Shown: in pieces, positions 1-64,000 of the stretch | Numbering within the stretch: position 1 is the first letter of the stretch | How the letters are laid out: every line of letters begins with the position of its first letter | Made by a program: the position numbers and the translations under genes | Source of the DNA: Sphingomonadaceae bacterium PASS1 | GTDB taxonomy: Bacteria > Pseudomonadota > Alphaproteobacteria > Sphingomonadales > Sphingomonadaceae | Length of the DNA stretch: 64,000 nt | Reading direction: 5' to 3' | NCBI GenBank assembly: GCA_002255985.1 | Contig: NKIR01000001.1 | Span: forward strand, 180,914-244,913 | The notes under the pieces: generated by a model | Told to the model about the DNA's origin: nothing | What the model saw: the letters and a program-made list of their open reading frames with translations, nothing else | Databases searched by the model: none

Positions 1-965
1 CACAGGACATCAAAGTCACCAACCTGAGCTACCCGCTCGGCGCAGGCATGTCGCACGAGACGATATTGTTCGATGCGGAATGGCACGAAGGCGGTGGGCC
101 AAAATCACACGGCATGGTTGTACGGATCAAGCCGACCAACAGTCTGGTTTATTGCGACGATATGTTCGACCAACAATATCGGCTGATCCAGTTGATGCAC
201 GCCAATGGCACGGTGCGGGTGGCCAAGCCGCTCTGGTTTGAGCCCGATGACTCGATCCTTGGTGCGCCCTTCTTTGTGATGGAGAAAGTCGCGGGGCGGG
301 TCGCGGTCAGCTATCCGCCTTATTCCAAATCGGGCTGGTTGGTTGAAATCGCGCCAGCGCACAGGCGGCATCTGTGGGAGAGCGCGGTGCAACAGCTGGC
401 GGCGATTCAGACAGTGCCTGTGTCGGACGCTGGTTTTCTGACATTGCCCGGCGGCCCCGATGGTTTTGATCAGGAAGTTGATCGCTGGCGGCGCTTCAAA
501 AACTGGGTAGATCCCAAAGGCGAACGCACATTGCTGCACGCCACCTTTGATCGATTGCTGGAGAAAGGCCCTGCCAACCGCCCCGAAGGCATCGTCTGGG
601 GCGATTCGCGCATTGGCAATATGATGATCGGCGCGGATTTTCATGTCGCTGCGGTGATGGATTGGGAACAACCCGGGCTCGGTGGTGCGCTGCATGATCT
701 GGGCTGGTGGCTGCAATGTGATTATAACCAGACCATCGGACAAGGCATTACCCCGCTAGAAGGCATGGGCACACGCGACGAAACCATTGCCTTGTGGAGC
801 GCGGTATCGGGCAAGTCGGCTGAAGACATCGCATGGTATGAAGCCTTTGCCAGCTTCAAAATGGAATGTCTCGCCGTGCGGATGATTGCTCTGCGCGAAA
901 TGCCCGCGAGTGTGGTGAAAGCAGAATCGGGGCGGCAGACAGCAACCTTACTCGACCGGCTCTAA
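1..965 (+). CDS. Phosphotransferase (APH/choline-kinase fold), 5' end outside window
   Basis: Aminoglycoside-phosphotransferase-fold protein of the kind found beside acyl-CoA dehydrogenases. Its substrate is unknown and antibiotic resistance is not implied. The open frame continues to the left edge (from base 3), with family-like residues (SYPLGAGMSHETILF) before the first in-window ATG at 48, so the gene starts upstream and is partial here. The Brenner-type catalytic segment WGDSRIGN lies about 185 codons after the ATG at 48, and the metal-binding MDWEQPGLGG follows about 20 codons later; both match the subfamily in which W replaces the usual H of HGD. The stop overlaps by 4 bases the end of the convergent phosphotransferase at 962-2017. 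Fold confidence is high; function is open. Confidence 0.85.
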   Translation, partial: QDIKVTNLSYPLGAGMSHETILFDAEWHEGGGPKSHGMVVRIKPTNSLVYCDDMFDQQYRLIQLMHANGTVRVAKPLWFEPDDSILGAPFFVMEKVAGRVAVSYPPYSKSGWLVEIAPAHRRHLWESAVQQLAAIQTVPVSDAGFLTLPGGPDGFDQEVDRWRRFKNWVDPKGERTLLHATFDRLLEKGPANRPEGIVWGDSRIGNMMIGADFHVAAVMDWEQPGLGGALHDLGWWLQCDYNQTIGQGITPLEGMGTRDETIALWSAVSGKSAEDIAWYEAFASFKMECLAVRMIALREMPASVVKAESGRQTATLLDRL

Positions 966-2017
966 ACGTCCAGCAACTCAAAGCTCTGCAAATCGTCCGC
1001 CGCAGTCCCCAAACGATATACAAAAGTATCAATAATCTCCGGCTCGACCTTGCGAGTAATCGCCCACAGATAATAGCCATAGATCATCGCCAAGCGGTAA
1101 CTGCGCCATGCGTCGTCCGAACCGATATCTGACCCGCCAAGCGCCTTCAACCGTATACAATAATCGGAGAGCAAAGCGCGTTCATGCGCCCGGCGGTCCT
1201 CTGGCGTCAGCACGGCGGCGAGATGATAGGCGACATCCATCGCCCAATTGCCCTTTTGCAATATCTGCCAATCGACAAGTCCCAACGCGCCGTTGGCTTC
1301 GCGGTAAACATTCCCCGCATGGGCATCGCCGTGAACAAGGCAAAGCGGTCCACCGCGCACTTCTGCGGCTAGGCCCTCCAAAGCGCGCTGTAGCCGAGCC
1401 GCATCACGCAACGCGGGGTCCAGCTTTTCACCGCGTGGCCCATCGAGTAAGGCCTGCAAACTGTCTTGCGGAATGATCGGCTGGCGCGATATCCGGTCGA
1501 GGAAGCTGTGCGCCCAGCCAAAGCCAAACGCCGGTGACCCATCTATGCTAGCCGCGTGCAACCGTGCCAGTTGATCCAGTCCGTCCAGTGCCTGTTCGGG
1601 GGTGAAAGGATCGAGCGCTGTGGAAAAGGCGCCGCCGGCCGTTATGATATCCCGCATTACGATAACGCCGCGACTGTAATCGGCGTTCATCCCCGCATAG
1701 ATGCAATCGGGCACGCGCACGGGCAATAACGCGGCGGCTTCGCGATAGAACAAGGTTTCTACAATGGAGGCGGAAGGCAGTGCGCCGGTGTCGGTCAAAA
1801 CGCCTTTGATGCAGATTGCGGTCGGCACGTCCGCACCGCCGCCTTCGACGTCAAGTATCAGCCTGACCTTGGTCGCTTGCGTTGCCAGCACCTCAACCAC
1901 CTCAACGCCGCGTACGATCATACCGGGGCAGCGAAGGCCGAGCATCTGGCTCAGCCAGTCGGGCGAGGTAACCGTTGCAAGGTCAACCGGCGCAGCTTCA
2001 AACTCGGTCAAAGCCAT
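962..2017 (-). CDS. Phosphotransferase family protein (APH/ecdysteroid-kinase-like)
   Basis: A 351-residue kinase-fold protein with the catalytic loop HGDAHAGN near residue 230 and the metal-binding LVDWQ about 20 residues later, followed by a helical C-terminus. This is the APH / EcKinase-like superfamily, which is commonly tied to acyl-CoA metabolism in actinobacteria and sphingomonads. The substrate cannot be read from sequence. The ATG lies inside the last codons of the LysR gene (2008-2931), a 10-base overlap, so the two are translationally coupled and it is the last gene of the minus-strand run. It meets the first phosphotransferase tail to tail with a 4-base overlap. The two proteins are clearly different subfamilies, so this is not a recent duplication. 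Confidence 0.85.
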   Translation of the reverse strand: MALTEFEAAPVDLATVTSPDWLSQMLGLRCPGMIVRGVEVVEVLATQATKVRLILDVEGGGADVPTAICIKGVLTDTGALPSASIVETLFYREAAALLPVRVPDCIYAGMNADYSRGVIVMRDIITAGGAFSTALDPFTPEQALDGLDQLARLHAASIDGSPAFGFGWAHSFLDRISRQPIIPQDSLQALLDGPRGEKLDPALRDAARLQRALEGLAAEVRGGPLCLVHGDAHAGNVYREANGALGLVDWQILQKGNWAMDVAYHLAAVLTPEDRRAHERALLSDYCIRLKALGGSDIGSDDAWRSYRLAMIYGYYLWAITRKVEPEIIDTFVYRLGTAADDLQSFELLDV

Positions 2018-2931
2018 CCCCGATAGGCTTCGGCGTTCAACAGTTGCGGATTATCGGCAAGATATCTGTTAGCAAGGTCAAGAAACAACTTAGTCTCGTC
2101 GCTTAAATGCTCGGGATGCCACGCCATCGCCAATTCCCATTGCGCATTCGGTAGATCATCCTCGATCCGCAGAAAGGCAACATTGCGTACCGTTTGTAGC
2201 GCGGCGGTAGCCATGACCAAACTGCACCCTAGCCCCGCCCCGACAAGGCTTAGGCTGGTGTTGGTCTGGCTCGCTTCCTGCTCAACCTTAGGTACGACAC
2301 CCACCGTTTTGAAAAGGTTCATCGTTTCGGATTGGTCGGAAAATTTCCGCGGCGGCATGATAAAGGGTTGCTCGGCAAGTTCAGCCAGGCTGATCGACGA
2401 CCGCGCCGCCAACGGAGAATTGGCGGGGACCGCCGCGACAAAGCCGGAACGCTCAACCAATTTACTCTCGCACCCGGCATGGCGGATGCCGTGGGTGATG
2501 AAACCAATATGATAGTCCCCGGACAAGATTCCGTCGATCTGCAAGGGCGTGGTTATCTCGAATAACCGAGCATGGACGTTGGGCACTGCGGCGCGAAAGC
2601 GGACGAGAATTTCGGGCAGAACCTGATAGAGCGCCGGACCAATGAAGCTAATGCGAACTTCGGGCGTTTCCGCCGCCGCACTTTGTGCCATTTTGCGCGC
2701 CACTTCGGCTTGCAGCAAAGTGCGCCTCGCCTCGACAAGGAATACAGACCCCGCTGCGCTTAATTCAACATTGCGTTTGGACCGGTTGAACAGATCAACG
2801 CCCATGCTGATTTCAAGGCGACGGATCGCCTGGCTTAATGGCGGTTGCGCCATATTGAGACGTGCGGCGGCGCGTCCGAAATGCAGTTCTTCGGCCACCG
2901 CCACAAACTGCCGCATTTGTCTCAAATCCAA
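2008..2931 (-). CDS. LysR-family transcriptional regulator
   Basis: A 307-residue LysR regulator. The N-terminal winged HTH (residues 1-60; MDLRQMRQFVAVAEELHFGRAAARL then QPPLSQAIRRLE) is textbook, and a periplasmic-binding-protein-like effector domain follows (about 90-290). It starts 3 bases after the stop of the EthD-like gene at 2935-3255, and its end overlaps the phosphotransferase start, so it is embedded in the operon rather than divergent from it as most LysR genes are. It may therefore be autoregulated with the operon. The nearest BenM/CatR-like role (sensing an aromatic or acyl intermediate) is only an inference from family. I see no clear T-N11-A box in the short gaps around it. 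Confidence 0.93.
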   Translation of the reverse strand: MDLRQMRQFVAVAEELHFGRAAARLNMAQPPLSQAIRRLEISMGVDLFNRSKRNVELSAAGSVFLVEARRTLLQAEVARKMAQSAAAETPEVRISFIGPALYQVLPEILVRFRAAVPNVHARLFEITTPLQIDGILSGDYHIGFITHGIRHAGCESKLVERSGFVAAVPANSPLAARSSISLAELAEQPFIMPPRKFSDQSETMNLFKTVGVVPKVEQEASQTNTSLSLVGAGLGCSLVMATAALQTVRNVAFLRIEDDLPNAQWELAMAWHPEHLSDETKLFLDLANRYLADNPQLLNAEAYRGWL

Positions 2932-2934
2932 AGA

Positions 2935-3255
2935 TCAGGCCTCCGTACGAACCCCTTGCGATATACCGACGATGGATAGCGTTTGCGTACTTTCCATCAA
3001 ATCACTCAACGGCACCTGCGCTTTGCCAAGATTGGCGAGTGCGACCATAGGGTCGGCGCCTTCGAATTCATAGACCACCATGAAATCCCATTGCGGTAGG
3101 CCTTCGGGTTGTTTGACGGTCATCATCGCGTGGCGCTCGGCGGTAATCAGGCCGGGGACCGCGAGCATATCGGGGATGTGCGTTTCGTCATACCATTTGG
3201 CGACAGCCTCAACTTGATCGGGCTTGGCTTTCGCGAAAACTACCATCTTGTGCAT
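2935..3255 (-). CDS. Small EthD/DUF4286-like dimeric alpha/beta-barrel protein
   Basis: A 106-residue protein with the layout of the ferredoxin-like dimeric barrels: a beta strand (MHKMVVFAKA), a helix with WYDETHIPDMLAVPG, then alternating strands. The signature W-Y-x-E-x-H-x-P-D-x-L is shared with the proteins at 7222-7530 (WYHAIHMPDLLAVDG) and twice, in looser form, at 25371-26132. Members of this fold act as small lyases, isomerases or monooxygenase helpers; the reaction here is not known. I start it at 3255, where AAGGAAC sits 7 bases upstream; a longer in-frame reading runs into the CoA-transferase gene and has no family-like residues. It lies in the same operon as the CoA transferase (28-base gap) and LysR. 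Confidence 0.8.
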   Translation of the reverse strand: MHKMVVFAKAKPDQVEAVAKWYDETHIPDMLAVPGLITAERHAMMTVKQPEGLPQWDFMVVYEFEGADPMVALANLGKAQVPLSDLMESTQTLSIVGISQGVRTEA

Positions 3256-3283
3256 GTTCGTTCCTTTTAAAACTTTCCAGTGT

Positions 3284-4501
3284 TCAACCGACGATATTGG
3301 CGGCGCGCAGGCGCGCAAGTTCGTCGCCGCTGATGCCGATACTGGCCAGCACTTCGTCGCTATGTTCGCCAAGTGCAGGCGAGCAAACGGGTTTGGACGG
3401 GGCGCATTCAAAGTCAAAACCGATTGGGCCTGCGACTACATCGACCACTTCACCGCTTTTCAGCGGCATTTTGAACACGGTCCCTGCGGCCTGTAACTGC
3501 GGATCGTTGCCTAATTCTTCTAGATTGCTGATCAGTTCCCACGGCGCGTTCCAGGCAAAAAACAGAGGTGCCCAATCGGCCCAGCTCTTTGCCCGGAATG
3601 CGGCGTCGAGAATGTCGCACAATTCCGCACCATTTTTGATCCGATCAGCATTGGTTGCAAAGCGCGGATCGGCGGCGAGATCGGGCTGATCGATCATTGC
3701 GCAGAGTTCTGGCCAAGGCTTGTCAGGCGCGAGCAGCATCAGCTGAATGAAGCGACCATCGCTGGTTTTATAGGCGCGCATCAGCGGGGCGGTGTGTCCG
3801 CTCGCAAACCCGGCATGCGGATCATAGGCGGAATTATTGCGTGAATAAACCAGATCGGAACTCAGCACCCAAGCGGCGTTCTGCAGCAGTGAAGTTTCGA
3901 CAACCATGCCTTTGCCGGTGCGTTCGCGGCGGAACAAAGCGGAGGAAATCCCCGCGAGTAAAGACATCGCGCTGGTGTGATCGCCAAGCGCCGGACGCGG
4001 GCGCGTGGGAACATCGGCATCGGGAGCGGTAAGCAAATCGGCGAAACCGCCCCGTGCCCAGAAGGCCGAGGCATCATAGCCTGCCTTGTTGAATTCTTCG
4101 CCCTTGAAACCAAGGCCGTTACCGCGTGCGTAAATGATCTTCGGGTTGCGGGCGAACACATCTTCGGGATCGAGCTTCAGGCCTGTGAGCGCCAGTGGAC
4201 GCAAGCTTGTGATAAATACATCTGCGCTTTCAATGAGCTTCAGTAGAGCCTCCCGCCCTTCAGGGTTTTTCAGATCGAGCGCGACGCTTTTCTTGCCGCG
4301 GTTATTCTGCTCCATAGCCAGATTGGCAGTCGCGGTTTCGCGGCCGTCTCCTATTTTCAGCGTGCGATATGGATCGCCGGTGCCCGGTGTTTCGATCTTG
4401 ATGACCTCGGCCCCATGGTCGGCCATCAACGCACTAGCTGCGGGCACGAACACATATTGTGCCAGTTCGACGACCCGAACACCTTCAAAAATTTCTGCCA
4501 T
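3284..4501 (-). CDS. Class III CoA-transferase (CaiB/BaiF family)
   Basis: A 405-residue family III CoA-transferase, which moves CoA between carboxylic acids through an aspartyl-CoA thioester. The N-terminus has the family opening (GVRVVELAQYVFVPAASALMADHGAEVIKIE). The catalytic aspartate is in GDHTSAMS at about D174, followed by the conserved helix with RRERTGKGMVVETSLL. The length matches the family. The gene lies 58 bases after the fusion hydrolase/flavin reductase and 28 before the EthD-like gene on the same strand. In this context it probably activates a catabolic acid using a CoA donor such as succinyl-CoA; donor and acceptor cannot be predicted. Confidence 0.93.
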   Translation of the reverse strand: MAEIFEGVRVVELAQYVFVPAASALMADHGAEVIKIETPGTGDPYRTLKIGDGRETATANLAMEQNNRGKKSVALDLKNPEGREALLKLIESADVFITSLRPLALTGLKLDPEDVFARNPKIIYARGNGLGFKGEEFNKAGYDASAFWARGGFADLLTAPDADVPTRPRPALGDHTSAMSLLAGISSALFRRERTGKGMVVETSLLQNAAWVLSSDLVYSRNNSAYDPHAGFASGHTAPLMRAYKTSDGRFIQLMLLAPDKPWPELCAMIDQPDLAADPRFATNADRIKNGAELCDILDAAFRAKSWADWAPLFFAWNAPWELISNLEELGNDPQLQAAGTVFKMPLKSGEVVDVVAGPIGFDFECAPSKPVCSPALGEHSDEVLASIGISGDELARLRAANIVG

Positions 4502-4559
4502 CTGAATAATCCTAAATTGGAGATATTGGGGAATCGACGCGTCTGCGCTTGATCAATCA

Positions 4560-5897
4560 TCAAGCAAAATGCAGCCGGCGGAACTTGCCTCTGAAATATA
4601 GCAGTGGATCGCGGTGCGGTTCGAATGACGCGTAATTAACATGCCCGATAAAAATCAGGTGATCGCCACCGTCATGGACCGCGTGAGTCGTGCAATCGAA
4701 AGACGCCAGCGAACCGGCCAATATGGGCGAGCCTCCCGCTTCACGCAGTGCCCAATCGACACCGTCAAATCGCGCCACGCCTCGTGATGCGAATTTGCCC
4801 GCAGCAGGCTGCTGTCCGATATGATTGACGTTAACGGCAAATTTCCCTGCCTTTTCAAACGTTTCTAGATTGGCAGAAGTCTTAGCCAGCGAGAACAAGA
4901 TCAATGGCGGATCGAGCGAGACCGACGTGAAGCTGTTTGCCGTAAGCCCGATGGGTTCATTGTCAGCATTCATCGTCGTGACAATGGTAACACCTGTTGC
5001 AAAGCAGCCCAAGGCATCGCGCAGAATGCGTGGTTCGGAACCAGCGATAAAGGTTAGCGGCGCGCGCGGCGCTTGCCGTTCGAGAAAGTCGATCAGGATC
5101 GCGTTAAAATCATCCTCACGATCCGATGCGGCATAATGTCCTGCCCCGTCAATCTCTGCAACTTCAGATCCGGGGATCAGCGCCTTGAGCTTTTCCATAA
5201 CTTCATTGGAAACAGTTTCATTGAGCGAACCACGGATCAAGGTCACCGGAGCCGCAATCCGCGAAGCTGCAGCTGTAAGGCGCTCTTCCATGTCCGGCAG
5301 ATTTGAGGCCGCTAATACCCGTGGGTCACCTCGCCATTCATATTGGCCGTCGTCGCGCTTGGCATAGGCCGCCATCATCCGGTCGGTGAGTGTCGGACGC
5401 GGTTCGGACGGATAGGCCGCCGCGACAGCATCAACAATTTTGGTGGGGTCATCGAATATTGAAGAGCGTAGCGCCATCGCACCGCCCAGACGGTCAACCA
5501 CCGCTTTTTCAACCCAGATATTGGCATCAATCAAGGCGAGGCCCGAAACCAAATGCGGCGCACCTTCGCCCACTGCCGCCATCGCGACTCGTGCGCCGAT
5601 TCCGGCCGACACCACGACGGCCCTGTTTGGCATTGCCGCAAGTATCGCCCGAAGGTCGCCAATATAGGCGTCAAATTCATAATGCCCATCGGGGGATTGG
5701 TCACTATCGCCATGCCCGCGCAAATCGACGCAGATCGCATAGCGCCCCGCTTCGGCAAGGGCTGCTGCTGTACCAAACCAGAGTTGCCGGACCTGCCCAA
5801 GCGAGGGCAGTAACAGCACTGGTGGATTGTCAGCGGAGCCAAAGGCCGTGGCGGCGAGGTTGACGCCGCCAAAGCCGTTGAAATCCAGCCGTTCCAT
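4560..5897 (-). CDS. Fusion: alpha/beta-hydrolase-fold domain + flavin reductase domain
   Basis: A 445-residue two-domain protein. Residues about 1-275 are an alpha/beta-hydrolase fold (LLLPSLGQ oxyanion region, DLRGHGDSD, C-terminal GAGHY with H254). Residues about 290-445 are a flavin_reduct (HpaC/NtaB-type) domain that would use NAD(P)H to reduce FMN or FAD (ALGCFATGVTIVTT, LTANSFTSVSLDPPL, KFAVNVN). At the nucleophile elbow the sequence reads V-S-A-G-I-G-A, so the expected Ser/Asp/Cys position is G99 and the hydrolase domain looks non-canonical. The ATG overlaps the cupin stop (TAATG), giving translational coupling; an upstream in-frame extension would run through the cupin gene and is rejected. 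A flavin-dependent oxygenase partner is not adjacent. Confidence 0.85.
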   Translation of the reverse strand: MERLDFNGFGGVNLAATAFGSADNPPVLLLPSLGQVRQLWFGTAAALAEAGRYAICVDLRGHGDSDQSPDGHYEFDAYIGDLRAILAAMPNRAVVVSAGIGARVAMAAVGEGAPHLVSGLALIDANIWVEKAVVDRLGGAMALRSSIFDDPTKIVDAVAAAYPSEPRPTLTDRMMAAYAKRDDGQYEWRGDPRVLAASNLPDMEERLTAAASRIAAPVTLIRGSLNETVSNEVMEKLKALIPGSEVAEIDGAGHYAASDREDDFNAILIDFLERQAPRAPLTFIAGSEPRILRDALGCFATGVTIVTTMNADNEPIGLTANSFTSVSLDPPLILFSLAKTSANLETFEKAGKFAVNVNHIGQQPAAGKFASRGVARFDGVDWALREAGGSPILAGSLASFDCTTHAVHDGGDHLIFIGHVNYASFEPHRDPLLYFRGKFRRLHFA

Positions 5898-6337
5898 TAT
5901 TCGGCTGCTGCGGGTGGCACCAGTTCCACGCCAGCTTCGCCCATTTTGAGCACAGCTTTTTGCATTGCATCCAGGCAAGAGCCCAATGCATGCGCGGGGT
6001 TCAGCTCGAAGCAGCGGGTCTTTTCCAATTCATAAACCAGCACATGGCCAGACGGTACAAAATATGCCTCACCTGCTTCGATTACTTCATCGGGCCAATC
6101 GCTATCGGGATATTTCACGCGGATGCGGCCTTCGAACAGATAGCCATAATGCGGGCATGGGCAGACGCCGCCGGGCAGACCGCCCCATTTATATTGTTCG
6201 GTACAATCCAGCGTTGAATCAAGCGTGGTATAGCCCACTTCCATGTCGCCCCAATGGGCGGTCCTGAAACCTTCATGGCCCAATGCTGGCCAGCGCTCCC
6301 CACCGGACGGCAGGTCTTCCAATTTACAATGCGGCAT
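5897..6337 (-). CDS. Cupin-fold small protein
   Basis: A 146-residue protein with one cupin barrel. The first half carries CPCPHYGYLFEGRIRV (a P-H-x-H-like metal/strand region with a single clear histidine) and the second AGEAYFVPSGH, typical of cupin motifs 1 and 2. It may be a small dioxygenase, isomerase or binding protein; the number of metal ligands visible is low, so a binding role is possible. AGGAG lies 7 bases upstream of the ATG. The stop codon overlaps the start of the hydrolase/flavin-reductase fusion, so the two are made together. The 114-base gap upstream contains a palindrome at 6404-6430, which could be an internal promoter/operator. Confidence 0.75.
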   Translation of the reverse strand: MPHCKLEDLPSGGERWPALGHEGFRTAHWGDMEVGYTTLDSTLDCTEQYKWGGLPGGVCPCPHYGYLFEGRIRVKYPDSDWPDEVIEAGEAYFVPSGHVLVYELEKTRCFELNPAHALGSCLDAMQKAVLKMGEAGVELVPPAAAE

Positions 6338-6403
6338 AGGATTCTCCTCTTTGATTCATCTTTTATGCCGAACCATCGGCTATGCGTCCAATATCATAAC
6401 GGC

Positions 6404-6430
6404 GGTATTTGATATTATACCAGTATCAAA
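6404..6430. promoter_or_regulatory. Nested palindromes upstream of the cupin gene
   Basis: TTTGATA (6408-6414) and TATCAAA (6424-6430) form a perfect inverted repeat around a 9-base spacer. A second one, GGTAT (6404-6408) and ATACC (6417-6421), overlaps it. It lies in the only sizeable gap within this minus-strand run, 67 bases before the cupin ATG. A candidate operator for an internal promoter; the regulator is unknown. Confidence 0.4.
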
Positions 6431-6451
6431 CCGAGCGTCATTCGGCCAATT

Positions 6452-7225
6452 TCAGCCAAGAAAATAACGCCCGCCGTCCACCACATGCGTCTGACCAGTT
6501 ACGAACCTTGCACCGTCACTCACCAGATGGAGCAAAGTGCCAACCATAGCGTCGGGTTTCATTTGTTCGGCGATCAACTGCGAGGATTTTGCGCGTTCTT
6601 CCGCCACCTGCATATTGCCGCCCATGATCTGCGAATAGCCTTCGGTCGCGGTACCACCGGGCGCGATGCAGTTGACGCGGATGTTACTTGCACCCAGCTC
6701 GCTCGCGACGCTTTTCGTCAGGCCGATAACGGCAGCTTTGGACGCGGTGTAATCGAGCATATAGGGCATGCCAAACGCCGAGATCGAGCTTTGGTTGACG
6801 ATTGCACCGCCGCCGCGCGCCCGCATACTGGGCAACACGGCCTTTATGCACAACCAAGCACCCTTGACGTTGACTGCCATCGTTTTGTCCCAGCGCTCGA
6901 CCGAAATTTCGGTAAGCGGTCCACCGATCAGGCTGGCAAACATCGCGGCATTGTTAACAAGGATATCAACCCCGCCAAATTCGGCGACGGCTGCTACGAC
7001 CATCGCTTCCGTCGACACCGGGTCAGACACATCGACGCGTTGAAACAGCGCGCGACCGCCAGCGGCGCGGATGGCTGCTGCCGTCGCTTCGCCTTCAGCC
7101 TCGAGCATGTCTGCGATGACAACCGCGGCACCCTCGCCGACGAGTGCCTCAGCATAGGCCCGGCCAATGCCGCGTGCGCCGCCCGTAACGATTGCGACTT
7201 TACCGGTCAGAGTATCGGCCTTCAT
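6452..7225 (-). CDS. Short-chain dehydrogenase/reductase (SDR)
   Basis: A 257-residue classical SDR: cofactor loop TGGARGIG near residue 15, NNAA near 90, catalytic Ser in NQSSISAFG and YTASKAAV (Y-x3-K) near 155-162, and a C-terminal VTGQTHVVDGGR. An acidic residue after beta-2 (IADMLEAEG) suggests NAD(H) rather than NADP(H). It oxidises or reduces an alcohol/ketone; the substrate is unknown. Its ATG overlaps the stop of the EthD-like gene at 7222-7530 (ATGA), and it belongs to the operon headed by the Rieske oxygenase. Confidence 0.93.
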   Translation of the reverse strand: MKADTLTGKVAIVTGGARGIGRAYAEALVGEGAAVVIADMLEAEGEATAAAIRAAGGRALFQRVDVSDPVSTEAMVVAAVAEFGGVDILVNNAAMFASLIGGPLTEISVERWDKTMAVNVKGAWLCIKAVLPSMRARGGGAIVNQSSISAFGMPYMLDYTASKAAVIGLTKSVASELGASNIRVNCIAPGGTATEGYSQIMGGNMQVAEERAKSSQLIAEQMKPDAMVGTLLHLVSDGARFVTGQTHVVDGGRYFLG

Positions 7226-7530
7226 TCTTCGATCTCCTGGGCAATCACCATGCCAGATTTTGACCGGTCAAACGTGGGATGAAATGGCCGGATATTGTTT
7301 GCAATGCCGTCCAGCACTTTTTTCAAATCATCGGTTTCGATTTCATAGGTTGCAACATAGGGCCAGTCGGCCCGATTATTGCTCATCATTTTATATCGTC
7401 GCGCAGCGATAACACCGTCTACCGCGAGTAGATCGGGCATGTGGATGGCGTGATACCATTCATTATAAACGGCCTCATCGCCTTCGCCCTCGGTCGGCCC
7501 GTTCAAGGCGAAAATCATATATTTCGGCAT
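7222..7530 (-). CDS. Small EthD/DUF4286-like dimeric alpha/beta-barrel protein
   Basis: A 102-residue relative of the protein at 2935-3255: an opening beta strand (MPKYMIFALNGP), then WYHAIHMPDLLAVDGVIAA and a middle strand YVATYEIE. It sits 12 bases after the Rieske oxygenase and overlaps the SDR start by ATGA, so the three are one transcript. Small barrels of this fold are often encoded with oxygenases in ring-degradation operons, but the reaction is unknown. The conserved histidine of the W-Y-x3-H motif is the best candidate for a functional residue. Confidence 0.8.
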   Translation of the reverse strand: MPKYMIFALNGPTEGEGDEAVYNEWYHAIHMPDLLAVDGVIAARRYKMMSNNRADWPYVATYEIETDDLKKVLDGIANNIRPFHPTFDRSKSGMVIAQEIEE

Positions 7531-7542
7531 AATGAAGTGACC

Positions 7543-8601
7543 TTATTCCGCAGCAATAGCCAAGTCGGAACCGCTCGCTTCTGCTTTGATCTTTTGCTGC
7601 ATGATGCGCCGTGCCATGACGCCTGCTGCATCGGCCTTAAGAATGATTGGATTGTGCTTGAGGAAATCAGTTGAAGTGCCCATGTCGCGCTGCTGCGCTT
7701 CGATCATTGGACCATCCTGCGTTTCAAAGACCGTCTTCATTGTTGCTGCCGCCATCTCGGTCACCTGTGGGACGTCAAGCATGAAGGTGCGACCCGATCC
7801 CCAGAAATAATGACTGCTGGTCTCGGTCTCGGGCGTGATCAGATGCGCATTGGGGGTGCGGTAGCCATCGTCGATAGTCGTTCCATGATCCCAAAAGGCG
7901 GTATCGACGAATAGAACACCGGGTGCATCCCAACGGGCATGCCCTTGCCCTTCGACATCTTCCGGCCCTTCGACCATTCCGTACATCGGCCTCTTTGCAG
8001 CATCGATATGATAATGATGCCGGTAAAGCATCGAATAGACCGTATCGCCTTCGCGTTTTACCTTGTTGGTAAAGTCCTCGAAATTCGACCCCTCGTGCAC
8101 TCCTGGGTGCAAATAATGGATGTGACTCAAATCAAGTAGATTATCCGAAATCAGCTGATAATTGCCGTTCATGTGGGTGTAACCCTGACAGCAGGTGAAT
8201 TTTTCCGTGTCGTCGAAGAATCCGAAGTCCGGAATCAGATCGGGATTAGCCTCAGCCGCATTACCCATCCATATCCAGATCCATTTATGCCGTTCGACCA
8301 CCGCATAGCCCTTTACGCATGCGCGCGCCTTCTGGCTGTCATCATCGTGCGGTGCGTCGACACAAGCTCCGGTGCCGTCAAAAGCCAAGCCATGATAACC
8401 GCATTGCAGTGTGTCACCGACGCGCTTACCCATCGATAAGGGCACAAAACGGTGTGGGCAGCGATCCTGGATAGCGGCAACACTGCCATCCGAATTCCGG
8501 AACATGACGATCTGTTCGTTGCAAATTTTACGGCTGACCATCGGCTCATCTAGCTCGCTGGCGTTCGCGGCCACATACCATGTGTTTTTCAAGAAAGTCA
8601 T
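7543..8601 (-). CDS. Rieske non-heme iron oxygenase, VanA-type oxygenase subunit
   Basis: A 352-residue oxygenase related to vanillate O-demethylase oxygenase (VanA). The N-terminal Rieske [2Fe-2S] domain has CPHR at about residues 48-51 and CGYHG about 18 residues later. The catalytic domain carries the mononuclear iron motif in NLLDLSHIHYLHPG (D-x2-H-x4-H). Family members demethylate aryl ethers or hydroxylate rings and steroids (KshA is also in this superfamily). A VanB/KshB-type reductase is needed but none is present in the window. The gene heads a minus-strand operon with the EthD-like protein and SDR. A regulatory palindrome at 8665-8686 lies 64 bases before its ATG. Confidence 0.92.
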   Translation of the reverse strand: MTFLKNTWYVAANASELDEPMVSRKICNEQIVMFRNSDGSVAAIQDRCPHRFVPLSMGKRVGDTLQCGYHGLAFDGTGACVDAPHDDDSQKARACVKGYAVVERHKWIWIWMGNAAEANPDLIPDFGFFDDTEKFTCCQGYTHMNGNYQLISDNLLDLSHIHYLHPGVHEGSNFEDFTNKVKREGDTVYSMLYRHHYHIDAAKRPMYGMVEGPEDVEGQGHARWDAPGVLFVDTAFWDHGTTIDDGYRTPNAHLITPETETSSHYFWGSGRTFMLDVPQVTEMAAATMKTVFETQDGPMIEAQQRDMGTSTDFLKHNPIILKADAAGVMARRIMQQKIKAEASGSDLAIAAE

Positions 8602-8628
8602 GATGCTTTCAATGCTCCTTTGCGAAAT

Positions 8629-8643
8629 TCAATTGGCAATTGA
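8629..8643. promoter_or_regulatory. Perfect 15-base palindrome upstream of Rieske oxygenase
   Basis: TCAATTG-G-CAATTGA is a perfect inverted repeat, 28 bases upstream of the oxygenase ATG and 22 bases from the wider AATGC-N12-GCATT site. It may be a second operator or part of the promoter. Confidence 0.4.
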
Positions 8644-8664
8644 GACTCGATTGCCACTGACATT

Positions 8665-8686
8665 AATGCAATTCCTGTAGCGCATT
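8665..8686. promoter_or_regulatory. Shared operator AATGC-N12-GCATT (site 1, perfect)
   Basis: Perfect arms around a 12-base spacer, in the divergent gap between the Rieske oxygenase (minus, start 8601) and the SnoaL-like gene (plus, start 8729). Because the SnoaL and TetR genes run in the same direction with a 58-base gap, this site may also control the TetR gene at 9333. The same motif recurs across the window. Confidence 0.75.
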
Positions 8687-8728
8687 GTTTCAAAGGATGC
8701 TAGAGGCGGATATGACACTGGAGACAAT

Positions 8729-9274
8729 ATGGACGAAAAATTGGAGGCACGACTCTGTGAACTGATTGACCGCCAAGACATTTGGACAGTCGTCTTGAAA
8801 TATGCTCGCGGAATCGACCGCCTCGATCGCGACATGGTCCGATCCTGTTATTGGGACGACGCCATCGATGACCATCATGGATATGTAGGTAGCCCGGACT
8901 TTTTCATCGACGTAACATTTGCCGGGGCCCGCGAATCGAGCATAGTTCAGCACCATGGTGTATCCAACTTCACGTGCGAAATAGATGGCGACGAAGCCCA
9001 TTGCGAGACCTATTACACATTCATCGGTGCAAATATCGAGCCACCGCACCTGCTCTCGATGGGACGATATATTGATCATCTTCAACGCCGCGACGGCGTA
9101 TGGAAATACGCCAACCGCGTTACAGTTATTGAAAAGAATTTTTCGCTTACCGAGTATCCGAGTGATGCAATTATTTGTGCGGGCGATACTAGACTGGGCC
9201 CACTGTTACCGGCGACAAGGGATCGCACAGATTTAAGTTATCAGCGCCCTATAGTTCCGCGTTATCCTGTATAG
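8729..9274 (+). CDS. SnoaL-like / NTF2-fold protein
   Basis: A 181-residue protein of the NTF2-like cone fold (SnoaL_4 type). It has the typical opening helix with LIDRQDIWTVVLKYARGIDRLD, the acidic cluster DDAIDDHHG, and alternating C-terminal strands (HCETYYTFIGAN, WKYANRVTVIEKNF). Family members include bile-acid dehydratase BaiE-like enzymes and ring-hydroxylating dioxygenase beta-subunit-like folds; the role here could be a dehydratase, isomerase or structural partner. It is divergent from the Rieske oxygenase with the shared operator between them. A beta subunit for that VanA-type enzyme is not expected, so I do not call it one. Confidence 0.8.
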   Translation: MDEKLEARLCELIDRQDIWTVVLKYARGIDRLDRDMVRSCYWDDAIDDHHGYVGSPDFFIDVTFAGARESSIVQHHGVSNFTCEIDGDEAHCETYYTFIGANIEPPHLLSMGRYIDHLQRRDGVWKYANRVTVIEKNFSLTEYPSDAIICAGDTRLGPLLPATRDRTDLSYQRPIVPRYPV

Positions 9275-9332
9275 CAATGACAAGATTTTTTCATTAAGCA
9301 CCGCAACGGACAGATATGAAGGGGTTATGTAA

Positions 9333-10067
9333 GTGACGGGGTTACCATCAACTGATCGGATTTCCGTGGGCATCGGCGCTCTACGTCGCTCGCCCGTTAA
9401 AACGAAGCGTAAACGTTCGAATCAGGCGGGACGCCCGACGGCCGCTGAACTGGAGCGACGGAAAGAGCGTGTCATGCAAGTGGCAACCGAGTTATTTGTC
9501 GAGCGCGGATTTGCGGCAACATCGCTTGTCGATATCGCTCGCGGTGCGGGTGTTGCAACGCGCACGCTTTATCAGCATTTCGGCGACAAAGAGGTAATTT
9601 TTCGCGAGGTCATTTTCGCAAGGGACGCCGAGGCCGCGCTACAACCGCCCAAAGTGGAACCCGGCGACACCCTTTATAGTGCCCTTCTGAATGCCAGTAA
9701 TTATGCTTACGAGATCACGTATCGCGAACGGTCAATCGGTTTGATGCGGTTGATGATTGCTGAGAGCAATCGCTTTCCGGAATTCATGCAGTCCGTTGCT
9801 AAGTCCATTTTTTCGCATTTTCGAAGCAATATTGAGAAGGTACTTGAAGCATTGGCGGGCGCAGGTTTAATCCCGCAGGGAAATCATGCGCGGTCTGCTG
9901 AATTGTTTTCCGATCTGGTACTCGGCAGTCATCCGATCATGACGTATACCAATTGGGATTCGGCGCTTCCTGGCAAAGCGGATGTCGAAGAACGGCTGGA
10001 AATGTTCATTCTCGGACGCTTTGGGCCAACCGTTGCCAAAAATGCACGCACCAAAAAGGTGAAGTAA
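9333..10067 (+). CDS. TetR-family transcriptional regulator
   Basis: A 244-residue TetR regulator. A basic N-terminal tail (KTKRKRSNQAGRPTAAELERR) precedes the HTH domain (about residues 45-90: ATELFVERGFAATSLVDIARGAGVATRTLYQHFGDKEVIF), then a helical ligand/dimer domain of AefR type. The start is GTG at 9333 with GAAGGGG upstream; no ATG fits. It follows the SnoaL-like gene by 58 bases on the same strand, so it may be read from the promoter with the AATGC-N12-GCATT site at 8665. That makes it a candidate for the regulator of the window-wide motif, by position only. Confidence 0.92.
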   Translation: MTGLPSTDRISVGIGALRRSPVKTKRKRSNQAGRPTAAELERRKERVMQVATELFVERGFAATSLVDIARGAGVATRTLYQHFGDKEVIFREVIFARDAEAALQPPKVEPGDTLYSALLNASNYAYEITYRERSIGLMRLMIAESNRFPEFMQSVAKSIFSHFRSNIEKVLEALAGAGLIPQGNHARSAELFSDLVLGSHPIMTYTNWDSALPGKADVEERLEMFILGRFGPTVAKNARTKKVK

Positions 10068-10081
10068 ATCCAAACAGAGAC

Positions 10082-11644
10082 TCAACCGGCGTAAATTGCC
10101 CTCAGCGCCTTTTTGTCGGGTTTGCCCAGCGGCGAGAGTGGAATAGCGTCGAGAAACTCGATTGATTTGGGCGCCTGTACCGCACCTTTGCGTTCGCGCA
10201 CCAGTGCGATCAATTCTTCTGCGGTTACGGTTTGTGCGGGGTCGGTTACGACTACAGCCTTCACCGTTTCACCCCATTTTGGATCGGGAATGCCAATAAC
10301 GGCAGCCTGACGAACTGCCGGGTGGGTGGCTAGAACATCCTCTACTTCGCGCGCAAAGACATTAAAACCGCCAGTGACAATCATGTCCTTCTTGCGGTCG
10401 ACAATCCGCAGGAAACCATCGGGGCTTTTGATTGCTACATCGCCGGTGTGCAGCCAGCCGCCCGCAAGTGCTTGTTCGGTTTCTTCCGGTTTGTTCAGAT
10501 AGCCTGCCATCAAAAGCGGCCCTTGCACGCAGATTTCGCCGGGCTCGCCATCGGCCACTGGACGCATGTCATCATCCATTAGCGCCACGCGATTCCAAGG
10601 CGTCGGACGTCCACACGAGGCAAGACGTAGCGGGTCGTCGATCAGATGTTCGGCGCGGCGCAGCACACTTACCGACATCGGCGCTTCTGACTGACCATAG
10701 AATTGGAAGAAGACCGGACCCAGCTTTTCGATGGCATCCTTAAGGCGCGCGGCGGGAAAAGCCGAGGCGCCATAGAATATAACCTCAAGACTGGAGAGGT
10801 CAAATTCGCCAAAACGCGGATGATCTATCAGCGCGAGTACCATCGTCGGCACCATCAGCACCGATGTAATGCGATGCTTTTCAATCGCCTGCATTACCGC
10901 CACCGGTTCAAATCCGGGAGCGACCACCATCGCGCCCCCCTTGAGCAGGATGGCAGTCAACACCGATGCGCCAGCATGGCTCAGCGGTGCACAAACCAGA
11001 TGCCGAATCTCGGCAGGCCATTCCCATTCGGTCAACTGGATCATCGTGGATGTTACCATTGTCCGGTGCGTGACCATAATGCCCTTGGGCTTACCAGTTG
11101 TCCCGCCTGAATAGGCGATGCGCGCCATATCGTTCGGTTCGGCAGGTGGGCCGATAAGGGGTTGCGGAAGAAAAGCCTCAGCCATGCGGTTGACTGAGGG
11201 GCCGACGCCTTCCGTCCCAATTGCCACAAAATGCTTCAATCTTGGCACACGGTCTTTCAACTGCGACGCTATACCTTCAAAGTGATCGGCATCGTAAACA
11301 AGAAGATCAACCTCTGCATCTTCGATTACATAGAGATAATCCTCTATTGCGCCCATCGGATGCAGCGACGTCGAAACGATGCCCGCAAAAGTGAGTGCAT
11401 TCATCACCGCAGGTACTTCAACACGATTTTTCGCGATCACCGCTGCACGCAGTGGCTTTGGAGCAAGCGCCGCAAATACCTGGCTATACCGGCTGATTAA
11501 ATCGCGTAATTCCCGAGCGCTTTGGTTGCGGCCATCCTCCAGAACCACAACCACACGGTCAACATCATAGTTGAGCGCATGCGAGACAAGATCGGTTATC
11601 AATGCGGATTGATACATCGACGACGTCATAAGCGGTTCTTTCAC
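10082..11644 (-). CDS. AMP-forming acyl-CoA synthetase
   Basis: A 520-residue ANL-superfamily ligase that activates a carboxylic acid with ATP and CoA. The P-loop is IAYSGGTTGKPKGIMVTHR (about 180-198); the A5-like motif is FYGQSEAP, the A7 motif is HTGDV, followed by DRKKDMIVTGGFNV, and the C-terminal lysine lies in SPLGKPDKK. All core motifs are intact. It follows mmsA by 22 bases on the minus strand and ends tail to tail with the TetR gene. An internal ATG six codons in (MTSSMYQ) could be the real start. The substrate is unknown; FadD3- or benzoate-ligase-like roles are both possible. Confidence 0.93.
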   Translation of the reverse strand: MKEPLMTSSMYQSALITDLVSHALNYDVDRVVVVLEDGRNQSARELRDLISRYSQVFAALAPKPLRAAVIAKNRVEVPAVMNALTFAGIVSTSLHPMGAIEDYLYVIEDAEVDLLVYDADHFEGIASQLKDRVPRLKHFVAIGTEGVGPSVNRMAEAFLPQPLIGPPAEPNDMARIAYSGGTTGKPKGIMVTHRTMVTSTMIQLTEWEWPAEIRHLVCAPLSHAGASVLTAILLKGGAMVVAPGFEPVAVMQAIEKHRITSVLMVPTMVLALIDHPRFGEFDLSSLEVIFYGASAFPAARLKDAIEKLGPVFFQFYGQSEAPMSVSVLRRAEHLIDDPLRLASCGRPTPWNRVALMDDDMRPVADGEPGEICVQGPLLMAGYLNKPEETEQALAGGWLHTGDVAIKSPDGFLRIVDRKKDMIVTGGFNVFAREVEDVLATHPAVRQAAVIGIPDPKWGETVKAVVVTDPAQTVTAEELIALVRERKGAVQAPKSIEFLDAIPLSPLGKPDKKALRAIYAG

Positions 11645-11666
11645 ATCAATTACGCGCTAAATCCAC

Positions 11667-13160
11667 TCAACCCATCGTTGGAATGACGAAGGCGTTGCCG
11701 CCGTCTGTTGATCCATCGGGCCAGCGAGCTGTGACGATCTTGACCTTGGTCCAGAACTTGATGCCTTCCATCCCATATTGGTTCGTATCGCCAAATGCCG
11801 AACGCTTCCAGCCACCAAAGCTGTGATAGGCGACCGGAACGGGAATCGGCACGTTGATGCCGACCATGCCGACATTCACGCGGGCAGCAAACTCGCGTGC
11901 GGCGTGGCCGTTTCGCGTGAAGATCGCGACACCATTGCCGTATTGGTGCTTGCTGGGCAGTGCCAAGGCTTCCTCGAAATTGGCGGCTCGGACCATTTGT
12001 AACACTGGACCGAAGATTTCCTCCTTGTAGCTTTCCATGTCCGTAGTGACATGGTCGAGCAGCGTCGGCCCAACAAAATAGCCGTCCTCATGGCCCTGCA
12101 ACGTGAACCCGCGGCCGTCAACCACCAGTTCGGAGCCTTCGTCGATGGCGGTCTGTATCCAGCCTTCAACCTTGGCCTTGTGTTGAGCAGTAACAACAGG
12201 GCCGTAATGGGCATCGGCATCGGTCGAAATCCCGATGCGCAATGCTTCAATCGCCGGAACCAGCTTCGCACGCAACCGCTCTGCTGTATCCTCACCCACC
12301 GGCACCACCACCGGCAATGCCATGCAGCGCTCTCCCGCACTGCCGAAGGCGGCGCCACACAGATCGTTCACCACCATGTCGAGATCAGCGTCCGGCATTA
12401 CGATACCGTGGTTCTTTGCCCCGCCCATCGCCTGTACGCGCTTGCCTGCTGCGACGCCCCGCGAATAGACATATTGCGCAATGTCCGACGAGCCGACGAA
12501 GCTCACCGCGCCAATTGCGGGATGATCGAGGATCGCATCGACCATTTCCTTGTCGCCGTGCACCACCTGGAAGATTCCAGCGGGAAGGCCCGCTTCCAAA
12601 AACAGTTCAGCCAGACGGTTTGGCACACTGGGGTCACGTTCCGATGGTTTGAGGATGAAGGCATTGCCCACCGCCACCGCGACCGCTCCCATCCATAAAG
12701 GGATCATCGCCGGAAAGTTGAAGGGCGTGATCCCTGCCCCGATGCCGATCGGCTGACGCATTGAATAGACGTCGATGCCGGGGCCAGCGCCTTGGGTATA
12801 TTCGCCCTTCATCGCATGCGGCAAGCCGCAGCAGAATTCGACGACTTCAAGTCCACGCTGGATATCACCTTTGGAATCGTCGATGACCTTGCCATGCTCA
12901 GCGCTCAACATCTCCGCCAACTCGCCGATATGCTTTTCGATCAGCGCCTTGAAATTAAACATAACCCTCGCCCGCCTCTGCGGGTTGGTCATCGCCCACG
13001 CTGTTTGCGCTGACTGAGCAGCAGCAACCGCTTGCTCCAACACCGCCGCATTACCCAGAGCTACGCGTCCCTGAACGCCTCCATTATTTGGGTCCATGAT
13101 GTCGCTGTAACGGGTGGCAACCGGCGTTTCGCCTACGATGACGTGATTGATTTGACGCAT
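11667..13160 (-). CDS. mmsA: Methylmalonate-semialdehyde dehydrogenase (CoA-acylating)
   Basis: A 497-residue aldehyde dehydrogenase that converts methylmalonate (or malonate) semialdehyde with NAD+ and CoA into propionyl-CoA (acetyl-CoA) and CO2. The MmsA hallmarks are present: TPFNFPAMIPLWM (about 145-157), the catalytic cysteine in GERCMALPV (C279), and MGGAKNHG, where Asn replaces the general-base Glu of ordinary aldehyde dehydrogenases. It is the first gene of a minus-strand pair with the acyl-CoA synthetase, and a near-perfect copy of the shared operator lies 118 bases upstream of its ATG. In this locus it could handle a C3 end product of ring or branched-chain breakdown or serve valine/inositol catabolism. 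Confidence 0.93.
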   Translation of the reverse strand: MRQINHVIVGETPVATRYSDIMDPNNGGVQGRVALGNAAVLEQAVAAAQSAQTAWAMTNPQRRARVMFNFKALIEKHIGELAEMLSAEHGKVIDDSKGDIQRGLEVVEFCCGLPHAMKGEYTQGAGPGIDVYSMRQPIGIGAGITPFNFPAMIPLWMGAVAVAVGNAFILKPSERDPSVPNRLAELFLEAGLPAGIFQVVHGDKEMVDAILDHPAIGAVSFVGSSDIAQYVYSRGVAAGKRVQAMGGAKNHGIVMPDADLDMVVNDLCGAAFGSAGERCMALPVVVPVGEDTAERLRAKLVPAIEALRIGISTDADAHYGPVVTAQHKAKVEGWIQTAIDEGSELVVDGRGFTLQGHEDGYFVGPTLLDHVTTDMESYKEEIFGPVLQMVRAANFEEALALPSKHQYGNGVAIFTRNGHAAREFAARVNVGMVGINVPIPVPVAYHSFGGWKRSAFGDTNQYGMEGIKFWTKVKIVTARWPDGSTDGGNAFVIPTMG

Positions 13161-13277
13161 GATGCAGTTTCCTTCTGATCTAAGGCCTAATTACAGACCG
13201 GCCGCAATGAGGCCCTAATATGGTCCAAGCACCCGAATAGCTGGCGATTCTATTTGCCCATTAAACTGTACAAGATA

Positions 13278-13299
13278 AATGACAATAGGTATGTGCATT
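13278..13299. promoter_or_regulatory. Shared operator, near-perfect copy (AATGA-N12-GCATT)
   Basis: Nine of the ten arm bases match the shared operator. It lies 118 bases upstream of the mmsA ATG and fits control of the mmsA-ligase operon. Weaker evidence than the perfect copies. Confidence 0.5.
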
Positions 13300-13472
13300 A
13301 TCGATTTGCCTGCGCCTTCATTGGGCCGGCTGGGAGTTGGCTTAAGCAATGCACCAATGCTCATTTTGGAACATTTATCCTATATTTTACATATATTTCT
13401 ATCGAATTTATTAGATTTCTTCTTGGGTGCATGGTCACAGTCCGATTATCCAATCAAGCCGCTTGCTCACAA

Positions 13473-13494
13473 AATGCATCTTTGCTAACGCATT
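13473..13494. promoter_or_regulatory. Shared operator AATGC-N12-GCATT (site 2, perfect)
   Basis: Perfect arms around a 12-base spacer, 133 bases upstream of the ATG of the NDP-forming acyl-CoA synthetase at 13628, which heads a four-gene plus-strand operon. Confidence 0.72.
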
Positions 13495-13627
13495 TCAATC
13501 TAGGCGGAACCCCAAAGCCGAAAATTGCGGGAACATTTTTTGGCTTTTGATTCAAGAATGTCAAAACGCGTTCTTTCATTTCCGTTATCAGGCCGCTGAT
13601 TTTGACGAAGTTAAGGAACCCGTTTGC

Positions 13628-15706
13628 ATGAGCCTCACACCTCTTCTCAAGCCGCGATCCATTGCGATTATCGGTGCGTCGGATAACAAGACGCGCATCG
13701 GCGGGGTTCCGGTTGATTTGCTCAAGCGCGCAGGCTTTGCCAAAATCTATCCCGTCAATCCAAAGAACGAAACCATTCAAGGGATGCGCGCATATAAAGA
13801 TATCGAGTCAGTCCCTGAAGTCGTCGATCTGGCCATTATCGCAGTGTCTGCCGAGGCGACTTTGCCAATGCTTGAACGTTGCCACGCTTTGGGGATACCT
13901 GCGGCAATGGCCTATGCATCGGGCTATGCCGAGACCAATGAGGACGACGGGACGAAGAGGCAGGAAGAGCTGATTGCCTTTACCACCCGCACTGGCATGA
14001 GGGTTGCTGGCCCCAATTGCATGGGTAATGCAAATTTCACCGACGCGATCTTCACCACCTTTGGCCAGTCGTTCCAGCCCGGTGAAGTTGCAGGCAACAC
14101 TGCACTCCTCACACAAAGCGGCAATATGTGCGCCACGGTGTTCCGCATGGCACGGCGTGCGGGGGTTATGTTCAGCCATGTCATCAACACGGGCAACGAA
14201 GCCTCGGTCGATTTCAGTGATTATCTCGATTATCTGGCGGGCGATGACGGCACCCATGCTGCTGTCTGCTATATCGAAGAACTGCGCAACGGGCCAAAAT
14301 TCCTCGCCGCCGCCGCGCGTTTCCGCGCCGCAGGCAAGCTGCTTGCGGTCTATAAGGTCGGCGCATCCGAAAAAGGTGCAGAGGCGACGCGGTCGCACAC
14401 TGCTGCCCTTGCTGGGGACAGCGCAGCTTATGACGCGGCCTTTGCCCGGGCCGGCGTGGCGCGTGCCGGATCGCTCGCCGAATTGGCGGACCTCGCTTAT
14501 CTCCACGGCCTTGGCAAAGGCAAAATCCGAGGCAACAATTGCGCCGTGCTCAGCATTTCAGGTGCCGCTGGTGCAATCCTTGCCGATGCATTGGCGCTGG
14601 CGGGTGGTGATACACCTACCTTCCCGCAGGATGTGCAGGACGGGCTGACCGCACAGATTCCGGGCCACTCGATGGTCTCCAACCCGGTCGATCTGACCGG
14701 CAATATCGTCAATTCGAACGACTTTCTGTTCGAATGCATGAAGCTTGCGCTCCAGCCCGATGATATTGATGTGCTGCTGCTCTATCTGCCCGGCGCGTTC
14801 CTGACAGGTGCACTGGAACAGGTTGAAAAGACCGCAGCTTCAACCAGCAAGACACTGATTGTTATCGACACTTTCGCAATGGCCGATCAGGCACATCTGG
14901 CCGCGCAGGGCATCGGTTATTTTGAGGATTTTGATCGCGCCGCGCGCGCCATCTCGGCTTACGGCGCATGGGCCAAGGGCGGCGAGGATGCGTCGGCCTT
15001 CACTCCCTCGACGATTCAGTGGCCCGCCATCGAAGCCGGACGTAAGGCACTGTCCGAAACCGAAGGCAAGGACGCGCTTGCGCTGTTTGGCGTGCCGGTG
15101 GTGCATGATGCGCTGGTGCAGACCGCCGATGAAGCGCGCAAGGCCGCCGAAGCGGTTGGCTATCCGCTGGTCGCCAAATTGGTCAGCCCCGATGTCGCGC
15201 ACAAGACCGAACACGGCCTCATCCGCCTCTCAATCAAGGATGCCGATGCGGCGGTTGACGCGTTTGAGGCGATGATGGCCAAGGCAAAATCGATGAACGT
15301 GCATATCGAAGGCGTGACGTTCGAACCGATGTTGCAGGGCGGCGTGGAGATTCTCGCTGGCGTCACGCGCGATCCGGTCTTTGGCTGGATGCTGACCGTC
15401 GGCATGGGCGGCGTCTGGACCGAACTAATGAAGGATGCTTGCCACAGCCTGCTGCCCGTTGATGCCACACGCGCCGAAGCGATGCTCCGCAGCCTGAAAG
15501 GCTTTGCCTTGCTCGATGACTATCGCGGTGCGCCCAAGGCCGATGTGGCCGCCGCTGCCAACGCGATCGCGGCGCTTTGCACCGCAGTGCTTGCAGGCGG
15601 TGAGCGTTTGCGCGAAGTTGAAGTCAATCCGCTGCTCGTGATGCCACAAGGCAACGGCGCCGTGGCGGTCGATGCATTAGTGCTGCTGAACGAAGCCGCA
15701 GCGTGA
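13628..15706 (+). CDS. NDP-forming acyl-CoA synthetase (fused alpha-beta ACD)
   Basis: A 692-residue single-chain acyl-CoA synthetase of the acetate--CoA ligase (ADP-forming) superfamily. In order: a CoA-binding Rossmann domain (LLKPRSIAIIGASDN from residue 5), a succinyl-CoA-ligase-like domain with the phosphorylated histidine in RSHTAALAGD (H257, the position known for ACD alpha subunits), and a C-terminal ATP-grasp domain (about 460-692; GYPLVAKLVSPDVAHKTEHG). I start it at the ATG at 13628, which has AAGGAA 10 bases upstream and begins with the conserved domain. It leads the operon with enoyl-CoA hydratase and two acyl-CoA dehydrogenases, so it probably activates, or recovers energy from, a pathway acid. 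Confidence 0.93.
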   Translation: MSLTPLLKPRSIAIIGASDNKTRIGGVPVDLLKRAGFAKIYPVNPKNETIQGMRAYKDIESVPEVVDLAIIAVSAEATLPMLERCHALGIPAAMAYASGYAETNEDDGTKRQEELIAFTTRTGMRVAGPNCMGNANFTDAIFTTFGQSFQPGEVAGNTALLTQSGNMCATVFRMARRAGVMFSHVINTGNEASVDFSDYLDYLAGDDGTHAAVCYIEELRNGPKFLAAAARFRAAGKLLAVYKVGASEKGAEATRSHTAALAGDSAAYDAAFARAGVARAGSLAELADLAYLHGLGKGKIRGNNCAVLSISGAAGAILADALALAGGDTPTFPQDVQDGLTAQIPGHSMVSNPVDLTGNIVNSNDFLFECMKLALQPDDIDVLLLYLPGAFLTGALEQVEKTAASTSKTLIVIDTFAMADQAHLAAQGIGYFEDFDRAARAISAYGAWAKGGEDASAFTPSTIQWPAIEAGRKALSETEGKDALALFGVPVVHDALVQTADEARKAAEAVGYPLVAKLVSPDVAHKTEHGLIRLSIKDADAAVDAFEAMMAKAKSMNVHIEGVTFEPMLQGGVEILAGVTRDPVFGWMLTVGMGGVWTELMKDACHSLLPVDATRAEAMLRSLKGFALLDDYRGAPKADVAAAANAIAALCTAVLAGGERLREVEVNPLLVMPQGNGAVAVDALVLLNEAAA

Positions 15707-15723
15707 CGATTGGAGAAGATGTC

Positions 15724-16620
15724 ATGAACGATTTGGTAGAGCCCAAAGCCGTCGAGATTACCTACGAAACCGATGAACCGATTCTGTATGAAGTGGTGGA
15801 CGGCGTCGCGTGGATCACGATGAACCGCCCCGGTTTCAACAACGCCCAAAATGGCCAGATGACCTACGCGCTCGATGATGCGTTCCAGCGTGCGACCAAT
15901 GATGACGCGGTCAAATGCATCGTGCTGGCTGGCAATGGCAAGCATTTTAGCGCGGGCCATGACATCGGCACGCCGGGCCGAGATCTCCATCATGAATTCG
16001 ACAAGCGCTTGATGTTTGGCACCCACACTAACAAGCCGGCGGCTGAGCTGTTATACACCCGCGAGCAAGAGCAATATCTCGGCATGTGCCGCCGCTGGCG
16101 CGACGTGCCAAAGCCTACCATTGCTATGGTACAAGGCGCGTGCATTGCGGGCGGACTGATGCTGGCATGGGTCTGCGATTTGATCGTCGCTTCGGAAGAC
16201 GCCTTCTTTCAAGACCCGGTCAACCCGCTGATGGGGATTCCCGGCGTCGAATATTTCGCCCACGCCTATGAACTGCCGCCGCGTGTAGCCAAGGAATTTT
16301 TGTTGCTGGGTGAACGCATGAACGCCGCCCGCGCCTATAGCTTTGGTATGGTCAACAAGGTCGTCCCGCGTGAGGAACTGCACGAGGCAACCAATGCTTG
16401 GGCGACGAAGTTGGCGGGTCAAAACCGGCTTGGCAACTGGTTAACCAAGCAATCGGTCAACCATGTCGAGGAACTGCGCGGCAAGCGCTCTGCCATGGAC
16501 GCGGTGTTCCATATGCATCACTTTGCCCATGCGCAGAATGATCTGGTGAAGGGCGATTCTATCGCCGGGGTAAGCGGCAAATCGGCTGCGGATTCGAACA
16601 AAAAGGCTGCCGCTGAATGA
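15724..16620 (+). CDS. Enoyl-CoA hydratase/isomerase family protein
   Basis: A 298-residue crotonase-fold protein. Visible are VAWITMNRPGFNNAQN, the oxyanion-hole segments GKHFSAGHDIG (about 75-85) and VQGACIAGGLMLAWVCD (about 135-151), and DPVNPLMGIPGVEYF near the second catalytic site. Hydration of an enoyl-CoA is the likely role, but the second acidic residue is not obvious, so isomerase or hydrolase activity remains possible. The ATG at 15724 has GGAGAAG 8 bases upstream. It lies between the acyl-CoA synthetase and an acyl-CoA dehydrogenase, whose start overlaps its stop (ATGA). Confidence 0.92.
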   Translation: MNDLVEPKAVEITYETDEPILYEVVDGVAWITMNRPGFNNAQNGQMTYALDDAFQRATNDDAVKCIVLAGNGKHFSAGHDIGTPGRDLHHEFDKRLMFGTHTNKPAAELLYTREQEQYLGMCRRWRDVPKPTIAMVQGACIAGGLMLAWVCDLIVASEDAFFQDPVNPLMGIPGVEYFAHAYELPPRVAKEFLLLGERMNAARAYSFGMVNKVVPREELHEATNAWATKLAGQNRLGNWLTKQSVNHVEELRGKRSAMDAVFHMHHFAHAQNDLVKGDSIAGVSGKSAADSNKKAAAE

Positions 16621-17777
16621 TCCTAGAATACACTCCAGAACAACGCGCCTTCCGCGCCGAAGTGCGTGCGTGGATGGAGGCGAATGTCCCTAAAACCCGT
16701 CTGCCCTCTTTCGACCTGACGGAGGAAGGGTTTGAAGCCCACCGCGATTGGGAGCGCACGCTGCACGAAGGCAAATGGGGGATGGTGACTTGGCCCGAAG
16801 CCTATGGCGGCCGAGCGCTTGACCTGATCCGCTGGTTAATTTTCGAAGAAGAATATTACCGTGCAGGTGCACCTACTCGGGTCAACCAGAATGGTATTTT
16901 CCTGCTCGGTCCAACGATCATGGAGTTTGGCACCGAAGAGCAAAAGGCCCGCATACTGACACGGATGGCGGCTGGCGATGACATCTGGGCGCAGGCATGG
17001 TCCGAACCTGGCGCAGGCAGCGATCTCGCAGCCGTGCGCTCGACCTGCACACGCGAGGGGGATGAATACATCCTCAACGGGCAGAAAATCTGGTCGACCC
17101 GCGCAGTCTTTGCCGATTGGGCATTCGGCCTGTTCCGCGAGCCCGGCAGCGAGCGGCACAAGGGCATGAGCCTGATCTTCTTCCCACTTAATGCCCCAGG
17201 CGTTACTCGTCGTCCGATTGCGCGGATGGACGGCGAGATGGTGTTTGCCGAAATCTTCCTCGACAATGTTCGCGTGCCCGTGGCCGACCGACTGGGCGAC
17301 GAAGGCCAAGGCTGGCATGTCTGTATGGCGACTGCTGGCTTTGAACGCGGGCTGATGCTGCGCTCTCCGGCGCGATATCAGGTCGCAGCGTCGCGCCTGA
17401 TCGCGCTTTATGAGGCGAACAAGGCGAACCTGCCCGCATCGATAAAAGAACGCGTGGCGCAGCATTGGATGGATGCCGAAGCCTATGCGCTCTCTATCTA
17501 TTCGACCGCGTCGCGGTTGCAGGCAGGCGGTACGATCGGACCTGAGTCTTCGACCAACAAGATTTTCTGGTCGGAGATGGACGTGGCATTACACCAGACC
17601 GCGCTCGACATTTTGGGGCCGCGTGCGGAGCTGTTGGGGCAAGCCAGCGACGGTGTGTCGAGCGTCGATTGGCTAGACGGCTTTATCTTCGCGTTGGCCG
17701 GACCAATCTATGCCGGATCTAACGAGATTCAGCGCAATATCATTGCCGAGCGGATGCTTGGCCTTCCGAGAGCTTAA
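16617..17777 (+). CDS. Acyl-CoA dehydrogenase, larger subunit of a probable heteromeric pair
   Basis: A 386-residue FAD-dependent acyl-CoA dehydrogenase. The flavin/substrate signature WSEPGAGSDLAA is near residue 124, with KIWSTRA after it and the C-terminal AGSNEIQRNIIAERMLGLPR. It is followed after 3 bases by a shorter dehydrogenase (17781-18809), the arrangement of the alpha2-beta2 enzymes known from steroid side-chain breakdown (FadE28/FadE29, ChsE1/ChsE2). It starts inside the stop of the enoyl-CoA hydratase gene. Desaturation of a bulky acyl-CoA is the likely role. Confidence 0.93.
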   Translation: MILEYTPEQRAFRAEVRAWMEANVPKTRLPSFDLTEEGFEAHRDWERTLHEGKWGMVTWPEAYGGRALDLIRWLIFEEEYYRAGAPTRVNQNGIFLLGPTIMEFGTEEQKARILTRMAAGDDIWAQAWSEPGAGSDLAAVRSTCTREGDEYILNGQKIWSTRAVFADWAFGLFREPGSERHKGMSLIFFPLNAPGVTRRPIARMDGEMVFAEIFLDNVRVPVADRLGDEGQGWHVCMATAGFERGLMLRSPARYQVAASRLIALYEANKANLPASIKERVAQHWMDAEAYALSIYSTASRLQAGGTIGPESSTNKIFWSEMDVALHQTALDILGPRAELLGQASDGVSSVDWLDGFIFALAGPIYAGSNEIQRNIIAERMLGLPRA

Positions 17778-17780
17778 GCC

Positions 17781-18809
17781 ATGCAATTTGCATTCACTGA
17801 AGACCAGCTGACCATCTCCCAAGCCGCACGAGACATGCTGGTGGAAACCTGCACACCTGCCGAACTACGCAAGCAGCTGGAGGCTGGAAAGCCACGCGAT
17901 GATGCGCGCTGGAGCACCATTTCCGAAATGGGCCTAATCGGCATGCTCGCCCCCGAAAACGCGGGCGGCCTTGGCATGACTATGGTGGACCTGATCGGCA
18001 TTGCCGAGGCCGCAGGTTATGTTGGCCTGCCTGAACCTTTGGTCGAACAGGCTGGGGTAGTGGTGCCCCTCCTGGCACGGCTCGATGATAATCGCGATTG
18101 GCTGGGTAAGGTGCTGGCTGGCGCAGTTGTGGCGATTGGCCATCCGGTCAATCCGTTCGTCGCCAATGCCGACAGTGCCGACGCGCTGTTGCTGGCCGAT
18201 GGTGACGATATCCACCTTATTGCGCCGGGCGACGTGACGTTGACCCGTGCGGAGAGCTTTGATCCCTTCCGCCGTTTATTCTCGGTCCAATGGACCCCGA
18301 GCGCCTCCACCAAAGTCGGAAGCGATTGGGGCGACACCGCAGATCGCGGCGCATTGCTCGCAGCGGCTGAAATGATCGGCCTCGCCCAACGTAGCATCGA
18401 CCTCGCGGTGGCTTATGCCAAGGACCGCGTCCAGTTCGGTAAGCCCATCGGCACGACGCAGGCGATCAAGCACATGATTGCCTCCGCCCAGGTCAAGGTG
18501 GAATTCGCCCGTCCCGTCGTCCACGCCGCCGCCGCCGAACTCCCCGTCGGCACCCTGGCCGCTCGTGCCCGCATCGCCCACGCCAAAATCGCCGCCGGCT
18601 CCGCTGCCGACGTCGCGACCCGCATGGCTGTGCAAGCGCACGGCGCGATGGGGATGACCTGGGAGGTGGACCTGCACTTCTTCCTGAAACGCGCTTTTGC
18701 GCTTAATTATGCGTGGGGGACGCCAACCCAGCACCGAGAAACGGTTATGGCGCGGGTGGAATCCGTAAGGACGGGACCGGATGCGACGTTTGCGGCTGAG
18801 TTGAGCTAA
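17781..18809 (+). CDS. Acyl-CoA dehydrogenase, shorter partner subunit
   Basis: A 342-residue acyl-CoA dehydrogenase with a reduced middle domain. The N-terminal helical domain (FTEDQLTISQAARDML) and the C-terminal helical bundle (AYAKDRVQFGKPIGTTQAIKH, AVQAHGAMGMTWE) are clear, but the WSEPGAGSD-type motif of the larger subunit is missing. That matches the degenerate partner of heterotetrameric acyl-CoA dehydrogenases. Last gene of the synthetase-hydratase-dehydrogenase operon; it ends tail to tail with the NTF2-like gene at 18816. Confidence 0.92.
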   Translation: MQFAFTEDQLTISQAARDMLVETCTPAELRKQLEAGKPRDDARWSTISEMGLIGMLAPENAGGLGMTMVDLIGIAEAAGYVGLPEPLVEQAGVVVPLLARLDDNRDWLGKVLAGAVVAIGHPVNPFVANADSADALLLADGDDIHLIAPGDVTLTRAESFDPFRRLFSVQWTPSASTKVGSDWGDTADRGALLAAAEMIGLAQRSIDLAVAYAKDRVQFGKPIGTTQAIKHMIASAQVKVEFARPVVHAAAAELPVGTLAARARIAHAKIAAGSAADVATRMAVQAHGAMGMTWEVDLHFFLKRAFALNYAWGTPTQHRETVMARVESVRTGPDATFAAELS

Positions 18810-18815
18810 ATAAGC

Positions 18816-19208
18816 TCAAAACCCCGGCGTAACAACCTCCCTCTCACCCGGATCGAATGCCGCCGACAGGTCGATATATTCATCCAGCCGGGCTATCTTA
18901 CCGTCCTGCACCTGTACGACAACACACACCGGCCAGGCTTTGCGAACGCCATCCTTCCCGCGCACGACGAACAGATGCTGTTGCACATAACCGGTTGGCG
19001 TCTGCTGGCGACGGACGTCTGCGACCCCACGTTCGCTGAAGCTTGTGGCCATCCCCTCCCACGATTTGACGACATCGTCGGGCCGCATCGCTTTGCGGTC
19101 AAAACTGTGCCAGACAATGGCGTCTTCTGTCAGGCAATCGCGTAGCACGTCCGTGTCGCACGGCTGCATGGAGCCGAAAAAGCGGTCGATGATGTTCTGT
19201 TCAGCCAT
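18816..19208 (-). CDS. SnoaL-like / NTF2-fold protein
   Basis: A 130-residue NTF2-like protein: opening helix NIIDRFFGSMQPCDTDVLRDCL, a strand with DAIVWHSFDRKA, and a C-terminal core with VVVQVQDGKIARLDEYID. Members act as small isomerases, dehydratases or binding proteins, and the reaction is not evident. Its start overlaps the thioesterase end by 8 bases, so the two form a minus-strand pair read from the divergent promoter near 19720. Confidence 0.8.
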   Translation of the reverse strand: MAEQNIIDRFFGSMQPCDTDVLRDCLTEDAIVWHSFDRKAMRPDDVVKSWEGMATSFSERGVADVRRQQTPTGYVQQHLFVVRGKDGVRKAWPVCVVVQVQDGKIARLDEYIDLSAAFDPGEREVVTPGF

Positions 19209-19674
19209 CGCTGTTCATTCCTTCCTTGGTCTGCCGCAGCAGAAGTGTTTCAAGATTGCAACGCAGCCCTTCGGGCAGGGCCGCCGCACCGGTTGCATCG
19301 GCGATTACCAGCGTGGTTTCTGCATAGATGGCAGTGCGGCCCTTTTGGCGGGCGACCTGCTGGATGGTGAAAGAGGTGCGGCCAATTTTCGAAACGGCCG
19401 TCAATATCTCGATTTCGCCCGGATGGGTCAGTTCGGCGGCATATTCGATAGTGATGCCCGCGACCATCGGGCGGCGACCGCCAAGATGACCGCGCATATC
19501 CACCGCTTTGTTGAAATCAACGCGGGCTTCCTGAAGAATGACCGGAACCGCCGCGTTGTTAACATGACCTTGCAGATCAAGATCAGCAAAGCGCGTGGGA
19601 ATGGTGACTGCCGCCGGGAAAATCGCCTTATCCAAAGTGGCGCGGTCTAGGCGGGCCAATGCTGTTCCTTTCAT
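19201..19674 (-). CDS. Hotdog-fold acyl-CoA thioesterase (4HBT type)
   Basis: A 157-residue hotdog-fold protein with the 4-hydroxybenzoyl-CoA-thioesterase-type motif RFADLDLQGHVNNAAVPVILQEAR (shown in parts: RFADLDLQGHVNN; aspartate D33-D35 region). It probably hydrolyses a pathway acyl-CoA to free acid and CoA. It is the first gene of a minus-strand pair with an NTF2-like protein. A perfect copy of the shared operator lies 45 bases upstream of its ATG, divergent with the SMP-30-type lactonase. Confidence 0.88.
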   Translation of the reverse strand: MKGTALARLDRATLDKAIFPAAVTIPTRFADLDLQGHVNNAAVPVILQEARVDFNKAVDMRGHLGGRRPMVAGITIEYAAELTHPGEIEILTAVSKIGRTSFTIQQVARQKGRTAIYAETTLVIADATGAAALPEGLRCNLETLLLRQTKEGMNSDG

Positions 19675-19719
19675 TCAACGGATCGTCATGTTGACTCGGC
19701 CATAGCCCGACCTTAGCGT

Positions 19720-19741
19720 AATGCACAAGACGAATGGCATT
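19720..19741. promoter_or_regulatory. Shared operator AATGC-N12-GCATT (site 3, perfect)
   Basis: Perfect copy between the thioesterase (minus, start 19674) and the SMP-30-like gene (plus). An ATG at 19734 in frame with the SMP-30 gene falls inside the motif, which argues that translation starts further down, at 19764. Confidence 0.72.
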
Positions 19742-19763
19742 ATTGAACATGGGATTTAGCGAC

Positions 19764-20642
19764 ATGACAGAGGTCACCCTGGCACTGGATGCACAGAATC
19801 ATCTGGGCGAATCACCGATGTGGTCGGCGCGGGACCAGGCCTTATGGTGGGTGAATTGCGAACTGCCGCCCGAACTCCACCGATGGCATCCGGAAAGCGG
19901 CGCGCACGACATCTGGCCCATGCCGCAGCGTATTGGTGGCTTTGTGCACAAGGCTGGCGGCGGATTGCTGCTTGCATTGGCGGATGGCATTTTTGATTTC
20001 GATATGGAGAGCGAGGCGCTCACGTTGCGCGCTCCATCGCCATTGCCACCGCATGTCAAGTTACACGAATGCGGTTGTGACCGGCAGGGGCGATTGTGGG
20101 TAGGTTCTTTTGATCATCATTTTCCGGCGGACCGGGGCGCGGCGGGCGGGGCGTGGTTCCGGCTCGACGGCAGTGTGCTGACGCCAGTGATCGACGGCGT
20201 GTCGGTTTCCAATGGCCTTGCATTCAGCCCGGACGGGCAGACACTCTACTGCTCTAACACGCCCAGTCGCTGTGTTGAAGCCTTTGAGATCGATCCTGAA
20301 ACCGGAGCCTTATTCAACCGACGCATTTTCCTGTCGCTTGCCCCCAGTGACGGCCATATCGACGGGGCAACAGTCGATGTGGACGGCGGATACTGGCTTG
20401 CGGTGGTCGCCACTGGCACGGTACGCCGTTACTTTCCCGATGGCACGCTCGACCGCACCATTGCCCTGCCCTGTTCCAACCCGACCAAGCCGGCCTTTGG
20501 CGGCGCGGATATGAAAACCCTTTTCGCAACCTCGACCAAGATGGTTATCAAGTCAGACTCAGCCGGCGCGGAATTAAATGGCGCGCTATTTGCAGTGCAG
20601 GCCGGATTTATAGGTATCGACGAGGCATTATTTGCATCCTAA
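19764..20642 (+). CDS. SMP-30/gluconolactonase/LRE-family protein
   Basis: A 292-residue six-bladed beta-propeller of the SMP-30/gluconolactonase family, which hydrolyses lactones with a divalent metal. Family marks: LGESPMWSARDQALWWVN at the N-terminus (metal Glu), the blade HECGCDRQGRLWVGSF, SNGLAFSPDGQTLYCSNT (metal Asn/Asp) and DGATVDVDGGYWLAVV. In the window it could open a lactone made by the Baeyer-Villiger monooxygenase, though the two are far apart. I choose the ATG at 19764 over 19734 and 19749 because the homologous region starts there and the earliest ATG lies inside an operator copy. Confidence 0.88.
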   Translation: MTEVTLALDAQNHLGESPMWSARDQALWWVNCELPPELHRWHPESGAHDIWPMPQRIGGFVHKAGGGLLLALADGIFDFDMESEALTLRAPSPLPPHVKLHECGCDRQGRLWVGSFDHHFPADRGAAGGAWFRLDGSVLTPVIDGVSVSNGLAFSPDGQTLYCSNTPSRCVEAFEIDPETGALFNRRIFLSLAPSDGHIDGATVDVDGGYWLAVVATGTVRRYFPDGTLDRTIALPCSNPTKPAFGGADMKTLFATSTKMVIKSDSAGAELNGALFAVQAGFIGIDEALFAS

Positions 20643-20694
20643 TCTTCCCTAAATCTGCCACTATTTCAGGGTTTTCAACAACCTGACAGAAAAC

Positions 20695-20716
20695 AATGCG
20701 ATTATGCTGTTGCATT
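20695..20716. promoter_or_regulatory. Shared operator AATGC-N12-GCATT (site 4, perfect)
   Basis: Perfect copy 87 bases upstream of the acyl-CoA dehydrogenase ATG at 20804. The bases around its right arm, TGCATTTATTTCC (20711-20723), are identical to those at 50710-50722 around another copy. Confidence 0.75.
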
Positions 20717-20803
20717 TATTTCCTGCTGCTGGATAAAGCTCCTGACGAAAAGGGAAAGTCGGAAGTATGACCATATTTGGGGTCGCGCAGGCGGGAGGTG
20801 GCA

Positions 20804-21775
20804 ATGTACCTCGTTCCTGATGGCGATGAACTTGAAATTGCCAACGCGGCCGCAGAGTTTCTTGCGGATGCGATGACGATTGACCGGCTTCATGGTCCGT
20901 CGCCTGCCGATATGGGCGACGATTTGCGACAGCAATTGGGCGATATGGGCTGGTATGCGCTTGCCTTGCCCGAGGAAGTCGGCGGCAGCGGCCTTTCGGC
21001 AATCGAATTTGCACTATTTTTCCGCGAAGTCGGTCGCCAATGCGGACCCGTGGATGTACTGGCGCAGTGCCTCGCCGCGATGACAGTGACGGACGCGCCG
21101 CTGCGGAGCGAGATCACTAGCGGTGCTGTTGGCATCGCACTAGCTGTCACCGACAGTGCTGCAGTACGGCTCTTCGGCTCCGGCGACGCGAAATATGCAA
21201 TTTGGGCCAATTGCGATGCGGCTGAACTGATTTCGCTGGGCGATGCATCGACAGAAAGCCGGCCGTCGCTTGATCCTTCTAACTCGATGAGAGTCACCGG
21301 CGCTTCGACGTCTTCCATTGCATCGCGCAGCGGTGATTTTGTGTGGCGAATGGGGCAATTGGCGACCGCGGCGCAGCTTGTGGGCCTCGCCGAGGCAGCA
21401 CTCGACCAGATCGTCGAATATGCCAAAGTGCGCGAAACATTTGGCAAGAAAATCGGGTCGTGGCAGGCAGTCCGGCACCCATGCGCAGATATGGCTGTCC
21501 GGCTGGAGGCGGCGAGGTCGCAATTATGGTTCGCGGCAACCGCAATGAAGGAAAGCCGTCGGGATGCGGGCGTACATCTGGATGCGGCCAAGCATCTGGC
21601 GAACCTTGCGGCGGCGGCGAACACCGATACCAACATCCAGTTGCACGGCGGAATCGGCGTGACCGATGAACACCACGCCCATTTGTACATGAAGCACGCG
21701 CTGGTCCTGATCAAAATGTTCGGCGCGCGACGCGATTTGCTCGGTCGCTTGCTCCACGCCAGTGTGGACGACTGA
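20804..21775 (+). CDS. Acyl-CoA dehydrogenase, shorter partner subunit (second pair)
   Basis: A 323-residue acyl-CoA dehydrogenase with a shortened middle domain: N-terminal helices (LEIANAAAEFLAD, WYALALPEEVGGSGLSAIE) and a C-terminal bundle (YAKVRETFGKKIGSWQAVRHPCADMAV, IQLHGGIGVTDEH). It resembles the degenerate partner subunits of alpha2-beta2 acyl-CoA dehydrogenases and is followed after one base by the full-length subunit. The start at 20804 has a strong GGGAGG 7 bases upstream; an upstream in-frame ATG has no such site. It leads a four-gene operon behind a perfect operator copy. Confidence 0.92.
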   Translation: MYLVPDGDELEIANAAAEFLADAMTIDRLHGPSPADMGDDLRQQLGDMGWYALALPEEVGGSGLSAIEFALFFREVGRQCGPVDVLAQCLAAMTVTDAPLRSEITSGAVGIALAVTDSAAVRLFGSGDAKYAIWANCDAAELISLGDASTESRPSLDPSNSMRVTGASTSSIASRSGDFVWRMGQLATAAQLVGLAEAALDQIVEYAKVRETFGKKIGSWQAVRHPCADMAVRLEAARSQLWFAATAMKESRRDAGVHLDAAKHLANLAAAANTDTNIQLHGGIGVTDEHHAHLYMKHALVLIKMFGARRDLLGRLLHASVDD

Positions 21776-21776
21776 T

Positions 21777-22955
21777 ATGGATCTGCAGTATTCCGAAGCC
21801 GACCGGGATTTCCGGGCCAAGGCGCGTAAATGGCTGGCGACCAATGTTCCGACGAAGGCGCGTCCGGCCAACGGGCATACATCGGCGCAATTTGACCGCG
21901 ACTGGCAGCGCAAGCTTTACGATCATGGTTGGGCCGGGGTTGCCTGGCCCAAAGAATTTGGTGGGCTAGGGCTTTCCGGATTGCAGCAAGTCATTTGGTA
22001 TGAGGAACTCGCCCGCGCGCGCGCGCCGCACTATATCAACACCACCTATGTGGCGCTGATGCATGCGGGGCCGACGCTTATTGCGCGAGGAACTGAGCAG
22101 CAAAAAGCGTTTCATCTACCCAAGATTTTATCGGGTGAGTCTCTGTGGTGTCAGGGCTTTTCCGAACCCAATGCCGGATCTGACTTGGCATCACTCAAAA
22201 CGCGCGGGGTCGTCGACGGCGATTGCATCGTGGTCACCGGCGCAAAGATGTGGACCACCGATGCGCAGCACGGCGATTATCAGGAATTGCTGATCCGGAC
22301 CGATCCGGAGTCACAACGTCACAAGGGGCTGACCTGGCTGATCTGTGACATGAAGTTGCCGGGCATGGACATCAAACCCATCCGTACGATGATGGGCGAT
22401 GAGCATATCAACACCGTGTTTTACGATGAAGTGCGTGTCCCGATTTCCAACGTGGTTGGAGAGATCAACGGCGGCTGGTCCACTGCGATGGCAACGTTGT
22501 CGTTCGAACGCGGCCTTGGCTTCATCGGCGATCAGTTGGAGCTATATGAACGTGTCGGCCGTGCTGTCGATATGGCAAGCAAGGTAAGGCTTGAGGACGG
22601 CACCTTGGCGATCGACGATGCCGGAATTTGGCAGAAACTTGCTTCGCTAAAGGCCGACGCCATGGCAATCCGTGCCATGACGCTGGCCGATATTGCCGAA
22701 ACCGACCGAACCGGACAGCCCGGTCCCAAAGGTTCAATGATGAAGTTGCTCGTCACCGGCACGCACAAAGCACTGAGCGAAGTTGTAGGCGACATGATGG
22801 GCTGGGATTTTCTCGAGTTTAACGGAGATCGCAGTGCGCATCCGTGGACCTATGACTATCTGTGGAGCTGGGTCTTCTCGATCTCGGGCGGAACCAACGA
22901 AATCCAGCGCGAGAATATCGCGGACCGCGTGCTCGGTTTACCCCGGGCGCGATGA
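21777..22955 (+). CDS. Acyl-CoA dehydrogenase, larger subunit (second pair)
   Basis: A 392-residue acyl-CoA dehydrogenase: N-terminal MDLQYSEADRDFRAKARKWL, the flavin signature FSEPNAGSDLAS near residue 128, MWTTDAQH, and C-terminal SGGTNEIQRENIADRVLGLPR. The ATG lies one base after the stop of the shorter subunit, so a fixed stoichiometry is likely. Together they resemble the heteromeric dehydrogenases of steroid side-chain or ring-acid breakdown. Its stop overlaps the start of the Gfo/Idh/MocA gene (ATGA). Confidence 0.93.
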   Translation: MDLQYSEADRDFRAKARKWLATNVPTKARPANGHTSAQFDRDWQRKLYDHGWAGVAWPKEFGGLGLSGLQQVIWYEELARARAPHYINTTYVALMHAGPTLIARGTEQQKAFHLPKILSGESLWCQGFSEPNAGSDLASLKTRGVVDGDCIVVTGAKMWTTDAQHGDYQELLIRTDPESQRHKGLTWLICDMKLPGMDIKPIRTMMGDEHINTVFYDEVRVPISNVVGEINGGWSTAMATLSFERGLGFIGDQLELYERVGRAVDMASKVRLEDGTLAIDDAGIWQKLASLKADAMAIRAMTLADIAETDRTGQPGPKGSMMKLLVTGTHKALSEVVGDMMGWDFLEFNGDRSAHPWTYDYLWSWVFSISGGTNEIQRENIADRVLGLPRAR

Positions 22956-24034
22956 CCATGGCACCGCTTCGAATTGGATTTGCCGGGGCGAACGCCGAAC
23001 GCGGCTGGGCCAAAGACGCTCATCTTGGGGCGATAAGTGCTGTGCCTGACTTGATTGTGCAGGCCGTTTCGGCCCGCACACAGGAGATTGCTGACGGAGC
23101 GAAAGCATTGTTTGGCGCGGCATCGGCCTATGACGATTCACTCGCGCTCGCCCGTGACACGCAAGTCGATATTGTCGCCGTTACGGTAAAGGTCCCCGAA
23201 CATCGCGCCATTGTGCTAGCGGCGATTGCTGCGGGCAAGCATGTTTATTGCGAATGGCCGCTGGGGCGCGATTTGGCAGAGGCACAGGAAATGGCTGATG
23301 CCGCTCGCGCCGCAGGGGTGCATGTTTGCATCGGCTTGCAAGGTGGCAACAGCTGGGCCGTCCGCCACGCAGCGCAATTGGTAAAGGGCGGCGCAATTGG
23401 ACGCCCGCTTTCGTTACGGGTTGTCTCGCCTACCGGCGGCTGGGGCGCGGAATCGCCGCCCAACTATGCCTATCTGCAAGACAAATCGAACGGTGCAACT
23501 CTTTCCACTATCGCCGGTGGTCACACGCTTTCCGCCATCGAAGCCGTCATCGGGGCCTTTACTGAAGTCACCGCGCGCGCCAGCATTTTGCTCGACAGTA
23601 TGACACTGATGGGCAGCGAAGAGACGGTTATACGAACCTGCGCCGACCATCTGCTCACCTTTGGCAAGCATGACAGCGGTTGTATCTCCTCTCTCGAAGT
23701 CGTCGGCGGCGTCACCGACGTACCTTTCCAGTTCGAACTGCGCGGAAGCAAGGGTTCGCTGTCCATCACCGGAGGCCATCCTGGTGGCTATCAGGCGGGA
23801 ACATTAACTGTTACCACCAACCCGCCATCGCCGCGGCAGCCAGAGCAAGTCGCCACCGGCATCGGCACCCAATCCGTCAATGTAGCAGAGCTCTGGGCGC
23901 GCTTTGCCAGCGACATCCGCAGCGGAACGCGCACGGTCCCCGACTTTGACCGTGCTGTGCGGCTGACGCGGCTGCTCGACGCGATTGATGCGTCGTCAGA
24001 AAACGGATCGACAGTTGGCCTTGGCGGCCAATAG
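22952..24034 (+). CDS. Gfo/Idh/MocA-family oxidoreductase (Gal80-like)
   Basis: A 360-residue NAD(P)-dependent oxidoreductase. The Rossmann domain starts with RIGFAGANAERGWAKDAH; the usual EKP motif reads CEWPLGR, as in the Gal80-like branch in which the catalytic Lys is absent. A C-terminal alpha/beta domain follows (GNSWAVRHAAQLVKGGAIGRP, GGHTLSAIEAVIG). The missing EKP lysine means the activity could differ from classical sugar dehydrogenases. The gene is coupled to the acyl-CoA dehydrogenase pair by an ATGA overlap, which hints at an alicyclic alcohol or sugar-like intermediate; this is inference. Confidence 0.88.
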   Translation: MTMAPLRIGFAGANAERGWAKDAHLGAISAVPDLIVQAVSARTQEIADGAKALFGAASAYDDSLALARDTQVDIVAVTVKVPEHRAIVLAAIAAGKHVYCEWPLGRDLAEAQEMADAARAAGVHVCIGLQGGNSWAVRHAAQLVKGGAIGRPLSLRVVSPTGGWGAESPPNYAYLQDKSNGATLSTIAGGHTLSAIEAVIGAFTEVTARASILLDSMTLMGSEETVIRTCADHLLTFGKHDSGCISSLEVVGGVTDVPFQFELRGSKGSLSITGGHPGGYQAGTLTVTTNPPSPRQPEQVATGIGTQSVNVAELWARFASDIRSGTRTVPDFDRAVRLTRLLDAIDASSENGSTVGLGGQ

Positions 24035-24051
24035 TGCGAACGAGGGAATAG

Positions 24052-25374
24052 ATGGCAACGCAAACCAGCAGCTCACCGCGCTCAACGCAGCAAGTCGCCA
24101 GCCCCTATAGCTGGTATGTGGTATTCGTCCTAATCGTCGCCTATACTTTCTCGTTTATTGACAGGCAGATACTGACCCTGCTCGTTGGCCCTATTCGCGA
24201 GACGCTGCAGATCAGCGATACCCAGATCAGCCTTCTCCACGGCCTTGCCTTTGCGCTGTTCTATTCAATCATGGGTATCCCTATTGGCCGGATGGTCGAT
24301 AGCCGCAAACGCACGACGATCATCGCCGGCGGCATTGCGGTTTGGAGCCTGATGACTGCGGTCTGCGGTCTCGCGCAGAACTTCATCCAGCTTTTCCTTG
24401 CACGCATTGGCGTTGGCGTGGGGGAGGCGGCGCTGTCGCCGGGCGCCTATTCGATGATCAGCGATGAATTTCCACCCGAACAGCGCCCACGCGCGATGAG
24501 CCTGTATATTAGCGCGGCCTATGTTGGTGGCGGCATCGCGACCATTGCGGGCGGCGCGCTGATCGCAATGATGCCCCCGGTCAACCTGCCGTGGATCGGG
24601 CATATGGAGCCGTGGCAGGCACTGTTTGGCGTCGTCGGCCTGCCGGGCTTGCTTGTTGCTTTGTGGGTGTTGACTCTGAAAGAACCAGCGCGCACCGGCT
24701 TGATCCCCGGGCCGCAACCCTCCTTCCGTCAGGTTAGAGCCTTTATCGCGGCGCGGCGCGGGGCGTTCGGCTATCTGATCCTCGGCTTTGCGATGAGCGG
24801 CGTGATGTGGCAAGCGGCGATTGCGTGGATTCCCACCTATTTCATCCGCATTTTTGGCTGGACCGCGAGCGAAGTTAGCCTGCCCTACGGCCTAATTTCG
24901 ATGGTCTGCGGCATGGGCGGGATAATCCTTGGCGGATGGCTTGCGACACGAATGCGGCAGAACGGCAAGCTCGATGCCAACATCCTCATCGGGCTGCTCG
25001 CAATTGCCATTGCGTTGCCTTCCGGCATTACTGCAACTTTCATGACGGCGCCAGAACCCGCGCTGGCGCTGTTCGGTGTATTCTTGTTTGGCTGTGCGAT
25101 GCCTTGGGGCAGCGCAGTAGCTGCCCTACACGAAATCACCCCGAACCAGATGCGCGGCCAGATCTCCGCCATACACCTTTTTTGCCTGAGCCTAATCGGC
25201 ACGGGCGTGGGGCCGACATTGGTGGCGCTGTTTACTGACAGGCTGTTCAAAAATGACGCCGCCTTGGGCAGCTCGATTGCACTGACAATCGCAATCGCCG
25301 CACCTATTTCTGCGCTGCTGTTGTTAATGGCGCGGCGGCCTTATCGAGAGGCTTTGGAGCGCGTGGATTTTTAG
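24052..25374 (+). CDS. MFS transporter, spinster-like family
   Basis: A 440-residue major-facilitator protein with about 12 membrane helices: YSWYVVFVLIVAYTFSFIDRQILTLL opens TM1 (read in parts: FSFIDRQILTLL is the spinster-type signature), IPIGRMVDSRKRTTII is the loop 2-3 motif A and GVGVGEAALSPGAYSMI the TM4-5 region. Such carriers are frequent beside TonB receptors and catabolic genes in sphingomonads and probably import the substrate or export an intermediate. Last gene of the acyl-CoA dehydrogenase operon; its stop overlaps by 4 bases the end of the tandem EthD-like gene. Confidence 0.92.
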   Translation: MATQTSSSPRSTQQVASPYSWYVVFVLIVAYTFSFIDRQILTLLVGPIRETLQISDTQISLLHGLAFALFYSIMGIPIGRMVDSRKRTTIIAGGIAVWSLMTAVCGLAQNFIQLFLARIGVGVGEAALSPGAYSMISDEFPPEQRPRAMSLYISAAYVGGGIATIAGGALIAMMPPVNLPWIGHMEPWQALFGVVGLPGLLVALWVLTLKEPARTGLIPGPQPSFRQVRAFIAARRGAFGYLILGFAMSGVMWQAAIAWIPTYFIRIFGWTASEVSLPYGLISMVCGMGGIILGGWLATRMRQNGKLDANILIGLLAIAIALPSGITATFMTAPEPALALFGVFLFGCAMPWGSAVAALHEITPNQMRGQISAIHLFCLSLIGTGVGPTLVALFTDRLFKNDAALGSSIALTIAIAAPISALLLLMARRPYREALERVDF

Positions 25375-26132
25375 AACTTGTCAGGATAAACTGACAAATC
25401 CCCTGCATATGCGACCCCACCCGGCCAAAACTCGTTCCCGCTCACCTTGCGGAAATAATGCACCGTCCGCGCCAATGACCCAGCCGAAGAGCGCGGTTCC
25501 ATGGCGATGCCACTGGGCGATTGGCCCAATGCGCGGGCGACGAACTCCCCGATGGTGAAGGCAAGGTCGTCGGTCTGCTGCGCGGTCATTACCAATTGGT
25601 CGCCGGGGCAATAGCGGCGCGGTTCGACCTGAAGGTCGCTAAGTTCGCCGCGCTTCATCGCGACATGGCCGGGGACATTCGCGACCTCGACGCTGTGTAC
25701 ATTCTCGTACCATGTCTGATATTCCTCAAACCGCCCCGCGACATAATTGCCAAGGAGGACGCTGATTCCCGAAAGCGGTTTGTCGCGCTGCCAATTGGGG
25801 CTGCCTTTCCAGTCGCCATATAGCCGATAGCTGTGGATGCGTTCGCTGTCGTCAGGCTTTATTAGCCCCGAATCTCGAGCGTCTGCCAACAATGGTCCGA
25901 GCGCAGGCAGATCGATTTCGGGCGTGACATAATCAAAGTCATAGACACTCATAAAACGCCACGGTTGATAGGCATCGCCCAATTGCGCTTCGGTGATTTC
26001 AAAGCGCTCTGCATAGGTTAGCCCACGCAGTCGGGCCAACGCTTCACGGTGCGGCCCGTCGAACCATGTCGCATAATCAGCCAGTTTTTCGCTCGGCACA
26101 TTGTGGAGGTGAATCGTTGTGTACAGCGCCAT
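25371..26132 (-). CDS. Tandem EthD-like dimeric alpha/beta-barrel protein
   Basis: A 253-residue protein that appears to hold two copies of the small barrel domain found singly at 2935-3255 and 7222-7530. Domain 1 (about 1-110) has IHLHNVPSEKLADYATWFDGPH; domain 2 (about 125-250) has GNYVAGRFEEYQTWYENVH. Each carries the aromatic-x-x-x-H pattern. It is the last gene of the F420 operon, 10 bases after cofC, an association I do not know from described F420 clusters. Whether it works with F420 or with the catabolic side is open. Confidence 0.75.
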   Translation of the reverse strand: MALYTTIHLHNVPSEKLADYATWFDGPHREALARLRGLTYAERFEITEAQLGDAYQPWRFMSVYDFDYVTPEIDLPALGPLLADARDSGLIKPDDSERIHSYRLYGDWKGSPNWQRDKPLSGISVLLGNYVAGRFEEYQTWYENVHSVEVANVPGHVAMKRGELSDLQVEPRRYCPGDQLVMTAQQTDDLAFTIGEFVARALGQSPSGIAMEPRSSAGSLARTVHYFRKVSGNEFWPGGVAYAGDLSVYPDKF

Positions 26133-26142
26133 ATCGCTCTCC

Positions 26143-26718
26143 TTAGTCTAACAATTTGAAATTCTGCGTCTGGGCATAGGCCAGATCGTCAGGGGTATCG
26201 ATGTCGCACGCCAGACCTGTTCGCTCGATTATCGCCAGCACATTGCCCAGCCTTAACTGGTGCCGCGCAAAGCTATCCACGCCAAAGGCAAAGCTGAAGC
26301 CTTCACGCCGCGTGCACAACGCCAACGCGTTGGTTCCCTGCCCATGCCGGTCAGGGGCGATGGCGCATCCTTTGGCCTCTGCTACATCAACCAGCGCTGT
26401 AATGTCTTGCGCGGTGACCAGTGGCAGATCGCCGTGGATGATGAGAATCTTGTTCGGGACGGTCGCTGCAACGACGTCAAGTTCCGCATTCAGCCCGCGG
26501 CCATGATCGAGCACATGCCGAATCGGCCAGTCTGGAATGGAGCGGGGGGACAGCATGATGATGTCGGCAACGGCGGCAACCGCCCGCAATTGGCTAATCA
26601 CATGGCGCGCCATATGGTCGCCTAGCCGCTGTCGTTCCTCTCCCGATAATACAGGTGCAAGGCGGGATTTGCGGTCTGCGCTGAGTTTCAGTGGCAGGAT
26701 CGCGGTCCAGCCGGTCAT
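26143..26718 (-). CDS. cofC: CofC: phospholactate/phosphoenolpyruvate guanylyltransferase
   Basis: A 191-residue nucleotidyltransferase of the CofC family, which joins GTP to 2-phospholactate, phosphoenolpyruvate or 3-phosphoglycerate in coenzyme F420 synthesis. Visible are ILPLKLSADRKSRLAPVLS at the N-terminus, HGDLPLV (metal/GTP site), APDRHGQGTNALAL, FAFGVDSFARHQ and the C-terminal DIDTPDDLAYA. The start overlaps the cofD stop (ATGA). Which C3 acid it uses cannot be read by eye. No fusion to cofD is present. Confidence 0.92.
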   Translation of the reverse strand: MTGWTAILPLKLSADRKSRLAPVLSGEERQRLGDHMARHVISQLRAVAAVADIIMLSPRSIPDWPIRHVLDHGRGLNAELDVVAATVPNKILIIHGDLPLVTAQDITALVDVAEAKGCAIAPDRHGQGTNALALCTRREGFSFAFGVDSFARHQLRLGNVLAIIERTGLACDIDTPDDLAYAQTQNFKLLD

Positions 26719-27638
26719 GCCAATTCTGCCGCCAGCGCCAGTGCCGCCTGGGCAACGCGCATCTTGTCTTCCAGTGTCTGCATCAACGTGTCAGTCTGCC
26801 CCACAGCCAGTCCGACCACATCGCACCGATCACCGCTGTCGATCAGCAGGCCATCAAGAATGGCACTATAGTGGCGCGCAATGCTGTCGTTATCGACGGC
26901 CAACCCCAATTCGACCATCAGCTTTGCAGTCGGCCCTTTTAGCGCGTGCCCGCCGATCAGCGGCGACACCGCAATGACTGGCGCCTTGCACTGGATCAGC
27001 GCATCGCGGATGCCGGCTACCGAAAGCAAAGGATCGACACTAAGCCAAGGATTAGACGGGGCAATCAGGACAGTGTCGGCGGCGAGGATGGCCTCAACCA
27101 CGCCTGCAGCGGGCCGCGCCGTTTCTGCCCCGCCGAAACGGACGGCGCGCACGGCAGGTACGCAGCGGCGCTCGACAAAATAGCGCTGAAATTCCAGCAG
27201 CCCCTCATCGCTCTCGATCATTGTCGCAACAGAATCATTGCTCATCGGCAGGATCTTTGCGCCTATGCCCCATCGTCCTGCTACATGCGCAGTGATCGCA
27301 GTCAGGCTTTCTCCCCTGGCCAGCATCGCGGTGCGCAACACATGCAGCGCCACATCCATATCACCCAGTTGAAACCAGTCTTCGCCGCCCAGTTCCTTGA
27401 GCGCCGACAGGAACGCCCAGCTTTCACCTTCGCGGCCCCAGCCCTGCGCGGCATTGGCCTTACCCGACAAGGTGTAGAGCAAGGTGTCGATGTCGGGCGA
27501 GATGTGCAGGCCGAGATGGCGAAAATCATCGCCGGTGTTGACGATGGCGGTAACTCTGGCGGGATCAACCGCATGGATCAGGCCCAGCACCAGCTTGGCC
27601 CCGCCCACGCCGCCTGTGAGGACGACGATTCCGCTCAC
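26715..27638 (-). CDS. cofD: CofD: 2-phospho-L-lactate (LPPG:Fo) transferase
   Basis: A 307-residue CofD/FbiA protein that transfers the phospho-C3-acid from the GDP-activated donor to Fo, giving (dehydro-)F420-0. Diagnostic motifs: [16 protein letters not shown] (residues about 5-20), [21 protein letters not shown] (read NTGDDF and DIDTLLY), [23 protein letters not shown] and [11 protein letters not shown]. It lies between cofE and cofC with 4-base overlaps on both sides, so all three are translated together. Confidence 0.94.
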
Positions 27639-28372
27639 CGGAACAAATCCTCTGCCGCCGGACGCACCAGATCAGCCGCCGGGCGCGCGTCACCGCTGAA
27701 CGCATATCCCCTTACCAAAGCCGCCGGAATGCCCTCCGCGCCCTCCCCAGTCGCCAGATTGGCCGCCGTCGCCACCATATCGCCAAGCGCAATCTGCGTA
27801 ACTTCAAGCACGCGGCCATCGCGGTCCACATCACCACGCCGGTCGATCAATGCAGGCAGGCCCGCCGCGCCAATCGCCACCGCGACAACCCCCATGCGCC
27901 ATGGCCGTCCGAAACTGTCCGAAATCACGACCGCCATGCCTAACTCCTCGGAGAGTGCTGCCGCACTGGCATCAGGATCAACGGGCAAGAGCAAAGCGCG
28001 ATCCTCGATACCGCCGCCAATGTTGGACCGGTCAATCCCGCTATTCGCCATCACCTGCCCGTGGCGGTTCCGGGTGATGAGCACATGCGGCGCGGCGCGG
28101 ACGACGCCTTCTGCCTCTTGCAGCACCAGTTCAACCAGCCGGGGTTCCTTGTGGGTGAGCGCTGCCAGCCGCAACGCCTTTTCACTTGGCACCACGCCAT
28201 CCATCGTGACAAAGCGCCCTTCGGCCTTGGACACGATCTTTTGGGTGACTACCAATATGTCGCCAGCGCGCGGCTCCAGCCCGTTCTGTTCGAGCGCCTC
28301 GCGCAGCATCCCGGCCAGATCGTCACCGGGGCGGACTTCGCCCATCCCGGTCAGCGGGTGAATGGAGATCAT
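27635..28372 (-). CDS. cofE: CofE: F420-0:gamma-glutamyl ligase
   Basis: A 245-residue CofE-type ligase that adds gamma-linked glutamates to F420-0 with GTP. The family opening ([18 protein letters not shown]), [18 protein letters not shown] and [19 protein letters not shown] are all intact. The protein ends after the ligase domain: the C-terminal FMN-binding reductase domain of actinobacterial FbiB, which reduces dehydro-F420-0, is absent. So either the pathway uses a saturated C3 acid or a separate reductase exists elsewhere. It starts 15 bases after npdG and overlaps cofD by 4. Confidence 0.93.
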
Positions 28373-28387
28373 GCGCGCCAGCGGAAA

Positions 28388-29047
28388 TCAGGCTTCGGGC
28401 TCGATCAGCGTGCCCGTGACCTGAATGCCCGCACCGTCAACCTTGTAGGTCTTGTTGATAAAGATAAGGATCGAGGTCATCGCCTCTGCCGCCGCCGAAT
28501 TGACCAGTGCGCCTGCATGGATACCGCGCAGGCCGCAATCGCCAACCAGCCCGATCACTTCGCCGCGCGCTGCCTTGTCATCGCCGAACACCAGCACGTC
28601 ACAACCGACATCGATATCCTGAATCAGCTTATGCGCCGCGACATTGTGAAAGGCGGAGACGACGCGCACATCTTCACCCAAAAAGCCTGCTGCTCGCGCG
28701 GCCGCACTGCCCTCTGCCGGCATCTGCACACGCATCACACGTGGCGGGACCAAAGGCACCGTGGTGTCCACGACAATCTTACCAGCAACATGCGGTGTGA
28801 TGGCGGTCAGCGTTGCCTCTTGCGCGGCAAAGGGCACAGTGACGATGATTATGTCAGCCGCCTTGGCTGCGCTTTCCAAATCGGTACCGGTTAGCCCAAA
28901 ACCGAGTTGCTCAGCAGTTTCTGCCGCGCTTTCGGGCTTGCGCGATCCGATGATGACTGTGCGGCCAGCCTTGGCAAGGCGGCGGGCAATCGCCGATCCC
29001 AAGGCGCCGGTTCCGCCCAAAACGGCGATCACTGTTTTATTCGACAT
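28388..29047 (-). CDS. npdG: F420-dependent NADP reductase (NpdG/Fno)
   Basis: A 219-residue enzyme that exchanges hydride between NADP(H) and F420, so it would recharge F420H2 for the LLM oxidoreductase. The Rossmann start is AVLGGTGALGSAIARRLAKAG (key G-x-G-x-x-G) with the NADP-selective IGSRKPESA (Ser-Arg after beta-2). VPFAAQEATL and VVSAFHNVAAHKL match the F420-binding part of Fno. The ATG at 29047 has GGAG 7 bases upstream; earlier in-frame ATGs lie deep inside fbiC. It overlaps the fbiC end by 11 bases. Confidence 0.9.
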   Translation of the reverse strand: MSNKTVIAVLGGTGALGSAIARRLAKAGRTVIIGSRKPESAAETAEQLGFGLTGTDLESAAKAADIIIVTVPFAAQEATLTAITPHVAGKIVVDTTVPLVPPRVMRVQMPAEGSAAARAAGFLGEDVRVVSAFHNVAAHKLIQDIDVGCDVLVFGDDKAARGEVIGLVGDCGLRGIHAGALVNSAAAEAMTSILIFINKTYKVDGAGIQVTGTLIEPEA

Positions 29048-31373
29048 GACAAACTCCATTCGTCTCTTTGGCGGGATGGCCAATATTTCCGTAAATTGTG
29101 GTGCGCTGGCGGATGCCCCGGCCTGCCGAGTCTGCAATATCCGCCATGCGGTTGGGACCAAAAATCTGACCGTTCTGGCCGCCCGCCGCACGTGTAATCG
29201 ATTCGTCCATCAGGATGCCGCCCAGATCATTGACCCCGGCGCGTAAGGCTTCGACCACGCCTTCGGGGCCCAGCTTGACCCAGCTCGCTTGTATATTGGA
29301 GATCAGCGGATGCAGCACCAACCGCGCGACCGCGTGCATCAAGATCGCCTCACGAAAACTGGGGCCGGAGCGTGACTTGCCCTTGCGCCACATCGGCGCT
29401 TCCATATGGACGAAGGGCAAGGGCACGAATTCGGTGAAACCGCCGGTTTCTTCCTGCAAATCACGGATCGCGAGCAGATGCTTGGCCCAATGGTCATAGC
29501 GGTCGACATGGCCGAACATAATCGTTGCGGTGCTGCGGATGCCCACGCTGTGCGCGGCGCGCATCACATCGAGCCATTCCGCCGTTGTCACCTTGTCCGG
29601 GCAGATGATCGCGCGGACTTCATCGTCGAGGATTTCAGCAGCAGTGCCCGGCAACGTCGATAGCCCCGCCTCCTTCAGCCACGCCAGATAATCCTCCAGC
29701 GGCTTACCCAAGGTTTGCGCGCCGTGCATGATTTCCAGCGGGGAGAAAGCGTGGATATGGATGCCCGGCGCGGCCATGCGCACTGCTGTCAAAATCCGGT
29801 GATAGGTATGGCCGTCAAAGTCCGGGTGAATGCCGCCTTGCAAGCACACTTCGGTCGCGCCGCGTTCCACCGCTTCGGCAGCGCGGCGTCCGACTTCGGC
29901 TTCGTCGATCAGATAGGCGGGACCGCGCATATCCTTGTTGCCACCCTTGGAAAAGGCGCAGAAGCTGCATTTATAGAGGCAGATATTGGTGTAGTTGATG
30001 TTGCGATTGACGACGTAGGAGACGGTGTCTCCCGCAGCTTTTGAGCGCAATTCATCGGCGGCGGCGGTGATAAACGCAACGTCGGGGCCATCAGCGCGGA
30101 ATAGCGTTTCGATCTCGTCGATGGACAGCCGGTCACCGGCTGATGCGCGGTCGATGATGGACTGGATTGCAGGTGTCGAACAGGTTTCGCCGGATTGCGG
30201 CAACGCGGGTGGCAGCTCCTCACCCCCTGCCCGCCAGCTTTCTACAACCGGAAGCCCGCGTGCGTCGACTTGTTTCCGCACCGTCACCGCTAGTGCCGGA
30301 TCAAGCCATTCGTCTGCATTGAGCGCGAAGTTCGGGCCTATCGCCAACCGCTCAACCAGCACGCGCCCCGCCGCCGCCGTGGCCTTGGTGAGCACATCGA
30401 GATGCGGCCAAGGCGCTTCGGGATTTACATGATCGGGCGTGACCGGGGAGACCCCGCCCCAGTCATTCGCGCCCGCCGCCAGTAAAACGGCCAGTTCTTC
30501 GGGCGCGTGGAGATTGGGCGGCACCTGAATGGTCATTTCGGCCCCTAGAATCAGACGCGCCGCTGCGATCGTCCACAGATGATCGTCAAGTGAAGGTTCG
30601 GGGTGGTTCACCATCTTGGTGCCAGCTTTTGCCTTGAAATTCTGGACAATCACTTCCTGCACATGGCCGTGGCGCGCATGGCTTTCGCGAATGGCGAGCA
30701 ACGCCTCAATCCGTTCCAGCCGAGTTTCGCCAATGCCGATAAGAATGCCGGTCGTGAAGGGAACGCGCGCGCGACCAGCAGCCTCCAGTGCCTCCAAACG
30801 AACGGCTGGTAGCTTGTCAGGCGATCCATAATGCGGACCGCCCTTTTCGGACAAGCGGTTAGAAGTTGTTTCCAGCATCAACCCCATCGACGCCGCCACA
30901 GGACGCAGCATGGCATAGTCGGCGTGGTCCATAATTCCGGGGTTGAGATGCGGAAGCAGACCGGTTTCGGTTAAAACCACGTTGGCCATTTCGCGCGCAT
31001 AGGACAGCGTGGATTCATGCCCCAGTTCAGTCAGCGCCGACCGCGCCGCATCATAGCGATCCTCTGGTCGATCTCCCAAAGTGAACAATGCCTCACGGCA
31101 ACCCGCCGCCACGCCCGCGCGCGCAATCGCCAACACCTCGTCTCGGCTGAGATAAGCTTTGCCAGTATTCGCCGGGGTGGTTGCAAAGGTGCAATAATGG
31201 CAGGCATCGCGGCACAATTGCGTCAGCGGGATGAAGACTTTCCGGGAATAGGTGACCAGTGCGCCATGCTGCGCGAGCGTTTCCGATTCAGCGCGCGCCA
31301 TCAGCTCTGCAAGCGTTACGGCTTCCAAATCATTCAGGATCGAGTCCGCGTTGGTCCCGTTTATGCTCTTCAT
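29037..31373 (-). CDS. fbiC: FbiC: Fo synthase (CofG-CofH fusion)
   Basis: A 778-residue bifunctional radical-SAM enzyme that builds Fo, the 5-deazaflavin chromophore of F420, from tyrosine and 5-amino-6-ribitylaminouracil. The CofG half comes first with the cluster motif CRDACHYC (C54, C58, C61). The CofH half follows with CLYKCSFC (C465, C469, C472). Both CX3CX2C sets are intact, as are NPGIMDHADY and the CofH segment QGGIHPDFDGHTYH. The fused order is the bacterial (actinobacterial-type) arrangement, unlike the split archaeal CofG and CofH. It sits 35 bases after the LLM oxidoreductase and overlaps npdG. Confidence 0.96.
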   Translation of the reverse strand: MKSINGTNADSILNDLEAVTLAELMARAESETLAQHGALVTYSRKVFIPLTQLCRDACHYCTFATTPANTGKAYLSRDEVLAIARAGVAAGCREALFTLGDRPEDRYDAARSALTELGHESTLSYAREMANVVLTETGLLPHLNPGIMDHADYAMLRPVAASMGLMLETTSNRLSEKGGPHYGSPDKLPAVRLEALEAAGRARVPFTTGILIGIGETRLERIEALLAIRESHARHGHVQEVIVQNFKAKAGTKMVNHPEPSLDDHLWTIAAARLILGAEMTIQVPPNLHAPEELAVLLAAGANDWGGVSPVTPDHVNPEAPWPHLDVLTKATAAAGRVLVERLAIGPNFALNADEWLDPALAVTVRKQVDARGLPVVESWRAGGEELPPALPQSGETCSTPAIQSIIDRASAGDRLSIDEIETLFRADGPDVAFITAAADELRSKAAGDTVSYVVNRNINYTNICLYKCSFCAFSKGGNKDMRGPAYLIDEAEVGRRAAEAVERGATEVCLQGGIHPDFDGHTYHRILTAVRMAAPGIHIHAFSPLEIMHGAQTLGKPLEDYLAWLKEAGLSTLPGTAAEILDDEVRAIICPDKVTTAEWLDVMRAAHSVGIRSTATIMFGHVDRYDHWAKHLLAIRDLQEETGGFTEFVPLPFVHMEAPMWRKGKSRSGPSFREAILMHAVARLVLHPLISNIQASWVKLGPEGVVEALRAGVNDLGGILMDESITRAAGGQNGQIFGPNRMADIADSAGRGIRQRTTIYGNIGHPAKETNGVCHVE

Positions 31374-31408
31374 TCAGTGTGCTTCAACTCACTCAGGCAA
31401 TGTTCTAT

Positions 31409-32314
31409 TCAGAGTCGTGCAATAACCTCTTCTCCGAACCATTGCACATTTTCGATATAGGCCTGGTGGCTTGGATGCGGGGCTTCGGTCATCACCCAAG
31501 TGACGCCGACAGCTGCCAACTCGTGGACAGATTCGATATATTTTTCGGCGGTTTCGCGCGTTTTAAAGTCAGGCTTGGCGCGGGAGCCGATAGCTATATC
31601 AAATGAACCGGTGCGGCCAGCTTCGGCGCGCATTTCTATTGCTTGGGCGATGTTTTCACCCAGCTGTTCCACGGAATGAATGCCCGATTCCTGATTGGCT
31701 GCGGTCATCGTGGGTGCGGCGAAGAACGGGCTCCAGCCGTCGCCGCGCAACGCGGCACGCTTGACCGCCGCTGGGCTGCCGCCGCCAATCCAGATGGGTG
31801 GTTTGGTTTGGGGAACCGGGCGCGGTTCATTGCCCGTTGCGTTAAAGCCAATGCCTTCCTTGACAACAAGACCACCATTCCAAGCCATGTGGATGGTGTC
31901 GATCGCCTCGTCAAACAGTTTGCCGCGTTTGTGGAAATCAACGCCGAGCGCCGCAAATTCGACGGTTTGATAGCCAGCCCCTGCCCCCAATATTAAACGC
32001 CCGTCTGACAGCACTTGCAATGAGGCTGCGGCCTTCGCCGTCAAAAACGGATTGCGATAGGCCATAACCAATATGTTGGTGTGCAGCATCAGCTTGGTCG
32101 TATTGGCCGCGACATAGGACAAGGCGACAAACGGATCGATTGCATCATGGCCATTGGCGTGCAACCATTCCGCCGATGGTGCAGGATGGTCGGTGACATA
32201 GCAGGCATCGACGCCCGCATTTTCCAACGCCTGCGCCATGGATTTGACCGCTTCCGCCGTTTGAAATTCTCCTGGCGTGATGACGCCGACGGGGATGTCC
32301 ATTGTAAATTTCAT
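31409..32314 (-). CDS. LLM-class F420-dependent oxidoreductase (TIGR03619-like)
   Basis: A 301-residue luciferase-like (TIM-barrel) oxidoreductase. VTDHPAPSAEW after the second strand, LHTNILVMAYRNPFLTAKAAASL, LSDGRLILGAGAGY and PIWIGGGSPAAVKRAA are the typical flavin/F420-phosphate contact regions, and it resembles the Rv2161c-type family assigned to F420. It heads the F420 operon, so it is probably the enzyme the cofactor is made for. The ATG at 32314 has AAGGA 10 bases upstream. The substrate is unknown; reduction of an enone or a hydride transfer to an alcohol is plausible. A perfect operator copy lies 46 bases upstream. Confidence 0.9.
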   Translation of the reverse strand: MKFTMDIPVGVITPGEFQTAEAVKSMAQALENAGVDACYVTDHPAPSAEWLHANGHDAIDPFVALSYVAANTTKLMLHTNILVMAYRNPFLTAKAAASLQVLSDGRLILGAGAGYQTVEFAALGVDFHKRGKLFDEAIDTIHMAWNGGLVVKEGIGFNATGNEPRPVPQTKPPIWIGGGSPAAVKRAALRGDGWSPFFAAPTMTAANQESGIHSVEQLGENIAQAIEMRAEAGRTGSFDIAIGSRAKPDFKTRETAEKYIESVHELAAVGVTWVMTEAPHPSHQAYIENVQWFGEEVIARL

Positions 32315-32360
32315 GGTCGCTTGTTCCTTTGTGGCCATTCTCGACGGCGCGATTGCAGTT

Positions 32361-32382
32361 AATGCCATAGATGATATGCATT
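32361..32382. promoter_or_regulatory. Shared operator AATGC-N12-GCATT (site 5, perfect; F420 operon)
   Basis: Perfect copy in front of the LLM oxidoreductase, the first gene of the seven-gene F420 operon. It places F420 biosynthesis under the same predicted control as the catabolic operons. Confidence 0.75.
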
Positions 32383-32439
32383 ATATGCGGGCACCGATAG
32401 TATAAGGCTGGCAGCGATGCAACGGCGCATTTCTGTCAT

Positions 32440-32459
32440 GATGTGATGTGATGTGATGC
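32440..32459. repeat. Short tandem repeat (GATGT x3, then GATGC)
   Basis: Four near-identical 5-base units in the gap between the LLM gene and the first TonB receptor. Probably slippage DNA; no function is evident. Confidence 0.7.
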
Positions 32460-32465
32460 GTCACG

Positions 32466-32483
32466 TCGCCGCCATCGCGGCGA
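32466..32483. terminator. GC-rich hairpin downstream of TonB receptor
   Basis: TCGCCGC and GCGGCGA pair around a 4-base loop, 38 bases after the receptor stop (minus strand). There is no clear U-tract, so a terminator role is uncertain. Confidence 0.35.
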
Positions 32484-32520
32484 TAAATCCCTGTTGGTTT
32501 CGTAAGCGTCCAGGGAAGAT

Positions 32521-34797
32521 TCAAAATTTGAACCCGCCCCGCACACCGTAAGTCGCCGGTTCATTGCCCTGCGAAAAATCGCCAAACGCGCCGCCCGACA
32601 AAATGAAATTATAGCGCGTATTAGTGAAGTTGTCTGCATAGACGCCGATGGTTACATGGTCGCTCGGGTCGGTCCAGTTAATCTGGGCATTAGCGATCGC
32701 ATAGCCATTTTGACGGTACCGCTGTTTGTTGGCTAAGCCCGCCGGACCCGTTGGGCCAAAGAGCGAGGGGTTGGCGACCACAAAAGATGACGTATAGCTG
32801 GCATTACCTGAAAGACCGAGGCGGCCGCCCGCAAGGTCGGTTTCATAATTGAAACCCAGATTGCCGCTAAACGACGGCGCACGCGCCATTTGCTGGCCGG
32901 TCCAATCCTGAACCTGACCCGAAACGTTGCGCTGCGTGGTGACATTGAGTCCGGTACCGGTCGCATTGCTGAAATCGGTGTAACGAGCATGAACATAAGA
33001 GACACCTGCACGAATGCTCAGATCTTGTGTGGGTGTGTACGTGACTTGCGCCTCTGCACCATAGGATCTGGCCTTTTTGGCGTTGCTGATCAACTGCACG
33101 ACCGAACCCGGGTTTACCGGACTGGGAACGGTAACCCCAACCTGCAGGTCACGGAAATCATAGAGATAAGCTGCTGCATCGAACCGGAAAGTCGGTGACG
33201 CAGTTTTGAATCCGATCTCATAGGCGGTCAGTTTTTCCGGCTTGATCGGCAACACCAATGACGGGCTGGCCACAACGGTCGGATTGAAGACACCCGAGCG
33301 GAATCCTTGCGCATAGGAAGCGTATAGACTGGTGCGGGGTGCCAATTCATAACGCAGCACGGCGCGAGGCGTGGCAGATTTAAAAACAGCTGAATTGGCT
33401 GCCGGAGGTGAAATTACCGGATTTACGCCAGGAAGCACAAAATAGTTGATGGCGCGCTTTTCATGGTTGTAGCGAACGCCCGCAGTCAAAAAGACATTGT
33501 CGGCCAGATTCAAGGTGCCGTCAGCATAAAGCGCATAAGCCTTTGATGAAAGAAAAACGAACTGGGTGTTTTGCAATCCTGCAGCATTAAAGCTGCCAGC
33601 ATAGCTTTTGGCCCCGCCCTTTCCGTAATCCAACTTGTCGTTATAATAAAATGCGCCAACGATCAGGTCGAGATTGTCGATGGCATTGATCGCAAAATCC
33701 AATGTCTGCTGAAACGTGCGTTGCCGGATCGAGGTGTTGCTCGACTGCGTGATAACCGGCTTACTGGCATCAAAATCAAACACCGAGTGGCTCAGGCGCT
33801 TGGCATAGCCCGTATAGGATGTCAGCGTACCGATCCCGGTATCCAGCGCAATTTTGCTGGTGAACTCATCGGCGCTAGCGGAACTGTCGGCAAGCGCCGT
33901 TGACGAGGCCGTGTCGCGTTCACTGGCGCGCGGCGGGGAGGCAGGCACAAAAGCTGCATATTTGTTGATTGTATATGTCGTCCCGCGCGAATCCGCGACC
34001 TTCCCGTGGTTAAAACCCAGCGTGATGTCGAGGGTTTCCGTCGGCGTGAGCAGCACTTTAGCCCGGAACGACTGGTTTTGCAGCGGAGCCGCATCGTAAT
34101 CGTCCGCCTTCGAGACAGGATTGTCGCCAATGTCGCGGATGTATCCATCGCTGGTGCGATAATAGCCCGCTAGGCTGAATGCGATTTTGTCGCTTAGTGG
34201 CACCGATACATAGGCTTGCGCGCGAATATCGTTGAAACGACCATAAGAAATCTGCGCGCGGCCGACCATTTCTTGCGATGGTGCCAACGTTTCCATGACG
34301 ATCGCGCCTGCCGTGGCATTACGCCCGTATAACGTACCTTGCGGTCCTTTTAGCACCTGAACGCTGGAAAGGTTGGCAAGGTCGCCGTTGATCGTGACCA
34401 TGTCGGGTTGGTAAAAGCCATCGACATAAACGGCAGTATTGTTTTCAAAACCATAGCCCAGCGTCAGCGTTGTAATGCCGCGAATCGCGGGCTGGGTGAA
34501 CGAGCCTCCCCGGTTGATCTGAACGCCCGTTGCAACCTGCCCCAAGTCGGTGATCCGCTGGATACCCGATTTTTCCAACGTGTCTGCACTCAGTGCGATA
34601 ATCGCCACCGGCACATCTTCCAGCCGTTCTGCGCGTCGCTGCGCGGTTACGATGATTTCGCCTTGGTCGCTGGCTTCTGCATTTTCATCAACTGCGGGTG
34701 TTGTTTGCGCCCATGCCGGGCCGGCGGCAATCGCTATCAATGCCGTTCCACTGATAAGTGCGCACTTCAACACATTGATTTTACGTGAACTAGTCAT
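32521..34797 (-). CDS. TonB-dependent outer-membrane receptor
   Basis: A 758-residue TonB-dependent receptor. A signal peptide (residues 1-30, cut after AGPAWA) is followed by a TonB-box-like EIIVTAQRR, the plug domain (VPVAIIALSADTLEKSGIQ, VQVLKGPQGTLYGRNATAGAI) and a beta-barrel ending in phenylalanine (GVRGGFKF). No N-terminal STN signalling domain is present. It would bring a bulky hydrophobic substrate across the outer membrane; the ligand is unknown. It stands alone, between the F420 operon and an SDR on the same strand (128-base gap). A degenerate copy of the shared operator lies 64 bases upstream. Confidence 0.95.
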   Translation of the reverse strand: MTSSRKINVLKCALISGTALIAIAAGPAWAQTTPAVDENAEASDQGEIIVTAQRRAERLEDVPVAIIALSADTLEKSGIQRITDLGQVATGVQINRGGSFTQPAIRGITTLTLGYGFENNTAVYVDGFYQPDMVTINGDLANLSSVQVLKGPQGTLYGRNATAGAIVMETLAPSQEMVGRAQISYGRFNDIRAQAYVSVPLSDKIAFSLAGYYRTSDGYIRDIGDNPVSKADDYDAAPLQNQSFRAKVLLTPTETLDITLGFNHGKVADSRGTTYTINKYAAFVPASPPRASERDTASSTALADSSASADEFTSKIALDTGIGTLTSYTGYAKRLSHSVFDFDASKPVITQSSNTSIRQRTFQQTLDFAINAIDNLDLIVGAFYYNDKLDYGKGGAKSYAGSFNAAGLQNTQFVFLSSKAYALYADGTLNLADNVFLTAGVRYNHEKRAINYFVLPGVNPVISPPAANSAVFKSATPRAVLRYELAPRTSLYASYAQGFRSGVFNPTVVASPSLVLPIKPEKLTAYEIGFKTASPTFRFDAAAYLYDFRDLQVGVTVPSPVNPGSVVQLISNAKKARSYGAEAQVTYTPTQDLSIRAGVSYVHARYTDFSNATGTGLNVTTQRNVSGQVQDWTGQQMARAPSFSGNLGFNYETDLAGGRLGLSGNASYTSSFVVANPSLFGPTGPAGLANKQRYRQNGYAIANAQINWTDPSDHVTIGVYADNFTNTRYNFILSGGAFGDFSQGNEPATYGVRGGFKF

Positions 34798-34860
34798 TTT
34801 CCAATCCTCTCCGGTAAAAGAGAGCTGTTGATGTTTCCCGATTCGCTCTCAGCGCACAAT

Positions 34861-34882
34861 AATGCATATCGCTATGTGTAAT
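34861..34882. promoter_or_regulatory. Shared operator, degenerate copy (AATGC-N12-GTAAT)
   Basis: Eight of ten arm bases match the shared operator, 64 bases upstream of the TonB receptor ATG. An additional TAATGCA follows at once. Could be a weak site; listed with low confidence. Confidence 0.35.
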
Positions 34883-34925
34883 GCAATTTAGCGGAAGTGC
34901 AAGTATCGCATGAAGTATCACTCTA

Positions 34926-35690
34926 TTACTCCCGCAATTTGCGGCGGTAGGGTACATTTGGCTGGCCGGTGTGTGCGGTAATGCCGCCATCAGCCGTGGT
35001 GATAGATCCGGTCATATAGGATGCCTCGTCTGATGCCAGAAAGGCCACGACATTGGCTATTTCGGACGGCTGCCCCATCCTTCCAAGCGGGATCGGGCGA
35101 AGCCAGGCCTCGCGATCTTCCGGGCGCGCTACCGTCAGGGCCGTCATCGCGGTTTCGATAAGGCCGGGGCAAAGTGCATTCACGCGAATGCCGTCGCGTG
35201 CGCAATCGAGCGCGAGCGCTCGGGTATAGTTGATCACGGCACCTTTGGAGGCATTATAGACGCCCATGCCATAATCGCCCGCCAGCCCGGAAATCGAGGC
35301 GATGTTGATGATCGCACCGCCCTGCGCGCGCATGACGGGAATGGCAAATTTGCAGAACAGGTAGATCGCCTTGATATTGATTGCGAAAACCTTGTCCCAC
35401 AATTCTTCATCCATGTCGGGGGTTTCCGCGAGCGCGCCGAGCCCCGCATTGTTCACCAACATGTCGATCCGGCCCCATTTATGGACAGTAGCCTCTACCA
35501 GAGCGGCGACTTCCTGGGCTGAGGAAGCGTCGGTTTTGACGAACGCAATCGAGTCGCTCGTTGCAGCGGGCGTTTGAATATCGGCAATCATCACCTTTGC
35601 GCCCTCGGACGCAAACCGCGCTGCAACCGCCGCTCCGATGCCATTAGCACCACCCGTCACAATTACCACTTTGCCGTCAAATCTAGCCAC
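34926..35690 (-). CDS. Short-chain dehydrogenase/reductase (SDR)
   Basis: A 254-residue classical SDR: TGGANGIG cofactor loop near residue 12, IADIQ after beta-2 (acidic, NAD-type), NNAGLG, catalytic IASISG and VYNASKGAV (Y-x3-K), and the C-terminal MTGSITTADGG. I choose a GTG start at 35690, which has GGGAGAGG 4-8 bases upstream and begins at the usual family N-terminus; an upstream ATG adds an unrelated basic stretch. It is encoded upstream of the TonB receptor on the same strand and divergent from the NTF2-like gene at 35858. Substrate unknown. Confidence 0.92.
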   Translation of the reverse strand: MARFDGKVVIVTGGANGIGAAVAARFASEGAKVMIADIQTPAATSDSIAFVKTDASSAQEVAALVEATVHKWGRIDMLVNNAGLGALAETPDMDEELWDKVFAINIKAIYLFCKFAIPVMRAQGGAIINIASISGLAGDYGMGVYNASKGAVINYTRALALDCARDGIRVNALCPGLIETAMTALTVARPEDREAWLRPIPLGRMGQPSEIANVVAFLASDEASYMTGSITTADGGITAHTGQPNVPYRRKLRE

Positions 35691-35857
35691 GTGCCTCTCC
35701 CATCCATTACGACATCGTTGATGTTTCCATCCTCGCTTGAACATAGCAGAATTTAAGTCAATACTCGTGATTCATTTCCTTTTGTTCAGGGCGATGAAAC
35801 GCTATGTGGTGGGCCGTCAAGAGAATGCGAGAATCAAGACCGAAAAGGCGAGCCGAT

Positions 35858-36238
35858 ATGAGCACAGACATACCCAATGCTATCAAAGCCGCAGAAAAGG
35901 CGCGTTGCGCCGCAATGCTGGAAAACGACAATGGGGTGCTCTCCGCCCTGCTCGATCCGCGACTGCAATTCCATCATGCTACGGGCGCCGTGGATGATAA
36001 GGATGCATATATGGCAAAGATGGCGGCGGGTCGCATCGAATATGTCGGGATCATTTGGTCAGAAGATAATGTCATCACATTGGCTGACAATGCTGCCGTA
36101 TTGACCGGGCGCATGAACACCGATGTCCGCGTTGACGGCGTCGACAAGGCGCTTGTCAATCGCGTGACGGCGGTTTGGAGCCTGAACGACGGTGCTTGGC
36201 AAATGCTGGTGTTTCAATCGACCCCGATAGCAGCCTGA
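35858..36238 (+). CDS. NTF2-fold (DUF4440/SnoaL-like) protein
   Basis: A 126-residue NTF2-like protein: opening helix AIKAAEKARCAAMLENDNGVLSALLD (read: EKARCAAMLENDNG), a strand with LQFHHATGAVDDKDAYM, and C-terminal strands ending NDGAWQMLVFQSTP. This is the DUF4440 pattern, often a small isomerase or accessory protein. The ATG at 35858 has AAGGCGAG 7 bases upstream. It is the first of three plus-strand genes with a TIM-barrel isomerase and a CoA ligase. Confidence 0.82.
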   Translation: MSTDIPNAIKAAEKARCAAMLENDNGVLSALLDPRLQFHHATGAVDDKDAYMAKMAAGRIEYVGIIWSEDNVITLADNAAVLTGRMNTDVRVDGVDKALVNRVTAVWSLNDGAWQMLVFQSTPIAA

Positions 36239-36251
36239 AGGGGCTCGCTGG

Positions 36252-37052
36252 GTGCATCCCAACCTTTCCATCAATGTTCTGAGCCTGTTGCCGGCGACTT
36301 TTGACCGACAGGTTGAGGTCGCAGCTCGATTGGGTGCGCGGGCGATTACCCCCGACATTGCCCAACTGGACGATTACTCGGCCGCGCAAGCAGCCCGCCT
36401 GATCGGTGATGCCGGATTGCAGGCCGCCGCCCTCACTCACCGCGCCTTTGGTTTTGCAGATGCAGCCGAAGCAGCTTGCGATAGGCTAGAGCGCAGTATC
36501 GAATACGCCGCCGCAATCGGCGCAAACACTATCGTGATGACAACGGGCGGACGCGGAACGCTAAGCTGGGGCGATGCAGCTAAACGCTTTGCCGAGGCAA
36601 TTGTCCCTATTGCGGAGCTGGCGCGACAGGCAGGCATAAAGCTGGGGATTGAGCCGACCTCGCATCTCTACGCCGATGTTTCTATCGCGCACCGCTTAAG
36701 CGATTGCACTGCGCTTGCCCGTCTCGCCGACATTTCCGTGGTGAATGATCTGTTTGCCTGCTGGACCGATGCCGATATTGACGCGGCCATTGCAGCGGCG
36801 GCCCCGCATACTGCGCTGGTGCAGGTCAGCGACTATGTTTACGGGGATCGCGCTCTGCCGTGCCGCGCGGTTCCGGGGGATGGCGCTATACCGCTCGACC
36901 GGCTGTTGCCTGCCATCGTTTCAGCCGGCTACACGGGCACGTTTGATCTTGAAATCATCGGCCCGCGCCTACAGACCGAAGGCATCGAGATCGGGTTGAA
37001 GCGTGCAGCGGAGACGATTGGCGCGCTTCTCGAAAAGGCGGGCCTCACATGA
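36252..37052 (+). CDS. Sugar phosphate isomerase/epimerase-like TIM-barrel protein
   Basis: A 266-residue AP-endonuclease-2/xylose-isomerase-like TIM barrel: AARLGARAITPDIAQLDDY, NTIVMTTGGRG, KLGIEPTSHLYADVS (metal Glu), VSDYVYGD and GTFDLEIIGPR (metal Glu) are the usual strand ends. The start is GTG at 36252 with AGGGG 9 bases upstream. In this context it may be a hydro-lyase or isomerase of a ring-derived intermediate rather than a sugar enzyme. Its stop overlaps the start of the CoA ligase (ATGA). Confidence 0.85.
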   Translation: MHPNLSINVLSLLPATFDRQVEVAARLGARAITPDIAQLDDYSAAQAARLIGDAGLQAAALTHRAFGFADAAEAACDRLERSIEYAAAIGANTIVMTTGGRGTLSWGDAAKRFAEAIVPIAELARQAGIKLGIEPTSHLYADVSIAHRLSDCTALARLADISVVNDLFACWTDADIDAAIAAAAPHTALVQVSDYVYGDRALPCRAVPGDGAIPLDRLLPAIVSAGYTGTFDLEIIGPRLQTEGIEIGLKRAAETIGALLEKAGLT

Positions 37053-38716
37053 AGGACTTTAGGATGAACTGGACAATGCGAACCGACCCCAGCGGTTTCC
37101 AGACGCGCTGGTCGCAGGATTTGGCGGATCGCTATTTGAGTGAGGGACATTGGACCAACACGACATTGGTGGATTCTGCCCGCGCCTCACTAGCGGAGGA
37201 CCCCAATCATTTGTTGCTGATCGAAGGCGAGAACCGGCTGACGCGGCGTGAATGCTGGGATCAAGCGCTGAAATTGGCGGGCTTCTTCCTTTCGCGCGGT
37301 TTGAATCCCGGCGATGTCATTTCCTTCCAATTGCCAAATTGGGCGGAAAGCGCAGTTATCGCCCTCGCCGCCCGCATGACCGGCCTTGTCATCAACCCAA
37401 TCCCGCCGATCTATCGCGAGTCGGAGCTTGGTTATATTTTGGCTGATTGCCGGTCGAAGCTGATCTTCGTCCCCGGCACATTCCGGAAGCACGATCATGC
37501 CGCGATGCTGGCCGGATTGCGCGGCAATCTGCCCGAGCTACGCGATGTTATCGTGTTGCGCGGTACGGGCGACCTGACGTGGGAACTGGCGCTCTCAACC
37601 GACGCTGCCGATGAAGCCGCGTTGCCGAAGGTCGATCCCTCCACCGTGATGATGGTGATGTACACTTCAGGCACTACCGGCAGGCCGAAGGGTGTGCTCC
37701 ACACCCACTACAGTTACGACCACCGCGCTCGTGCGATGGGCGAAGCGTGGAAGATCGGGCCAGACGATGTCGTCTTCATGCCCTCCCCCGTCACCCACAT
37801 CACCGGCGCGCTCTGGGCGTTTGACCTGACCTGGATTCACGGCTCAGCCAGCGTCCTGATGGATGTCTGGACCGTGGAAGAAGGCATCCGTGTGATCGAC
37901 GAACATAAGTGCACCGTCAATGGCGGTGCTACGCCCTTCCTCCAGCAGTTACTCGATACCGCGAGCAGTCGCCCCGAAGCGATCGCCTCGCTGCGCCTGT
38001 TTTTCTGTGGCGGCACCACCGTCTCGCCCGATCTGATCCGCACCGCGAGTGCGACTTTCCCCGGCTGTATGTTCTTCCGCTGCTATGGCTCGACTGAAAT
38101 GGTGACAGCCACACTCGGCATCCGCGACCGCGCGCAGGCCGATCTGGGCGCAGATACCGATGGCGAGATTGTATACCCAGCGGAACTCCAAATCATCGAC
38201 GCAGTGGATGATACGCCTTTGCCGCAAGGCGAAGAAGGCGAGATCATCGCACGCGGACCCGGACTGTTTGTCGGCTATGTCCACCCGATGGACAATGAAG
38301 GCAATTTCATCGGCGACGGCTATTTCCGCATGGGCGACTTGGGTTGCATCGTGCATAGGGATTACATCGTCATCACAGGGCGCAAAAAAGACATCATCAT
38401 CCGTTCGGGCGAAAATATCAGCCCTAAGGAAGTGGAAGATCTGCTGTTCAATCATCCTGCCGTGGCCGAAGTAGCGATTGTAGCGATGCCAAGTGCGGCG
38501 ACCGGCGAAAAAGGCTGCGCCTTCATCATACCGCGCGAGGGGCAGACGATAGACCTAACGGAAATCCGCCGTTTTCTGGACGATGAAGGCCTGGCTCGCC
38601 AGAAATTCCCTGAACATGTTGTGCTGGTCGATGACCTTCCGCGGGTGCCATCCGGCAAGGTTAAGAAAGATGCACTGAGACTCCGAGCAAGAGAAATTTC
38701 AAAAACGGAAAGTTGA
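37049..38716 (+). CDS. AMP-forming acid-CoA ligase (cyclohexanecarboxylate-CoA-ligase-like)
   Basis: A 555-residue ANL ligase. P-loop MYTSGTTGRPKGVLHTH (about 208-224), FRCYGSTEMVTATLG, FRMGDLGCIVHRDYIVITGRKKDIIIRSGENI (read: RMGDLG; GRKKDIIIRSGENI) and the C-terminal lysine in PSGKVKKDALR are complete. The long N-terminus resembles the cyclohexanecarboxylate/medium-chain group, suggesting an alicyclic or branched acid. The ATG at 37049 overlaps the isomerase stop; a second ATG at 37064 with AAGGA upstream is an alternative start. Last gene of the three-gene group before the second TonB receptor. Confidence 0.92.
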   Translation: MKDFRMNWTMRTDPSGFQTRWSQDLADRYLSEGHWTNTTLVDSARASLAEDPNHLLLIEGENRLTRRECWDQALKLAGFFLSRGLNPGDVISFQLPNWAESAVIALAARMTGLVINPIPPIYRESELGYILADCRSKLIFVPGTFRKHDHAAMLAGLRGNLPELRDVIVLRGTGDLTWELALSTDAADEAALPKVDPSTVMMVMYTSGTTGRPKGVLHTHYSYDHRARAMGEAWKIGPDDVVFMPSPVTHITGALWAFDLTWIHGSASVLMDVWTVEEGIRVIDEHKCTVNGGATPFLQQLLDTASSRPEAIASLRLFFCGGTTVSPDLIRTASATFPGCMFFRCYGSTEMVTATLGIRDRAQADLGADTDGEIVYPAELQIIDAVDDTPLPQGEEGEIIARGPGLFVGYVHPMDNEGNFIGDGYFRMGDLGCIVHRDYIVITGRKKDIIIRSGENISPKEVEDLLFNHPAVAEVAIVAMPSAATGEKGCAFIIPREGQTIDLTEIRRFLDDEGLARQKFPEHVVLVDDLPRVPSGKVKKDALRLRAREISKTES

Positions 38717-38803
38717 TCAACGCGCTGCTTCAGTTCGCAAGCGCAGCGTATTTTCCGGGATAATCCGCCATATTCCTGAACCGTAGGGTGCCTTTGCGAC
38801 ATT

Positions 38804-38825
38804 AATGCAATGCGCGTAATGAATT
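38804..38825. promoter_or_regulatory. Shared operator, near-perfect copy (AATGC-N12-GAATT)
   Basis: Nine of ten arm bases match, 144 bases upstream of the TonB receptor ATG at 38970. The left flank GACATTAATGCAAT (38799-38812) is identical to that of site 1 (8660-8673). Confidence 0.55.
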
Positions 38826-38969
38826 CTTTTAAAAACACTCCGCAGCGTATAGAAGCAAACAGGTTGGCAGAAGCCTTCTCAGATTCGCGCGGATAACAGG
38901 CCGCGAATAGCAATCCGCACTGGCTCGACAGAAAGCTGGGCACAAAATCATTTATGGGAGGATAAATTG

Positions 38970-41672
38970 ATGAAAAACCGAAACATATTCCGCGAGAGCC
39001 TGATGCTTGGGACTGGCTTGGTCGGCTTCGCACTGACGCCTACGCTGGCATTCGCACAGACCGAGCCGGTAGAAGACAATGCCGGCCTAGAAGAGATCGT
39101 GGTCACGGCGCAAAAGCGCGAGCAGAGTCTACAGGATGTGCCTATTGCAGTTACCGCAATCAGCGAGGCATCGCTCGAAGCGAACCGGATTGTAAACGTT
39201 GCAGACCTCTCAGGCATCGCGCCGAACGTGACCGTACGCCCTGCCGCTGGTGGCACTGGCATTGCATCCTTCACCGTTCGCGGCGTGAACAGCTACGGCG
39301 TCGCTCCTGGATCGGATAAGCAGGTCTCTCTCAATCTTGACGGTGTATATATCAGTTCCGCACGTGGGTCGATTTTTGATATCGTTGATATCCAGCGCAT
39401 TGAAATTCTGCGTGGTCCGCAAGGCACACTCTTTGGCCGTAATGCAACCGCTGGTGCCGTTAGCATCGTCACTCGCGACCCCACCGGCGATTTCGGCGGC
39501 ACTCTGTCGGGCACGGTCGGCAATTTCGATCAACGCCGACTACGCGCAACGATTGAACTGCCACAGATCGGTCCGTTCAGCGGCTATGTCAGCTATGTGC
39601 ATAATGAACGCCGCGGCGATACGGTCAATACCAATGCCGGTGTTGTATGGGACAAAACCGGACCCGACGGTTTTGGCAAGCAGGTTTCACCCAGAACACT
39701 GGGCGATCATAATTCTGAAGCCGTCTTCACAACGGTGATGTTCGAGCCTTCTGACGATTTTAAGGCAACCTACAAGTTTGACTGGTCAGGCGATCATTTT
39801 ACCCCTGAGGGCAACGCGGCGATTGTCTACAATCCGCTAACATCAGATGGTAGGGTCATTACGGCGCTGATGGCCAATCAGGTTGCTGGTATTAACACAA
39901 CTAACGTCAGCAACCCGGGCATTCCGATTGGTTCAACCGTTCAACCGGGAACTGTGCCGGTATTTGCGCCAAATGGCCGACGCACCGGCTTTGCGAGCAA
40001 CGCCTGGACTGTTCCAGGTTATCAACGCAATAGCGGTCATAACCTGACCATCGAATTCAGTCCGACCGACAATCTGACGGTCAAGAACATCGTCGCCTAT
40101 CGGTCCAATTACATGTACGGCGCGAGCGCGCTTGCCGGACTTGGTGGCATGGTCATCACGCCTGCCGCAAACGCTGCCATTCAGGCCGATGCAAACATCG
40201 CCGCAGCAACACGCACATTAATCAACGCCAATGTCGGAAACCGCTATCTCGATTTCGGAACGCAACGGCTTTATAAAAACAAGCAGTTCAGCGAAGAATT
40301 GCAAATCAACTATAACTCGGATCTCTTGAACCTAACGGTTGGCGCAATCCACTTTAGTTCCAAGGAGCGTGAAGGTGGGCCAGAATCAATGTTCTCTTCG
40401 AAGAACCGCTATGTCGGAATTCCAGACAACACCGGACTGATCCCGCAAGCCGACGGAACGCTTCGGATCGGTGCGAATACTCCGCATCAAGCCGTATTCT
40501 ATAACAAAGCAACATCCTACGCTGCGTATGGACAGGCAGAAATCCATGTTCTTCCGGTACTCGATCTGGTCGCCGGCATCCGTTATACGCATGACAAGAA
40601 GTCTGGCACTTCGTACATCGGAGGAAGATGGAACCCGGCTGCTCCTGGTGACCGTGTCAATGGAACCATGACCTTCACAACCTCGCCGACATCTCTTTTC
40701 GGTGGCCTCCTGATCATACCAGCAGAGCAACAGAACTTTGAATATAGTGATAGTCAACCGTCCTATATGCTCGGCGTTAATTACAAACCAAACGACGACT
40801 TGCTGGTCTATGGCAAATATTCGCGATCCTACGTGTCAGGCGGCAAGATCGCGAACCTGTCTTGGGAGTCCGAAATTGCGAAATCTTGGGAAGCCGGTGT
40901 TAAGTCGACGCTTCTAAATGGCAAGCTGCGCGCTAACCTTGCTGCATTCGCTGTAACTTACGAAAACCTACAGCTCGCACAGGGTGGCTCGGCGTTCGCC
41001 TTGTCCAACCCTACTATCGCAAATGTTCCGGTCATCATCACTGGAGTCAATGTTCCCTTTAAGGTCAAAGGCTTTGAACTAGAACTGACGGCAGCTCCGG
41101 TCGATGGCCTGACGCTTGGTGCAAATTTGGGTTATACCGACAGCAAGTTTGACGGCACCCTCAGCGCACTTGTCCTGGTGACTGCCGCCACTCCAATGTG
41201 TGGTGCCGAATTTGGCGCTGTCGCTGGAACCGCAGTTCCTAGTGCCGCTCAATTGGCTGCATTGGCCGCCTGCGAGACAGCGAGTTCACCTCATTATAAA
41301 CAGACGTTGTTGCCGAAATGGACCAGCAATCTGTTCGCTCAATATGAAACCGAACCATTGTTCGGCGATGCGCGTCTGAACTTCCGTCTCGATGCGTCAT
41401 TCCGTTCATCAATGCGGCTAGATGCAAATGACGACGTGCCGACTGCGGCATTTGCTCCGGCCGAGAAAACACCAAAGGTCTGGATCCTGAACGGTCGTGT
41501 GGCGCTTTCGGACATCAAGCTAGGTCAGATCAACACAACGTTAGCGCTATGGGGTCGTAACCTGACAAATGACAGTTCAGTCCAGTTTACGGGCGGCATT
41601 GCGGGTGTATCACGATCGGCCAGCTTTACGCCGGCTCGCACCTACGGATTGGACTTAACAGTCAAGTTCTGA
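38970..41672 (+). CDS. TonB-dependent outer-membrane receptor
   Basis: A 900-residue TonB-dependent receptor. The signal peptide ends at LAFA (residue 29); EEIVVTAQKREQSLQDVPIAVTAI is the sphingomonad-type TonB box and plug start (read: EIVVTAQKR), and the plug has EILRGPQGTLFGRNATAGAV. The barrel ends YGLDLTVKF. It is longer than the receptor at 32521-34797 and clearly a different subfamily. The ATG at 38970 has GGGAGG 8 bases upstream; a TTG one codon earlier is a less likely start. It stands alone behind a near-perfect operator copy and is followed by a hairpin terminator. Confidence 0.95.
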   Translation: MKNRNIFRESLMLGTGLVGFALTPTLAFAQTEPVEDNAGLEEIVVTAQKREQSLQDVPIAVTAISEASLEANRIVNVADLSGIAPNVTVRPAAGGTGIASFTVRGVNSYGVAPGSDKQVSLNLDGVYISSARGSIFDIVDIQRIEILRGPQGTLFGRNATAGAVSIVTRDPTGDFGGTLSGTVGNFDQRRLRATIELPQIGPFSGYVSYVHNERRGDTVNTNAGVVWDKTGPDGFGKQVSPRTLGDHNSEAVFTTVMFEPSDDFKATYKFDWSGDHFTPEGNAAIVYNPLTSDGRVITALMANQVAGINTTNVSNPGIPIGSTVQPGTVPVFAPNGRRTGFASNAWTVPGYQRNSGHNLTIEFSPTDNLTVKNIVAYRSNYMYGASALAGLGGMVITPAANAAIQADANIAAATRTLINANVGNRYLDFGTQRLYKNKQFSEELQINYNSDLLNLTVGAIHFSSKEREGGPESMFSSKNRYVGIPDNTGLIPQADGTLRIGANTPHQAVFYNKATSYAAYGQAEIHVLPVLDLVAGIRYTHDKKSGTSYIGGRWNPAAPGDRVNGTMTFTTSPTSLFGGLLIIPAEQQNFEYSDSQPSYMLGVNYKPNDDLLVYGKYSRSYVSGGKIANLSWESEIAKSWEAGVKSTLLNGKLRANLAAFAVTYENLQLAQGGSAFALSNPTIANVPVIITGVNVPFKVKGFELELTAAPVDGLTLGANLGYTDSKFDGTLSALVLVTAATPMCGAEFGAVAGTAVPSAAQLAALAACETASSPHYKQTLLPKWTSNLFAQYETEPLFGDARLNFRLDASFRSSMRLDANDDVPTAAFAPAEKTPKVWILNGRVALSDIKLGQINTTLALWGRNLTNDSSVQFTGGIAGVSRSASFTPARTYGLDLTVKF

Positions 41673-41706
41673 ATATCAATTCGAGCGGAAGCATGATCAA
41701 GTAAAA

Positions 41707-41729
41707 GCGGGAACACCTTGTGTTTCCGC
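41707..41729 (-). terminator. Hairpin terminator between TonB receptor and MFS gene
   Basis: GCGGGAACAC and GTGTTTCCGC form a 10-pair stem (one G-U pair) with a 3-base loop. On the minus strand it is followed by TTTT, so it best terminates the BVMO-flavoprotein-MFS operon; on the plus strand it lies 34 bases after the receptor stop and could serve both. Confidence 0.65.
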
Positions 41730-41765
41730 CTTTGCAGAACCAACAATCTGCTTGATTAGGATGTG

Positions 41766-42986
41766 TTACGACAAAGAGCCAGCATCATCCTGAGCGGGAT
41801 AACGGCCCGTTAGGTAAAAGAGCCATGCCCCGGCTAAAGTCGCAACGGCACAAAAGATCAGGAAGCTAACATAGCTGTCGGTACGCGAAAGCGAATAGCT
41901 CAGCGTTACCGATCCCAGCGCCGACCCGAGTGTGAGCGCCACGGTCATGAAGCTGGCAATCAAGCTGTAGTTGCGGAGCGCGAATTTGCGCGAGATCAGA
42001 TAGGCACCGATGTCGCTCTCTGCACCTTGTGCAAGCGCCATGAGCAAAATCGCGCCGCCTAATATCCACGTCGCGTCATAAGACGAAGCCATCGCTGCCA
42101 ATCCGATCGCGGGCAATCCAAGCGTTATAATGGCAACATATTGGACAGCAATACGGTCGAGCGCCAAGCCGCACAATACGCGCCCCACAGCCACCCCTGC
42201 GGCATAGAGTGCGACAATCCCCGTCGCCACTTTCCCGGTTGCGCCATTGTCAGCGAGCAGCAGCACCAATTGCGAAGAGACCAACAACTGCGGAATGTTG
42301 ACGAGCAACATGCCACCGACTGCCAATGGAAAGAGTGGTGTGGTGAAGAGCTTTGCCATTTCCTGGCGGCTGAGTTTATGTGTTGGCGGGCGCACTTTGG
42401 CAGCGTCATTGCGCGCCTCCCCCATCAACACCAACGTGAGGATGCCGCCAAGCGCGGTCACCAAAGCCAGCACTTGATAGGCAGACCGCCAGCCATGGTC
42501 GGTAATAATGTCACCAATGAAGGGGACAGCGATCGCTCCGCCCAGCGGCGCACAGGATATGACGAGGGACAGCGCAAAACCGCGTGCTATGTCGTAACGC
42601 TCAACAATCACGCGCGAAAACACCATCGTCGTGGTCAGCGTACCCAGCACCGACTGAAAGAGCACGATGCCAAGGAACAGGCCAAAACTTCCGTTCATCA
42701 TGCTGAAGGCCAGGTAGCCCAAAGGCACGGCAGTAAATCCAACCGCAGCGGCCACGCGTGGGCCGAACCTGTCGGTCAGGCGTCCTGCCACAGGAATGAG
42801 GAATATGCCGATAAAGGACATCGCCCCAACCAGCGCAAACTGCGCACGGGTCCAACCAAATTCCTTGAGCAACTCCGGTGCAAACAGGCTCATCACATAA
42901 TGATTGAGCGATAACCCAAGCGCCATTCCGACCGAAGAGGCGAGCAAGGGACGCCAATGTGCGCGAAATTCTTGCGCATAGCTCAC
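41766..42986 (-). CDS. MFS transporter
   Basis: A 406-residue major-facilitator protein with about 12 predicted membrane helices. GWTRAQFALVGAMSFIGIF, AGRLTDRFGPRVAAAVGF (loop 2-3 motif A: G-x-L-x-D-R-F-G-x-R) and VIVERYDIARGFALSLV are typical; this is the oxalate/formate-antiporter-like or monocarboxylate group rather than spinster. Last gene of a minus-strand operon with the KstD-like flavoprotein (16-base gap) and BVMO, so it probably carries their substrate or product. Confidence 0.9.
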   Translation of the reverse strand: MSYAQEFRAHWRPLLASSVGMALGLSLNHYVMSLFAPELLKEFGWTRAQFALVGAMSFIGIFLIPVAGRLTDRFGPRVAAAVGFTAVPLGYLAFSMMNGSFGLFLGIVLFQSVLGTLTTTMVFSRVIVERYDIARGFALSLVISCAPLGGAIAVPFIGDIITDHGWRSAYQVLALVTALGGILTLVLMGEARNDAAKVRPPTHKLSRQEMAKLFTTPLFPLAVGGMLLVNIPQLLVSSQLVLLLADNGATGKVATGIVALYAAGVAVGRVLCGLALDRIAVQYVAIITLGLPAIGLAAMASSYDATWILGGAILLMALAQGAESDIGAYLISRKFALRNYSLIASFMTVALTLGSALGSVTLSYSLSRTDSYVSFLIFCAVATLAGAWLFYLTGRYPAQDDAGSLS

Positions 42987-43002
42987 CCGCGCGTCATCCC
43001 GA

Positions 43003-44673
43003 TCATCCCGCTGCTACCGCATCTTTTGCCGCAACATAGCCCCAGACGAAGCTTGGCCCAATATTGACGCCGGACCCCGGGCTCGTCCGGCCCATCACCG
43101 ATGCCGCCGAGACGCCGGTCGAATAGAGCCCCGCAATCACTGTGCCATCTTCGCGCAGGACGCGGGCTTTTTCGTCAGTGACTACGCCGCCAAGTGTCCC
43201 GACATCGCCGGGGATGACGGGGATCGCGTGGAACGGGCCTTCGCTGATTTCTCCCAAAGTTTCATTGGGGGCGTGGAACGGATCGCCCAGCCAACGGTCA
43301 TAGGCGCGCGCGCCCCGTTTGAAATCTTTGTCCTCATTGGCCGCAACAAAACCGTTGAAGCGGTCAACTGTGCCGCGCAACGTGGCGGGATCAATATTGA
43401 GTAATGCTGCCAAGCCTTCGATGGTGTCGGCGCTGTGCAAGAAACCCTGCTCGGTCCATTCGGCGGGTTTTTTCGAGCCGGGCATAGTGCCTGCGATCAT
43501 CACGGACTTCATTACCCGATTGTCGAAAATGGCATAGCTCGGGATCGCTGGCGCTCCCTTGTTATGTTCGATCATGCGCTGGCAATATTCGGTATAGGAG
43601 CCGCCCTCGTTGAGATAACGAACGCCGGTTTGATCGACGAGGATCGCGTGCGGTGCAGCGGTGACGCCTTGCGCACCCGGCTTTATCGGCCAAACTTCGC
43701 TTCCGGGTGGCAAGGAGAGCGGACTGCCGACGAAACTGTCCATTTGCGCGATGGCAGCACCGTGGCGCATCATTTCCTGGATCATTTCGCCGGTGTCACC
43801 TTCGGCAACGCTAGTGTGCGAAATCGAGCTGCCCGGCATATATTGGTCGCGCATCGCCTGATTGAGCGCGAAGCCACCAGCGTTTACCAAAACGCCCAAT
43901 TTTGCGCCGACACGGTGCGGCTTGCCATTTTTTTCGGCGACAACCCCTGCCACCCGTCCATCCTCAAAGATCAATTCTTTAACCGCCGAATCAACGCGTA
44001 ATTCTGCGCCGGCTTTGATAGCTGCCTGCATCATCCGCCCCTGCAAAGCGGCCCCTGCGGTGACGTAATTTTTGCCTGTGAGCTTGGAACCAACGATGCG
44101 CAGGCCCATCCGGACCAAAGCCTTTTTGGCCGCCCATGATTTCTTCACATGCGGCAGCTTCAGCGCGTCTTCGAGCGACACCGGCAGAGTCAGGAAATTT
44201 GGACGAAGCAGTTTCTTCGCTTCGCCCAGTTCATTCGCATCGAACAGATCGGCGACCACCGTGCGGCCTGGAACCGAACCACCCGGCGCTTCGTCATAAT
44301 AATCTGGCCAGTTGGTGATCCGTGAGAACTTGAGGCCCTTGCCGATAAGGAAATCGAGCATTCGTGGCCCTTCTATCAGAAACGCCTGCCGCCGCGCCTT
44401 GGATGCGCCCGGGGTGTCGTTGTGATCGCCAACGACTGCATCGAGATATTGAGTGGCGGCTTCCAAACTATCAGGTACGCCTGCCGCTGCCATATATGGA
44501 TTGTTAGGGATCCACATCACCCCGCCAGAACGTGCCGTGGTGCCGCCGATTAGGTTGGTCTTTTCAAGGACCAGAGCTGATTTGCCAGCTGCGCAAGCAA
44601 CAACGGCCGCGCACATTGATCCGCCACCGCTGCCGACCACGACAAAGTCGAATGTCTCGTCAAAACTGCTCAT
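43003..44673 (-). CDS. FAD-dependent dehydrogenase, 3-ketosteroid-delta-1-dehydrogenase/fumarate-reductase family
   Basis: A 556-residue flavoprotein. The dinucleotide site is VVVGSGGGSMCAAVVACAAGKSALVLEK (read: GSGGGSMCA), followed by GGTTARSGGVMWIPNN, the hallmark of the KstD-like branch, and a C-terminal FAD segment STGVSAASVMGRTSPGSGVNIG (read: MGRTSPGSG). Members introduce a double bond next to a ketone in steroids and related rings. True KstD needs a conserved catalytic Tyr pair that I cannot place with certainty. It lies 45 bases after the BVMO on the same strand, consistent with joint oxidation of a cyclic ketone. Confidence 0.88.
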   Translation of the reverse strand: MSSFDETFDFVVVGSGGGSMCAAVVACAAGKSALVLEKTNLIGGTTARSGGVMWIPNNPYMAAAGVPDSLEAATQYLDAVVGDHNDTPGASKARRQAFLIEGPRMLDFLIGKGLKFSRITNWPDYYDEAPGGSVPGRTVVADLFDANELGEAKKLLRPNFLTLPVSLEDALKLPHVKKSWAAKKALVRMGLRIVGSKLTGKNYVTAGAALQGRMMQAAIKAGAELRVDSAVKELIFEDGRVAGVVAEKNGKPHRVGAKLGVLVNAGGFALNQAMRDQYMPGSSISHTSVAEGDTGEMIQEMMRHGAAIAQMDSFVGSPLSLPPGSEVWPIKPGAQGVTAAPHAILVDQTGVRYLNEGGSYTEYCQRMIEHNKGAPAIPSYAIFDNRVMKSVMIAGTMPGSKKPAEWTEQGFLHSADTIEGLAALLNIDPATLRGTVDRFNGFVAANEDKDFKRGARAYDRWLGDPFHAPNETLGEISEGPFHAIPVIPGDVGTLGGVVTDEKARVLREDGTVIAGLYSTGVSAASVMGRTSPGSGVNIGPSFVWGYVAAKDAVAAG

Positions 44674-44718
44674 GCTTCATCCTCTTCCCAAAACTTCGAT
44701 CACACCCAGCGGGCTATT

Positions 44719-46671
44719 TTAAGCCTCTGCTGCCGGGGTGAATTCATATTCTGCCGGATCAAATACCTCGGTCAGATTGCGATAATCGACCAGTCGCCAA
44801 GGCGAAGCTGCGTGGACGCGGCCCGCGCTGTTTTTATACCAGCTGGTCACCCCGCCATGCGACCAGACCAGATCGCGGTGCGCGGCATCAACTTTTTCCT
44901 GATAGTCCCAGAACGGCTCGGGTTTGATTTCCAGCGCAGCATTGCCGGTTTCGATCAGCTCACGGAGCCCCTGCATGATATAGCGCACCTGACATTCGGA
45001 ATGGAAAACCGCACTGCCGCCATGCGACAGGTTGGTGTTCGGGCCGTAGATTACGAAGAAATTGGGAAATTCCGGAACGGTGATACCCAGATGAGCGCGC
45101 GGATCTTCGTCGCCCCAGCGATCGAGAATGGTCGCGCCGCCGCGCCCCTTAATCTGCATCGGCCAAAGCATCCGTCGTGTTTCAAAACCGGTAGCCAGCA
45201 CCAAAATGTCGCACGGGTGCAGCGTACCGTCGCTCGTAACCACGCCTTCGGGCTCTACATGATCGATCTGCAAATCGACCAGATCGACATTGGTTTTCGT
45301 CAGCATCCGGTACCAATGATTATCGCGCAACATGCGTTTGCCATAGGGTGGATAATCCGGCGTCGCCTTACGGATAAGCTCTGGATCATGGCCGACTTCC
45401 CTCGCAATATGCGCTTCCAGCTGCTTGCGCACTTCGGCATTGGCTGCATTCAGCGTGTGTTTCTTGTCCGGCCAGTTGGGATCCACCTTCAGATTGTGAT
45501 GGAAGGTGTCCGATGACGACCAGAACAACTGAAAACGGAACCATTTGGTGTAAAATGGAATATTATTAAGCACCCATTTTTTGGAGTCGGTGACGGTCTC
45601 AAAATAGAGCGGGTTGAGCATTGCCCAATGCGGCGAGCGTTGGAAAATCGTCAGGTTAGCGACGTCGTTCTGGATTGCAGGCCCCACCTGCATCCCGGAA
45701 GCACCGGTGCCGATCATGCCGACGCGTTTGCCGCGATAGTCTGCGCTATGATCCCAACGCGCGGTGTGGAATGCGGGGCCAGAAAAGCTTTCCAGACCCT
45801 TGATCTCCGGCACTTTCGGCCGGTTGAGCATTCCAACCGCGCTGACCACAGCATTGGCTGTGGCTTGATAGGTTGAGCCGTCCTTGCGGCAGATTTCCGC
45901 ATGCCACAGCAAACTGGCTTCATCCCAGCACAGCGAGATTACTTCTTCGCTGAAACGGATGTGCTTGCGCAAGCTCGTGCGTTCGACATTGCGCTTGATA
46001 TAGGCTTCGATCTGATCGCCCTTGGCGAAGAAATGGTCCCAGTCATTGTTGTTGTCGAACGAATAGGAGTAGAAATGGTTGGCGGTATCGACGCCGATCC
46101 CGGGATAGGTATTTTCATACCAGGTGCCGCCAACATCGTCATTCTTCTCGATGATCGTGAAGGGAATGCCGGCTTCCTGCATCTTGATACCCATGCCGAC
46201 GCCTGAGAATCCTGCGCCGACCACCAACACGTTAAACGCCGCCAGTTTTTCCGGTGTGGGCTTTTCGCGCCATTGCACCGTCTTGGGATCGGTCCCGGCA
46301 AGGTCGATCTCTTCGTTGATCAACGGGAAATATTCCTCTGGTACCACTTGGCCGGTGCAGGCTTTGAGCATTTGCGGCAATATATCCATCGGCAACTCGG
46401 TGGGCAGCGCGCGGCCTGTGGCGACATAGCTTTCCAGAACGTCAGCCACAGCCTCGCGCATTTCGGCTTTCAGCGTACCAGGGGTTTCATCATGAAAGCT
46501 CCACGGCCCCTTGATATGTTGCCCGATCCGTTCGAGCCAAGCCGCATCTCCCCCCAAATGTACCAGCACCATCAGCAATGGCGCGGTATCAGCATATTCT
46601 AGGTTTTTGAGAAGTGCGGCCCGATCAGAAACCAAATCTTTCAGTTGTTCAAGGCCTGAATTGGTCGTCAT
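44719..46671 (-). CDS. Type I Baeyer-Villiger monooxygenase with N-terminal extension
   Basis: A 650-residue FAD/NADPH monooxygenase that inserts oxygen beside a ketone to make an ester or lactone. Two Rossmann motifs, GAGFSG (152-157) and GTGASG (321-326), flank the BVMO fingerprint F-x-G-x3-H-x3-W, seen as FSGPAFHTARW (296-306). About 145 residues precede the first Rossmann motif, a helical extension as in the larger BVMOs; CHMO-type enzymes lack it. The start at 46671 is chosen because upstream residues are not family-like, though its Shine-Dalgarno is weak. First gene of a three-gene operon with the KstD-like enzyme and MFS, divergent from a GntR regulator. Confidence 0.93.
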   Translation of the reverse strand: MTTNSGLEQLKDLVSDRAALLKNLEYADTAPLLMVLVHLGGDAAWLERIGQHIKGPWSFHDETPGTLKAEMREAVADVLESYVATGRALPTELPMDILPQMLKACTGQVVPEEYFPLINEEIDLAGTDPKTVQWREKPTPEKLAAFNVLVVGAGFSGVGMGIKMQEAGIPFTIIEKNDDVGGTWYENTYPGIGVDTANHFYSYSFDNNNDWDHFFAKGDQIEAYIKRNVERTSLRKHIRFSEEVISLCWDEASLLWHAEICRKDGSTYQATANAVVSAVGMLNRPKVPEIKGLESFSGPAFHTARWDHSADYRGKRVGMIGTGASGMQVGPAIQNDVANLTIFQRSPHWAMLNPLYFETVTDSKKWVLNNIPFYTKWFRFQLFWSSSDTFHHNLKVDPNWPDKKHTLNAANAEVRKQLEAHIAREVGHDPELIRKATPDYPPYGKRMLRDNHWYRMLTKTNVDLVDLQIDHVEPEGVVTSDGTLHPCDILVLATGFETRRMLWPMQIKGRGGATILDRWGDEDPRAHLGITVPEFPNFFVIYGPNTNLSHGGSAVFHSECQVRYIMQGLRELIETGNAALEIKPEPFWDYQEKVDAAHRDLVWSHGGVTSWYKNSAGRVHAASPWRLVDYRNLTEVFDPAEYEFTPAAEA

Positions 46672-46733
46672 TTTAAAGCTTTCACCAACGAATTTTGTGT
46701 ATTTCCTGCACAAGCGCAACGGGAATCGGATTT

Positions 46734-46745
46734 ATTGCCGGCAAT
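46734..46745. promoter_or_regulatory. Perfect palindrome in BVMO/GntR divergent gap
   Basis: ATTGCCGGCAAT lies 63 bases upstream of the BVMO ATG in the gap shared with the GntR gene. A candidate operator for GntR, but it does not resemble the known FadR-type TGGT-N-ACCA box. No AATGC-N12-GCATT copy is present in this gap. Confidence 0.35.
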
Positions 46746-46906
46746 GATCATCCGCCCTAATCCTTGCAGAAATTATTGCAATAGGCGAGGTTCATTTAAT
46801 CTTTCGTTGCTTTGAAATACGCCCCCTGCGGCACCCACTGTGATCCCTTTCCGCCCGTGAAAAATTGCCCTAGAGGTGATATCCATGACTGTCCGGGGTA
46901 AGCAAT

Positions 46907-47623
46907 TTGGCGGAAAAACAAAAAATACGGAATGAGAGCTCGCTACGCCTGCACCAAAGCGTGGCGCAGCAAATGGGCATCGCCATATTATCAGGCGTCC
47001 ACAAACCCGGCGAGCATTTCGCGGGGGAAATTGAACAGTCGGCGGCGATGGGAGTTTCGCGCACTGCCTATCGTGAAGCGATCCGGATCTTAACCGCCAA
47101 AGGCCTGCTGGAAAGCAAACCAAAGGCAGGCACGCATGTCACGCAGCGCAAACGGTGGAACCTGCTTGATCCCGATATGCTGGCGTGGATGTTCATGGGT
47201 ACGCCGGACGAACAGTTTATTCGTGACCTGTTTGAACTGCGCAATCTGCTGGAGCCGGCGGCGGCGAAACTGGCGGCGGAGCGACGCACTGCGGAGCAAT
47301 TGGGTGTCATGCAGGCGGCCATCGCCGATATGCGCGCTTATGGGCTGGCAACAACCGAAGGACAGGCGGCCGACCAACGGTTTCATGCAACACTTTTGGC
47401 GGCATCGGGCAATCAGGCCTTGGCCACGCTTGCAAGTTCTGTTGGCGCGGCGGTACAATGGACCACCAATTTTAAACAGCGGGCAAACCGAAATCCCCGC
47501 GACCCTTTGCCCGAACATATTGCGGTATGCGATGCGATCAAAGCGGGCAACGCAGCGCAGGCCTTTGGTGCGATGGAAACACTGATCGATCTGGCGTTCA
47601 AGGATATGGCTTTCGCGCTTTAA
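46907..47623 (+). CDS. GntR-family regulator, FadR subfamily
   Basis: A 238-residue regulator: winged HTH (about 13-80; LHQSVAQQMGIAILSGVHKPGEHF, then MGVSRTAYREAIRILTAKGLLESKPKAGTHV in parts) and an all-helical FCD ligand domain (about 95-230; LFELRNLLEPAAAKLAAERR, DQRFHATLLAASGN, HIAVCDAIKAGN). The FCD metal/ligand positions D-x3-H and H are present. The only plausible start is TTG at 46907; a nearby ATG at 46885 is out of frame. It is divergent from the BVMO operon and probably controls it in response to a carboxylate. The stop lies 9 bases before the convergent phosphotransferase end. Confidence 0.92.
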   Translation: MAEKQKIRNESSLRLHQSVAQQMGIAILSGVHKPGEHFAGEIEQSAAMGVSRTAYREAIRILTAKGLLESKPKAGTHVTQRKRWNLLDPDMLAWMFMGTPDEQFIRDLFELRNLLEPAAAKLAAERRTAEQLGVMQAAIADMRAYGLATTEGQAADQRFHATLLAASGNQALATLASSVGAAVQWTTNFKQRANRNPRDPLPEHIAVCDAIKAGNAAQAFGAMETLIDLAFKDMAFAL

Positions 47624-47632
47624 TTTGCCACC

Positions 47633-48691
47633 TTATTGGCAACGCTCCATGGCTTCACGCGCCAATTGGGCCAATCGCGGAAAGGCGGCGGCACGTTCGG
47701 TTGCAGTCGCTGAAGCGGCGTTGCCGCGCAGTACCCGGCCTTTGATACCGTGGAATATCGCCGCCAGCCGGAAGAAACTGAAAGCCATATAGAAATTCCA
47801 GTTGTCAATGCCGGGCAGGCCGCGCCGTTTGCAATAAGCTGCGATATAATCCGCCTCGGTTGGCAAGCCCAAGGCAACCGGATCGGCCCCGCCTAGTCCT
47901 GCAACAATATCAGGCGGCATGTGGTACATCATCGCGTGATAGGAAAAATCCGCCAGTGGATGACCCAAGGTGGACAGCTCCCAATCCAATACTGCCAATA
48001 TGCGCGGCTCGGTCGGGTGGAAGATCATATTATCGCAGCGGAAATCGCCATGAACCAACCGCGTCTCGTCACCTTCGGGGATCGCCGTCGGCAGCCAATC
48101 AACGACCGCGTCCATATCCGCGTCGCGCCCGGCGAGGTCATCGGCCAGATATTGCTTTGACCAGCGGCCGATCTGCCGTTCAAAATAATTGCCTGCGCGG
48201 CCATAATCACCAAGATCGACGGCGTCTGGATCAAGATTATGCATTGCGGCAATCACGGCATTCATCGCGTCAAAATAGGCAGAGCGCGCGACGATTGGAA
48301 TCTCGGCGAAACTCGCATCCCAAAAAATGCGTCCATCGACCATTTCCATCACGAAAAAGTCGCTGCCCAGCACATTGGGATCAGAGCATATCCCTAATAT
48401 CCGTGGCACGGGCACATCGGTGTCCGCCAATGCCGCCATCACGCGGGCTTCGCGCATCACATCATGTGCGCCCTTCAATATTTCCCCCGGCGGTTTGCGG
48501 CGCAGCACATAGCGCGCCTCGGGCGTCGTCAGCCGATAGGTCGGGTTCGATTGCCCGCCGTTAAACTGATCGATGCTCATGGGCGCTTGATAGCCCTCGA
48601 CATTGGCCAAAAGCCATGCGGCAAGCGCTGCTTCATCGACTTGCGTGCGGACCGCCCCTGCCCCCTGATTGGCGTCATCCCCCACTGGCAT
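47633..48691 (-). CDS. Phosphotransferase family protein (ACAD10/11-like APH)
   Basis: A 352-residue kinase-fold protein of the group found beside, or fused to, acyl-CoA dehydrogenases (ACAD10/11-like). It has FNGGQSNPTYRL, YVLRRKPPGEIL, catalytic VHGDFRCDNMIFHP (about 215-228) and AVLDWELSTLGHPLADFSYH. In animal ACAD10/11 the kinase phosphorylates 4-hydroxyacyl-CoAs, so a hydroxyacyl substrate is a fair guess. I start it at 48691, where the reading frame overlaps the acyl-CoA dehydrogenase end by 17 bases. Last gene of an SDR-dehydrogenase-kinase operon, which supports the 4-hydroxyacid idea. Confidence 0.9.
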   Translation of the reverse strand: MPVGDDANQGAGAVRTQVDEAALAAWLLANVEGYQAPMSIDQFNGGQSNPTYRLTTPEARYVLRRKPPGEILKGAHDVMREARVMAALADTDVPVPRILGICSDPNVLGSDFFVMEMVDGRIFWDASFAEIPIVARSAYFDAMNAVIAAMHNLDPDAVDLGDYGRAGNYFERQIGRWSKQYLADDLAGRDADMDAVVDWLPTAIPEGDETRLVHGDFRCDNMIFHPTEPRILAVLDWELSTLGHPLADFSYHAMMYHMPPDIVAGLGGADPVALGLPTEADYIAAYCKRRGLPGIDNWNFYMAFSFFRLAAIFHGIKGRVLRGNAASATATERAAAFPRLAQLAREAMERCQ

Positions 48692-49847
48692 GTTTCCAGT
48701 CGCGTTTGATCTTTTTCGCAAGACTCCATTTATGCACTTCGGTTGGGCCATCATAGATGCGGAAGGCGCGGACTTCCCGGAATACCTGCTCGACGATAGT
48801 TTTATCAGTCACACCCGTGCCGCCCATCACCTGCACACAGCGATCGGCAATGCGCATCAATGCCTCTGACACGGCAACCTTGGCCATTGAGCTTTCCACT
48901 GTGCCCAGCGAGCCGGTATCGAGTACCGATGCGCACCAATCGATCATCAATTCGCATTGTTTCAAATCGATCATATTTTCGGCCAGCATAAAGCCGACAC
49001 CTTCATGATCGACCAGCACCTTTCCGAACGCTTCGCGGCGGTTAGCATAATCGGTGGCGATTTCGTGTGCGCGCATGCAGCAACCCAGCCAGCGCATACA
49101 ATGCGACAACCGCGCAGGGCTCAGACGGATTTGGGCATATTTAAAGCCTTCGCCGGCCTCGCCTAACATCTGGTCAGCGGGGACACGCAGATTATCAATG
49201 GCAATGGTCGCATGACCGCCGGGCATCGAGCTATCGATTGTATTCGGCACATGATCAATGCGGATCGCCGGATCGGGCAGGTCGACCAGAAACATGCATG
49301 CGCCTTCATCGGCTTTGGCCATGATGATGCCGACGCTTGCGCCTTGCGCGCCAGTGATAAAGGTCTTTCGACCGTTGATAACCCAATGGTTGCCATCGAG
49401 CCTGCACGTCGTCTTCATCATTGACGGATCGGAGCCCGCGCCGCCGTCTGCCGCCGGTTCGGTCATGAAAAAGGCGGATCGCGCGCGTCCCTCAACCAGT
49501 TCATTCAAAAAGCGATCTTTCAGTTCGGGGCTGCCAACCTTGCCGAGCAAATACATATTGCCCTCATCGGGCGCCATCGTATTGCACGCCAGCGGCCCCA
49601 GCGGCGACAATCCGCTCTTGATGAGCACTACTGCCGTTTCGCGCTGGTTCAAATGTCCGCCATCGGGCAAAATATGCGGCGTCAACACACCGGCTTCGCG
49701 CGCTTTTTCGCGCATTTCATAAACGAGTTCATCGGTTGGCGCGCCATGATGGTCGCGGCGTGGGTCTTGTTCATAGGGGATCACAACATTGCGAACAAAA
49801 TCCTCGACCTTAGATGCGATATCAATAGCTTGCTGGCTAATAGTCAT
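48675..49847 (-). CDS. Acyl-CoA dehydrogenase (ACAD10/11-like)
   Basis: A 390-residue acyl-CoA dehydrogenase. The signature FMTEPAADGGAGSDPSMMKT is near residue 125 (a longer loop than the usual TEPxAGSD), RKTFITGA follows, and the C-terminus has VMGGTGVTDKTIVEQVFREVRAFRIYDG (read: RAFRIYDGPTEVHKWSLAKK). These residues match the ACAD11-like group. Its start overlaps the SDR stop (ATGA) and its end overlaps the phosphotransferase. The three together would convert a 4-hydroxyacyl-CoA by phosphorylation and elimination, by analogy with ACAD10/11. Confidence 0.93.
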   Translation of the reverse strand: MTISQQAIDIASKVEDFVRNVVIPYEQDPRRDHHGAPTDELVYEMREKAREAGVLTPHILPDGGHLNQRETAVVLIKSGLSPLGPLACNTMAPDEGNMYLLGKVGSPELKDRFLNELVEGRARSAFFMTEPAADGGAGSDPSMMKTTCRLDGNHWVINGRKTFITGAQGASVGIIMAKADEGACMFLVDLPDPAIRIDHVPNTIDSSMPGGHATIAIDNLRVPADQMLGEAGEGFKYAQIRLSPARLSHCMRWLGCCMRAHEIATDYANRREAFGKVLVDHEGVGFMLAENMIDLKQCELMIDWCASVLDTGSLGTVESSMAKVAVSEALMRIADRCVQVMGGTGVTDKTIVEQVFREVRAFRIYDGPTEVHKWSLAKKIKRDWKHASGG

Positions 49848-50605
49848 AATAATTGTCCGTCATCAATGGTGAAAAGGCCGCCCGTTGTATACGCCGACTC
49901 GTCAGAACAGAGATAGAGCAACGGCGCATCCAGCGAAGAGACTGGCTGCAACCGGCGGCGATTAAAGCCTGAAATTTGTGCCAAGCCAGCTTCGCTTTTA
50001 AACCAGTCGCCCGACAATTCGGTTTGGATGTAACCGGGTTGAATCACATTGACATTCACACCCAGCCGCGCCCATTCTTTTGCCAGATTGCGCCCCATAT
50101 GTGCGACCGCTGCCTTACTGGCGCTGTAGATGGTCTCACCCTGGCCCGTCATTTCGGCAGTGATCGATCCAATCAACACGATCCGCCCGCGCCCGTGGTC
50201 TCGGCTGCCCGCCGCGATCATCCGGCGTGCGCCTTCACGTGCGGTCAGTAATACCCCCAGTATGTTGGTATCCAATACGCTACGCATCGATTCGATGCTG
50301 ATATCGGTGGAGCGTCCAGGTGCGGAAACCCCTGCATTGGCGATAATGGTATCGACCGTTCCGAAAACTGTTTCGGCGGAATCAAACGCGGCAATGACCG
50401 ATTTTTCATCACTGACATCCATTGCCACAGGAAAAGCCTCGCTCCCTGTGGCCCGAATTTCCTCCGCCAGCGCCTGCACCCGGTCGAGTCGGCGTGCCGC
50501 CAAGACCACGCGTGCTCCAGATGCGGACAGGGTCCGCGCAAAATGCGCGCCAAGGCCTGAGGAGGAACCGGTAATCAGGCACGTCCGGCTTTTGAGTTGC
50601 GTCAT
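49844..50605 (-). CDS. Short-chain dehydrogenase/reductase (SDR)
   Basis: A 253-residue classical SDR: TGSSSGLGAHFA cofactor loop, VVLAARRLDRV (Arg after beta-2, suggesting NADP(H)), NAGVSAPG, catalytic IGSITAEM and IYSASKAAV (Y-x3-K), C-terminal YTTGGLFTIDDG. It leads the minus-strand operon with acyl-CoA dehydrogenase and phosphotransferase. A perfect operator copy lies 88 bases upstream in the divergent gap with the Rieske oxygenase at 50788. Confidence 0.92.
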   Translation of the reverse strand: MTQLKSRTCLITGSSSGLGAHFARTLSASGARVVLAARRLDRVQALAEEIRATGSEAFPVAMDVSDEKSVIAAFDSAETVFGTVDTIIANAGVSAPGRSTDISIESMRSVLDTNILGVLLTAREGARRMIAAGSRDHGRGRIVLIGSITAEMTGQGETIYSASKAAVAHMGRNLAKEWARLGVNVNVIQPGYIQTELSGDWFKSEAGLAQISGFNRRRLQPVSSLDAPLLYLCSDESAYTTGGLFTIDDGQLL

Positions 50606-50693
50606 TGCATCGTCCTACTTTCCTGAAGGCAGCACCCTATAAAACGGAGCAGGATGGCCAAACATCGGAAGAAAAAACTCTCGCTATTTGTAT

Positions 50694-50715
50694 AATGCAC
50701 ATCTAGCAATGCATT
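50694..50715. promoter_or_regulatory. Shared operator AATGC-N12-GCATT (site 6, perfect)
   Basis: Perfect copy in the divergent gap between the SDR operon (minus) and the Rieske oxygenase-amidohydrolase operon (plus, ATG at 50788). It could control both directions. Confidence 0.75.
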
Positions 50716-50787
50716 TATTTCCGGCTATCATGCGAGTCAAACTTTGTCGCGTAAAACCGACCAATCAAAAATAAGCGAGAGAAAACT

Positions 50788-52173
50788 ATGGCTAACCATC
50801 CTTTGAGTGCGCTTGAAACAGTTCCCCACCGGATTACCAATCCCGAGCTGATCCCGGCGGAACGCTATTATGATCCGGCGTTCTTCGAATTGGAAAAGGA
50901 AAAGCTTTGGCCGCATGTCTGGCAAATGGCCTGTCGGTTAGAGGAAATCCCGAACATCGGCGACTATGTCGAATATACGATTCTCGCGAAATCGGTTATC
51001 ATTGTGCACACAAAGAGCGGCGTAAAGGCATTCCACAACGCCTGCCGCCACCGCGGAGTGCGTTTGGCAACGGGGCCGGGCAATTGCAAAACTTCGGGTT
51101 TCATTTGCCCGTTCCACGGTTGGCGCTGGAACGCAGAGGGCAAGAATACCTTCGTCTTTGGCAAACAGGTGTTCAATGAGGAGTTGCTCGACAAGGCGGA
51201 GATTGACCTCAAGCCCTGCCGTATAGAATTTTGGGCGGGATGCGCCTTTATCAATTTCGATGATAGCGCACCTTCGCTGATCGAAAGCCTCGGTCCGGTG
51301 GCTGACCGGTTGAATGCACGCAATGCTGATAAGCTAAAAATGGACTGGTGGTATGCCACTGTCTTGCCGACCAACTGGAAGCTTGCGATGGAGGCTTTTC
51401 AAGAAGGCTATCACACCATGAAGACCCATCCGCAGCTCAATACGCTGTCGGCGCTGGGCAATCCGTATGGCAACGATGCCGAAGGCTTGACCCCGAACAA
51501 GGGCATCACGGCCAAGGAGACGGTGGGCATAAACATCGAATTCATGAAACGTCTGAGTTCGGGCATGGGAGGGATGGTCCACGAAACCGAAATCGCGGCG
51601 ATGGAAAAGCTCGCTGACATGGAAGTGCCGGACGATCCAGTCCAAGCGACCATGATGTTCTACGGTGCGGCCAATGACATTGTGACCAAAGACGGCCGGG
51701 CGCGCGGTGCGCCTATGTTTGATGTCAACAAAGTCATGCAGGAACAGCCTTTCCACGCGGTGGAGTTCATGTTCCCGCACTTCTTCCTGCTGCCGATGAT
51801 CGCAGCAATGTCATCCTATCGCATCCGGCCATTGACACCAGAGACCTGCCTGTTTGAAATCTGGTCACTCGTCTTGCGACCCGAGGATGAGGAATATGAC
51901 ACGCCAAAAGAGCCGACCATATTGCCCTATAACAGCGACCTATTCCCAGAAATCCCGCAGCAGGATTATGCCAATCTGCCGCGCCAGCAACTGGGTCTGC
52001 ATGCCGATGGCTTTACCCATATGCGGTTGTCGCATTCGCATGAGGGGATGATCAGCAATTACCAGCGTCTGATCGATGGCTATCTGGCGGGCATCGAACC
52101 CGATCTGCTCGCCAAGGCGCAACATGCCGTCAACAGCGGATTTGAATCGCCGATTGTCGATATCGGCTTTTAG
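50788..52173 (+). CDS. Aromatic ring-hydroxylating dioxygenase alpha-subunit-like Rieske protein
   Basis: A 461-residue Rieske oxygenase of the RHO alpha-subunit type. The [2Fe-2S] site is CRHRG (about 87-91) and CPFHGW (about 107-112); the mononuclear iron site is in MEAFQEGYHTMKTHPQ (about 205-220). No beta subunit, ferredoxin or reductase gene is in the window, so it is either homomeric or borrows electrons. It leads a four-gene operon with a D-aminoacylase-type amidohydrolase, an amidohydrolase-2 protein and an AMP ligase. Hydroxylation or demethylation of a ring substrate is likely. Confidence 0.92.
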   Translation: MANHPLSALETVPHRITNPELIPAERYYDPAFFELEKEKLWPHVWQMACRLEEIPNIGDYVEYTILAKSVIIVHTKSGVKAFHNACRHRGVRLATGPGNCKTSGFICPFHGWRWNAEGKNTFVFGKQVFNEELLDKAEIDLKPCRIEFWAGCAFINFDDSAPSLIESLGPVADRLNARNADKLKMDWWYATVLPTNWKLAMEAFQEGYHTMKTHPQLNTLSALGNPYGNDAEGLTPNKGITAKETVGINIEFMKRLSSGMGGMVHETEIAAMEKLADMEVPDDPVQATMMFYGAANDIVTKDGRARGAPMFDVNKVMQEQPFHAVEFMFPHFFLLPMIAAMSSYRIRPLTPETCLFEIWSLVLRPEDEEYDTPKEPTILPYNSDLFPEIPQQDYANLPRQQLGLHADGFTHMRLSHSHEGMISNYQRLIDGYLAGIEPDLLAKAQHAVNSGFESPIVDIGF

Positions 52174-52205
52174 GAATTCGTGTAACAGCGTGAGGAGCTA
52201 GTAAA

Positions 52206-53942
52206 ATGGCCGAACGGCAAGTCTTCGATCTGGTAATCAAGCGGGGAACTGTGATCGACGGCTTGCAAACGCCCCGTTACCGCGCCGATATTGGAGTCAA
52301 AGACGGCAAGATCGTCGAAATCTCCGGCAACATCGCTGAGGAACGCGCCGAGCAGGTGATCGACGCACACGGCAAGATCGTCGCGCCGGGCATTGTGGAT
52401 CTGCATACACATTATGACAGCCAGATATTTTGGGACCCTTGGTGCACCATGTCAGGCTGGCACGGGGTGACCAGCGTTGTCATCGGCAATTGTGGCTTTG
52501 GGTTTGCCCCGTGCAAGCCCGAAGACCGGGAGCGCACGATGCTGTCCCTCGTCCGTAACGAAGCGGTGCCGCTGGAAACGATGCGGCAGGGAATGCCGTG
52601 GGATTGGGTCAGCTTTAAGGAATATCTCGACAGCGTTGAACGCACGCCCAAGGGCGTCAATGTCATGTCGTTCGTGCCGCTTGCGCCGCTCTACGGCTAT
52701 GTCGTGGGGACGGACGAAGCAAAGGCACGGGCCGCAACTGACGAAGAATTGGCACACATGTGCGAACTGCTGGTCGAGGGAATGGAGGTGGGCGGTTGCG
52801 GCATCAGCGCGCAGATTCTGGGCAGCGAAGGCAATGTTCAACTCGACCATGACGGGACACCCATGGTCACCGACCTGATGAGCGAGCGCGACCTGACGGC
52901 GTTTTGCCGCGCGATGGGCAGCCTTGGTCGCGGCGTCGCGCAATTGACCGGCCAGATGGATACCGCCGAGGTTATGGCCCGCGAAAGCGGGCGTCCGGTG
53001 ATCTGGAACGCGCTGCTTGCGGACGGGGCGCTCAACCAGCACGGCGGTGCAACAATGTCGCCGACGGCCGCGATTGAACGCTTGAAGCATCTGAACGAGA
53101 AAGATGGCTTGCGCGTCTATGCCCAGGCGCTGACCACCAACTTCGCCTCGCAGTTCACCTTTGAGGATTACAATCTCGCCGATGCCATCCCCGCGTGGAA
53201 AGACACCTGCATGGGGACTCAGGCTGAGAAGATGGCGAAATTCGCCGATCCCGAGCGGCGCAAAATACTAAAGGCAATACATGACGAACGCGGTGGACTG
53301 TTTGGCTCGGGCTATGTTGTCGATGACATCAAAGTTGGCTGGATCCCGCTCGACGTGCCAGACGGCCTTGCGCTTCAGGACAAATATGAAGGCTACACCA
53401 TCGGCGAAATTGCCCAGCGTGAAGGCAAGCATTCGCTTGACGTGCTGATGGATATTGCACTGTGGGGCGAACTCAAAAGCGGATTTGAAACCGCGATGAT
53501 CATGACTCCGCCCGCCTCGATGAAGGAAATCGCGACATCATCGGTGGCTTTGCCGGGCGTCAGCGACGGCGGCGCACACACCAAATTCGTGACCACCGGG
53601 CGCTACCCGACCGAGTTGCTTGGCTATTGGGTGCGCGAGCATCAGATCATGTCGCTCGAGGAAGCGCATTGGCGGCTGTCCTCCATGCCCGCGCAAGCCG
53701 CTGGCCTCAAAGGGCGTGGTTCGCTGGCCGAAGGGATGCCCGCCGACATCATCATTTATGATTATGAAGCGCTCGACAGCCTGCCGCAGGAGCGGCTGTG
53801 GGATTATCCGGCGGGCGAATGGCGCTTAGTGCAGAAGGCCAAGGGCTATGACTATATCATCGTCAATGGTATCATCACCTTCATCGACGGCGAATGCACG
53901 AAGGCGACCCCCGGCAAATTACTCCGCCATGGCACCGCCTAA
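52206..53942 (+). CDS. Amidohydrolase, D-aminoacylase-like (N-acyl-D-amino-acid deacylase family)
   Basis: A 578-residue metal-dependent amidohydrolase. GIVDLHTHYDSQIFWDP (metal H-x-H), HGVTSVVIGNCGFGFAP (the D-aminoacylase-type GNCG) and SDGGAHTKF (metal Asp) are in the expected order; the C-terminus carries GMPADIIIYD. The family name is from sequence only: in catabolic operons such proteins may open lactams, hydantoins or other cyclic amides, or cleave C-C bonds. It is a paralogue of 59523-61265. It is 32 bases after the Rieske gene and 16 before the amidohydrolase-2 gene. Confidence 0.9.
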   Translation: MAERQVFDLVIKRGTVIDGLQTPRYRADIGVKDGKIVEISGNIAEERAEQVIDAHGKIVAPGIVDLHTHYDSQIFWDPWCTMSGWHGVTSVVIGNCGFGFAPCKPEDRERTMLSLVRNEAVPLETMRQGMPWDWVSFKEYLDSVERTPKGVNVMSFVPLAPLYGYVVGTDEAKARAATDEELAHMCELLVEGMEVGGCGISAQILGSEGNVQLDHDGTPMVTDLMSERDLTAFCRAMGSLGRGVAQLTGQMDTAEVMARESGRPVIWNALLADGALNQHGGATMSPTAAIERLKHLNEKDGLRVYAQALTTNFASQFTFEDYNLADAIPAWKDTCMGTQAEKMAKFADPERRKILKAIHDERGGLFGSGYVVDDIKVGWIPLDVPDGLALQDKYEGYTIGEIAQREGKHSLDVLMDIALWGELKSGFETAMIMTPPASMKEIATSSVALPGVSDGGAHTKFVTTGRYPTELLGYWVREHQIMSLEEAHWRLSSMPAQAAGLKGRGSLAEGMPADIIIYDYEALDSLPQERLWDYPAGEWRLVQKAKGYDYIIVNGIITFIDGECTKATPGKLLRHGTA

Positions 53943-53958
53943 TCGAAAGGACGCAGCC

Positions 53959-55188
53959 ATGACAGCAGATAATTTTGGTCCGATCTTTGATGCGGACAAT
54001 CATTATTGGGAGGCAAGCGACGCCTTCACCCGGTATCGCGACCCCAAATATAATGAACGCGGCCTGCGCGTGGTCGAAAGCGATGGCAAGCTCCGCTATT
54101 TCATTGGTGACAATCCGCACCCGATCCTGCCCGGCCCCGGTGATGCCCATGGTCGGCCCGTACCCGGCAGTCTGCTCGATTATTTCGCGGGCAAAGCGCC
54201 GAACGACCCGCATAACACGAATCTCTGGTCCGAAGTGCCCGCAGAACATCCCGAATGGTATAACCGCGATGCCCGGCTGAAGACGATGGACGCGCAAGGG
54301 ATTGCCGCCTGCTGGATGTTCCCGTCGCACGGGGTCTGCATCGAAGGGCCGATGCAGGGCGATATTGAGGCTTCGCTGCATATTCTCAGCGCCTTCAACC
54401 GCTGGCTAAATGATGATTGGGGCTTTGCCTATCAGGACCGCATCTTTGCCGTGCCGATGCTGTCGCTCTCCGATCTAGATGATGCCTTGCGCGAACTCGA
54501 ATGGGTGCTAGCGCGCGGCGCACGGGTGATTGCCATTCGCAACGGCCCTGCCTTCACCACCTCTGGCACAAAATCCCCCGCTGACCCGATTTTCGATCCG
54601 TTCTGGGCGCGCGTTGAGGAAGCTGGCATCACTGTGACCGCGCATATCGGTTTTGACGATGGCTATCGCGACGTCGATTCTGTCATCGCGAGCGCTTGGG
54701 GGCTTGATCTGGAGGGCAAGAGCCGGACGATCGCTGTGGGCCACGCCAAGGACACCGGCTTTGATTCGCAGTTGATCTACATGATGCAAAAGCACCGGTT
54801 GATCCGCGATTTTGCCACGGTATTGATCGCGCACGGCCTGTTCATCCGCTTTCCGAAGCTCAGGCTGGCCTTTATAGAAAATGGCGGCACATGGGTCGGG
54901 TCGTTAATGCATGATCTGCACGTCAATCATGTTCAGAATCCTGGCATGTATGCGATGAACCCGGTCGATCAATTCCACCGCAATTGCTGGGTCGCACCCT
55001 TTGTCGAGGATGATGTCTCCGACCTTGCCAAACACATGCCGGTCGAGCGCATATTATTCGGTTCAGACTGGCCGCACGCCGAAGGGGTGGGCCACCCGCG
55101 CGACTTCCTCAAAAACCTGACCGGGTTTTCTCAAAGCGAGCAACAGCGGATCATGGTTGACAATGCCCGCGAGCTAACCTTCGCCTGA
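53959..55188 (+). CDS. Amidohydrolase-2 family protein (ACMSD/decarboxylase-like)
   Basis: A 409-residue TIM-barrel hydrolase of the amidohydrolase-2 (PF04909-like) family, which includes ring-cleavage decarboxylases and hydratases. The start DADNHYWEASDAFTRY replaces the classical H-x-H, as is common in this branch; TAHIGFDDGY, IAHGLFIRFPKLRLAFIENGG (read: PKLRLAFIENGG) and ILFGSDWPHAEG (metal Asp) are conserved. The ATG at 53959 has AAAGGA upstream. In the operon it follows a Rieske oxygenase, so decarboxylation or C-C cleavage of the product is a good guess. Confidence 0.9.
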   Translation: MTADNFGPIFDADNHYWEASDAFTRYRDPKYNERGLRVVESDGKLRYFIGDNPHPILPGPGDAHGRPVPGSLLDYFAGKAPNDPHNTNLWSEVPAEHPEWYNRDARLKTMDAQGIAACWMFPSHGVCIEGPMQGDIEASLHILSAFNRWLNDDWGFAYQDRIFAVPMLSLSDLDDALRELEWVLARGARVIAIRNGPAFTTSGTKSPADPIFDPFWARVEEAGITVTAHIGFDDGYRDVDSVIASAWGLDLEGKSRTIAVGHAKDTGFDSQLIYMMQKHRLIRDFATVLIAHGLFIRFPKLRLAFIENGGTWVGSLMHDLHVNHVQNPGMYAMNPVDQFHRNCWVAPFVEDDVSDLAKHMPVERILFGSDWPHAEGVGHPRDFLKNLTGFSQSEQQRIMVDNARELTFA

Positions 55189-55215
55189 TATTGATAACTA
55201 AGAGATTTAAAATCC

Positions 55216-56754
55216 ATGCACCCCCGCCTTCATGCTGAGACCCAGCCCGAAAAACCCGCGCTCGTCATGGCGGCAACGGTCGAGCCTGTCACCTATGCCG
55301 AGCTAGAGGCTCGCGCCAATCGCGGGGCACATGCTCTGCGCGGGCTTGGCTTGGGCAATGGAGATGCTTTGGCTATTGCGTGCGATAACCGGCTGGAATT
55401 TTTCGACATTTATTGGGCAGCGCAACGGGCTGGCCTGATCCTTGTGATGCTTTCGGCGCGCCTTAAGACGGACGAAATTGCCTATATCGTCAATGACAGC
55501 GGGGCCAAAATGGTGCTGATTTCAGACGCGATGGCAGAAACAGCGCGCGATGTTGTCTCCAACCGCGCCGCGATGCCGGGGCTAGCGCAGATTGTCTCCA
55601 TTGGCGCAGTGGATGACTTGCCCGACTGGACGGCACTCAGTGCAAAGCAGCCCGAAACACCGATAACCGACGAGCAAATTGGCGGGCGGATGGTCTATTC
55701 CTCTGGCACCACCGGGCGCCCCAAGGGGCTTAAATTTGCCTCCGCCACAGGCAGTCCGGTGCAGACGAACCTGACCGCCGCGATGTTCGGAAAGCATTAT
55801 AATTTTGCTGCAGATACCGTCTATTTGTCCCCAGCGCCGCTCTACCACAGCGCGCCGATGGGGATGACATCGGCGATGCAGTCCATCGGTGCCACCGCCG
55901 TGGTGATGGACAAATTCGATCCCGAAGAATTCCTGAAAGCCATCGAACGCCATAAAGTCACCGCCGTCATGGTCGTGCCCACAATGTTCATCCGCCTGCT
56001 TGGCTTGCCCGACGAGGTGCGCAATCGCTACGATTTGTCGTCGTTGAAGACCGTAATCCACGCCGCTGCCCCCTGCCCCGTGCCGGTTAAGCATGCTATG
56101 ATTGATTGGCTGGGACCGGTGATCGAGGAATTCTACGCCGGATCCGAAGGCAATGGCCATGTGATGATCAGCAGTGCAGAATGGCTTGCTCGTCCGGGCT
56201 CTGTGGGCCGTGCCGTCGTCGGCCAGCTGCATATTTGTGATGATGACGGCAACGAATTGCCCGTTGGCGAAACCGGTACCATTTATTTTGGTGGCGGAAA
56301 ACCGATCAATTACCACAACGATCCCGCCAAATCTGCTTCAGCCTGTAATCCGAAATATCCTGACTGGACGACGATGGGGGATGTCGGCCATGTGGACAGC
56401 GAAGGCTATCTCTTCCTTTCCGACCGCAAGGATTTCATGATCATTTCAGGCGGTGTAAACATCTACCCGCAAGAGGTTGAAAACCTCCTCATCACCCACC
56501 CCGCCATCGCCGATGCCGCGGTATTCGGCGTACCGAACGCAGCGTTTGGCGAAGAAGTGAAGGCGGTTATCCAGCTGAAAGACTGGAGCGATGCCAGCGA
56601 CGCATTGGCAACCGAGCTGATCGCATATTGCAACGCACGACTCGCCGACGTCAAATGCCCGCGCAGTATAGACTTCGAACGTGAACTACCCCGCGCGGAG
56701 ACGGGCAAGCTATACAAGAAGGAACTCAAGGCGCGCTATTGGCCAGCCGGGTAA
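55216..56754 (+). CDS. AMP-forming acyl-CoA synthetase
   Basis: A 512-residue ANL ligase. P-loop MVYSSGTTGRPKGLKFA (about 156-172), FYAGSEGNGHVMI, TTMGDVGHVDSEGYLFLSDRKDFMIISGGVNI (read: MGDVGH; DRKDFMIISGGVNI) and the C-terminal lysine PRAETGKLYKK are intact. The E-G motif in AGSEG fits the FadD-like group that takes cyclic or long acids. Last gene of the Rieske-amidohydrolase operon; ends tail to tail with the epoxide hydrolase, 7 bases apart. Confidence 0.92.
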   Translation: MHPRLHAETQPEKPALVMAATVEPVTYAELEARANRGAHALRGLGLGNGDALAIACDNRLEFFDIYWAAQRAGLILVMLSARLKTDEIAYIVNDSGAKMVLISDAMAETARDVVSNRAAMPGLAQIVSIGAVDDLPDWTALSAKQPETPITDEQIGGRMVYSSGTTGRPKGLKFASATGSPVQTNLTAAMFGKHYNFAADTVYLSPAPLYHSAPMGMTSAMQSIGATAVVMDKFDPEEFLKAIERHKVTAVMVVPTMFIRLLGLPDEVRNRYDLSSLKTVIHAAAPCPVPVKHAMIDWLGPVIEEFYAGSEGNGHVMISSAEWLARPGSVGRAVVGQLHICDDDGNELPVGETGTIYFGGGKPINYHNDPAKSASACNPKYPDWTTMGDVGHVDSEGYLFLSDRKDFMIISGGVNIYPQEVENLLITHPAIADAAVFGVPNAAFGEEVKAVIQLKDWSDASDALATELIAYCNARLADVKCPRSIDFERELPRAETGKLYKKELKARYWPAG

Positions 56755-56761
56755 TCTGCCA

Positions 56762-57922
56762 TCATCGAAGCTCACGAAAAAATGCCCGTACATCATCCAC
56801 CAGCACTTCGGGCGCTTCCATCGGCGCGAAATGTCCGCCCTTCTTTGCAATGTTCCAGCGTTTGAGATTATAGTAACGCTCGGCCCATTTGCGCGGTTGC
56901 ATCCAAACGTCGTTTTCGAACTGGAGCAAGGCGGTGGGCGCTTCGATCGGCGGCTGCCGGTCGTGCACTGGGACCAGTTTCTCGGTCTTGATCTCGTAAT
57001 AATGCCGCGCCGAACTTACATAGGTGTTGGTGAGCCAGTAGATCATGACACTGGTGATCAGGTCATCCTTGCTGAACACGCTTTCAACATCCCCGCCACA
57101 ATCGCTCCACGCGCGACGTTTGTCGATCAACCAAGAGGCGAGGCCAGCGGGGCTGTCGTGCATGGCAAAGCCGATGGTTTGCGGCTTTGTGCGCTGAATT
57201 TGCATATAGGCGTTGCCGTCGGTCATGAATTTGGCAAATTTTGCGCCCCATGCCAGTTCCTCTGGCTCGTAGTCTTCGGCGGTCGGATAAGGAGGCATCA
57301 ATGGTCCGGCGAGATGCAAATGCACACCGATGATCTTGTCGGCATATACATGGCCCAATCGGGCGGAGACAAACGCGCCAATATCGCCGCCTTGCGTGGC
57401 GAACCGATCATAGCCCAATCGCGCCATCAGCTTCACCCACAGGTCCGCCACAGTGTTGAAGAACATGCCCTCGGTCGTCAGCGGACTGGAAAAGGCAAAA
57501 CCGGGAAGCGAGGGCGCAATCACGTCGAAGGCATCCGCTGGATCGCCACCATAGGCCGCTGGATCGGCGAGTGGGCCGATGATTTTTTGCATATCCCAGA
57601 ATGTCCACGGCCAACCGTGATTGATTATCAAAGGAGTTGGATTTGGTCCCTTCCCTTTTACATGGATGAAATGGACGGGAACATCATCGATCATCGTGCG
57701 GAACTGCGGGAAGGCGTTCATCTCCGTTTCGTGCGCGCGCCAGTCGTAGTGGTTGATCCAATACTCGACCAGCTCACGCATGTAGGCCAGGTTGGTGCCT
57801 GCCTGCCAATCGCTGTTGTCGCCGATTTCCTGCGGCCATCGGGTACGCATCAACCGCTGCGTCAGGTCATCCAGATCGTCTTGTGGAATGTCGATTTGAA
57901 ATGGCGTGATAGCGTCGGTCAT
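56762..57922 (-). CDS. Epoxide hydrolase (microsomal/juvenile-hormone type)
   Basis: A 386-residue alpha/beta-hydrolase with the N-terminal EHN domain (FQIDIPQDDLDDLTQRLMRTRWP) that marks microsomal-type epoxide hydrolases. The oxyanion motif is HGWP (102-105), the nucleophile D180 is in QGGDIGAF, and the catalytic H364 is in KKGGHFAPME. It adds water to an epoxide to give a diol. The start at 57922 has GGAG 9 bases upstream; it begins one base after the TetR stop, so the two are co-transcribed and the epoxide hydrolase is probably controlled by that repressor. Confidence 0.92.
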   Translation of the reverse strand: MTDAITPFQIDIPQDDLDDLTQRLMRTRWPQEIGDNSDWQAGTNLAYMRELVEYWINHYDWRAHETEMNAFPQFRTMIDDVPVHFIHVKGKGPNPTPLIINHGWPWTFWDMQKIIGPLADPAAYGGDPADAFDVIAPSLPGFAFSSPLTTEGMFFNTVADLWVKLMARLGYDRFATQGGDIGAFVSARLGHVYADKIIGVHLHLAGPLMPPYPTAEDYEPEELAWGAKFAKFMTDGNAYMQIQRTKPQTIGFAMHDSPAGLASWLIDKRRAWSDCGGDVESVFSKDDLITSVMIYWLTNTYVSSARHYYEIKTEKLVPVHDRQPPIEAPTALLQFENDVWMQPRKWAERYYNLKRWNIAKKGGHFAPMEAPEVLVDDVRAFFRELR

Positions 57923-57923
57923 C

Positions 57924-58544
57924 TTAAAATTCTCCGCGAACAAAATGATAAAGGCCTTCTGCCGCAACGGCGAGGCGAGCCTGTGACATCGTGTTCACCC
58001 CGTTGCGGGCGTGGTTACACAAAGCCCAACCAAGCGTGTCCATCACCGCTATCATCCACGCCCGCTTCATGTCGTTACCTGGCTCTAACGCCTCGCGGAT
58101 CGCGGCCAAACGTTCGGCCATCATGGCAAGCAACGCTTGGCCGAAAGCCAAAGCTGGCTCGGGCGCTTTGGGTAAATGGCTGAGCGAGACCAGTAATTCG
58201 GTGGCGGCGCGTTCTGCGCTCACAAAGGCCGCAAATTCATTGACCCAATCGGCAATCTCTTCGCGCGTCGGCACTGGACCGGGAAGTCGCACAATTACTG
58301 GGCGCAGTTTGGCGGTGTACGAATTGGCAATTGCAGCAAGGATGTCATCCTTTTCGCGGAAATGCAGATAGAGCGTAGACCGCTGAATATCGGCGGCCAA
58401 TGCGACTTGCTCCATCGTGACGGCGGCAAAACCTTTTTCAAAGAATAAACTGTTGGCGGCTTCGCAAATGCGCGCCCGTGTAGCGGCACGGCGCGGGTTT
58501 GCGGGCTTAGCGATTGAATCAACGGTCAGAGCGGTTTCGAGCAT
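57924..58544 (-). CDS. TetR-family regulator of the epoxide hydrolase
   Basis: A 206-residue TetR regulator. HTH: RARICEAANSLFFEKGFAAVTMEQVALAADIQRSTLYLHF (about 28-67, cited in parts: KGFAAVTMEQVA; RSTLYLHFREKDDIL). I take the ATG at 58544; a longer frame runs through the divergent promoter and the palindromes, so it is not coding there. Two tandem palindromes at 58565-58597 lie 20 bases upstream, in the gap shared with the metal-dependent hydrolase gene. Autoregulation and control of both directions is the simple reading. Confidence 0.9.
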   Translation of the reverse strand: MLETALTVDSIAKPANPRRAATRARICEAANSLFFEKGFAAVTMEQVALAADIQRSTLYLHFREKDDILAAIANSYTAKLRPVIVRLPGPVPTREEIADWVNEFAAFVSAERAATELLVSLSHLPKAPEPALAFGQALLAMMAERLAAIREALEPGNDMKRAWMIAVMDTLGWALCNHARNGVNTMSQARLAVAAEGLYHFVRGEF

Positions 58545-58564
58545 GATCCACGCATATAATAGAA

Positions 58565-58597
58565 TGGACAGCATGTCCATACTGGACAGAGTGTCCG
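58565..58597. promoter_or_regulatory. Tandem palindromic operators TGGACA-N3-TGTCC
   Basis: TGGACA-GCA-TGTCCA (58565-58579, perfect) is followed 3 bases later by TGGACA-GAG-TGTCCG (58583-58597, one arm base off). The repeat period is 18 bases. They lie between the divergent TetR gene (58544) and the metal-dependent hydrolase (58660), as expected for a TetR dimer-of-dimers operator. The motif is unlike the window-wide AATGC-N12-GCATT. Confidence 0.75.
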
Positions 58598-58659
58598 ATT
58601 TAATGTACTGAGCGTTCAACGAGGCCTGATTCGGCGTGTGCAAATCGAGGAGAATATCA

Positions 58660-59511
58660 ATGAGCGATCTGACAGTTCGGCGTTTGCCATGGGAATTCAG
58701 CAATGTGGATTTTGTGTGGAACAAGGACGATCCCGCCTTTGCCATCACAATGAATAAGGTGTCCTTCTTTGCCGTCGGCTTTGAAAAATACATCTGCCAA
58801 GCAATGAACGACGCGGAAAAGCTGATCAAAGATTCGTCAATCTTGCAGGAGTGCAAGGATTTCCGCAGTCAGGAAAGCATCCACTCCATGGCGCACCGCA
58901 AACACTGCAAGGCGCTGATCGAACAGCATCCCGGCCTCCAAGCCGCGCTCGATGTGTCGATCAAACTCTATGACGATCTCTACGCCGCGCATGACCTGAA
59001 ATATCATCTGGCCTATGTCGGCGGACTGGAAAGCATCTTTACCCCCTCATTCCGCCTGATGCTCGACAATCGTGAGCCGCTGTTTTCGGGCGGGGATGCG
59101 CGGGTCGCATCATTATTCCTGTGGCACTTCTGTGAAGAAATAGAACATCGCAGCTCAGGCGTGATGGTTTACGATCATGTCTACGGCGAATATTGGTATC
59201 GTGTCAGCCGCTTCAAGGAATTCATGAAGCATGTCGGCGTTGTGATTGAAGCCATTACCGATGTGTTCCGCGAGGTATTCCCCGAGATCGCGCCGGAGCA
59301 TTTCACCAATTATTCCAGCTACAAAATGCCGCGCATTGGCAAAATGCGTTCCGCATGGGGAATCATGACTGCGCAATTGCCCTGGCATAATCCGGACAAT
59401 CAGGCATTGCCCGAATATTTCGGCGAATGGATCGCAAGCTATGAGCGCGGGGAGGATATGACGAGAACCTATGGCGTCGGAGCCGAGCCTAAACTGGCTC
59501 TGGCGGCTTAG
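58660..59511 (+). CDS. Predicted metal-dependent hydrolase (PF10118-like)
   Basis: A 283-residue all-helical protein of the COG3687/PF10118 group, called metal-dependent hydrolases. FQESIHSMAHRKH-like QESIHSMAHRKH (about 75-86) and WHFCEEIEHRSSG (about 155-168) are the E-x2-H-type metal pairs of a diiron-like bundle. The reaction is not established. The ATG at 58660 has GAGGAG 7 bases upstream. It is divergent from the TetR gene across the tandem palindromes and 11 bases before the second D-aminoacylase-type gene. Confidence 0.85.
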   Translation: MSDLTVRRLPWEFSNVDFVWNKDDPAFAITMNKVSFFAVGFEKYICQAMNDAEKLIKDSSILQECKDFRSQESIHSMAHRKHCKALIEQHPGLQAALDVSIKLYDDLYAAHDLKYHLAYVGGLESIFTPSFRLMLDNREPLFSGGDARVASLFLWHFCEEIEHRSSGVMVYDHVYGEYWYRVSRFKEFMKHVGVVIEAITDVFREVFPEIAPEHFTNYSSYKMPRIGKMRSAWGIMTAQLPWHNPDNQALPEYFGEWIASYERGEDMTRTYGVGAEPKLALAA

Positions 59512-59522
59512 GAGAATATTCA

Positions 59523-61265
59523 ATGACCGACACACTCATCACTGGCGGAATGGTTGCCGATGGCGATGGCGGCGTGCCACGGCGAGCGGATGTGCGTTTC
59601 CGTGACGGTGTTATCACCGAAGTTGCCGATTCGCTCACGCCCGAAGACGACGACACGCTGGTTGATGCAACCGGCTTGCTGGTCACACCGGGTTTCGTTG
59701 ACGTTCACACACATTTTGATGGGCAAGCCACTTGGGACAGCCAGCTTGCGCCATCTTGCTGGCACGGCGTGACTACGGTCGTCATGGGCAATTGCGGTGT
59801 CGGCTTCGCGCCAGTCCGGCCTGGCGGGCAGGACAAGCTGATCGAGTTGATGGAGGGCGTCGAGGACATCCCTGGAACCGCACTGCACGAGGGTATGACT
59901 TGGGGCTGGGAAACGTTCCCGGAGTATCTCGACGTGCTCGACGAGGGACAATGGACGATGGATATCGGAACGCATGTCCCCCATGCGGCGGTGCGCGCCT
60001 ATGTGATGGGCGACCGTGCGGCAACCGAGCCGGCGAGCGCGGACGATCTCACTCAAATGCGCTCGATTGCCCTTGAAGGCATGAAAGCAGGGGCACTGGG
60101 CATTTCGACTTCGCGGGTGCTCGCCCATCGCACGAGCCGGGGCGAAGTGGTGCCGGGAACACTGGCACAAGAAGACGAATTGGAGGCATTGGTATCCGTG
60201 TTGCAGGAACTTGGCACCGGCACATTCGAAGTCGTCCCGCGCGGTATGGATGGAGAGATTTCGGTGGAGGCACATGCGGAAATCGAATGGATGGCGGACC
60301 TTGCCCGAAAAAGTGGCAGGCCGCTCACGTTCTCGCTTGTGCAAACCCACACCGAAGCAGACCGTTGGCGGCTTTATCTAGACCGCGCCGCAGAATTGCA
60401 GGCTGAGGGCGTTCCGCTTTACCCTTCGGTCGGATCACGGCCGGTTGGCGTTTTGTTCGGTTTGCAAAGCCAGTTCACTCCCTTTTCAACGCGTCCCAGT
60501 TTTCAAGCGCTGGAGAACCTTCCACACGCTGAAAAACTCGCAGAAATGCGCAAACCCGAGGTGCGGGCAAAGATACTAGCCGAACCCAATGGCCGCTATC
60601 GGTCGCAAGGCCAGCAGGACATGCACGAGAATTTTGCCAACATGTATCGCATGGCATGGCCTATCAACTGGGAACCGACACGCGACGAGACCATGACCGC
60701 GCTTGCTGAAAAGGCTGGGATGGAAGTGGAGGCCTATTTCTACGATTACATATTGGGCGATGAGGGCCAGAACCTCATCCTTTATCCGTACACCAATTAC
60801 ACCAGCGGCACGATGAACGAGGTGTATGAAATGATGGCAAACCCCGCTTCGCGCTTTGGGCTGGGGGATGCTGGCGCGCATTGCAGCATCGCCTGTGACG
60901 CTGGTAGCACGACACTCGCACTGGCATTCTGGACACGCGACCGCGACAAGGGCCCGCGCATCGATGTCGGTACGGCAGTACGCAGGATGACGCGCGACAC
61001 TGCCGAGCTATATGGCCTGAACGATCGTGGGCGCATTGCTCCAGGTTACCGTGCTGACTTCAACCTGATTGACTATGAAAGGCTGGAACTGGGCCTGCCC
61101 CATTTTGTGTGGGACCTGCCGACCGGAGCGCGCAGACTCATGCAGCGCGCCAAGGGCTATGTTGCAACCTATGTTGCGGGCGTGCAGACCATTGCGAATG
61201 ACGAGGCGACAGGTGCGCTGCCGGGTCGATTGGTGCGCGGAACGCAGGCGGCATTAGCGGCTTAG
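59523..61265 (+). CDS. Amidohydrolase, D-aminoacylase-like (second paralogue)
   Basis: A 580-residue amidohydrolase similar to 52206-53942: [17 protein letters not shown] (metal H-x-H), [32 protein letters not shown] (metal Asp), and C-terminal [12 protein letters not shown]. The two genes differ enough, and sit in different operons with different control regions, that they probably act on different substrates. It ends tail to tail with the small gene at 61262 with a 4-base overlap. Confidence 0.9.
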
Positions 61266-61711
61266 GGTCGTTCCCTCGGCGCGCGCTTTGCCTCGATCGA
61301 TTCCAGTAGCCGCCAGATCGTCCGGTCGCGCGCTTTCGCGGCGGCAGAGGTGTCCTTCTCCAGCTCGCACTGCGCTGTTACCAGCAATATGCGTAGCCGC
61401 TGGTTCTCTTCATCGAGCACGCTTATCTTCAAGCCCGGATCAGCGGATGCTGCGGCACCCTGTAACTGAGCCGCAAGAGGCTCGCTCACCAGAGCAGCCG
61501 CCTGGCCCAATACCTCACGTATCGCAGCATTTTCGTCCACACGGAGTTCGGTAGCATCGTCCACGCTATTGGCACAAATCCGCAGCAGCAAGCCCGATAG
61601 CCGTGCCATCGGGGCGACGTACGGGTCTGCAATTGCGGGCGCGATCTTGTCGCGCAGAAACTCGTCCAGACCATGGAGCGCATTGTCGATACTAAGGCTC
61701 TTACTGGTCAT
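61262..61711 (-). CDS. Hypothetical helical protein, phosphotransferase-associated
   Basis: A 149-residue, mostly helical protein with no catalytic motif I recognise. The N-terminus (IDNALHGLDEFLRDKIAPAI) resembles the small DUF6285-like proteins often encoded after APH-type phosphotransferases in acyl-CoA operons. A likely coiled coil lies at about 105-125 (DEENQRLRILLVTAQCELEKD). Its start overlaps the stop of the chimeric gene at 61708 (ATGA). Its link to a phosphotransferase supports the view that the upstream ORF kept a phosphotransferase tail. Function unknown. Confidence 0.65.
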   Translation of the reverse strand: MTSKSLSIDNALHGLDEFLRDKIAPAIADPYVAPMARLSGLLLRICANSVDDATELRVDENAAIREVLGQAAALVSEPLAAQLQGAAASADPGLKISVLDEENQRLRILLVTAQCELEKDTSAAAKARDRTIWRLLESIEAKRAPRERP

Positions 61712-62202
61712 CCCATCGCTCCTTTTGCCCGCATAATTTTCAGGATCAGGTCGCGGTGGAAATGGTTGGCGCGGATGCCCGAGAGCGCCATGGTCATCTC
61801 GCGGTTCTTGCCCGATGCAAATCCCGACGCTGCCGTGGTCCAGATTACGCAAGCTTTAACTGCCGTGAACAGCAGCCACCAATCGAGCGCTACGCGGTCA
61901 ACCGTCATTCCGCTCGTGGGGCGCATGACGACAATCCGGGTACGGTAGGGTGCCGTCCCCGACACGCGTGCAGTCCATCGCCCATCCGAAGCCAGGGGTT
62001 GTGGCGCGGAATAGGAATTTGCCACTCCCGAAACGAAATATTCGTTCGTTGTGTAGCCCAACTTTGCAACGTCATATGTTCCCGTCATCAGCGTCGGCAC
62101 GCCTTCGATAGGTGCAACTTCGGGCGATTTCGCTTCGGCTGTATCGATTGTAAGCGCCGCCGCCAGCAGCACTCCGGTTATCGCACAAAGAAACTTCAAC
62201 AT
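61708..62202 (-). pseudogene. Chimera: hydrolase N-terminus joined to phosphotransferase C-terminus
   Basis: A 164-residue ORF that reads as two unrelated pieces. Residues 1-97: a signal peptide (cut near TAEA, residue 24) and the N-terminus of the secreted PF20091-type alpha/beta hydrolases (LGYTTNEYFVSGVANSY, DGRWTARVSGTAPYRTRIVVMRP). After this the family would continue with F-x-G-T-V-x-V-E-W-L-N, which is absent. Residues about 98-164 instead match the C-terminal helices of APH phosphotransferases (LDWWLLFTAVKACVIWTTAASG, GKNREMTMALSGI). The join is near 61910. A deletion that fused two genes in frame is the simple explanation. Neither piece keeps a catalytic residue, so I call it a pseudogene; a secreted product remains possible. 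Confidence 0.6.
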
Positions 62203-62264
62203 CCTGTTCGTCCCAATTTACGAAAATTCATGTCGGCGAAATCACTAATCTACATTCGATCAAA

Positions 62265-63374
62265 TCATTTCAGATGCTTCTGAAAGAATTTGGCGATAGC
62301 CGCATAGGCATCCTGAGCCTCGGGCACATTGGCGGAATAGATATAGCAATGCCCAAGCCCCTCGCCGACAATCAGTTCTGACGCAACGTCTGCCTTGAGG
62401 AGTTGGTTATGCGTATAAATAGCCGGGCTCATGTCCGATGCGCGCGTGCCAGTGATCACCAACGTTGGTGGAAATTTCGCGAGCACATCAAGATGCCCGG
62501 CAGGTGAAACCATCGGATCATTGGCCTCTACGCCCTCAAAATAGGACATCATCGTTTTCATCAACCCCGATGGTGGCTTAGTCGATCCCGCAGGTGGCGG
62601 CGGCGGGAATGCGCCGTCCACATAGCCCGCGATATAGCTTGAATCGCCTGTGGCGAAACGCGCCGCTCCAGAGCCAAAAATTCCAATCGCCGCCGGTTGC
62701 GGCAGGCCTTGTTTGGGCAACCAAGCGGCCACCTGAGCTGACAAAGCGCCACCTGCAGAACAGCCATAAATCCCGATCTGCGAGGATTTGTAAGTTTTGA
62801 GCAGTTCCCGATACACTGCGGCGACATCCTCAGTCGCGGCGGGGAATTTTGCCTCAGGCCCCTGGCGATAATTTACACTGATAACTTTGTATTTTCCAAC
62901 AGAGGCAATCGGCAGCGATTCAAGGATCGCGCAAGCATCGGCACAGACCGAAAAACCGCCGCCATGAAGATTGATCAGAACCCGATTGGGCTGGGTTTTT
63001 TCGCCTTTGGGAGTGATGACACGGGTTGGCACTCCGGCAATTTTCTGTTCGACAATATCGGCCGGATATCGCTCATGCATCATCTTTACGGACGGGGCTA
63101 AAACCATCTCCATGCCCATCCGCATGGTTGCGATGTCGAGATTATCCGGCATCGAGAAAGATGGCATGCCGGCGCGGGCGCGAAGCGAGTCAGCGGCTTC
63201 CTTGCTCATAAAGCTCGAAGGCGGCAAATCGAACGCGGGCACATGCACTGTGCCGTCCTTTTCAAAAGTCGGACGGGGGCTTGGCGTGTCTTGCGCCGAT
63301 ACAGGCATTTGTATTACGCTGATGGCGGCCAATTCGAAAAGACCCAGCGTTAGCATTGCTTTGGAAATCTTCAT
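62265..63374 (-). CDS. Secreted alpha/beta-hydrolase, HSL-type esterase
   Basis: A 369-residue esterase/lipase of the hormone-sensitive-lipase group. A signal peptide (cut near PVSA, residue 27) sends it to the periplasm or outside. Catalytic parts: oxyanion LHGGGF, nucleophile serine in YGCSAGGAL, and the later TGTRASDMSP (Asp) and GLGHCYIY (His). The ATG at 63374 has GGAGG 7 bases upstream. It would hydrolyse an ester or lactone outside the cytoplasm, perhaps to make the substrate transportable. First gene of the minus-strand group with the chimera (62-base gap). Confidence 0.9.
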   Translation of the reverse strand: MKISKAMLTLGLFELAAISVIQMPVSAQDTPSPRPTFEKDGTVHVPAFDLPPSSFMSKEAADSLRARAGMPSFSMPDNLDIATMRMGMEMVLAPSVKMMHERYPADIVEQKIAGVPTRVITPKGEKTQPNRVLINLHGGGFSVCADACAILESLPIASVGKYKVISVNYRQGPEAKFPAATEDVAAVYRELLKTYKSSQIGIYGCSAGGALSAQVAAWLPKQGLPQPAAIGIFGSGAARFATGDSSYIAGYVDGAFPPPPPAGSTKPPSGLMKTMMSYFEGVEANDPMVSPAGHLDVLAKFPPTLVITGTRASDMSPAIYTHNQLLKADVASELIVGEGLGHCYIYSANVPEAQDAYAAIAKFFQKHLK

Positions 63375-63712
63375 CTTCGTACCTCCGAAATATGTCAGCA
63401 TCCGCCGGTCATTCACGATTCTGGACAGAACAGCCCGTTAGCAATCGTGATGGTCCCCGTTGAGACATTTGAAATGCCGAGGATAACGCGATTCAACTAT
63501 AATGCAATGCACACGTATCGCAGCATTATGTGTTTTCGCTGGCCGACTTTCTTACCGCTGTTACAGATCGGAGCCGGTTGCGCGCGTTTGCTGCTATATT
63601 GCAATTGCAAACGCGCAAATCATTCGGTAGCTCACCGTCGCTATAGTCAACCATAGCAAACTCAGCCGAGGCGCGTAAAACTCAAGTCGCCTGCAACAAT
63701 CAAGGTTCGTCC
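63375..63712. other. Divergent intergenic region
   Basis: A 338-base gap between the secreted esterase and the malonyl-CoA synthetase-like gene. It holds one perfect operator copy (63506-63527), preceded directly by an extra AATGC half-site at 63501-63505. No small gene, RNA or terminator is visible. Confidence 0.6.
63506..63527. promoter_or_regulatory. Shared operator AATGC-N12-GCATT (site 7, perfect)
   Basis: Perfect copy 131 bases upstream of the esterase ATG and 185 bases upstream of the malonyl-CoA synthetase-like ATG. The outer bases also pair as ATAATGC (63499-63505) with GCATTAT (63523-63529). Confidence 0.75.
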
Positions 63713-64000
63713 ATGTCCAACCTTTACACCCTTTTGCAGACGCGCTTTCCGGAGGATGGGTCGCACGCATTCGCGACCCTCCGCGATGGAACGGTAATCA
63801 GCTATGCTGGCGTTGAAGAAGCTTCTGCGCGCTATGCGAACTTACTGGTGTTGCTGGAAGTTCAGCCCGGTGACCGGGTGGCTATCCAGGCCCCAAAGAG
63901 CATCGACATGCTGATGCTCTACCTTGGATGTTTGCGTACCGGAGCAGTTTTCTTACCCTTGAACCCGGCCTACACCGCAGGCGAGCTTGATTATTTCATG
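63713..64000 (+). CDS. Malonyl-CoA synthetase-like AMP ligase, 3' end outside window
   Basis: The first 96 codons of an ANL-superfamily ligase run open to the right edge. The opening resembles malonyl-CoA synthetase (MatB): LYTLLQTRFPEDGSHAF, ISYAGVEEASARYANLL, QPGDRVAIQAPKSIDMLML and GAVFLPLNPAYTAGELDYF. MatB makes malonyl-CoA from malonate, ATP and CoA. The P-loop and substrate pocket lie beyond the edge, so the assignment rests on the N-terminus. It sits behind a perfect operator copy; with mmsA it would fit disposal of C3 units. Confidence 0.75.
   Translation, partial: MSNLYTLLQTRFPEDGSHAFATLRDGTVISYAGVEEASARYANLLVLLEVQPGDRVAIQAPKSIDMLMLYLGCLRTGAVFLPLNPAYTAGELDYFM

Follow-up and report, generated by a model that had tools for sequence, protein, structure and literature searches.

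The palindrome AATGC-N12-GCATT, which recurs in promoter gaps of the window (the whole 64,000-nucleotide stretch of DNA analysed here, from Sphingomonadaceae bacterium PASS1), marks a candidate regulon and is likely to be the operator of the TetR-family protein encoded at 9366-10067, which would repress the genes of the surrounding island until an inducer releases it. The best reading is a pathway-wide TetR repressor regulon on a steroid/terpenoid-like catabolic island that includes a complete F420 operon; the data below demonstrate that the sites exist, where they are placed, that they are conserved and that they co-occur with this TetR.

The seven perfect copies reported by the sequence-only reading were all found again at the same positions (Table 1), as were its near copies, with one arm mismatch each at 13278 and 38804 and two at 34861. 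Its claim that the copies are non-random also holds: approximately 0.2 to 0.26 perfect copies are expected in the window versus seven found. In 200 Markov-1 simulations the mean was 0.255 and the maximum 2, and from the arm counts (117 and 115) 0.21 pairs would be expected (Poisson P(≥7) 3e-9). Only the 12-base spacer is enriched, with 10 perfect copies in the 170-kb island; the other spacers from 0 to 30 have at most 2 each. With up to two arm mismatches there is no excess (54 observed versus 56.5 expected), and the loose pattern is therefore uninformative. All seven perfect copies lie outside called genes, as had been proposed, in a window with a non-coding share of 7.5%. The longest open reading frame at 13427-15706 would enclose site 13473; the gene caller places the start at 13628, and the counterpart of the site in genome G591, which holds an orthologous island, ends 212 bp ahead of the ortholog's called start. 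A further site at 46775, absent from the sequence-only reading, has a matrix score of 21.4; site 63506 scores weakly (14.2) despite its perfect arms. The gene from 63713 beside it appears CoA-ligase-like when its sequence is judged by eye.

Table 1. Palindrome sites and associated features in the window
Feature	Position	Strand	Match	Setting	G591 position or orthologs
Site	8665..8686		perfect	between Rieske oxygenase 7543-8601(-) and SnoaL-TetR genes 8729-10067(+)	C3:270433
Site	13278..13299		1 mismatch	upstream of aldehyde dehydrogenase 11667-13160(-)	275278
Site	13473..13494		perfect	upstream of ATP-grasp CoA ligase and following genes 13628-18809(+)	275401
Site	19720..19741		perfect	between thioesterase 19201-19674(-) and SMP-30 lactonase 19749-20642(+)	281833
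Site	20695..20716		perfect	upstream of acyl-CoA dehydrogenase pair 20804-22955(+)	ortholog upstream site in 6/6 loci and G591
Site	32361..32382		perfect	upstream of F420-dependent oxidoreductase and F420 biosynthesis genes 26143-32314(-)	
Site	34861..34882		2 mismatches, untrained match	upstream of TonB receptor 32521-34797(-)	
Site	38804..38825		1 mismatch; arm search and matrix	upstream of TonB receptor 38970-41672(+)	
Site	46775..46796		2 mismatches; matrix-found, untrained	between flavin monooxygenase 44719-46671(-) and GntR/FCD regulator 46973-47623(+)	
Site	50694..50715		perfect	between SDR/acyl-CoA dehydrogenase/APH genes 47633-50605(-) and Rieske oxygenase 50788-52173(+)	
Site	63506..63527		perfect arms, weak inner match	between alpha/beta hydrolase 62265-63374(-) and gene from 63713(+)	
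TetR/AcrR-family regulator	9366..10067	+		second gene after site 8665; longest ORF from 9333	
GntR/FCD regulator	46973..47623	+		own upstream site	
F420 gene run	26143..32314	-		CofC, CofD, F420 gamma-glutamyl ligase, NADPH-dependent F420 reductase, CofGH, F420-dependent oxidoreductase	

The candidate-regulon claim was supported on a wider scale, the window sites being part of a larger regulon. When the first 440 kb of C4, the contig that carries the window, were scanned with a symmetric matrix, the top 25 matches were all intergenic and all within C4:132,923-320,770; because the matrix was trained on 18 hand-picked intergenic sites, only the 8 untrained matches, one of which overlaps a trained site, test intergenic placement. 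A sequence-only model built from 23 island sites, with 150 of 648 candidates scored, returned 25 rows genome-wide at E ≤ 10 (both strands counted), all in C4:133-280 kb; the 23 sites match by construction, and nothing else reached the list. The genome holds 17 perfect copies, 13 of them on C4, and the 10 in the island are all intergenic. Outside it, copies at C4 42927 and 431911 and one each on C20, C21 and C26 fall inside called genes, and C4 408354 is intergenic. A later 23-site matrix gives 26 island places scoring at least 16, one of them fully within a called gene; the rest of C4 (∼270 kb) has eight places at 13 or above (three in genes) and one at 16 or above. The whole-genome scan suggested by the sequence-only reading thus found neither a dispersed repeat nor equal frequency in genes and promoters. 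Intergenic sites lie within 350 bp upstream of 31 of the 153 island genes (12 divergent pairs and 7 single starts). Perfect-match counts in relatives are uninformative (40 of 41 genomes have some), because several exact copies per genome occur as background. Base composition does not set the island apart (GC 0.55-0.58 per 20 kb, like the rest of the contig), and there was no support for a plasmid origin: none of the 415 plasmid records that match the TetR reaches 60% identity (27-34% among the 20 matches listed).

The orthologous island in G591 contains 33 sites in ∼175 kb, 29 of them intergenic, as scored with a matrix trained on the source genome alone; the 124 kb beside it contain none. Across 14 sites aligned between the two genomes (13 regions, pairs with conserved neighbours, picked by hand), the arms are 93% identical versus 55% for the flanks. 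The F420-operon site was unaligned and was scored as mismatched; the F420 gene run of G591 has a site ∼97 bp upstream that does not align base by base with site 32361. Combining the two islands gives a make-up of 50 sites, using 27 of the 33 G591 sites (242410, 257308, 349991, 360391, 387419 and 394014 were dropped as coding, overlapping, partly coding or low-scoring). The consensus is tAWTGCAmhw-N4-wdkTGCAWTa with strong arms AWTGC/GCAWT. From 6 bases outside the palindrome onward, information is at most 0.09 bits, so the sites are not part of a long repeat.

Of the orthologs of genes with a site here, 19 of 33 also carry a site upstream, versus 23 of 126 for other genes (p 1.7e-5); the contrast weakens as the cut-off rises, to 16/33 versus 20/126 at 15 (p 1.9e-4) and 10/33 versus 16/126 at 17 (p 0.019). 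The comparison is based on tblastn positions, and its loci were all fetched via the TetR and so form no independent sample. The gene caller performs poorly on some high-GC loci (no genes in 3 of 21) and counts as coding some sites located between tblastn-found orthologs. At individual promoters, sites accompany orthologs of the flavin monooxygenase in L074, L075 and G591, of the Rieske oxygenase at 50788-52173 in L059, and of the TonB receptor at 32521-34797 in L059 and G591, with none of at least 13 in L077; lactonase orthologs in TetR loci have a site of at least 13 in just one of six.

The protein encoded at 9366-10067 contains a TetR_N domain (PF00440, E 7.6e-16) and an AefR-like TetR_C_7 domain (PF14246, E 3.2e-9); its AlphaFold model (pLDDT 84.4, pTM 0.71) best matches solved TetR-family structures. 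The helix-turn-helix (HTH) helix VATRTLYQHFGDKE is nearly invariant in 23 sequences, 22 of which are 54-79% identical to the window's own. This protein had been proposed as a candidate regulator, and co-occurrence with the motif across genomes now lends that proposal strong support. In genus g29, the better control, the motif is present in 4/4 TetR-bearing versus 2/37 TetR-lacking genomes (p 1.5e-4). Each of the 21 loci whose TetR match is near full-length (54-76%) contains at least one site of at least 13 (44 sites in 342 kb), and 18 contain one of at least 16 (33 sites); as chance alone gives a site of at least 13 roughly once per 34 kb, a lone weak site in a locus says little. Locus L078 has no site, and its TetR match (71%) covers only ∼105 residues near a contig end. 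Among 396 genomes of the order, the TetR is found at E ≤ 1e-25 in two, G000 and G370; in the model scan of the same set, G000 alone gives more than two rows, and the best site among the remaining genomes is that of G370, at a distance of 2 kb from its TetR. Six of 20 TetR-bearing genomes have no model match at E ≤ 3, a rate not comparable with that of the 396-genome scan, whose filters were stricter. The TetR search found no match at E ≤ 1e-15 in 44 other genomes of its own genus, a result for the TetR and not for the island, and G476 has no TetR at E ≤ 1e-40 yet has a site at E 0.044. A site precedes the SnoaL-TetR genes here and in G591 and lies directly upstream of the TetR in L060 and L063, where it also serves a divergent gene; several TetR loci have none directly upstream of the TetR.

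TetR-motif co-occurrence could mark the island rather than the reader of the sites, and five regulators were noticed in the island, four of which (both TetRs, LysR and GntR) have orthologs in G591. The GntR/FCD protein has its own site here and in G591 (342977), with differing divergent neighbours, and an ortholog in 10 of 21 TetR-bearing genomes. It is absent at E ≤ 1e-20 from the other 11, however, and six genomes that lack it (G434, G437 and G441-G444) yield between 4 and 10 motif rows apiece, counting both strands. Operators of FCD-type GntR proteins are usually short-centred. We rejected it as reader, a role that is very unlikely given its absence from many motif-bearing genomes; it is probably a regulon member. 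The second island TetR (C4:168989-169570), TetR-like by eye and with a 74% ortholog in G591, was rejected on the same grounds and is an extremely unlikely reader: it has a match of at least 70% in only two of 21 TetR-bearing genomes (G591 and G439), reaches at most 41% where matched elsewhere, finds no match in 11, and has no upstream site of its own.

That the LysR protein at 2008, the other candidate named in the sequence-only reading, or another regulator encoded outside the island, reads the sites is improbable. The LysR is 84% identical in G591, but no listed site lies near its gene in either genome, and in the TetR-anchored loci (up to 10 kb on each side) no LysR ortholog reaches 38%. 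Were the reader a general sphingomonad regulator, the motif should also turn up in TetR-lacking genomes, where it was rarely observed. A dispersed repeat or chance pile-up without regulatory role deserves almost no credence. It would account for the match between observed and expected totals at up to two mismatches, and five of the six perfect copies examined outside the island fall within genes, as expected of chance copies; it was rejected on copy number, the single enriched spacer, the intergenic placement of the island copies, conservation at orthologous promoters and the lack of flanking similarity.

A single TetR governs a large steroid-type catabolic regulon in the KstR/KstR2 systems of actinobacteria, the operators of which are unlike AATGC-N12-GCATT. 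KstR2 is only a remote match to the window TetR (E 7.6e-8 in the HTH, TM 0.40). The solved structures of MexL (8wrf), FrrA (6g8g), NalC (8ke8) and AefR (3cdl) have the TetR fold at 25-28% identity (Foldseek E 2.6e-8 to 6.8e-5), with no common operator or pathway demonstrated. The report on EdcR of Caenibius tardaugens describes a TetR repressor of an estradiol/steroid catabolic cluster that acts at four promoters through the palindrome TnnCnnTACnAnTnGTAnnGnnA over -10 boxes, with a weaker copy at its own promoter (PMC8700777). EdcR thus resembles our system as a sphingomonad TetR with a palindromic operator in a catabolic cluster; it differs in operator, in C-terminal domain (TetR_C_11 versus TetR_C_7) and in reach, with 19 promoter regions holding a site here. 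MbdR of Azoarcus sp. CIB is a TetR that recognises ATAC-N10-GTAT at several promoters including its own and responds to an acyl-CoA, 3-methylbenzoyl-CoA (PMC4424350); it shares a wide-spaced palindrome at several promoters of one catabolic cluster and differs in half-sites, spacer, far fewer promoters and an anaerobic aromatic pathway. The make-up of the 50 sites matches neither operator type. PheR is an IclR repressor with a different motif (PMC13273656), and a pair of short palindromes described close to a TetR of bile-salt genes is unlike ours (PMC12882949). The kind of system is already known; for this operator, regulator and regulon, no published description was found in the literature searched (titles and abstract openings, with a weak motif-letter search and many journals outside coverage).

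The island was compared with 9,10-seco steroid degradation clusters. A candidate KshA-type Rieske protein matches KshA_C (E 1.6e-25), and two proteins are KstD-like at 654 and 624 bits, under the NCBIfam cut-off of 789. No HsaC-type extradiol dioxygenase or HsaD was present among the ∼68 distinct proteins scanned out of 153.

From these data we infer TetR binding, repression, an inducer and a substrate. The arm centres are 17 bp apart, which is wide for a single TetR dimer. In the uninduced state, one TetR dimer, or two acting cooperatively, would occupy the sites and block the site-bearing island genes and those that follow, the TetR's own gene included; called start codons 2, 7 and 16 bp after sites at three places are compatible with steric repression. 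The inducer would be an intermediate of substrate breakdown, with an acyl-CoA or a polycyclic acid as plausible candidates; once it releases the TetR, uptake, oxygenases, CoA ligases, acyl-CoA dehydrogenases, thiolases and F420 supply would be induced together. The chances are about even that an entire, horizontally moving island of ∼170 kb has this one TetR as its master switch, with F420 made on demand for an F420-dependent step in polycyclic (steroid/terpenoid-like) breakdown, and that operator and switch moved together while operons were rearranged among Sphingomonadaceae and Caulobacteraceae.

For a large, so far uncharacterised catabolic island, parts of which recur in many sphingomonads, the analysis names a candidate regulator, an operator that can be tested and a list of targets. 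As the list defines the genes of one programme, F420 synthesis included, it narrows the search for the substrate, in which the TetR itself could act as a sensor.

A pattern search of the window recovered exactly seven perfect copies of AATGC-N12-GCATT at the positions listed by the sequence-only reading, and the near copies were also as described there. The proposed departure from chance holds; simulated windows contained a mean of 0.255 perfect copies (maximum of 2 in 200 runs), and 0.21 perfect pairs are expected from the arm counts. All seven copies lie between called genes, as had been proposed, and the non-coding share of the window is 7.5%. The fixed spacer is likewise borne out across the ~170-kb catabolic island that encloses the sites: among spacers of 0 through 30 bases, enrichment occurs at 12 only (10 perfect copies; ≤2 at any other spacer).

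Features of the island (bare coordinates, window positions; C4, contig NKIR01000001.1)
Feature	Coordinates	Remark
Perfect copies	8665, 13473, 19720, 20695, 32361, 50694, 63506
Near copies	13278, 38804, 34861	9/10, 9/10 and 8/10 arm bases
TetR/AcrR-family regulator	9366-10067(+)	second gene behind site 8665
LysR	2008	island regulator
GntR/FCD	46973	island regulator
TetR-like gene	C4:154824	named by eye
TetR-like gene	C4:168989	named by eye
F420 biosynthesis run	26143-32314
Paired sites	C4:132923/133037; 13278/13473; C4:280012/280196	114-195 bp apart
APH/ecdysteroid-kinase-like genes	48-2017; 47633-48685	one adjoins an acyl-CoA dehydrogenase
Transposase/integrase-like gene	C4:129972-130865	named by eye; just left of first operator
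Site-like match	C4:252744-252765	labelled coding
Operator-like site	C4:320770	intergenic; score 17.2 (18-site matrix)

The window forms part of C4, a 797-kb contig from a 3.07-Mb draft genome. Perfect copies number 17 genome-wide and 13 on C4, and the 10 within the island are all intergenic. Of the seven outside it, six were placed against called genes: five lie inside genes (C4:42927, C4:431911, and one each on contigs C20, C21, and C26) and C4:408354 is intergenic; the seventh is on C29. We scanned C4:1-440000, with genes called, using a symmetric matrix trained on 18 intergenic sites; its best 25 matches (17 from the training set and 8 untrained, one of which overlaps a trained site) are all intergenic and all within C4:132,923-320,770. 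A 23-site matrix places 26 matches scoring ≥16 in the island versus 1 outside over the same region. Across the whole genome, R1, a sequence-only model of the same 23 sites, yields 25 rows at E ≤ 10 (150 of 648 candidates scored), all at C4:133-280 kb. Intergenic sites scoring ≥15 lie within 350 bp upstream of 31 of the 153 island genes (12 divergent pairs and 7 single starts). In 32 site-gene pairs the site is 2 to 199 bp from the called start codon, and in 26 of these it is 16 to 145 bp away.

The transposase/integrase-like gene is possibly near the island border; the site at C4:320770 stands ~19 kb past the last other site. The match labelled coding adjoins a divergent P450 gene and falls at the beginning of gene C4:251966-252829(-), the true start of which may be more internal; a similar match in the related genome G591 (C3:360391) overlaps a gene start.

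G591 shares its genus with G370 and has an orthologous island with many proteins 60 to 95% identical. Scored with the matrix trained on the PASS1 genome only, this island holds 33 sites ≥13 in ~175 kb, and the adjoining 124 kb holds none. Of the 33, 29 are fully intergenic, including one mutually overlapping pair, 2 are partly coding, and 2 lie entirely in coding sequence. Free of the matrix, the G591 island contains 10 perfect copies at spacer 12 and ≤2 at other spacers; the flank has none. At 14 sites in 13 hand-picked orthologous intergenic regions, identity between PASS1 and G591 is 130/140 in arms, 128/168 in spacers, and 1146/2070 in flanks. Over 22 loci anchored on the TetR gene (21 from the first TetR search set and one added), a site lies upstream of 19/33 orthologs of site-bearing genes versus 23/126 other genes (p = 1.7e-5; 1.9e-4 at a cut-off of 15 and 0.019 at 17). 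Conservation is uneven, being 6/6 for acyl-CoA dehydrogenase 20804, 3/4 for the OB-fold/thiolase operon, 1/6 for lactonase 19749, and 0/3 for the EthD gene C4:172873. The operator seems to track promoters rather than gene order, because some of the 23 site-bearing other genes are internal to a gene run in PASS1 and stand alone behind a promoter elsewhere; one such gene, C4:275585, encodes an OYE-type reductase and has sites in loci L060 and L063.

The motif profile draws on 23 PASS1 and 27 G591 sites, all chosen by matrix or pattern and hence biased toward the motif. In these 50 sites position 2 is A/T, position 3 invariantly T, position 4 nearly always G, position 5 C or sometimes A, and position 6 mostly A. 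Weak preference reaches position 9 inside and 3 bases outside the palindrome, and information is ≤0.09 bits from 6 bases outside outward. The motif is a dyad in which the outer arms are strong and the putative inner contacts weaker. For a single TetR dimer, a 17-bp separation of the arms would be out of the ordinary; TetR repressors such as QacR, which bind as two overlapping dimers, have long operators of this kind and offer a possible model.

The distribution of TetR 9366 makes it a strong candidate regulator of the predicted sites. It was not found at E ≤ 1e-15 in the 44 other genomes searched of its own genus, and occurs in 2/396 genomes of the order (E ≤ 1e-25) and 17/195 of genus g29 (E ≤ 1e-40). 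R1 matches at E ≤ 1 occur in 19/396 order genomes, with 17 rows in PASS1 and 1 or 2 in the others; the best match outside PASS1 is in G370, the sole other TetR carrier in that set (E ≤ 1e-25). Among 41 g29 genomes the motif is present in 6, namely 4/4 TetR carriers and 2/37 others (p = 1.5e-4). At E ≤ 3 it is found in 14/20 genomes behind TetR-anchored loci and in 0/3 genomes whose TetR matches are partial or distant. All 21 loci with a near full-length TetR match (54 to 76%) have a site ≥13, and 18 have one ≥16; the other five of the 26 TetR loci, L078 (71% over ~105 residues) and four distant matches, have no site ≥13. As readers of the sites, GntR/FCD 46973 and TetR C4:168989 were rejected: an ortholog of the former is missing from 11/21 TetR-bearing genomes, and a match of ≥70% to the latter from 19/21. 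The order site 8665, SnoaL, TetR is the same in G591, and in L060 and L063 the TetR gene lies directly behind a site that also faces a divergent gene. Across 23 TetR orthologs the helix-turn-helix (HTH) is almost unchanged and the C-terminal domain variable, the pattern that retention of the operator would predict.

A site (46775) also lies upstream of the GntR/FCD gene (46973-47623), here and in G591, with differing divergent neighbors; within the regulon this gene may therefore act as a regulator of the second tier. Contig C1 of G551 (g29) carries four TetR relatives (58, 58, 58, and 39% identity), one with an internal stop.

Among the island proteins are three Rieske oxygenases, of the VanA_C, Ring_hydroxyl_A, and KshA_C types, and two KstD-like dehydrogenases that score below cut-off. 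A BaiCD-like flavoenzyme reaches 272 bits (cut-off 825), a CoA ligase weakly matches steroid-24-oyl-CoA synthetase (308; cut-off 750), and a lipid-transfer-type thiolase reaches 361 (cut-off 436). Flavin monooxygenases, a P450, paired acyl-CoA dehydrogenases, TonB receptors, MFS carriers, and an AtuA protein are also encoded. This protein set points to a polycyclic alicyclic substrate. A complete coenzyme F420 biosynthesis run lies inside this catabolic regulon of a sphingomonad, preceded by a site in both PASS1 and G591; CofC, CofD, and F420 ligase exceed Pfam cut-offs, and NADPH-dependent F420 reductase, CofGH, and the TIGR03619 F420-dependent oxidoreductase exceed NCBIfam cut-offs.

We favor a mode in which TetR would repress at the sites and be released by a pathway metabolite, because of its family, the sites 2 to 16 bp before some called starts, the divergent genes with a single site between them, and the position of TetR behind a site. 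The paired sites at three promoter regions are possibly compatible with DNA looping. The closest functional parallel is MbdR (PMC4424350), a TetR repressor whose inducer is an acyl-CoA and whose N10-spaced palindrome recurs at several promoters in a single cluster, and the closest by host group is EdcR (PMC8700777); both operators differ from AATGC-N12-GCATT. The regulon type is already known and this regulon was not found described in the literature searched; the candidate regulon of the sequence-only reading proves real and conserved, with a strong candidate regulator.
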